Source: Sergeia podlipaevii | Taxonomy: Eukaryota; Euglenozoa; Kinetoplastea; Trypanosomatida; Trypanosomatidae | Reading direction: 5' to 3' | Assembly (NCBI GenBank): GCA_030849805.1 | Contig: JASANZ010001985.1 | Span: 1 to 29,798 of the forward strand | DNA: 29,798 nucleotides | Shown here: positions 1 to 29,798 of the stretch, in pieces | Layout: every line of letters starts with the position of its first letter | Numbering within the stretch: position 1 is the stretch's first letter | The notes under the pieces: generated by a model | Database searches by the model: none | Seen by the model: only the letters and a program-made list of their open reading frames with translations | What the model was told of the DNA's origin: nothing | Program-made: the position numbers and the translations under genes

Positions 1-1424
1 CAAATTTAACAATAAAAACAGATGAAATCATAAAAGTGAAATTGTAAAAAAAAAAAAAAAAAAATACTACAGTGATACTATAAAACATAAGAGGCACACA
101 CACACAAATGCATAAAAAAATAAAAGATCAATTTACTATTATTATTGCTATGATTTAAGTTATATATGTTCTTTATAATATATATATATATATAGATAAA
201 TATAAGGGACACACATTGAAACAAACAGAATGAATTTATGCGGAATGTAGATATATATATACATATATATATAATCAACTCTGACTATGGTTTCTCAAAA
301 AAATAAAAATAAAAAGTAAACACAACCTTAACAGCAGCAGCAGCAGCAACCGAAAACTTTTTCTCACACACAACAAAAGTAAGCGCCAGAAAGTTAGTAA
401 TAACGCACAAAGATATAAAAGAAGCTGGGCAAACAAACAAGCAAAAAAAAAAAAAAGAAGCGAATCTACTGCTATCAAAATGTGTACGCATGTGCGTGCA
501 AAGAGTCAGAAGAAATGAAGCAGCTCTCCACCCTCCATCTCTCGCATTCTCCATCACCTTCTCTGATATACGTCATCCTTCTTTGCTTGTGTTGTCTTAC
601 TTCACTCAGACGCGGATCTCTTCATAAAAAAGGAAAAATCTCAATGGAGAAAACGTAGCCCATTCAAACATCACTTCAGACACAATGGGAAGCCACAACA
701 GAAAAAAAAGGGAATGAAAAGGTGGAAAATCATCGACAAAGAAAAAAGAAAATCAGAAATCCCCCTTAAAAGGAAAAAACGGTAAACATGTATTGCATTA
801 TATTATTCATAAATTCAGTGTTGTATTCAATAAAAGAGTGTTATTGAAGCCCATTCTAATTAGAATAGAGAGCGATAGAAGAAAGGAGGGGAGTGTAACA
901 AACAGAGTGGCTGTAGGTACGTCATGCACAGAGTTTAAAAAAAAAAAAAAACTTCCTTTTTCTCACCTAAAAATATATGTCCTCAGCCTCTTTTTGGATT
1001 GCGCCATTCACAAGAAAAAAAGAGAAAAAAAAATATGGACGTGAGGAGCAATAGCAACAATTGCTTTTCTATAAGAAAATAACAATAATAATACCAGAAA
1101 AAACACACAGCGCTGATTCTATTATTATTGTTATTGTTACTATCAGTTGTGTACCTCTCTCTCTCTCTATGTCCATATAGAAAAAATAAAATAAAAAAAG
1201 AAAAGAAAACATAAGGTCCCGCGAACGAGTGTACTATGAAGAAAGGAAAAAAAACTAAAAGAGGGTAGAAGGGGAGACCATGAACTGTGTCAAAGAAGCT
1301 CCCATCTGCAAGTGGCCATGTAAAAGGAGAGGGGGGGGGATATCTCCCCTCCTCCCCTTCCCATAGACAAGCAAACAGAAAGAACGAAAGAAAGAAAAGA
1401 AAGAAAAAAAAAAGGCGCGCCACA
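1..1424. other. Spacer / 3' UTR downstream of gene A
   Basis: AT-rich non-coding DNA with a poly-A run at about 48-63, (TA)n runs at about 178-195 and 249-273, a short cag run near 331-348, and a G-run/C-run block at 1330-1362. No gene is supported; the open frames here are Phe/Leu-rich translations of homopolymers. Confidence 0.8.
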
Positions 1425-4159
1425 CTACATGTAGCTCTTTGGAGCGACAGACTCTGGAGAGCTAATGAGCTCCTCAGCGTCCGTGAGCATCATATTCATG
1501 CGCTTCAGCATTGCAGCGTAGTTGTTCTTCTGCTGTTCATCAGTAGTGTTCTCCACCTTGGCGGTCCAGCGCTCTATTTCCTTCTTGGTTGCGTCCACAA
1601 AGCGTTTCACATTGCCGCTGCGGGGCTCTGTGTTGGCAACAGAGCGAAGAGTGGTGGCTGCATCAAGTGGTTTGCTAGCGTCGCTATCGGCGTCAGAGAG
1701 ACAGACCACACAGAGTGAGACGCTGCCACCGCCAATGCTATAGCGATACTGCAGGAACGGCTCCGAAGCGCTCTTCTCCTTAATGTGCGTGAAGTGTTCC
1801 ATGTCCTCGCCGGCGAGAGAAATGTTCAGGGAAGAGAGATAGACCGTGGAGTGGCTGCCAAGCTTTTTAATCTGGCGAAGAATGAAGTACCCGCAGATGA
1901 GTTCCTTCTTGTCTGTGGATGCCGTAACGCCCTTCATGAACACCTCTTTGGCCTCCTCAGGCGTATGAATCTCCTTCGTCACCAGCTCCTTGATAGCTGG
2001 GCCGTACACAGGTGAGGATGACATTTGCAACTTGGCGTAGTCACTGCCGTCCTTGTACAAGTCCTTGATCTGGTCCCCACCCTTCATCGCTCCCATTGTA
2101 CTGTAAATAGCAAAAGGCTCGCCCATATCCTTCAACTTTTGGGCGGCGCTGGCAAGCACGTTAGCTGCAAACTGAATGGATGCCTCACGCTCGCCCTTGC
2201 CAGCGCCAACCAGAAGGCTGGTATTATGGCCGATGATCCACTGACGCTTCACCTCGTCAATGGTGGAGCCCTTGAGCGGCTTGGAGTAGTCTGAGTACTC
2301 CAGCACCTCCTCCATCTTGACGTCCTTGTTGCCGCCCAGCGTCACCGTAGAGCAGTCCTTGCGGGCTACTTTCTTCTCTGCAGCATCTGTCTTGCGAATC
2401 ATGACGAGGCCACGGATCTTCGTGCCTGTTGGCTCTGGCGCCACGTCCTTCTCCTTCTCCTCTCTCTTCTCTTCCTTCTTCTCCTTCTTGTCATCGGGCT
2501 TCTTGTCGTCGAGCTTCTTCTCGTCAGGCTTTTTCTCGTCAGACTTTTTCTCGTCAGACTTCTTCTCGTCAGACTTCTTCTCGTCAGACTTCGTGTCATC
2601 GGACTTCTTATCGTCAGACTTCTCGGCAATGCGGATGCCACGGGTTCTCGGCTTCTCCTCCTCCCTCTTGTCCTCCTCCTTCTTGGACTCCTTCAGTGAG
2701 CGCGAGTGGGCAGAGAGGGCTTCCTTATCGCCCTTGCTCGGTGTCGCGCTGCTGCGCTTCTCCTTCTCCTCGCTCTTCCTCTCGCCGTCACCATCTACCT
2801 TCTTGCTGTGCAGAGGCTTGATCTCAGCGCGAATAAGGTCGTTCTTGGCGAGGAAGCTGTCCCTACGTGCGGCTGCGTCAACCACACTCTGGTAGCCAGA
2901 AGTCCCACCGTACATGCTGCCCATGCCGTACATTGAGCCCATCATCGGGCCGTTCATGCCATACATGGAACCCATGGGACCTCCCATACCGTACATGGAT
3001 CCCATGGGACCTCCCATACCGTACATGGATCCCATGGGGCCTCCCATGCCGTACATAGAACCGCCATAGAGACTTGAACCCATCTGATTGCCATACATGC
3101 TGCCTCCCATACCGCTCATAGCATATCCAGACATGCCGTTCATATCACCACCCGAGAAGCCGCCAGGTCCCATACTGCCCATCATGTTGTCACCACCACC
3201 CATCGAACCATAAGGGATGGGGCCTCCCATCATGTCGCCACCGCCCATCGACCCATAGGGGTTGGGAAATCCCATCATGCCACCCATCATGTTGTCACCA
3301 CCACCCATCGAACCATAAGGATTGGGACCTCCCATCATGCCGCCCATCATACCACCTGGACCCATAGAGCCATAGCCCTGGAATCCAGGCTGCTGCAGCT
3401 GGGCGTTCTCTCCGTAATTCGCAGGAGCGCCGATGCCCATGGGGCCACCCATCATGCCGCCATTGCCGTACATGCTGCCGCCCATGGCGTACACGGAAGA
3501 AGGAACAGCCGTCGCGGGCTCCTGAGGCATGCCAGGAGCACCTCCCATACCGGGACCGCCCATGCTAAAGCCTGGGGGTGGCATCGGTGCGCTGACAGCG
3601 TTCGGGCCCATACCCGGAGCGGGAGGGGCAATAGCCGGTGGAGGAGCAGCGGCATCACGAGACTTGGTGGCGGCGGGTTGCTTCTGAGCTGCAGCAGTCC
3701 CGGCAGGGTCGAGTGTGGCGCAGCAACAGGAGTGGTGCCGTTAGACTGGCTCGAGCGACGTTCACCGTGAGGGCGGGCAGCAGCAACGCCAGACTGAGGA
3801 GTCTGACGAGGAGCGCCAGCACCGGGGGCTCCGGTAGAGGCAGAGCCAGGCTGTGAGGTAGCACTTGAGCGTCTGCCGTTGCTGGAGTGCGTGGCGCCAG
3901 TTTGAGGAGTCTGGGCCGAAGAACGAGGCGCGGCAGAACCAGTGCTTGGGGTCGAACGAGGCTTCTGGGTGCTGCTGGTGTTACTTTCAGCGTTTGCAGT
4001 GGAGCGAGTCTTATGAACACCAGACTGGGGTGTGGCACGAGGCGCGAGATTGGAGCCGCTGCCTGAGCGGCGGGGACCGCCGGAGCCATTTTCCAAGCCA
4101 GTGTTACTGCCGCGGGGGCGAGACTCACTTGCAGGCTTCGTACTGGTGCGAGAGGACAT
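1425..4159 (-). CDS. Gene A: single-domain pseudokinesin-like protein with GSMYG repeats (one apparent frameshift)
   Basis: I do not recognise a named gene. The protein has a Ser/Thr/Pro-rich start (Met at 4159, MSSRTSTKP), a Gly/Met/Tyr repeat region, a Lys/Asp/Glu 5-residue repeat tract, and one family domain at the C-terminus ending in SYM. The frame open from 4159 and the frame carrying the rest (first Met at 3611) differ by one base. The lower frame reads sensibly upstream of 3611 as far as about 3720, then hits stops at about 3741 and 3762, while the 4159 frame is Ser/Pro-rich down to about the same point. One missing base near 3709-3735 would join them and give about 911 residues. The start at 4159 resembles those of genes B and C (MST...), and a T-tract and AG lie just upstream. 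The domain shows GHNTSLL, SSPVYGP, YSIGGGS, PRSGNVKRF and a P-x-S-Y end. The role is unknown. I am sure it is coding, and moderately sure the shift is a sequencing error rather than a real lesion. Confidence 0.85.
1428..2420 (-). other. Family domain A1 (degenerate kinesin-motor-like)
   Basis: Counting from the Met at 3611, the domain starts near residue 398 (IRGLVMIRK, like the first motor strand). It shows VKMEEVL, GHNTSLLVGAGKG (461-473) where a kinesin has GYNxTIFAYGQTGSGKT, SSPVYGP (532-538), LSSLNISLAG (592-601) in place of LxLVDLAGSE, YSIGGGS (624-630) in place of DSLGGNxxT, then tail motifs PRSGNVKRF (663-671) and SPESVAPKSY (718-727). The kinesin P-loop Lys-Thr pair and both switch motifs are missing. 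Membership in the nine-copy family is firm; the kinesin origin is inferred. Confidence 0.75.
2484..2624 (-). repeat. 15-bp tandem repeat encoding K-S/P-D-E/D-K units, gene A
   Basis: About nine imperfect 15-bp units (cttcttctcgtcaga type) encode KSDEK-like pentapeptides followed by a Lys/Glu-rich stretch. The product is a strongly charged, disordered linker between the GSMYG region and domain A1. Confidence 0.9.
2931..3491 (-). repeat. GSMYG-type Gly/Met/Tyr repeat region of gene A, with a 30-bp tandem repeat
   Basis: Protein units such as GSMYGMGGPM and PYGSMGGGDNMMG recur here. At DNA level a 30-bp unit (cccatgggacctcccatacc...) occurs in tandem at 2971-3000 and 3001-3030 (identical) and 3031-3060 (few changes). 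A second, longer repeat underlies the PNPYGSMGGGD copies around 3180-3350. Such DNA repeats change copy number easily. Confidence 0.9.
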
Positions 4160-4185
4160 CTACGCTGGCAAAAAAAAAAAAAGCC
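4160..4185 (-). promoter_or_regulatory. Candidate trans-splice acceptor of gene A
   Basis: In the transcript sense, about a dozen Ts are followed by GCCAG (AG complement at 4165-4166) and then CGTAG directly before the ATG at 4159. This would leave a leader of 5 nt, or none if the second AG is used; no other AG lies between tract and start. A spliced leader is normally added at the first AG after a T-rich tract in trypanosomatids. Confidence 0.55.
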
Positions 4186-6909
4186 GTGAATGTAATGTTG
4201 AAACAACAACACACACACAAAAAAAAAGAAACTAGTACTGTGTGCTTAGATGAATGTGCCTAAAGAAGATGAATGATGAATAACGATTGAAAAAGGAGAG
4301 ATTTTTTCTTACCTCTTTCTTTCTTTCTTTCACAGCAAAAAAGGGAGAATGCAACGAGAAATCTAAGGAAACAATAAAAACTTAGCTTAACTACACAGCG
4401 ATGTAAGGTGCAATTTTTCAAAAAAAAAAAAAAAAAGTGAGATTGTTTTAGAATAGAAAACTGAACTTTCTTTAAAGGCAAAGCAAAAGCAAGTTCCACT
4501 AGCTATTCTCACCAACAACAAAAAAAAAAAAAAGATACATTAGAGTACACACTTCATCGATGCTATCACGAACTAAGGGAGATGTGTCCCACCGGACAAG
4601 ATTGCGGCAGCGACTTTCTCACAGCGTCCCATTTATTGCCACTCGCAGCATGTTCGAAAGAAGTAGATAATGTATATTGTCGAAAAATACTGCATTACGC
4701 TCGACACAATCACGTTGTTGTTGCTGTTTTTCTTTCAATATGGGTAAAGGAAAAAAAAAATGAGAACAATAAATGTATGTTTAAAACAGGGGAAGTTGAA
4801 AAATTCACATGCTTTAAAAATGGGAGAGAGAGAGAGATGGGGGGAACAGGAAGAATATATACGCCAAATATACGTCTGTTTTGCATGGCTATCTTTTAAA
4901 TCAGTATATATCAATATTTAATAGCCAGTAACAACAGGAACAAAAACTGTGTAACATTCTCTTTTCATCCTCTCTCTCTCACTCTATCAGCCACCTTCAT
5001 TCTATTGTCTTTTCCTTTCAATTATAAAAAACACTATTGCAATATATTCACTTGATAACACAGCCAAGATACATACAAACATATGGTGTAAAAGATGGTT
5101 CGCCACTGAAAAAAGGGAAAGAAAAAAGGCACATAAATACGGTAAAAGAAAAAAAAAGAAATACACACATGCACGCACACACACAAAAAAAAATAAGAGA
5201 AACAAAAAAAAAACGCATATGCGAAACACATTTTGCGCTGGAGCCCAAGTAAAAAAATGAACAGAGATGGTAAAGAGACAAAAACCATGAGCGGTTAGTG
5301 TGCCGGTATTCAGCACATAGTGTAGCTACTGACAAGTGACAGCTTTTTTTTAAAAAAAAGAAAAAACGGGTATGGCTCCACAAACACACGTACACACAGT
5401 TTTTTTTTTTTTCTTGCCTCCCCGTACTCTGTAGCGATGGATGTTGTTAGTATAGATTTTAAATTCTGACAATTCACTATCTATGAGCAGCATCATCTCT
5501 TTTTTTCTCTTCTACTTTTTTTCGCTTCTTTTTCCATTTCTCCGCTTTTCACTTTTGACATACGTTTGCTGGCGCAATATACTCAGACAGGTGAACACAC
5601 ACCTCAGTAGTAGCACTCCGTACCAAAGTTAGTTGGGGTTCTCAGTTCCTTCTTACTCCTCTCCTTCCCATCAAAAAAAAATATCAAAAAAAAAAATGCT
5701 TTTGCAAACAACATATATATGTATATATACAGATCGGGAAGGAAAAAAATAAAGAATCATCATCAAATGCACCATATATACCGCATACACATACACACAC
5801 AGAAATACACATCGCAGAGTGCAGACTCAAAACAAGAGAAAGGAAAAAAAAAAGATTGCTTGAAAGCAGAAGAAATCGCAGCAATACCAGCGCTTCATGA
5901 TGCAAAGCAATGCAACATTCCCCCCCCCCCGCTCCGTTCTCTCACATAAATATACTTTTCTTCCTTGTAAAGTGCTCCCTACACTCTTGAACGAAAAAGG
6001 GGGGGGGGAAAAACAGATGTCTTTTTGAAAACCGCAAGAAGGATGCTGTACAATACATGTGCGAATACGTATGTAAGGAAGGAGAGCATTGGCAACAAGA
6101 GGGGGGATGAGCAGACAGAACTGTCCACTACAACCTATTTTCTTTATCATTATAGCTTCTTGTTTGTGTGCAAGTGCCAACTATTTTCTGTACCCATAAA
6201 GCTCAAAGATTTACTTCCTGTTATCGCAAAAACAATAACGATCTTCCCTAAACATCCACATCATCCTACATATATGTATGGAGATAGAGGAAGAGAAAGC
6301 ATGTATGGGCACAAAAGCAAAACATCACAAACCAAAAAAAGGGAAATAAAGAACTTTAACAGGCGGTACTTCTCCCCTCCTGCTCGTCTTTTTTTATTCT
6401 CCCCCCCCCATTGATTTATGGGATAGGTACTGACGCACACAGCATATAGCATATACCAGAACCCGCGACATAAACCGAAAAAAAAAATGAAGCAAAGATA
6501 GAGATTGATATTGTGAACTATAGAACTGAGTGATATAGATATAGATATTCGTATACACTGCTTAAGAGCAGAAAAAAAAGTGAAACATTCACAAAAAATA
6601 AAACAACATTGGATACAACTACGATGAGAAAAGAAAAGAAAAAACAAGGCCACAACAACAACAAAAAAAAAAAATGCGTCATTCATCCCTTCTTTTAAAT
6701 CACACATTTCCCTTTTGAGAGAATGGAAAATAAAGGGAGTGACAAACGAATAAACGACGCATCATATTCCCAGTCAGTATCCACAAAGAAAAAAAAAAAG
6801 AACATATCAAAATACTACAACATAATTTTTTTTATAGTAGTCCTTAGAAACAAAAAAAAAAATGGAGGAGAGAGAAAAAAAAAAAAGAAAGGAAAACCGC
6901 TGAGGGACT

Positions 6910-7252
6910 ACTACCTTCTACTCTTACTACTACCACTTTTTCACTCCATTTTTACTTTGTGTGTTCATGCACACACACCAGTTAAACATAGAGCAAAAAA
7001 TGATAATAATAATAATAACTATGATGATGATGATATTCGCCAGCCGTCAAAACATGCGTAGGGAAAAAGAAAACAGAAAAATATATATATGAATCTTGGC
7101 GTGCTTGCAAGAGGCCATGCAAAACAATAATAATAATAATAATAAATGTAACACAAAAAAAAAAATCAACGAATGCATATTATTAAACAAACACTCACAG
7201 AAACGAAGGGGAAAAGCAGCACAAGTGTGCGTACAACAACAATGAAAACAAA
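6910..7252. repeat. Imperfect tandem duplication, copy 1
   Basis: This stretch is repeated at 7254-7601 with identical non-repetitive sequence and small length changes only in simple repeats (for example one fewer aat unit in the second copy). It ends at a single N. Confidence 0.95.
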
Positions 7253-7253
7253 N
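7253..7253. other. Ambiguous base / likely contig junction
   Basis: A single N between two copies of the same 0.34-kb sequence. Confidence 0.9.
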
Positions 7254-7601
7254 ACTACCTTCTACTCTTACTACTACCACTTTTTCACTCCATTTTTACT
7301 TTGTGTGTTCATGCACACACACCAGTTAAACATAGAGCAAAAAATGATAATAATAATAACTATGATGATGATGATATTCGCCAGCCGTCAAAACATGCGT
7401 AGGGAAAAAGAAAACAGAAATATATATATATGAATCTTGGCGTGCTTGCAAGAGGCCATGCAAAACAATAATAATAATAAATGTAACACAAAAAAAAAAA
7501 TCAACGAATGCATATTATTAAACAAACACTCACAGAAACGAAGGGGAAAAGCAGCACAAGTGTGCGTACAACAACAATGAAAACAAAGAAAAAAAAAAAA
7601 A
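7254..7601. repeat. Imperfect tandem duplication, copy 2
   Basis: Second copy of 6910-7252, running on into an A-run and ending at another N. The differences from copy 1 are confined to microsatellite and homopolymer lengths. Confidence 0.95.
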
Positions 7602-7602
7602 N
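7602..7602. other. Ambiguous base / likely contig junction
   Basis: A single N between two copies of the same roughly 32-bp sequence. Confidence 0.9.
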
Positions 7603-7634
7603 CAACAACAATGAAAACAAAGAAAAAAAAAAAA
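7603..7634. repeat. Short third repeat of the duplication end
   Basis: The 20 bases caacaacaatgaaaacaaag plus an A-run repeat those at 7569-7601, right after the N at 7602. This is the pattern left when overlapping contig ends are joined without merging. Confidence 0.9.
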
Positions 7635-8083
7635 GCAAAGCTGTCAACATAAAAGAGAAGTAAAAAAAAAAAAAAGGACGGTAAGAGTACGTTTAAGTAT
7701 ATATCTTTTTCACCGTAATAGTTACTGTTACCACAAATCTAAATGTTAGCAACAACACCAAAGTCGCATGTTTTTAAAAAAAAAATCCACACTTTGGGTG
7801 CGATGTGATACGTAAGCACACTATTAAAACAGCTACAAAAAGGCTGCCAAAAAAAAAAAAGAAAACTCGTTTTTTTTTCCGTCTTCTTTCTCTGCCTCAG
7901 TCAATGTCATCTACTCATCCTCCGTCTTCGCCGCATTTTCTTTACTTTTTTTTTTCCTTTGGCCCGCCTTCTTTGTTTATTGTCCCGCCCTATCTATCGT
8001 AAGTTTTTCGCACCTTAAACTCTTTGCTGTTGTTGTTGCTGTTGTTGCTGTCTTTACAAAGAGGAAGTGTGAAAGTTGGATAT

Positions 8084-10395
8084 TTAGGCTTCACCCATCA
8101 GGTAGCCCTTAGGTTTCGTATTCTCAGGGTCGCTGAGGATCGCCTGCGCATCGGCAACCATGTCCTGCATCCTCTTGATCTGGGCCTCACGCATTGTCTT
8201 CTCAGAGCCTGTGACGTTAGCGCTCTTCTCCTTGACGCGATCCGTCTCCTTCTCGGTGAACTGGATGAAGCGACTAACGTTACCACTGCGCGGAGGCTTG
8301 TTGACCACCTCGCGTATCTTACGCTGTGACTCTAGAACATCGCGGGCCTTGGCATCGTCCTCGCTGACACACAGCACACTGACAGTAATGCACGAGCCAC
8401 CGATGGCGTAGCGGAAGAGCTTGTATGGGGAGGAGGCCGCCTTCTCCTTCAGGTCCACAAGGTGCGAGGGCTGTTCGCGCATAAAGGCAACGCACAAGGA
8501 GGACAAGTGGACCTCCACCTCGGAGCCCTTCTTAGTCTGCTTAAGCACAAAGAAGCAAGTGATGATCTCCTTCTCATCGGCGGCATTTTTAATGCCCTCG
8601 TTGAACGCCTCGAGGCAGCTCTCCGTGTTCTTGGAGTACTTGGTCTCCAGGCCCATCAAGCACGGGCCGTACACCGGGGAGGAGCCGAGATTCAGTCTCC
8701 CATACTCGGCGTCAGAGCTCAGCAGATCAAGGCCGCGGTCGGACCCCCTGATGGAGCACATCGTGATGGAAATCTCAAACTTGGTGCCATTCGACTTCTC
8801 GTTCTTCTCAAGACGGTCCACACATTTCTTCAAGAAGGCGCGAGCGACATCGTAGGAGTCCTTCATCTTCTTCGCTCCGGCAGTCACAAGCAGCGCGGAG
8901 TTGTGGCCATTGAACCAGTTGGCGCGTAGCTCAGAAAGTAAGACAGAATCGATTTCCTCCGAAGGCTTCGCGCGGGCAATGGCCTCGTCGCAGGTGAAGG
9001 TTTCCTTCTTTCCATCCTTTTCATAGATCACTAAGGCCGGGTCCTTGACCGCCACAAGCGGCTCACCCTTCGCCTTGTCAACCAGCAGCAGCGAGTGCAC
9101 GTTGTAGTTGGATGGCACCTTCGCGCGTGGCTTGTTGTCCGCAGAGGCGCTGGTGCCTGCAGTGCGTGCCTGCGTAGAAGAAGAAGCCCCAGTGGTGGTA
9201 GCAGGTGCAGCTGCAGCAGTAGCGGACTTGGCTAAGGTCTCGCGAGGAGTCGGCCGAGACTTATCATCGTCCTGGTTGTCCTTCTTCTTCTTCTTAATGG
9301 AGATGGTGGCGCCGTATGCGTTGCTCGACACGACCGGCGCTGACTTGTCGCTCTTGTCGCGCACATACAAATGGTTGCCGCCGCGCTTGCCGCTGCGCTT
9401 GACCTCCTTTGCGTCCTCCCAGCTACCAATGTTGGGGCACAAGTCCTCTGTGCGGATCTCTGAAGACTCCTTGAAGCCGCCATAATCGCTGGTCAGAGTA
9501 CTTCGGTTGGCGCCACCCATGCCGGCGTCGCCGTTGATGTTGCCAAGGCTGGCCCACTGAGCTGCAAAGCCATACGCGCTTACGGATGGATGCATCATGC
9601 CGTACATGGAGCCAACGGGCTGATACATGGAGTTCATGCCATTGGACAAGGCCCCGTTGGAGTACATACTCCCACCCATGGGACCGTAAAGGGAGCTCAT
9701 GCCACCACTCATGCCGCCCATGCCATCCATGCCAGCCCCATCTGTTCCGTACAGAGAGCTCTGGCGCATCGAAGAAAACTGGCCTTGGCCCATGCTGCCG
9801 AAGCCCTGCTGCCCGAGGCTATACTGAGGTTGCATCTGACTGCCGCCGGTGGCAATAGAGCCGGGGCCTTGCCGATTGTAAAAGGAGTTGGTGGGGTTGT
9901 AAAGAGAACCGTTGTTGTACCCGCTGAATCCGTTAGGGTTGTTGTACGCAGAGCCCCCCTGAATGGAACCGGTGGTGAGAGTGCTTGGATACTGTTGCAT
10001 CATGTTCATCGTGGAGCCATAGGGGTTCGCACCGCCAGGGACGCCGCCGGTCATCGCGAAGCCGCCTTGATAGGCACTGCCGCCCATGTTCTGTGGCATC
10101 TGCTGCTGCTGCGGAGGCGCCATCTGAGAAACTCGAGACTGTGGCTCTCGGTTCGCCATGCTTGGACTCTGCAGTGGGGGGCCCTGCTGGCGCATGGGCT
10201 GCTGTGGGGTCACGGCAGGAGTACGGGCCATGCCTTGAATTGGTGTGAGGCTCTGGTTGGTCATCATCGAAGGCTGCGGCTGCTGCTGCTGCTGAGGAGG
10301 AGGCATGACCGCATTGGCGCCACCGCGAATGGCATTATTTATGCCATTGGGTTTGGACTGTGGGGTAGGACCGCGTGCTTGCGTAGGGACGGCCC

Positions 10396-10427
<32 letters not shown>

Positions 10428-10642
10428 GGAGCCTGCGGCTTTGGTTGTGTCTGCTGAGCTGGGGCCTGAGGCTTCGTGCCGGCCTGAGGGCTGGTGCCGC
10501 TCTTGGCGGTAGTGGTGCCATCGCGATTCTTGTTCGAGAAGCTGCTGGTCTTCTGAAGAATGGACTCGGACGGGGGTGGGGGTACCACAGCGCTGTTGCG
10601 GTGTGGAAGAGGCTGGGTCTGCGGGGCCTTGGTAGTGCTCAT
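8084..10642 (-). CDS. Gene B: single-domain pseudokinesin-like protein with Q/N-rich N-terminus
   Basis: This is an intact 852-residue frame, not matched to any named gene. Residues 1-190 are Pro/Gln-rich, including a run of ten Gln at about 73-82. Residues 190-355 are rich in Gly, Ser, Met, Asn and Tyr with units such as GSMYG and SSLYG. Residues 380-510 are charged and then Ala/Thr-rich. One family domain occupies about 514-785, with a conserved helical tail to the end. Landmarks are FTCDEAI (549-555), GHNSALL (579-585), SSPVYGP (654-660), LSSLCVA (713-719), YAIGGSC (745-751), PRSGNVSRF (784-792) and DPENTKPKGY (838-847). The positions follow a kinesin motor, but no Walker A, SSRSH or DLAGSE is present, so ATP hydrolysis is not expected. 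The Met at 10642 is the first ATG after the acceptor-like sequence CTCTTTACAG, giving a 17-nt leader. The domain is closest by eye to that of gene A. Confidence 0.93.
8102..9103 (-). other. Family domain B1 (degenerate kinesin-motor-like)
   Basis: Residues 514-847 of gene B. This copy gives the clearest match by eye to a kinesin motor from end to end: VHSLLLV, then ALVIYEKDGKKETFTCDEAI-like strands, GHNSALL, FEISITMCSIRG (like the HIKVSYFEIY strand), SSPVYGPCLMGLE (like VPYVKGCTE), the ESCLEAFNEGIKNA helix, ITCFFVLKQ (like HSIFLINVKQ), LSSLCVAF, and YAIGGSCITVSVLCVSE (like DSLGGNCRTTIVICCSP). The stretch equivalent to helix alpha-4 (INKSLSALG) is much shortened. Confidence 0.75.
9578..10075 (-). 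repeat. GSMYG/Asn-rich low-complexity region of gene B
   Basis: Residues about 190-355 of gene B hold irregular Gly-Ser-Met-Tyr-Asn units (GSLYN, SSLYG, GSMYS, GSMYG). They are more decayed at DNA level than in gene A, with no perfect tandem unit seen. Confidence 0.8.
10397..10426 (-). repeat. (CTG)10 trinucleotide run encoding polyGln, gene B
   Basis: Ten uninterrupted CTG units on the plus strand read as CAG codons for ten Gln (residues about 73-82). A pure CAG run is likely to be length-variable between isolates. Confidence 0.95.
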
Positions 10643-10659
10643 TCTTTGTGCAATGTTTT

Positions 10660-10690
10660 CTGTAAAGAGAGGAATGTAATCGTACTAGTA
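10660..10690 (-). promoter_or_regulatory. Candidate trans-splice acceptor of gene B
   Basis: In the transcript sense, ATTCCTCTCTTTACAG ends at the AG complementary to 10660-10661, 17 nt before the ATG, with ACTAGTACG a little upstream as a possible branch site. An alternative is the longer T-run at about 10861-10874 followed by AAAG, which would give a leader of about 210 nt. Confidence 0.55.
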
Positions 10691-13243
10691 AATAGTAAGA
10701 GCCGGTAGTAAGGTAAAACGATACTGCAGAGCAACCGACTATAAGCGGCAAATACACGTGTCTAATGTTGCCTGGAAGGTATGCACGCGCGCGTGTGTGT
10801 GTTTGTGTAGATGGGTGTGAGTTGCAAAGTTGTTCGTTGTTGCTTTTTCTTCTTAGCTTTAAAAAAAAAAAAAACTGTTCTAACACTGAAAAATGGGAAT
10901 AGACAATGGTGTGTGCTCAAGAATGAACAGATTGAGGACAAGAAGTAAAGAAAAAAAAAGGGTAGTAGTAACTTTAAAGAGAGAAGAAAGGAAATAGCCT
11001 TTTCTCTCTATATATGTAAGAACTGAATGCCTGGAAAAAAAAAGAAGAAGAGAAATGCAACCTTTGATACTACTGTAGGGTAAGGAAATAAAAACTAATG
11101 CCAGTAAGCTGTAAAGAAATTATTTTTTATGAAAAGGAAACATAGTGTGAGCAGACATCAAGATGATTTTGCATATATAGCACAGCCATTATAGTGTACG
11201 TGTATCCGTGTCGCCAGTCGTAGCGGTAGAGAGCACAGAAAGGGTAATGCTTCCTTTCCTGGGAGTTTAAATATGTTGTACATGGAAAGTACTGCTATCC
11301 TTCTCTATATAGTAGTAGCGTTTTTTTTTTTGCCGCTTATAGCCAAATTTTTCCACAGTACAAACAAAACAAACAAGAAGTACAATCGCGGTAGTAACAC
11401 CAATAGAGAAAAAAAAGCTAGTGATTGACGCGCTAGTTTTGCTCTCTCTCCCCTTCCCTTCACTCATCTTTGTGACTAGATAAGGAGAGGAAGAGAATCT
11501 ACAACCATGTAGAAAGTAAATTTCAAATCTAACCGGTGCAATAATTTAGGAGACCGAAAATGAAAGAAGAAGCACCATTCATATGTGCTTCCCTCCCCCC
11601 CCCCGCCCCTTCCTCTCGTATGCGGTGACAGCATCCACTCTCTCTCTCTGTATATATAAATATAGATATAAATATATAAACATATAAATTGATCTACACC
11701 TCTACCAACAACAAAAACAAGCAAACAGAAATTCACTCGCGCTACTTCATTGATTTTGTCTGTAACACATACACACACCAAGAAGAACAAGTTTAAAAAA
11801 AATGAAGATAAGGGCAGATTATTGTCATTTAAATAATAAACACACATATTAAAAAAAAAAAAAGATTCTTGCTTAAAAAAAAAAAATGCAAGTATAGAAG
11901 AAACAGAAGCGCTTTTGTTGAAAAACAACAAAGAAAAAAAATGAGATGAGAAAGCTTTGTGTTGAAGATACTTGTTCGCGATATATGTATAGCAAACATA
12001 ATGTTGAAAAACGGCAGAAAAAAAAGAGTAACACTCAGCCGCAACCTCATCTCACAGCATACATTATTAGCTGCAGCGGCCTGCTCCCATCAATAATAAA
12101 AATAATAATAATTATTATTATAAATGCGGTAGAGAGATAGGACTGCTATCAGCGAATGAGTGTATGGAATAAAAAAGAGTCGAGCTTAGCACATACTTTC
12201 GCTGAAGATGAAAACAAAAAAATGTATAAAGTTCCGCAGATAAAGCACAAAAAAAAACTACATATGCGTGTAACATAAATTCTTAGAATGCGCAGTCCAC
12301 TATATTTTTATAAAGAAAGGAGAGAAAAAAAAAAGAAATGGTGATCACAATGATGCTGTCTCCTGTTTCCTACTAGTTTCCATCACATTTTTTTCAAATA
12401 GAAAAGTAGGAGCAAAAAGGCAGGAGACAAGCTCACAGTTGAGGTGGCGGGCCAAACCTACCGGAAAGGTGAACAACAAAACGAAAAAAACATATAAATA
12501 ACAACAATATACTGCCGCAAATAGAAACACACACACTGGATGTAACAACACACAACAACCAAATAAATAAAAAAAGAGGAGGAGAAACAAGCAACCGCTC
12601 ACGTATCGCATGCGTTTATATCCGTATATAAGCAGACGCATTGAATCAAAGCAGATCCCCAGCCAACCAACAAAAAAAATTTTCCCTCTCCTTCTTAACA
12701 ACAATAAAAGAAAAAGGGAAAGATAATTAACAAAAACAATATATTATTTGATCGAGTACAACACTTGTATTGGCAAAAAAGAAACTAGCAATTGATGTAA
12801 GTAACTGTGCACATTGTGAATGAATGTCTCTTCCACTTCTTCGCCCCCAGCACCACATGTACGAGAGGAGTGTAAAGATGAGAAAAAAGGGTTTGTTTTT
12901 TTTGATAAATAAATAAAACAAGAAAAAAACGTTTCCCTCAACGGGGCAGTCCCGCGAAATACTTTCTACACACCATTTTCTTTTTTTTTGAAAAATGAAA
13001 AAAAAAAATGTATTTCACTGTAAAGGACTACGATTCAAAAAGTAAACGATATAACAAGATAAATTATAATAATTATAAGTCCGCTTTGTCTTGAAATACG
13101 CGTAGGGAAAAAAGGCAATTTTGTGGCTGTCGCTGCCAGAAAACAAAACAAAGAGAAGTGAGAAATAAAAAGCACGAACAGTGAAAATGCATAGGCCTCC
13201 CTCGGCTTATATATATTTATCGAGGCTTTCTCCGTTTTCATCG
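10691..13243. other. Spacer / 3' UTR between genes C and B
   Basis: AT-rich, with A-runs, a C-run at about 11589-11601, CT and TA microsatellites near 11637-11680 and several (aat)n runs near 12093-12120. No gene, tRNA-like cloverleaf or other RNA gene was recognised. Confidence 0.75.
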
Positions 13244-16200
13244 TCATCTCTTGTATACGGTAACAGGCCTGTTTTGGGGAGAGGCAATCATCGCCTTGGC
13301 ATCGTTGACCATCTCCTCAACCCTGATGGCAGATCTGAGAGCCTCGTCCCGCTCCGAGCCAGTCGACTCGCGTGCTTTGGCTTGTAAAGCAGATAACATG
13401 GACTCGGTGTACTCTACAAATCGCTTGAGACTTGAGCTGCGAAGCGGAGGATTCATGAAAGCGTTCAGTTCAGGAATGAAGTTCAGGATAGGAGAGGCAG
13501 CATCGGCGTCATGCGCCAAGACCCCACCCACGTACACGGTATGGCAAGGGCCGCCGAGGGCATACTGGAACAGGCCACGCTCATGTGCGCGTTGGTGCAC
13601 AACCTCACTGTACACGCCGCTACCATTGCCCGCAATCGCGAGCAACAGTGAAGGCACAGTGACGCCCTTCTCCTCGCGCTTATTACCACCATCAGCCCCC
13701 ATCTCTGCATCACCTCCGATCACTTCGGTCAGCTTCGGTATAAGCACAATGATCACCACACCGCCCTCGCCCGTCACCCGCTCCACACACGCTGTCTTGA
13801 TCAACCCTTCCACCTCACTGCCATCACTCGAAAGACGAGAAATGACCGCGCCTTCTGCGATAGGGCCAAAAGTGGGAGAGACCCCCAGTTCCATCGGGGT
13901 GAAGTCACTGCTGTCGCTCGTGAGGATGTCCTTGAATTTGTTCCCACGCTGCACGATGACAGACCAGTACGCCTCATCGCCGCGCGAGGCGAGGCGCTTC
14001 AACACACTGAGAACTGTCTTGGTGGCCAGCGAGCGTCCGACCGTGGAGCCCTTGGCATCCGCAGTTAGCAGCGCGGCATTGAAACCCCCTAAAAGCTTAT
14101 ACACCACATCATCCACAACTCTGGAACGGATCGTGTTGGCCTTTACGTTTACGATCTCGGTCGGCTTGTAAGACGTCCCTTTGCAACGAACGTACTCCTC
14201 GGTTGACTCCAGCTGAGCAGTCAAGCTCCCGTTATCCGCTGCCGCACCGCTATCGCGGCTGTCCACGACGACAGCGACGGTGAGCACCGGGTTCGGCGGC
14301 TTGATCTTCCCAAGCGTGGAGGAGCGGCTGCCATCTGAGGTGTAGGTCGGTAACGGCGTCTTGACGGGGTGACGAAGAAGCTCCTCGTGATCCTCTACCA
14401 TGCGACGTGATCGCCTGACTTGATGCTCATAGCGTCGCTGCTTTGCAGAATCGTTTGCGGTCTCCGCACTTGCGAGCTTCGCATCAGCGTGTTCCACGTT
14501 CTTACGACCGTATTCCACAAATCTCTTTACACTTCCGTCACGTAACGCGTTACCTGTCCACCGCTCAAGAGTCTTGATATCGCCGATGTGCACGGCAAAG
14601 GCCTCAGCGTCGCCGCCATTTTGCTGCTCAGTCACAATGTACGTTGTCGTCATGCACGGCCCCTTCACCGCGTAAGAGTACAAGGAGCGCGAGTAAGCCT
14701 CGTTGTTATCACTCAAGGCGCGCAACATGGCGGTGGAATGAGAGCTGGAGCATAGCATCGACGACAGCACCACATCATCGGCCTCAATGCGCTTATACAC
14801 CACGATCGCGACCACCGCGTCGTCATCGCGCTCGAGCAGCAGCGCAGCACGAAAAAGAGCATTCTTCACAACGGCATCCACCTTGGTAGGATCGCGCAGC
14901 ACCTTGTGCTGTGTGCCATAGATAATAGACCCAAAGAGAGGGGACGACACCACTGTGAACGGGAACGCACCTGTTGATGCACCATCACCGCCACCAGTTT
15001 CTGCAAAGAGATCGCAAAGCGCCTCGCGGCGGCGCAGGACGCACATGTAGAGCTGAATTTCATGCGTGATGCCAGCGCTTTCATCCCCAGCTGCGCTCGT
15101 AATGGTGCGCTCCAACGTACGTGTAAAGTTACGCCACGTGAACTGCACTGCAAGCGGAGTCGTGCTCATCATCTCAGCGGAAAGCACAGCCACGTTATAC
15201 CCGGCACGCAGCGACGTGCCAGCCGTGTCAAAGAGGGGAGAGTTCGGCATCGCGTCGCCGGTGCGGGTCTCGATCACCTCGTCGAAGGGCACCCGTGTCT
15301 TGCTTCCAGGCAGTGTCACAAAGGCTGATTCGTCAGTGGGATCCTTTCTGTCTATCCTGACCTGCACGGCTGTACGTGGCGCACCAACGATGACGGCGGC
15401 CACTTTTGTGCCAGCCTCACGGCGCTTGCCGCTATGCATCAAGCCTTGCTCCTTCTCCTGTGGGTACACAGGCAGCGGGGTCATCTCAGGGTGTGCGTTA
15501 AGCTGCTTAGCGTCGTCAAGGATCTGCTTCATCTTCTGTTTTACTTCTGCCTCTGAGGCGGTTGGCTCCTCGGTGGTACTGCGCTTGGCGTAGCTCTTCT
15601 CTGTAAACTCAATAAAGCGCTTCATATTGCCGCTCGCCACATTCTCCGTTGGTGTGATGCGGCGCATATGAGCAGCCTCCTGAAGCGCGGCATCGCGCGT
15701 GGTGGGTGGCTCAGTCGGGGTGACGGGCACAATCACTGTGGTGACGGCGCGTCCGGTAAAAACGTATGAGAAAAGTGACTCTGTGTTTTCGTTGGTGCGG
15801 GAGCGTAGAGACTGCAGATACGCCATGTTCGCATCCGACATGAGAGCAACAAAAATAGAGGACACGTAGACCTCTGGGGCGGTGGCACCACCGCCCTTGC
15901 TGGATGAGGGCGACGGAATGATTTGCTTCACAGTGAACACCATCACCAGCATCTCCTTCTTGTCGCTCCGAGCAACCGCCTCGACAATTGACTTCATGCT
16001 ATCCGCGCTAGACTTCATCGCGTGCTGTGACATGCCCATGACGCAAGATCCGTAGACCGGGTTCTTGCCCACCTGACATGGAGCGTTCTTAGCCAACGCG
16101 GCAGGCTTCAGCAACACATCGCGCGCGGTGTCGGGGTCTGGAAAGGCAGAAGCGGACAGAAGCACCTCACTTTTGCGGCCAGGCTGTTTCACCTCGGCCT

Positions 16201-18622
16201 CTTGTAGGTCATCCAAAATACGCGTGAGGGATGCAATAATGATGTTTTCAGCGGCGTGGCGTGAGCTTGAGGCGGTGAGGGCGAGAAAAGCAACATTGTG
16301 GCCATTGAGCACCTCCCTCGAAGCGTTGCACAGTGCATCCGAGTCTGCCACTTCTACCAACCCCTCAGCGCTAATGTGCACCTCATCCATCTCAAACTTC
16401 TCGCTACTGCCGGGAATGTCAACGGTGTTGGTGGCGCTTGCGCTGTAACCACGCTTCTTCGGAGCTGCAATCTCACCAACGGGCAGTGACGGCGCCAAGC
16501 TCGGGTCAGTGAGCACAGCAATGCACTGTAGCTCAGGCCCAATAGACTTGAGTGGACGTACCGGCAAAGTCTCGAGCACCTCCAAAGCACGTGTCTTGGC
16601 CAGCAGTCGTGCCTGTTCTTCCTCCGCCTCCTTCAGTAAGCGCGCGCGCTCTTCTGCTGCTTTCTTGGCTTGTGCCGCTCGCTCTGCGTCAGCCGCCTCC
16701 TCGCGCATCCGCTCTGCATTTTCTTCCGCCTCGCGTCTCAGTCGAGCCGCGTCCCTCATTTGCCTCAGACGCTTCTCCTCCGCGGCTTCAGCCTCACTGT
16801 TGTCCGGGGCAATCTCGACCGTGCGTGGACGTGAAGGTAGTGCATGGGCGAAAAGCGCGTTGGACGGTGGAGGAATGCTGTAGTCTGGCTTGGCCTTCAT
16901 GTTAAAGCCCTTTGGTGGCTCAAAGAGCCCAAGCGGCCCGACGTAGCCGCCTGTGCTATCATAGCTTTTTCTCGAGCTAAACATACGCTCCAACCCGTAG
17001 AGGCTGCCATATGTGCTGCCGAGGTCCATGCTGTTGTACCTCCGGATTCCATACGCCGAGCCGCCGCTCATGGAACTGCCCAATGACATCATTCGCTGCA
17101 AGTCACTCGGCCGGCGTGTAAAGCTGTTGTTCTGGCCCGGCACCTGGAACAGATCGAAGCCGCCGGAGAACGAGCCAGTGCTACCCATGTAGTACCCTCC
17201 AGGACCGAAACTTCCGCGGTTGCCAAACATCATGCTCCCGTCAGGTGCCACCATGGACCCATTGGCACTGCGATGAAAAGAATCTGCGCGCATCATGTTG
17301 CCGTTGTTAGTCCCCCCTGCGTAGAGCATACTGCCTCCAGGTCTCATAGAGCCAACCCTTTGCATCCCTATCATAGACCCAGACTGACTATCCTGACCTC
17401 CTCCGTACAGCATACTTCCGCCAGGTCCCACCATGGAGCCTCCTTGGCGACTCAGCATCATCGACCCGAACTGGTTCTCAGCACCACCGTACAGAGCGCT
17501 CCCACCAGGTCCCATAGAGCCCGTTGTTCCTCCAGCTGGTCCACCCATCCCAATCATGGATCCCACTTGGCTCCCCGGGTCTCCACCATACAGCATACTT
17601 CCTTCAGGTCCGCTGCCCATCATCAACGAACCGTTCCTGCTGTCCATGCCTCCACCTGGCCTCATAGAACCATAGAGGTTTGGGCCATAAGGCTGAGAGG
17701 TGTTAACGTAGGCAAAAGAAGCCGGCATCATCAACCCACTCCCAACGCCCTCGCCAGCGTACAAGCTCTCCAAAGAGGACTGCTGCGGCATCATGTATGG
17801 CCCAATCGGCCTTTGAGACTGCTGTTGCTGATTGGGTGCAGGTGTCGTGAGAGGTGGAAGTGGTGCAGGAGTCACAGCGGTGCGTTCTGTAGATGCAGCG
17901 CCGTTGGCAACTGTGGAGGAACCGGATGTTGGCGCCGATGATCTGCGCCAGATCCCAAGGGCGTGGTCGCCTGGTACAGGAGTCGGTGTACTACGTGTCT
18001 TGTAGTTCTCCGTCGTCGAAGCTTCTCTCGGAGCGCGTACCTCGCGATTCCTCGGCCGCAGCGTAGGCTGAGAACCAGAAATACGCGATGAGGATGCTTC
18101 TGCAGCGCCACTTCGCTGCCGCCTCACACCACTTTCACCGCCGCCACCACTGCCGCCGCCGCCGCCGCGGCTGCCACTGTCTAAACGCTCCAGCTGTTCT
18201 GCTTCATTTATCGCCCGCGGGCGGCCTGGGTTGTTTTCGGTTGCTGGGCTTCGAGTATTGCGAGGTCGGCGATGCCCAGCACGCTTGTCGTGGCCATCCA
18301 CACTCTCCTTGCGCCTCTTTCCTTCCTGCTTTGCCTTCTCCTGGCGGTCATGCTCCAGCTCCTTCTGCTTCTGCTCTTTCAGCCGCCGCTTCTCTGTAGA
18401 AGTAGCCGACCCACTGCCGCCACCACTATCATCACTGCCTCTGTATACCGTGCGGTTCCCACTCGCTGTACGACCTGTGCCACGGAGCGACGAGGATGAG
18501 CCCTGCGAGTTGCGATCGCTGGATCGTGCGGAGCTCCTGCGCTCTAGAGCATAATCAAGACGTCTCTCGCTGCTTGGTCGCTCTGGGATCTGTTGACGAC
18601 CACTGGCTGGGCGCGTGCTCAT
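13244..18622 (-). CDS. Gene C: three-domain pseudokinesin-like protein with GSM repeats and coiled coil
   Basis: This is an intact 1792-residue frame with no named homologue recognised. Order: basic, Ser/Arg-rich disordered start (1-260) with a Lys/Glu-rich helix at about 77-105; a GSM/GSMLYG-rich segment (about 315-545); a highly charged Ala/Glu/Arg heptad-like stretch (609-690) that should form a coiled coil; then three family domains at about 699-1053, 1073-1427 and 1446-1792. Pseudo-P-loop positions read GHNVAFL, GYNVAVL and GFNAALL; the third keeps GST after it but has no GKT/S. Tail motifs are SGNMKRF, DGSVKRF and SSLKRF, with ends PLPVY, PLPTY and PVTVY. The coiled coil suggests self-association or filament building (inference). 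The start at 18622 (MSTRPASG) is the only ATG after a candidate acceptor at 18692-18693. Confidence 0.93.
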   Translation of the reverse strand: MSTRPASGRQQIPERPSSERRLDYALERRSSARSSDRNSQGSSSSLRGTGRTASGNRTVYRGSDDSGGGSGSATSTEKRRLKEQKQKELEHDRQEKAKQEGKRRKESVDGHDKRAGHRRPRNTRSPATENNPGRPRAINEAEQLERLDSGSRGGGGGSGGGGESGVRRQRSGAAEASSSRISGSQPTLRPRNREVRAPREASTTENYKTRSTPTPVPGDHALGIWRRSSAPTSGSSTVANGAASTERTAVTPAPLPPLTTPAPNQQQQSQRPIGPYMMPQQSSLESLYAGEGVGSGLMMPASFAYVNTSQPYGPNLYGSMRPGGGMDSRNGSLMMGSGPEGSMLYGGDPGSQVGSMIGMGGPAGGTTGSMGPGGSALYGGAENQFGSMMLSRQGGSMVGPGGSMLYGGGQDSQSGSMIGMQRVGSMRPGGSMLYAGGTNNGNMMRADSFHRSANGSMVAPDGSMMFGNRGSFGPGGYYMGSTGSFSGGFDLFQVPGQNNSFTRRPSDLQRMMSLGSSMSGGSAYGIRRYNSMDLGSTYGSLYGLERMFSSRKSYDSTGGYVGPLGLFEPPKGFNMKAKPDYSIPPPSNALFAHALPSRPRTVEIAPDNSEAEAAEEKRLRQMRDAARLRREAEENAERMREEAADAERAAQAKKAAEERARLLKEAEEEQARLLAKTRALEVLETLPVRPLKSIGPELQCIAVLTDPSLAPSLPVGEIAAPKKRGYSASATNTVDIPGSSEKFEMDEVHISAEGLVEVADSDALCNASREVLNGHNVAFLALTASSSRHAAENIIIASLTRILDDLQEAEVKQPGRKSEVLLSASAFPDPDTARDVLLKPAALAKNAPCQVGKNPVYGSCVMGMSQHAMKSSADSMKSIVEAVARSDKKEMLVMVFTVKQIIPSPSSSKGGGATAPEVYVSSIFVALMSDANMAYLQSLRSRTNENTESLFSYVFTGRAVTTVIVPVTPTEPPTTRDAALQEAAHMRRITPTENVASGNMKRFIEFTEKSYAKRSTTEEPTASEAEVKQKMKQILDDAKQLNAHPEMTPLPVYPQEKEQGLMHSGKRREAGTKVAAVIVGAPRTAVQVRIDRKDPTDESAFVTLPGSKTRVPFDEVIETRTGDAMPNSPLFDTAGTSLRAGYNVAVLSAEMMSTTPLAVQFTWRNFTRTLERTITSAAGDESAGITHEIQLYMCVLRRREALCDLFAETGGGDGASTGAFPFTVVSSPLFGSIIYGTQHKVLRDPTKVDAVVKNALFRAALLLERDDDAVVAIVVYKRIEADDVVLSSMLCSSSHSTAMLRALSDNNEAYSRSLYSYAVKGPCMTTTYIVTEQQNGGDAEAFAVHIGDIKTLERWTGNALRDGSVKRFVEYGRKNVEHADAKLASAETANDSAKQRRYEHQVRRSRRMVEDHEELLRHPVKTPLPTYTSDGSRSSTLGKIKPPNPVLTVAVVVDSRDSGAAADNGSLTAQLESTEEYVRCKGTSYKPTEIVNVKANTIRSRVVDDVVYKLLGGFNAALLTADAKGSTVGRSLATKTVLSVLKRLASRGDEAYWSVIVQRGNKFKDILTSDSSDFTPMELGVSPTFGPIAEGAVISRLSSDGSEVEGLIKTACVERVTGEGGVVIIVLIPKLTEVIGGDAEMGADGGNKREEKGVTVPSLLLAIAGNGSGVYSEVVHQRAHERGLFQYALGGPCHTVYVGGVLAHDADAASPILNFIPELNAFMNPPLRSSSLKRFVEYTESMLSALQAKARESTGSERDEALRSAIRVEEMVNDAKAMIASPQNRPVTVYKR
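13247..14287 (-). other. Family domain C3
   Basis: Residues 1446-1792 of gene C. Strand VLTVAVVVD (like the opening kinesin strand), LLGGFNAALLTADAKGSTV, VSPTFGP, VVIIVLIPK and YALGGPCHTVYVGG, then the tail SSLKRFVEY and SPQNRPVTVY just before the stop. Gly-Ser-Thr sits near the position of GKT, but the Lys is missing. Confidence 0.7.
14342..15406 (-). other. Family domain C2
   Basis: Residues 1073-1427 of gene C. Strand KVAAVIVG, then KTRVPFDEV (very like kinesin F-x-FDxVF), AGYNVAVLSAE, SSPLFGS, VVAIVVYKR, VLSSML and YAVKGPCMTTTYIV, then the tail DGSVKRFVEY and HPVKTPLPTY. The PFDEV and AGYN landmarks are among the most kinesin-like in the array, but the Walker residues are absent. Confidence 0.7.
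15464..16528 (-). other. Family domain C1
   Basis: Residues 699-1053 of gene C. It begins with strand IAVLTD and has EKFEMDEV, NGHNVAFLALTASSS, KNPVYGS, VMVFTVKQ, VSSIFVAL and YVFTGRAVTTVIV, then the tail SGNMKRFIEF and PEMTPLPVY. The P-loop position holds only small and hydroxyl residues, with no Gly-Lys-Thr. It directly follows the coiled coil. Confidence 0.7.
16553..16798 (-). other. Predicted coiled coil in gene C
   Basis: Residues 609-690 of gene C are almost only Ala, Glu, Arg, Leu and Lys in a heptad-like pattern (AEEKRLRQMRDAARLRREAE and onward), with no Pro or Gly. This is typical of a long single helix or coiled coil. It sits between the GSM-rich region and domain C1. Confidence 0.75.
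16988..17680 (-). repeat. GSM/GSMLYG repeat region of gene C
   Basis: Residues about 315-545 of gene C repeat units like GPGGSMLYGG and GSMIGM at roughly 20-25 residue spacing. The shared GSM-Y-G core with genes A and B indicates common descent of the N-terminal module. Confidence 0.85.
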
Positions 18623-18691
18623 CGTTTAAATGGTAAAAGAAGGAAAAATATGAGGGATTCTTGTGTTTGTGTGTGTGTGTGTTTTCGGTCC

Positions 18692-18727
18692 CTGAAAATG
18701 TTTTTGAATAACTTTAAAAGGTTAGTA
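18692..18727 (-). promoter_or_regulatory. Candidate trans-splice acceptor of gene C
   Basis: In the transcript sense, ACTAACC (good branch-site match), a mixed T/A stretch and CATTTTCAG end at the AG complementary to 18692-18693, 69 nt before the ATG. There is no other ATG in that leader. (GT)n and (CA)n runs flank the site. Confidence 0.5.
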
Positions 18728-20589
18728 CACACACACACACACACACTAAATCAAAGAACACAATGTATGAGTGTGTGTACGAACGTACGTGCGCGTGAGT
18801 GCGTTGATCTTCCTCTTTAACTGATGAGTCGTTTGAAAAATTGCTGTTCACTTAGTATGTTTATTTTATGGAAAAAAAAAAAGATAATCTACGAAATGAT
18901 GTATATGCAAGGAAAAAAAAAATGCGATTGTGTACGTATAAATAGTAAAAAAAAAAAAAGCAATATAGCTTACACAGTCAATTAAAGAGGCTTTAAAAAG
19001 GAAGAAAAAAAGAATTGAAAAAAAGAGGATTTTTTTTTTATGAAAGCACTTTTTATTTGATTATCAAATAGTAATGTGATAAGAATGCCTCTCTCTCATT
19101 TTTTTCTTCTTTTCGTTTTTTATGTCTGCGTCCGCAGAGTTCTTTGTTTGTTTGCTTAATGCAGACATGCTCTGAAATCAGAGAAAAAAAGATAAAGGAA
19201 CAGTGTATATGTATATTGACATGTATGATAATATTGTTATATGATCATTCACAATAAAGGAAAAGAAAAAGGGGAATACAAAATATAAGGGGAGCGTACC
19301 TGGCAGAAAGTATGACAGTAGGTGATGGCAATACATGTAGTAATGCAAGCCAACAAGTACACACAAAACACAAATACAAACAAATATACACATATACTTA
19401 CACACATTGGTTACTTGAAGATGCTCTCAGAGCTTTACCAATTTTTAGAGCAATAAATTTCAACTACAATCACCTGCTGTCATTTTTTTTTTTTTTTTGA
19501 AGATGTGACCAACATATATGTGAACTGATATCACAGTCAAAAAAAAATAAAAAAAAATAGCAACCGTCTCTAAGCGTCTTTTCTTTCGTGTAGAGAGAAA
19601 AGGAAATAAGCAAAGCAAATCGAAAAACAAATTGTAAAAAAGATATGAAAAAGGATGGAATAGAACATCTAAAGCACTAGACACATACACACGATAAACA
19701 AAACGTTCACTTCGGACACTCAAACACAAAAGAGAAGGGCAGAGCAGTTTGGCTCTCCATCAATCATGTTGTAAATCAATAATAACAATAAACCTGGCGA
19801 CTCAATAGCATAGCATCCCATCCTCACTTCTATATTTAGAGTGAGTAACAACAGCTATGAGAGATACATTTATATATATATATATATATATAGAAGTAGT
19901 CCTTAGCGTAGCCTAAGCAGCAACAACAAAATAAAAAAAAAGTAATACAAATGAAGACATAAAAACAATAGCAATACACATAAAATGCAGCTGTGCACAA
20001 ATGAAAAAAAAAAACAGTAATAACCGTAAAAGTGGTGATAGAAGAGAAAAATATTCGTTTTTTATTTTTGGAGGAGGAGACACATAAAGAGAGGGGGGCA
20101 CCTCCTTGTACACAATTCGCAAATCGTCAAAACACAAAGCACTCAAAAAAAGGGGTGAAAAGGGCAGCACATACCAAACATGCCCGATGCTGCTGCATTT
20201 TCATTTTCACTTTTTTTGTCGTGGTTGCAGTTGACGTTGCTGCTCCTTTGCAATTATGTCTCTCATCCTCACCCTCAGCATCCCCTTCAAACCAAACTTC
20301 TTAAAACAAATGTAAATGTATAAAAATATGAAAATATGAAAAGAGGAACAAAACAGCAACCATAAAATCCAAAGCAAATCTCTAAAAAAAAAAAAATCTG
20401 TTTGCCAGAAAGAAAAGAAAATAGAAGCAGGAAGGAAGTAAAAAAAAAAAATGAAACAAGAAGGGTTTTATCTAAATGACAACAGGACAGTAAGTATGTA
20501 TCCTCGAAGCAATAAACACTTTGATTCTTCTTCTCTCACTCCTTCTACTTCGACCTTATGCAATATCCCTCCCACCTCACTCCCCTCAG
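18728..20589. other. Spacer / 3' UTR between genes D and C
   Basis: AT-rich, with a long (TA)n run at about 19869-19893, A-runs, a T-run near 19482-19498 and a G-run cluster (transcript sense) just after the gene D stop. No gene is supported. Confidence 0.75.
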
Positions 20590-23500
20590 CTAGAGTTGAA
20601 TGACATTGTCTGAGAGGCACAGATCAATCTGGTAAGACTTCGGCTTAGTTTCCTCAGGCGCCTCCAGCAGTCTCCTCAAGTCCCGCTGCACCTTCTGCCA
20701 GCTCCACCACCCAGCCGCAGGCACCTCGTCCACATCGCATATGGCAGCGGCCGCAGCGGCGACGGCAGTTGGGTTGATATCTCGACCAGAGGTGCGAAGC
20801 GGACTGGCGGAGAGCGCCTTATCTGCAATTGTAAGAACGCGTCTGGCACTTCCCACGCGCGGCACCATAGTCCGGAGCTTCATCAGTTCGCTGCCGAGTC
20901 GCAGAAGCGCCTCCCGCTCTTCTCGAGGGGTAGAAGTGGCGACGCCAGTGAACCCGTACGCGTGGCACGGAGACTCCAAAGCCCTGGTGATAAGATGCAT
21001 GAGTTGGTCTGGGTCTGCGGAGGCCTGAGCAAACATGTGGGGAGAATACTGGGTGGTGTTCTCCGTGTGAGGTGTGGTCAACACCGCGAGGATCGAGTTC
21101 ATGTAAACGTCGTCCTCCTCCTTGACGATCTTCTTGATCACAAGCGACATCACCATCGCGGATTTATCTTCCTTGCACAAGGTAAGCGTATCCCGCATAG
21201 TTGCGACCAACTCCGCAACCGACTCCGCACGACGATAGTTGGCATTTTCAATGCAGAACCCAAAAAGAGGCGAAGCCGCCACACGGCAGTCATCATATTC
21301 AACTCGCCGAAGAACATCCTTGGATACGTCCCCGCGTCCAGGTTCATGACGAAGAGACACCATCGAGATGAACAAACTAACGCGCGAGTCCGCGAGAAGA
21401 CGATCACCGACACCAGAGATCACTCGCTCCAACACCGCCCGTGCAGCTGTAGAGCCTGTCGCATCGGCAAGCATTAACACCGCGTTGAAACCGCCCAGCA
21501 CCTTACTTGCGATGTCCTCTAGCGTAGACGGACGTACCACAGCAAGAGCATCAGCACGTTGCAGCACCTCAGAGAACCGGTACGTCCCTTGAGCAGACAC
21601 GATGGTTTGTACACTTGCGTTCACATTCAGTGGTGGCTCCCTGCTCCCCCTCGCGGCTCGCGCATTCGTGCTAGACTCATCAGTCGTCACAACGGCAACA
21701 GATCGAATAGACTGTAGTGGAGCTTGACTTCTTCGCGCAGTGAATGCCGCCGCCACCGCGTCGTCAAACTCTGCCGCGCGTTCACCTTCATCCTCCTCGC
21801 TTCTGTCCATACCATTGCAGTCCTCCACAAGATACGCTGGCAGCCGCACGCTGCTTGCAGGGCTTTTCAGCAGCTGCTCCATATCCGCCATCATGCGCGT
21901 CACGAGCTCCTGCGATGGGTCCACGCTACCGCTCCCTGCTGCACTGCTCGAGCCCTCCACCTGCTTCTGCGTATAGGCTAGCCTGCGACGCTGGTAATCC
22001 AAGAAGGCCCTCACGCCACCACGCGGAACAGGGTAGGTCGTCAAGAATCGAATACGCTGGAGAAGCTGAAGTGCCTCCAGACCGAGCTCACGCGTGCACC
22101 CATTCAACGTGCCGAGCGCCAGAAACTTACACGGGCCACCGAACATGTAACGATAGAGAGACGGGGGTAAGGAGCCATTGGGGTCCATAGCAAGCACCTC
22201 ACGCAGCACAGGTAAATCCCGGGAGACCCGGAAACAAAAGGCGGTGAAGGAGGACAGCGCCACATCCTCCTCGTCCCTCTCCGTCTTCGTTACTCGCTTC
22301 ACCACCGCACTGGCCACAATTACGGTGCCTGGCTCCAGAGAGTCCATTACTCGCTCCACACGGTTCACGCCAATCTTCATCGTCGAAATGCACTCCGTCA
22401 GTGTTTTCGCGGAAACCATGGACGCGTTGTGCACCACAGGCCCAAACAGCGGCGACGCCTCCACCATGATGTAAGAAGGTGGCGACTGCGGTTGCTGCTG
22501 CTCATCCGCAAGGAAGTCACGGACGATCTGACGGTCTCGTAACGCGACAATTCGCAGTTGCACCTCACTCGACTCCTCCCAGTCCGGCAAGAACGCGACA
22601 GAGGCCAAAACACCGCGAAAGACGCTCCACAGCGGCCGCGTGCATGATGCAACAGACGCTACGGGGGTCGTGCTGCTGCTGTAGTCACAATCATCCATAA
22701 CGCCAGCTATGGCGCAGCTGCGAGCTTTGCGAACGCAGTCCATTAACGAGCTAACGAGATGCGATTTGGCAAACGGCATACGGGACTCGGGGTCGGTGGC
22801 CGTGTAGAACAGCGCGTCCTCATCGCACTCGAACGTCTCCCCGGTCGGAAGCCACACTACACGGCCGTGGTCGCAGCTCACGCACGAGCATAGAGAGCCC
22901 TTGGAGTCCATCCCCAGCAGGAGTCGCGGGTGCGCATTAGGCATTCCAGTGGTCGTCACCGTCTGGCTGCTGTGAGTGTTGTACGTCGTGAACGTTGTGT
23001 TGTTCTCTAGCAGAGTGCCAGGGGACGGCCCACTTGATGTCGGACAGTTCGTGGTCGGAAGAGAGGCACCACTTGCAGTCACGGGAGGCATGTTTATCTT
23101 GCCACTAGTACCATTGGCGTTACCAGCCCTCGTAGTGTCGTCTTCAGGTTCAAACATGACGTACGCAAGAGGGTACGAACCGTTGGGATCCCTGACAACG
23201 CGCTTGTAGTCCGCCAGCATCTTCGTGATCCACTTATCTGTCATCATGGCACTCTTCGTACTAGCGTCAATCGACTGGGATGAGCGCGATGCGCGCTCCT
23301 CAACGCGGTCGGTAAGGGCTTGCTCTGTGCGCTGTACAAAGCGCCCGATGCTGCCAGAGTGAAGGATCTCCTTCACCACTGGAATTGTGAGTCGAAAGAG
23401 TGCGGCCACGTCAGGGGATTCGGCAGCGCTCGCGAAGGAGCCGAGCACCACAGAGGCCGCAGCCCCACTCAGAGCACTGCGGTTGAGTAGATTGATGCGC

Positions 23501-26500
23501 GGACTCTCCTTACCTTTAATAACACGCGTGCACCACGCTGTGTGAGAGCCAAAGAGAGACACCGACAAGGAACACGTGAAGACGTCTGTGCGCGTAGAAA
23601 ACAGGTTGAGAACGCTCACGTAAATGCACGTTTCTGGAGCCCAAAAAAGAGCAGCCTGGCGCATCGCGCCGATGCGCAAGTCATCCCACTCACTCGTCGA
23701 GCGCAGCTGCACCTTCACGGCGTCATGCACAATGGGTCCAAACACTGGGGAGCATGACAGCAGCAAGTGCCGCGGCTCCGCTGGCCTCTCAAGCAGCTCC
23801 ACCGCCGTGTCGCCAGCACGTAAGAGCGACATGGAGACCTGAACGTTGCGACTGCGGTCCCCAGTGTGAGACAAGGCAGCTGCGATGGCTTGGCGCACTG
23901 CCGGCCACGCCAGAGAGTGGGTGAGTAGACACGAACTATCCTCCACTGCCATGATTGCACAACTGCGGCCCGAGGCAAACACGTCCGCTAGCGCCTTGAA
24001 CTGAGAAGATGTCTTCGTCCCACGTACTTGACCGGTGCTGCGAGTATTTTGAGATTGTCGTGTTGACGTCACCCGTTCAAGTGAGATAGCCTCATCCACT
24101 GGTAGTTGAGTGTGGGTGCTGATTTCCTCCACACTGGTGCCCTTGCGGGAGATGTTAAAACCACATATGCCCTCCTCCACGTACGCCACGCGATGGACGC
24201 GACGGTCGCAAAAGAGTACGGTGGAGACGCCGCCACTCTCGTCCAACCCAGCGTGGACCTCGCGCGTCAAGCTCGTGCCACTTGTGCCGATGGTTCCCGA
24301 AGAATATCCGCCATAACTAAACGGAAGCGACGCACTCCTTTCCGAAGACGACGGCAGCAGTTTTAGTAGGTGAGGTGAAGAATGGCGCTGTAGCGGCACC
24401 CCAGTAAGCCCGCGCAGAAAGTGAAGATTACCGCTTCCACTGTTGTTGATATTGTTCTTGCGAACAACTGGAGCAGCGGTAGCACTGGCACTTTTGGCAG
24501 GCCTTATTGAAGTCTCGGCCACTTCCTTGATGTCGGCGTTGACATCATGGCTGCTACGTGGCATTGGAGGGAAAGCGCTCTCCACTTGTGGGCGTCCATT
24601 CACTAATGCAGGGTCACCGCTACTTTCCGCCTGCTTCACATCCTTCATCTTGCTGTCCTTAGTGATGATGGCGGTACTCCTTTCGTCTTGGTACGGAACG
24701 TTGTGGCAATCAAACGGCACCGGAACGTTCTCTGGATCAGCAACGAGCCTCAGCATCGAATTGATGAATCCAACATGCATTGCAATAGTTGCCCGCGCCA
24801 ACGCCATCTTCTTTGGATCCTCCGTCGCCGCCGCGGCTTCCTGCAACCGCGCGTTACTTGCGGCCGTAAAGTCCAGATATCTCCGCACGTTGCCACTCAG
24901 CAAAGGCCCATTACGCACAGAGCTCAACTCACGACAGAAGCTGACGTACTCGCGAGGTTCCACCGTGTCCTTTGAGAGGCACGCAGCGGCAACGGTGAAG
25001 CCACCATCGCCCACACGGTCCACTAACCCTCGGATCTGCGAAGGGTGACGACCAGGATAAATGCAAATTGACTGGGCATAATTGGGGTCACGTGTCATGA
25101 GCAGTGTCAAGGAGGAGAGAACCAAATTGCGACTCTCAGGGTCGCTTGTGTAGAGGTCTCTTGTCTGACGAATGAGCACGTACATCGCCAGCATCTCCTC
25201 CGCGCCAGTCGGGGCAGAGGCACTTGACCTAAGCCACGCATCGATTGGCACAGTTACTTTAGCAAGGTCTGATGCGTCAGCCGACGCTATCTCAGTGAGG
25301 GGAATCCCCTTCACCCAGCAGCCAACCGTCGGGTTATACACCAGACGCATGGGCTGTGGCTCCAAGCCAACGTAGTTGTCGTTCCTTTTGTCGTTGGTGA
25401 CCGACCTGGGCAAGCCAGCGGCGGTCGGTGTAAGCGGGATGAGATTGCGAACCTGGCAAGCGCGGTCAAACGCACAGACAGACACTTCCACTCGAAAAAA
25501 GAACGCGCCGCTGCCAGGCTGAGAGCCGCCGGCCGCTGTCGCCATCTGCTCTCTGTTCCGCAGCTTTTCATATATTTGACCGAGAGCTCGCTCCACAAGT
25601 GCTTTCACCGTCGCATCTGAGCCCCCGCCGGCAGCAAGCACCATCACCGCCGTATGCCCCTGTAAAACCTGATCCGATAGTTCATCGATGAGACTGCTGC
25701 GTATCACACTGCCTCCACCAGCCATGCGCATCTCCGCCAGCTTAGGGTCATACTCAACGACCTCGTCCATAACCATCTCCGACAACAGGTGGCTGTCACG
25801 CCCAACTGGGCGAAGTTGAATGACAGGAAACGACACATCTCTAGGGATCGCGCAGAATTCGTTATATGGTGCCTGCACTGCTATGAGAGAAAGCACTCTC
25901 TCTGCAGAGAAGCGCCGCGTACCACCACCACGACCACCATTGCTGCAGCTGCTGCCTCCGTGAGATGGCGCAGGTACTTGAAGCCGCTGGCAATTCGCTA
26001 AGGTAGGACTCTGAGGGGAGTAGCGAAGCGCGCTCATCATCTGATTCTGCTGCTGAAGTGCTGTTGATGCTCGCGCTTGCTTCCTGTGAGACGTGGAGCT
26101 GCCACAGATGCCTTTTTCTGAGTTGCAGGAGCCGTGAAACAAGATGCCCTGCAGCTTGTCCCCCGACCCGGAGTCGTTGCCACTTGCAGCAGTTGCTGCT
26201 GCTCCGGCCGGGGGGAACCTGCCGCTGCCAGAGTACTCTAAAAAATGATCTAGCAGCGAGCTGCCGTCGGTGGGCCTCGAGGAACTGAGAGACTCCGGCA
26301 TGCCATAAGAGTACACTTCAAACTGGTCTGACGCATTGGCGACGGTGCTCTGGAAAATAGAGATCGCACTAGCACGTGCCTGATTGCTCGCATCCACATC
26401 CTCAGTACTTTGCAGAGCATCGGGAAAGCCTAGAAACATGAAAGTATTCAGTAAGTCTGCGTCCAAGCTGTGGACACGCTCAAGGGACTTGCCATCATCT

Positions 26501-28059
26501 TCGTTTTTAGCATTCAACTCATACATTTCGCAACTAGTATCGTTGTCGCCATCGACAGCCACGTCATCATCATCATCATCATCATCATCATCGTAATCTT
26601 CAGCATCATCGTCTGTGCGGCAGTAAAGGTCTATAAAGTCGCCATAAGAAGGCAAACGGGAAATGGGCTCGAGGAGTGCTGTACTTGTCGGCATCTTGGT
26701 TGGATCGACATCACGCTGGTACGTCAGGATGGAGCTGTTGCTCTCGGTGCGGTGCGGGGTTGTGTGAGTGGGCGGAGGCAGGTGACTCGTCATTCGCTGT
26801 CGCGACATGCTGCCTGGACTTGGCTGCACAGTAGTTGGCGTCAATAAACTCCCACGTGCTTCTGAAGAGCGTGTCGCGACATGCAAGACCGGAGTTTGAG
26901 TTGCTGACAATGCAGTACTGTTCATATTTCTCAGCTGTTGCTGTTGTTGAAGGAAACGAGCGCGCCCCTCCGCTCTGCCATACTGTTCTATGGCAGCCCT
27001 GCCAAGTTGGCGGTGTGGGTCTACGCTAGCCACCTCTTCACTTTGGTCCGTCGAATACAAGACAGTGGTGATGCCACCCGCAACACCACTACCACCTGGG
27101 TAGGATGCATCCGCATAAGGAAGGTCAGGAGAAGGTGTGTCAGCTGACGAAGCATTCCACCGCTCGCGTGCGTGAAGTTGTGGCACAGGCGGCGCAGGCG
27201 CCACTGCTTCAAGAGGCCGCACCGACCTATTCGGCATCTCATCGCTGCCTACTGCAGTCCTGTTTGTGCCCTCCTTCTCTCCCCTGCTGCCATCGCGCTC
27301 GTCCATGGCGGAGGAAGAGTCCAACGGGGCGAGTCGCTGTCTTGGTGGCGGTGATGGAGCTGCAGCGGCACCGGAAGAAAATGCCCTTCTAGAGCGCTGG
27401 TGTCCAGAGCGCGTAGGGCCGCGGTTGCCATTGAGGCAGTCCTGGAAACGGGCATCATCACTCACAGTGGTCGGATCGGCCAACGGAATATCACCTTCTG
27501 CCTCGAATGATCGAAGTGGTTTTACCACTGGCAATGCACGCTGTCGCGGCCACGGCGATTGCTGATTCTGCGCTGCTGAAGGTGGCTGTGACACCGATGG
27601 CTGCTGCTGTTGCTGCCGCAAGGAACCATCGAGAGGATAGCTAGCCACATCGTTTAACGATGCGGTCTCTAGCATGGACGTGTCGTACCCATCCACATCG
27701 ACCGAACGAGAATCTTGCGTTGTCTGTGAAGCGTCAGCACGTTCATCGCCGCTTCGACTCTCTCTTCTCCAAGACACGCCCTCGTTGGAATGTTGGCGCT
27801 TTGAGGACGAAATAGACGGAAGTTCAGACGCTCTCTTATCAAGCGTAGAAGACGGCTTGTAGTTGTGCGACTCGACAGAGCGCATCGCTGGTGCATCGCG
27901 GCTTGCCTTGCGGTGCTTCGCATGAGGGAAACCAAATACACTATTCTTCACTGTCTTCTTACTGCCCTTCTCGTATGCTGCAACGTCATGATCACCAACA
28001 CCATCGTTGTGAGATGAACGTTTGCTTTGATCCTTTTTGGATCTACGAAAAAACTGCAT
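20590..28059 (-). CDS. Gene D: four-domain pseudokinesin-like giant protein
   Basis: The frame gives 2489 residues from the Met at 28059 (MQFFRRSKKD). The frame is open to 28311, but the extra 84 residues are Phe/Cys/Val-rich translation of the pyrimidine tract, and a good acceptor (ACCCACAG) at 28139-28140 would exclude them; 28059 is the first in-frame ATG after it. Residues 1-740 are mostly disordered, with Gln runs, a basic start and an Asp run at about 490-499. Four divergent family domains follow at about 745-1120, 1278-1637, 1710-2078 and 2118-2477, separated by disordered linkers. Unlike A-C, it lacks the GSMYG segment. Domains 2 and 3 are the most altered at the P-loop position (RSCAIM, RSCAIA), while domain 4 keeps GFNAVLM followed by GST. 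Tail motifs SGNVRRY, SGSIGRF, RGGVRAF and a weak fourth copy mark each domain end. Possibly a large structural scaffold; the function is not known. Confidence 0.92.
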   Translation of the reverse strand: MQFFRRSKKDQSKRSSHNDGVGDHDVAAYEKGSKKTVKNSVFGFPHAKHRKASRDAPAMRSVESHNYKPSSTLDKRASELPSISSSKRQHSNEGVSWRRESRSGDERADASQTTQDSRSVDVDGYDTSMLETASLNDVASYPLDGSLRQQQQQPSVSQPPSAAQNQQSPWPRQRALPVVKPLRSFEAEGDIPLADPTTVSDDARFQDCLNGNRGPTRSGHQRSRRAFSSGAAAAPSPPPRQRLAPLDSSSAMDERDGSRGEKEGTNRTAVGSDEMPNRSVRPLEAVAPAPPVPQLHARERWNASSADTPSPDLPYADASYPGGSGVAGGITTVLYSTDQSEEVASVDPHRQLGRAAIEQYGRAEGRARFLQQQQQLRNMNSTALSATQTPVLHVATRSSEARGSLLTPTTVQPSPGSMSRQRMTSHLPPPTHTTPHRTESNSSILTYQRDVDPTKMPTSTALLEPISRLPSYGDFIDLYCRTDDDAEDYDDDDDDDDDDVAVDGDNDTSCEMYELNAKNEDDGKSLERVHSLDADLLNTFMFLGFPDALQSTEDVDASNQARASAISIFQSTVANASDQFEVYSYGMPESLSSSRPTDGSSLLDHFLEYSGSGRFPPAGAAATAASGNDSGSGDKLQGILFHGSCNSEKGICGSSTSHRKQARASTALQQQNQMMSALRYSPQSPTLANCQRLQVPAPSHGGSSCSNGGRGGGTRRFSAERVLSLIAVQAPYNEFCAIPRDVSFPVIQLRPVGRDSHLLSEMVMDEVVEYDPKLAEMRMAGGGSVIRSSLIDELSDQVLQGHTAVMVLAAGGGSDATVKALVERALGQIYEKLRNREQMATAAGGSQPGSGAFFFRVEVSVCAFDRACQVRNLIPLTPTAAGLPRSVTNDKRNDNYVGLEPQPMRLVYNPTVGCWVKGIPLTEIASADASDLAKVTVPIDAWLRSSASAPTGAEEMLAMYVLIRQTRDLYTSDPESRNLVLSSLTLLMTRDPNYAQSICIYPGRHPSQIRGLVDRVGDGGFTVAAACLSKDTVEPREYVSFCRELSSVRNGPLLSGNVRRYLDFTAASNARLQEAAAATEDPKKMALARATIAMHVGFINSMLRLVADPENVPVPFDCHNVPYQDERSTAIITKDSKMKDVKQAESSGDPALVNGRPQVESAFPPMPRSSHDVNADIKEVAETSIRPAKSASATAAPVVRKNNINNSGSGNLHFLRGLTGVPLQRHSSPHLLKLLPSSSERSASLPFSYGGYSSGTIGTSGTSLTREVHAGLDESGGVSTVLFCDRRVHRVAYVEEGICGFNISRKGTSVEEISTHTQLPVDEAISLERVTSTRQSQNTRSTGQVRGTKTSSQFKALADVFASGRSCAIMAVEDSSCLLTHSLAWPAVRQAIAAALSHTGDRSRNVQVSMSLLRAGDTAVELLERPAEPRHLLLSCSPVFGPIVHDAVKVQLRSTSEWDDLRIGAMRQAALFWAPETCIYVSVLNLFSTRTDVFTCSLSVSLFGSHTAWCTRVIKGKESPRINLLNRSALSGAAASVVLGSFASAAESPDVAALFRLTIPVVKEILHSGSIGRFVQRTEQALTDRVEERASRSSQSIDASTKSAMMTDKWITKMLADYKRVVRDPNGSYPLAYVMFEPEDDTTRAGNANGTSGKINMPPVTASGASLPTTNCPTSSGPSPGTLLENNTTFTTYNTHSSQTVTTTGMPNAHPRLLLGMDSKGSLCSCVSCDHGRVVWLPTGETFECDEDALFYTATDPESRMPFAKSHLVSSLMDCVRKARSCAIAGVMDDCDYSSSTTPVASVASCTRPLWSVFRGVLASVAFLPDWEESSEVQLRIVALRDRQIVRDFLADEQQQPQSPPSYIMVEASPLFGPVVHNASMVSAKTLTECISTMKIGVNRVERVMDSLEPGTVIVASAVVKRVTKTERDEEDVALSSFTAFCFRVSRDLPVLREVLAMDPNGSLPPSLYRYMFGGPCKFLALGTLNGCTRELGLEALQLLQRIRFLTTYPVPRGGVRAFLDYQRRRLAYTQKQVEGSSSAAGSGSVDPSQELVTRMMADMEQLLKSPASSVRLPAYLVEDCNGMDRSEEDEGERAAEFDDAVAAAFTARRSQAPLQSIRSVAVVTTDESSTNARAARGSREPPLNVNASVQTIVSAQGTYRFSEVLQRADALAVVRPSTLEDIASKVLGGFNAVLMLADATGSTAARAVLERVISGVGDRLLADSRVSLFISMVSLRHEPGRGDVSKDVLRRVEYDDCRVAASPLFGFCIENANYRRAESVAELVATMRDTLTLCKEDKSAMVMSLVIKKIVKEEDDVYMNSILAVLTTPHTENTTQYSPHMFAQASADPDQLMHLITRALESPCHAYGFTGVATSTPREEREALLRLGSELMKLRTMVPRVGSARRVLTIADKALSASPLRTSGRDINPTAVAAAAAAICDVDEVPAAGWWSWQKVQRDLRRLLEAPEETKPKSYQIDLCLSDNVIQL
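20629..21708 (-). other. Family domain D4
   Basis: Residues about 2118-2477 of gene D. SVAVVTTDES opening strand, GTYRFSEVLQ, LGGFNAVLMLADATGST, ASPLFGF, VMSLVIKKI, YMNSILAVL and a weakened ESPCHAYGF end strand. The tail is divergent (RVGSARRVLTI) and carries an inserted Ala-rich stretch, but ends APEETKPKSY, as in genes A and B. Its pseudo-P-loop matches C3 closely (GGFNA, LxAD, GST). Confidence 0.65.
21826..22932 (-). other. Family domain D3
   Basis: Residues about 1710-2078 of gene D. RLLLGMD opening strand, GETFECDED, RSCAIAGVMDD at the P-loop position, ASPLFGP, VIVASAVVKRV, VALSSFTAF and YMFGGPCKFLALG, then the tail RGGVRAFLDY and a long helix ending RLPAY. It shares the RSCAI variant with D2, which suggests D2 and D3 arose by duplication inside the gene. 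Confidence 0.62.
23149..24228 (-). other. Family domain D2 (most diverged)
   Basis: Residues about 1278-1637 of gene D. The pseudo-P-loop reads GRSCAIMAVED, followed by CSPVFGP, IYVSVLNLF, TCSLSVSLFG and SALSGAAASVVLG, then the tail SGSIGRFVQR and DPNGSYPLAY. The G-x-N landmark and the double Gly near the end are changed, so it is recognised mainly through SPVFGP and the tail motifs. Confidence 0.58.
24700..25827 (-). other. Family domain D1
   Basis: Residues about 745-1120 of gene D. VIQLRPVGR resembles the opening kinesin VxVRxRPxN strand. Then LQGHTAVMVLAAGGGSDAT, YNPTVGC in place of SPVYGP, MYVLIRQ, LVLSSLTLLM and GDGGFTVAAACLS, then the tail SGNVRRYLDF and DPENVPVPF. It is longer than most copies because of an Ala/Gly-rich insertion after the pseudo-P-loop. 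Confidence 0.62.
26564..26592 (-). repeat. ATC trinucleotide run encoding polyAsp, gene D
   Basis: About nine to ten tandem ATC units on the plus strand read as GAT codons, giving an Asp run at about residues 490-499 inside an acidic disordered stretch of gene D. Confidence 0.9.
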
Positions 28060-28138
28060 TATGCAAAAAGAAAAAAAAAATGGCAGACTCAAGTACTCAC
28101 AGACACGAACACACACACACACAAAAAAAAGGAACTTT

Positions 28139-28173
28139 CTGTGGGTACAAAGATAATTAGTAAAAAAAAAAGG
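28139..28173 (-). promoter_or_regulatory. Candidate trans-splice acceptor of gene D
   Basis: In the transcript sense, a ten-T run, ACTAATTATC and TTTGTACCCACAG end at the AG complementary to 28139-28140. The leader would be about 80 nt, contains a (GT)n run and a second T-tract, and has no ATG before 28059. This site decides against the longer open frame starting at 28311. Confidence 0.6.
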
Positions 28174-29798
28174 AGCAATATGCCCAAATCTCAAAAAAAA
28201 AAAGTGATGTAGAAGTCGCCTAATACAGTATGCTACAATCCTGCTGCTACCGCTCTGCTCTACAGACTTATATATTTTCCTTTTACGAAAAAAAAAAGAA
28301 AAAAAAAACAATGTTTTAGGTTACGTGGTCATGCAGAGTTAAAAAAAAAAATGGCCGTGAAAAGATTTTCTACGTTCTATATTTGTTTCCTTGTAGAGAG
28401 TATGTGTTACAACAAAAAATAAAATAAAAATAAGCACTAAGTAGTGCTATCAACTTTAGTAAAGTAAAAAAAATGAGAAAAAGCAATCCTTTGTTACCTC
28501 TGTGGTGTTACGATGTTTTCTTTTTCAGGGTGCAGCTTCTAATATCTTCGCCAACAGAACAAGAAAAAAAAAACACTAGACGTAAATGACAATGATAATT
28601 ATATCCTCAAACTCTCTAAATGAACTTAGGAGGCATCTACAAAAAAAAAAAGGAAAAGATGAGGAAACGATTAAAAAAAAGAAAAAGAAGAAGACAAATA
28701 AAGAAGAAAAGCAAACAGACAATTATCTTTATAAATAAAAAATAAAAAAATATGTGTATTACGAGGCTGAAAGCGTCCAAGTTGTGAGCAATATGCAAAA
28801 GAAAAGCTCTATGTGGCGGTTGCTGTAGCTGTAGTTGTTGTTTTATTCTTTCAACAATTCTTGCCCCATACATGAACTTCCATATAAACAAGAGATCCCC
28901 TTGCAATCACCATTCAATCTCATTCACATTTCCGGTGTACAAAGTAAAAACATATGCTCCACGAAAAAGCACGCACAAAATCATACAAGATCAAGTAGAG
29001 TAAATAGAGGAAAAGAAAAAAAGGAAAGAAGCGGAGAAAAGAAAGAAAAAAAAAACAATGATAGATAAATAAAGAATGAAAACACAAAAAAAAAAGAAAA
29101 AAACCGAAATTCTTTAAAGAGAAATTTTTTTAAAGGAAAGAGGAGAACAAAGCTTAAGAAGTCATGTAGCTACGCACAACGCTAGCATCCATTCCCTCAC
29201 AAAAATGATTTTAAAAAGGAACATTTTTTTTTCATTTGGCCCATATCAGCAACAACAGCAACATACGGTAATGGTTGTGTGCTCTCAAGAACGATGAAAA
29301 AAAAAAATCAAAAAAAAGCCAAAAATGATGAGCTCACCCCCCCCCCTTCAAAAAAAAAATACTTTATATACACATATACTATTGCACAATAACAGAAAAA
29401 GAAACATTGGCAATAAAAAAAGTGAGTCGGTACACTTACTAGCCTTTCGCTTCTCATCTGTAATTCACAATTAGCATTTTCACTTGTCCATTTATGTTCT
29501 TTTTTTTGTGTGTGATGCAAGTCCTTGAAGAAATATAATCTTTTTCTTTTTTTTAAAAAAAGGGATCTGAAGATATGCAGCTTTGTGTCCACAAAAAAAA
29601 AAAGAGTATACAATGAGAAAACATAAAAAGAAAAATTTAAAAGAGGAGGGGGGGCTTTTGCAAAAGAAAACAAATTTTGCTATTCTCAATCTCCCCCCCC
29701 CCCCCTTCCCCCGCGCATGCGTTGTGTCGTGAACACATAGCACACGCATGCACCAGATGGCCACATACTTGTATATATATAGTGGTGCATGCAAAAAT
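28174..29798. other. Spacer upstream of gene D
   Basis: A-rich non-coding DNA with C-runs at about 29337-29347 and 29692-29705. It should contain the 3' part of whatever gene precedes D in the transcription unit, but no coding sequence of that gene is inside the window. Confidence 0.75.

What the first reader, a model, noticed from the sequence alone, without database searches (positions are those of the whole stretch)
1425..28059. Tandem array of four proteins built from nine copies of a catalytically dead kinesin-like domain
The nine domains share ordered landmarks: G-[HYF]-N-x-x-h-h, S-P-h-[YF]-G, L-S-S-h, Y-x-h-G-G/G-P-x-x-T, then a tail. The same order and spacing fit a kinesin motor (F-x-FDxVF, GYNxTIFAYG, VxGLxE, the VDLAG strand, LGGNxxT). 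All copies lack GxxxxGKT/S, SSRSH and DLAGSE and have a shortened alpha-4 region, so they should not hydrolyse ATP. A locus devoted to multi-copy pseudo-motors would be an unusual cytoskeletal system. The internal homology is seen directly; the kinesin link is by eye.
Basis: partly seen in the sequence, partly recalled or inferred. Interest (0 to 1): 0.88.

Follow-up and report, generated by a model that had tools for sequence, protein, structure and literature searches.

The report
Dead kinesin domains reused for adhesion
This stretch of what is likely an insect-parasite (trypanosomatid) genome encodes four proteins with nine copies of a kinesin-like domain that lacks both the ATP-binding motif and most of the segment with which working kinesins grip microtubules, and they likely belong to a protein family described in 2026 that would help build the pad by which the flagellum sticks to the insect.

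Summary

It is not a new kind of system. [quoted passage not shown] several members sit in the adhered flagellum, and deleting KIAP4 severely impairs adhesion. This genome holds 13 such genes.

One point I did not find in that paper's main text: in all 43 domains measured the stretch holding loop 11 and helix alpha-4, the central microtubule contact, is 33-53 residues against 60-112 in 28 kinesins. I therefore read the domain as a static scaffold, not a motor and probably not a kinesin-style microtubule binder. That last step is inferred.

The parts
1425..3611 (-). ARND-type gene W1 (P0001, 728 aa): Gly/Met/Tyr-rich N-terminus with GSMYG repeats, Lys/Glu/Asp-rich linker, one domain
   Evidence: groups with Leptomonas/Leishmania P0017-P0020, 100/99
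1428..2426 (-). kinesin-like domain A1 (residues 396-728)
8084..10642 (-). ARND-type gene W2 (P0002, 852 aa): Gln/Gly-rich N-terminus, one domain
   Evidence: groups with P0005-P0014, 100/98; Trypanosoma P0015 joins at 89/56
8099..9109 (-). kinesin-like domain B1 (residues 512-848); modelled, pLDDT 91, pTM 0.89; kinesin fold over model residues 1-280
13244..18622 (-). ARND-type gene W3 (P0003, 1792 aa): low-complexity N-terminus, three domains
15464..16537 (-). kinesin-like domain C1 (residues 696-1053); in the tandem model, but not among the fold-match rows shown
14342..15412 (-). [not shown]
13253..14293 (-). [not shown]
20590..28059 (-). ARND-type gene W4 (2489 aa from the first ATG of the frame): long low-complexity N-terminal part, four divergent domains
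24709..25836 (-). kinesin-like domain D1
23158..24231 (-). kinesin-like domain D2
21829..22932 (-). kinesin-like domain D3
20629..21717 (-). kinesin-like domain D4

Best explanation
The window encodes four proteins with nine copies of a kinesin-homologous domain that lacks the Walker A, SSRSH and DLAGSE motifs and about 30 residues of the loop 11/helix alpha-4 stretch, and these proteins likely belong to the ARND family, in which they would act as static protein-binding scaffold modules of the flagellar adhesion plaque rather than as motors. Shown here: the paralogy, the sequence and predicted-fold relation to kinesins, the missing motifs, and the short beta-7 to alpha-5 stretch in every copy measured. 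Shown by others in Leishmania and T. congolense (PMC13416946): several members sit in the adhered flagellum, and removing one (KIAP4) severely impairs adhesion. Inferred: without a P-loop or switch II the domain cannot cycle. With alpha-4 cut to one to three turns it would not dock on microtubules as kinesins do. The fold is kept as a rigid body, one to four per chain, that binds partners, while the low-complexity N-terminal parts would concentrate or link the proteins at the plaque.
For: Paralogy. Kinesin homology: the nine-copy profile finds 66 PDB sequences at E <= 0.1, and all rows shown (best 60) are kinesins, best 8.2e-8, mostly over the first half of the domain; PF00225 matches 7 of 12 W2 relatives at E up to 10, best 7.1e-5; hhalign of 43 domains vs 28 kinesins gives 98.7%, E 3.5e-16, score 124.5, against a maximum of 18.7 in 100 column shuffles and 19.7 reversed, Ras 18.2, kinase 13.6, myosin 14.8; nine copies alone 97.7%, E 1.6e-12. 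Fold. Dead site: 0 of 43 domains have Walker A at the P-loop position, 0 of 43 have DLAGSE vs 24 of 28 kinesins. Missing L11/alpha-4: 33-53 residues (39 of 43 at 33-35) vs 60-112; in the models only one turn (B1) to 8-12 residues (C1-C3, lower confidence) of helix remain there. Family: array, kinesin best match, no Walker A, all 14 named relatives of 16 found are trypanosomatids, and a T. brucei-group relative with a name beginning 'Present in the oute', like POMP22B, which the ARND paper lists as a member. Genome: 13 genes on six contigs, against 11 in L. mexicana.
Against: No L. mexicana ARND protein was compared letter for letter; the link runs through other Leishmania relatives, the array and the described features. 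Not all ARND proteins act in adhesion: POMP22B has a mitochondrial localisation in T. brucei, some L. [quoted passage not shown] fasciculata paralogue rose on adhesion. Microtubule binding is not excluded: the regions corresponding to beta-5/loop 8 (SSPhaG) and alpha-5 (LFRYAhGG) are among the most conserved, and in kinesins these also touch tubulin (recalled). The tandem model has pTM 0.40, so no domain-domain arrangement can be claimed. The scaffold role is nowhere shown directly.
Confidence: 0.7

Rival explanations
1. The domains are non-catalytic microtubule-binding heads of the Vik1/Cik1 sort: static footholds that tie the adhesion plaque or its filaments to flagellar microtubules.
For: Kinesin fold; precedent of a motor homology domain that binds microtubules without an ATP site (PMC4338441 passages); the beta-5/loop 8 and alpha-5 regions are conserved.
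Against: L11 and most of alpha-4, the main microtubule-binding element of kinesins (recalled), are missing in 43 of 43 domains measured. The ARND paper's main text never mentions microtubules.
Confidence: 0.2
2. The domains polymerise like septins into membrane-shaping filaments of the plaque, as the ARND authors speculate for KIAP4 (compatible with, but more specific than, the scaffold reading).
For: Authors' speculation; tandem copies with linkers of 16-17 residues between C1-C2 and C2-C3.
Against: No nucleotide site, whereas septins bind GTP; tandem model pTM 0.40 gives no repeat geometry.
Confidence: 0.25
3. The window's genes serve the mitochondrial outer membrane or another non-adhesion role in this species.
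For: The T. brucei-group relative P0016 carries a name beginning 'Present in the oute', its best single match in this genome is W3 (5.4e-52), and POMP22B has a clear mitochondrial localisation.
Against: In the domain tree domain 2 of P0016 pairs with the C161 gene (99/94), and the placing of its domains 1 and 3 is weak; W1 and W2 are single-domain relatives of other proteins. One member's localisation in one species says little about the others.
Confidence: 0.12
4. The domain is an unrelated P-loop-like or alpha/beta fold that only resembles kinesin.
For: Single-sequence Pfam score is below the curated cut-off (12.5 vs 29.3 bits).
Against:: colinear and far above shuffled, reversed, Ras, kinase and myosin controls.
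Confidence: 0.02

Closest known systems
[quoted passage not shown] KIAP4 = LmxM.32.2940) of kinetoplastids, PMC13416946 (2026)
   Same: Gene array; one or more kinesin-like NTPase-like domains per protein; Walker A not conserved; low-complexity regions; members in Leishmania and Trypanosoma, where I find relatives of W1, W2 and W3.
   Different: Different, unnamed species with at least 13 genes; the missing L11/alpha-4 stretch is not mentioned in the paper's main text as far as searched (supplements not seen).
Kinesin motor domain (PF00225)
   Same: Predicted fold, strand/helix order, colinear landmarks from the GxN strand through LGGN and alpha-6.
   Different: No P-loop, switch I, switch II, L11 or full alpha-4; a conserved PRSGNVxRF motif sits directly after alpha-6, where kinesins have the neck linker (recalled; position).
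Vik1/Cik1 motor homology domains (yeast kinesin-14 partners)
   Same: Kinesin-like head without ATP site (PMC4338441 passages).
   Different: Vik1/Cik1 bind microtubules and pair with the active kinesin Kar3; ARND domains lack the alpha-4 element, occur up to four in a row, and no motor partner was sought here.
Inactive calpain-like proteins KIAP2 and KIAP3
   Same: A dead enzyme fold used in the same adhesion structure (passages of PMC13416946).
   Different: Unrelated fold (calpain), so only an analogy.

Membership tests
ARND family | one or more domains whose best structural match is kinesin | tested here: met
   B1, C2 and C3; the other six copies by sequence only
ARND family | Walker A motif not conserved | tested here: met
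   0 of 43 domains (all nine of the window included) at the P-loop position
ARND family | genes arrayed, multiple paralogues | tested here: met
   four same-strand genes in the window; 13 genes on six contigs
ARND family | sequence homology to published members | tested here: inconclusive
   relatives in L. infantum, L. enriettii, L. martiniquensis and Trypanosoma; LmxM/Tb927 sequences themselves were not at hand; P0016's truncated name fits POMP22
ARND family | kinetoplastid host | tested here: inconclusive
ARND family | coiled coil and intrinsic disorder | tested here: inconclusive
   low-complexity N-termini read directly, C-terminal helical pair in the model; no coiled-coil or disorder predictor run
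ARND family | localises to the adhered flagellum | not testable with these tools
   shown by others for some members in other species
Kinesin motor (PF00225) | Pfam curated score | tested here: not met
   W2 12.5 bits vs 29.3; no PF00225 hit for the other three; no C286 place among the 64 genome matches
Kinesin motor (PF00225) | motor-domain fold | tested here: met
   [not shown]
Kinesin motor (PF00225) | Walker A, SSRSH, DLAGSE | tested here: not met
Kinesin motor (PF00225) | loop 11 and helix alpha-4 | tested here: not met
   33-53 vs 60-112 residues, no overlap; short helix only in models
Vik1/Cik1-type non-catalytic head | microtubule binding | not testable with these tools
   needs a binding assay
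Vik1/Cik1-type non-catalytic head | heterodimer with an active kinesin | not tested
   no partner sought
Septins | GTP-binding P-loop | tested here: not met
   no Walker A

The most novel reading that the evidence does not exclude
A kinesin motor was stripped of both its engine (P-loop, switches) and its track grip (loop 11 and most of alpha-4) in the trypanosomatid ancestor and multiplied into a building block, one to four copies per chain, of the flagellar adhesion plaque: a kinesin turned into structural glue that acts neither on ATP nor on microtubules.
Probability: 0.5. Interest if true: 0.7.

Novelty: new member of a known kind. Interest (0 to 1): 0.5.

Why it matters
The array confirms in another species, and by independent methods, that a kinetoplastid adhesion family is made of kinesin-derived domains. 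The missing loop 11/alpha-4 stretch, shared by every copy measured, sharpens the published 'inactive NTPase' statement into a testable one: the domain should bind neither ATP nor microtubules, and its conserved segments (SSPhaG, LFRYAhGG, PRSGNVxRF) should mark where plaque partners bind. It would be a rare case of a motor fold reused as a structural part.

Tried and rejected
A single-sequence Pfam scan of the four proteins gave nothing above cut-off. An hmmsearch of the PDB with A3, 17 rows of mostly full-length proteins, gave no hit at E <= 0.01, probably because the profile is 801 positions long and mostly low-complexity; the nine-domain profile A2 did hit. The hope that a three-domain model would show a filament-like arrangement failed (pTM 0.40), and its first domain C1 is not among the fold-match rows shown. 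No tRNA and no Rfam family above threshold lies in the window. The search for P0003 relatives returned one protein only; only the 7980 and 7985 candidates sharing most words were scored, so relatives can have been missed. W4 was not used as a protein query in the protein database.

Controls for profile comparison were wrong the first time. In one search some Ras, kinase and myosin regions were read on the wrong strand. In one search only the plus strand was read: Ras 8 and kinase 6 of 12, and no myosin, so that the printed myosin line is stale. One search is the corrected run (Ras 11 of 12, kinase 11 of 12, myosin 2 of 2). The 28 kinesins are a chosen part of the 64 genome match rows: the eight loci handed out and 20 others that I picked for near-complete motors. 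Their ORFs were picked by having a Walker A pattern, so '28 of 28 with Walker A' is by construction and is not used as evidence. The 43 domains are 25 of the genome's 31 HMM hit pieces (six pieces spanning 250 profile positions or fewer, from the genes at C22:1946-8905 and C317:27793-32394, were dropped) plus 18 domains of 16 relatives.

The tree has long branches and is unrooted; I use it for the well-supported W1 and W2 groupings and the C161-P0016 domain-2 pairing, and mention the first-copy clade only in passing.

Full report
WHAT IS THERE. The window is a whole contig (C286, 29798 bases) of an unnamed 23.4 Mb assembly. Four long minus-strand ORFs lie head to tail: W1 1425-3611, W2 8084-10642, W3 13244-18622, W4 20590-28059. 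They hold 1, 1, 3 and 4 copies of one domain of 333-376 aa. B1 of W2 as BLASTP query matches each of the other eight at E 8e-6 or better; some of the most distant pairs match only through intermediates. An HMM iterated on the copies and their relatives finds all nine at 1e-62 or better.

RELATIVES. The W2 search gave 11 proteins (Novymonas, Leptomonas, Leishmania, Trypanosoma conorhini, two unnamed). The W1 domain search gave four (Leptomonas seymouri, three Leishmania). The W3 search gave one, a T. brucei equiperdum protein with three such domains, GSMYG repeats and a name beginning 'Present in the oute'. The L. seymouri relatives of W1 and W2 bear successive tags ABL78_2820 and _2821. In a tree of 43 domains W1 groups with P0017-P0020 (100/99) and W2 with P0005-P0014 (100/98); the Trypanosoma sequence P0015 joins W2 only weakly (89/56).

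IS IT KINESIN? Single-sequence Pfam is weak: PF00225 for W2 at E 0.073, 12.5 bits, cut-off 29.3, and none for the other three. Across 12 members of the W2 alignment 7 match PF00225 at E up to 10, best 7.1e-5. A profile of the window's nine copies alone finds 66 PDB sequences at E <= 0.1; those shown (best 60) are all kinesins, best OSM-3 at 8.2e-8, mostly over the first half of the domain and a few over its last third. hhalign of 43 domains against 28 kinesins of the same genome gives 98.7%, E 3.5e-16, score 124.5, 275 aligned columns, family positions 21-300. 100 column-shuffled kinesin alignments reach at most 18.7, and the reversed alignment 19.7. Ras 18.2, kinase 13.6 and myosin 14.8 are background. 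The nine copies alone give 97.7%, E 1.6e-12; the 23 copies of this genome other than those of W1 and W2 (seven of them W3 and W4 copies) give 98.4%, E 8e-15.

WHAT IS MISSING. At the P-loop position none of 43 domains has GxxxxGK[ST]; the one Walker-like string lies elsewhere, at the SPhFG segment of a C161 copy. DLAGSE-type switch II: 0 of 43, against 24 of 28 kinesins. SSR: 1 of 43, and not at the switch I position, against 27 of 28. From the beta-7 landmark to the GG landmark, 43 of 43 domains have 33-53 residues (39 of 43 at 33-35; the window's nine 33-41); 28 of 28 kinesins have 60-112. This stretch carries loop 11, helix alpha-4 and alpha-5. In the B1 model only one helical turn (214-217) remains between beta-7 (198-211) and alpha-5 (230-238). 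In C1-C3 8-12 residues of helix are predicted there, at lower confidence. So loop 11 is gone and alpha-4 is a stub. That alpha-4 is the central microtubule contact and relay of kinesins is textbook knowledge (recalled). A motif PRSGNVxRF, among the best conserved of the family, follows alpha-6 directly, where kinesins have their neck linker (position; the neck linker is recalled).

WHAT IT IS. A 2026 PNAS paper (PMC13416946; I saw the abstract, the start of the introduction, the first two Results sub-sections, part 1 of 2 of the Discussion and searched passages; no supplements) describes the ARND family. L. mexicana has 11 members, most in an array on chromosome 32 and one at least (LmxM.17.1030) elsewhere. 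They have one or more NTPase-like domains whose best match was 'invariably' a kinesin and whose Walker A is not conserved. Seven members sit strongly in the adhered haptomonad flagellum; others gave a weak signal or were not detected or selected. Deleting KIAP4 severely impaired adhesion, and the mutants failed to colonise the sand fly valve. Three T. congolense paralogues sit on the adhered side of the flagellum. Bodo saltans and T. rangeli have none. Tb927.2.5610 (POMP22B) is a member; Tb927.2.5530 bears the related name POMP22-1 in another paper (PMC7952579, one passage). The window meets the three marks that I could test cleanly (kinesin-like domain, no Walker A, array); three others are inconclusive and localisation is not testable. 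Its genome holds 13 genes with 31 hit pieces, about 28 domains: four genes here, two on C161, four on C317, one each on C63, C22 and C574.

MECHANISM. Shown: kinesin homology, no nucleotide motifs, no loop 11 and a stub of alpha-4. Shown by others: adhesion-plaque localisation of several relatives, and need of one of them for adhesion. Inferred: the fold is kept as a rigid, partner-binding scaffold; multi-copy proteins would bridge several partners; the Gly/Tyr/Met- or Gln-rich N-terminal parts would concentrate the proteins. The ARND authors also expect protein-protein interaction and speculate on septin-like filaments. A Vik1-like microtubule foothold (PMC4338441 passages) is the main rival. 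I rate it lower because of the missing alpha-4, but the beta-5/loop 8 and alpha-5 segments are conserved, so it is not excluded.

NOVELTY. I did not find the loop 11/alpha-4 point in the main text of PMC13416946 (0 occurrences of 'microtubule', 'motor', 'switch', 'alpha-helix') or in the listings of literature searches (open-licence PubMed Central only); supplements were out of reach. Hence: new member of a known kind, moderate interest.

Noticed in passing
window 3452-4159, minus strand: An open frame of 235 aa in another frame overlaps the 5' end of W1 and is Ser/Thr/Pro-rich like the N-termini of some of W1's relatives (E 0.005 to P0019, low complexity); W1 may be cut by a frameshift or a sequencing error. 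Not mended.
   Followed up: partly
G000 contigs C161, C317, C63, C22, C574: Nine more genes of the family (13 in all); those at C22:1946-8905 and C317:27793-32394 hold copies so diverged that the HMM finds them partly or in pieces.
   Followed up: partly
N-terminal parts of W1, W2, W3 and of P0016: GSMYG-like repeats recur in 7 of the 13 family genes of this genome ([GS]S[ML]YG counts 12, 9, 8, 6, 3, 2, 1) and in T. brucei-group P0016, but not in W4: possibly a condensate- or cross-link-forming tail.
   Followed up: partly
domain tree: First copies of W1-W4, C161a, C161b, C317c and P0016 form one clade (100/97) apart from the later copies, so domain duplication may predate the gene duplications; other first copies (C22, C317a, C317b, C574, C63) fall outside it, and the tree is unrooted.
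   Followed up: no
L076 (G000:C472:22567-24096): A PF00225-positive kinesin-like ORF with a P-loop but no DLAGSE (reads VHTKGPDR there): another possibly degenerate motor outside the array.
   Followed up: no
window 7253 and 7602: Two unresolved bases (N) in the AT-rich stretch between W1 and W2.
   Followed up: no
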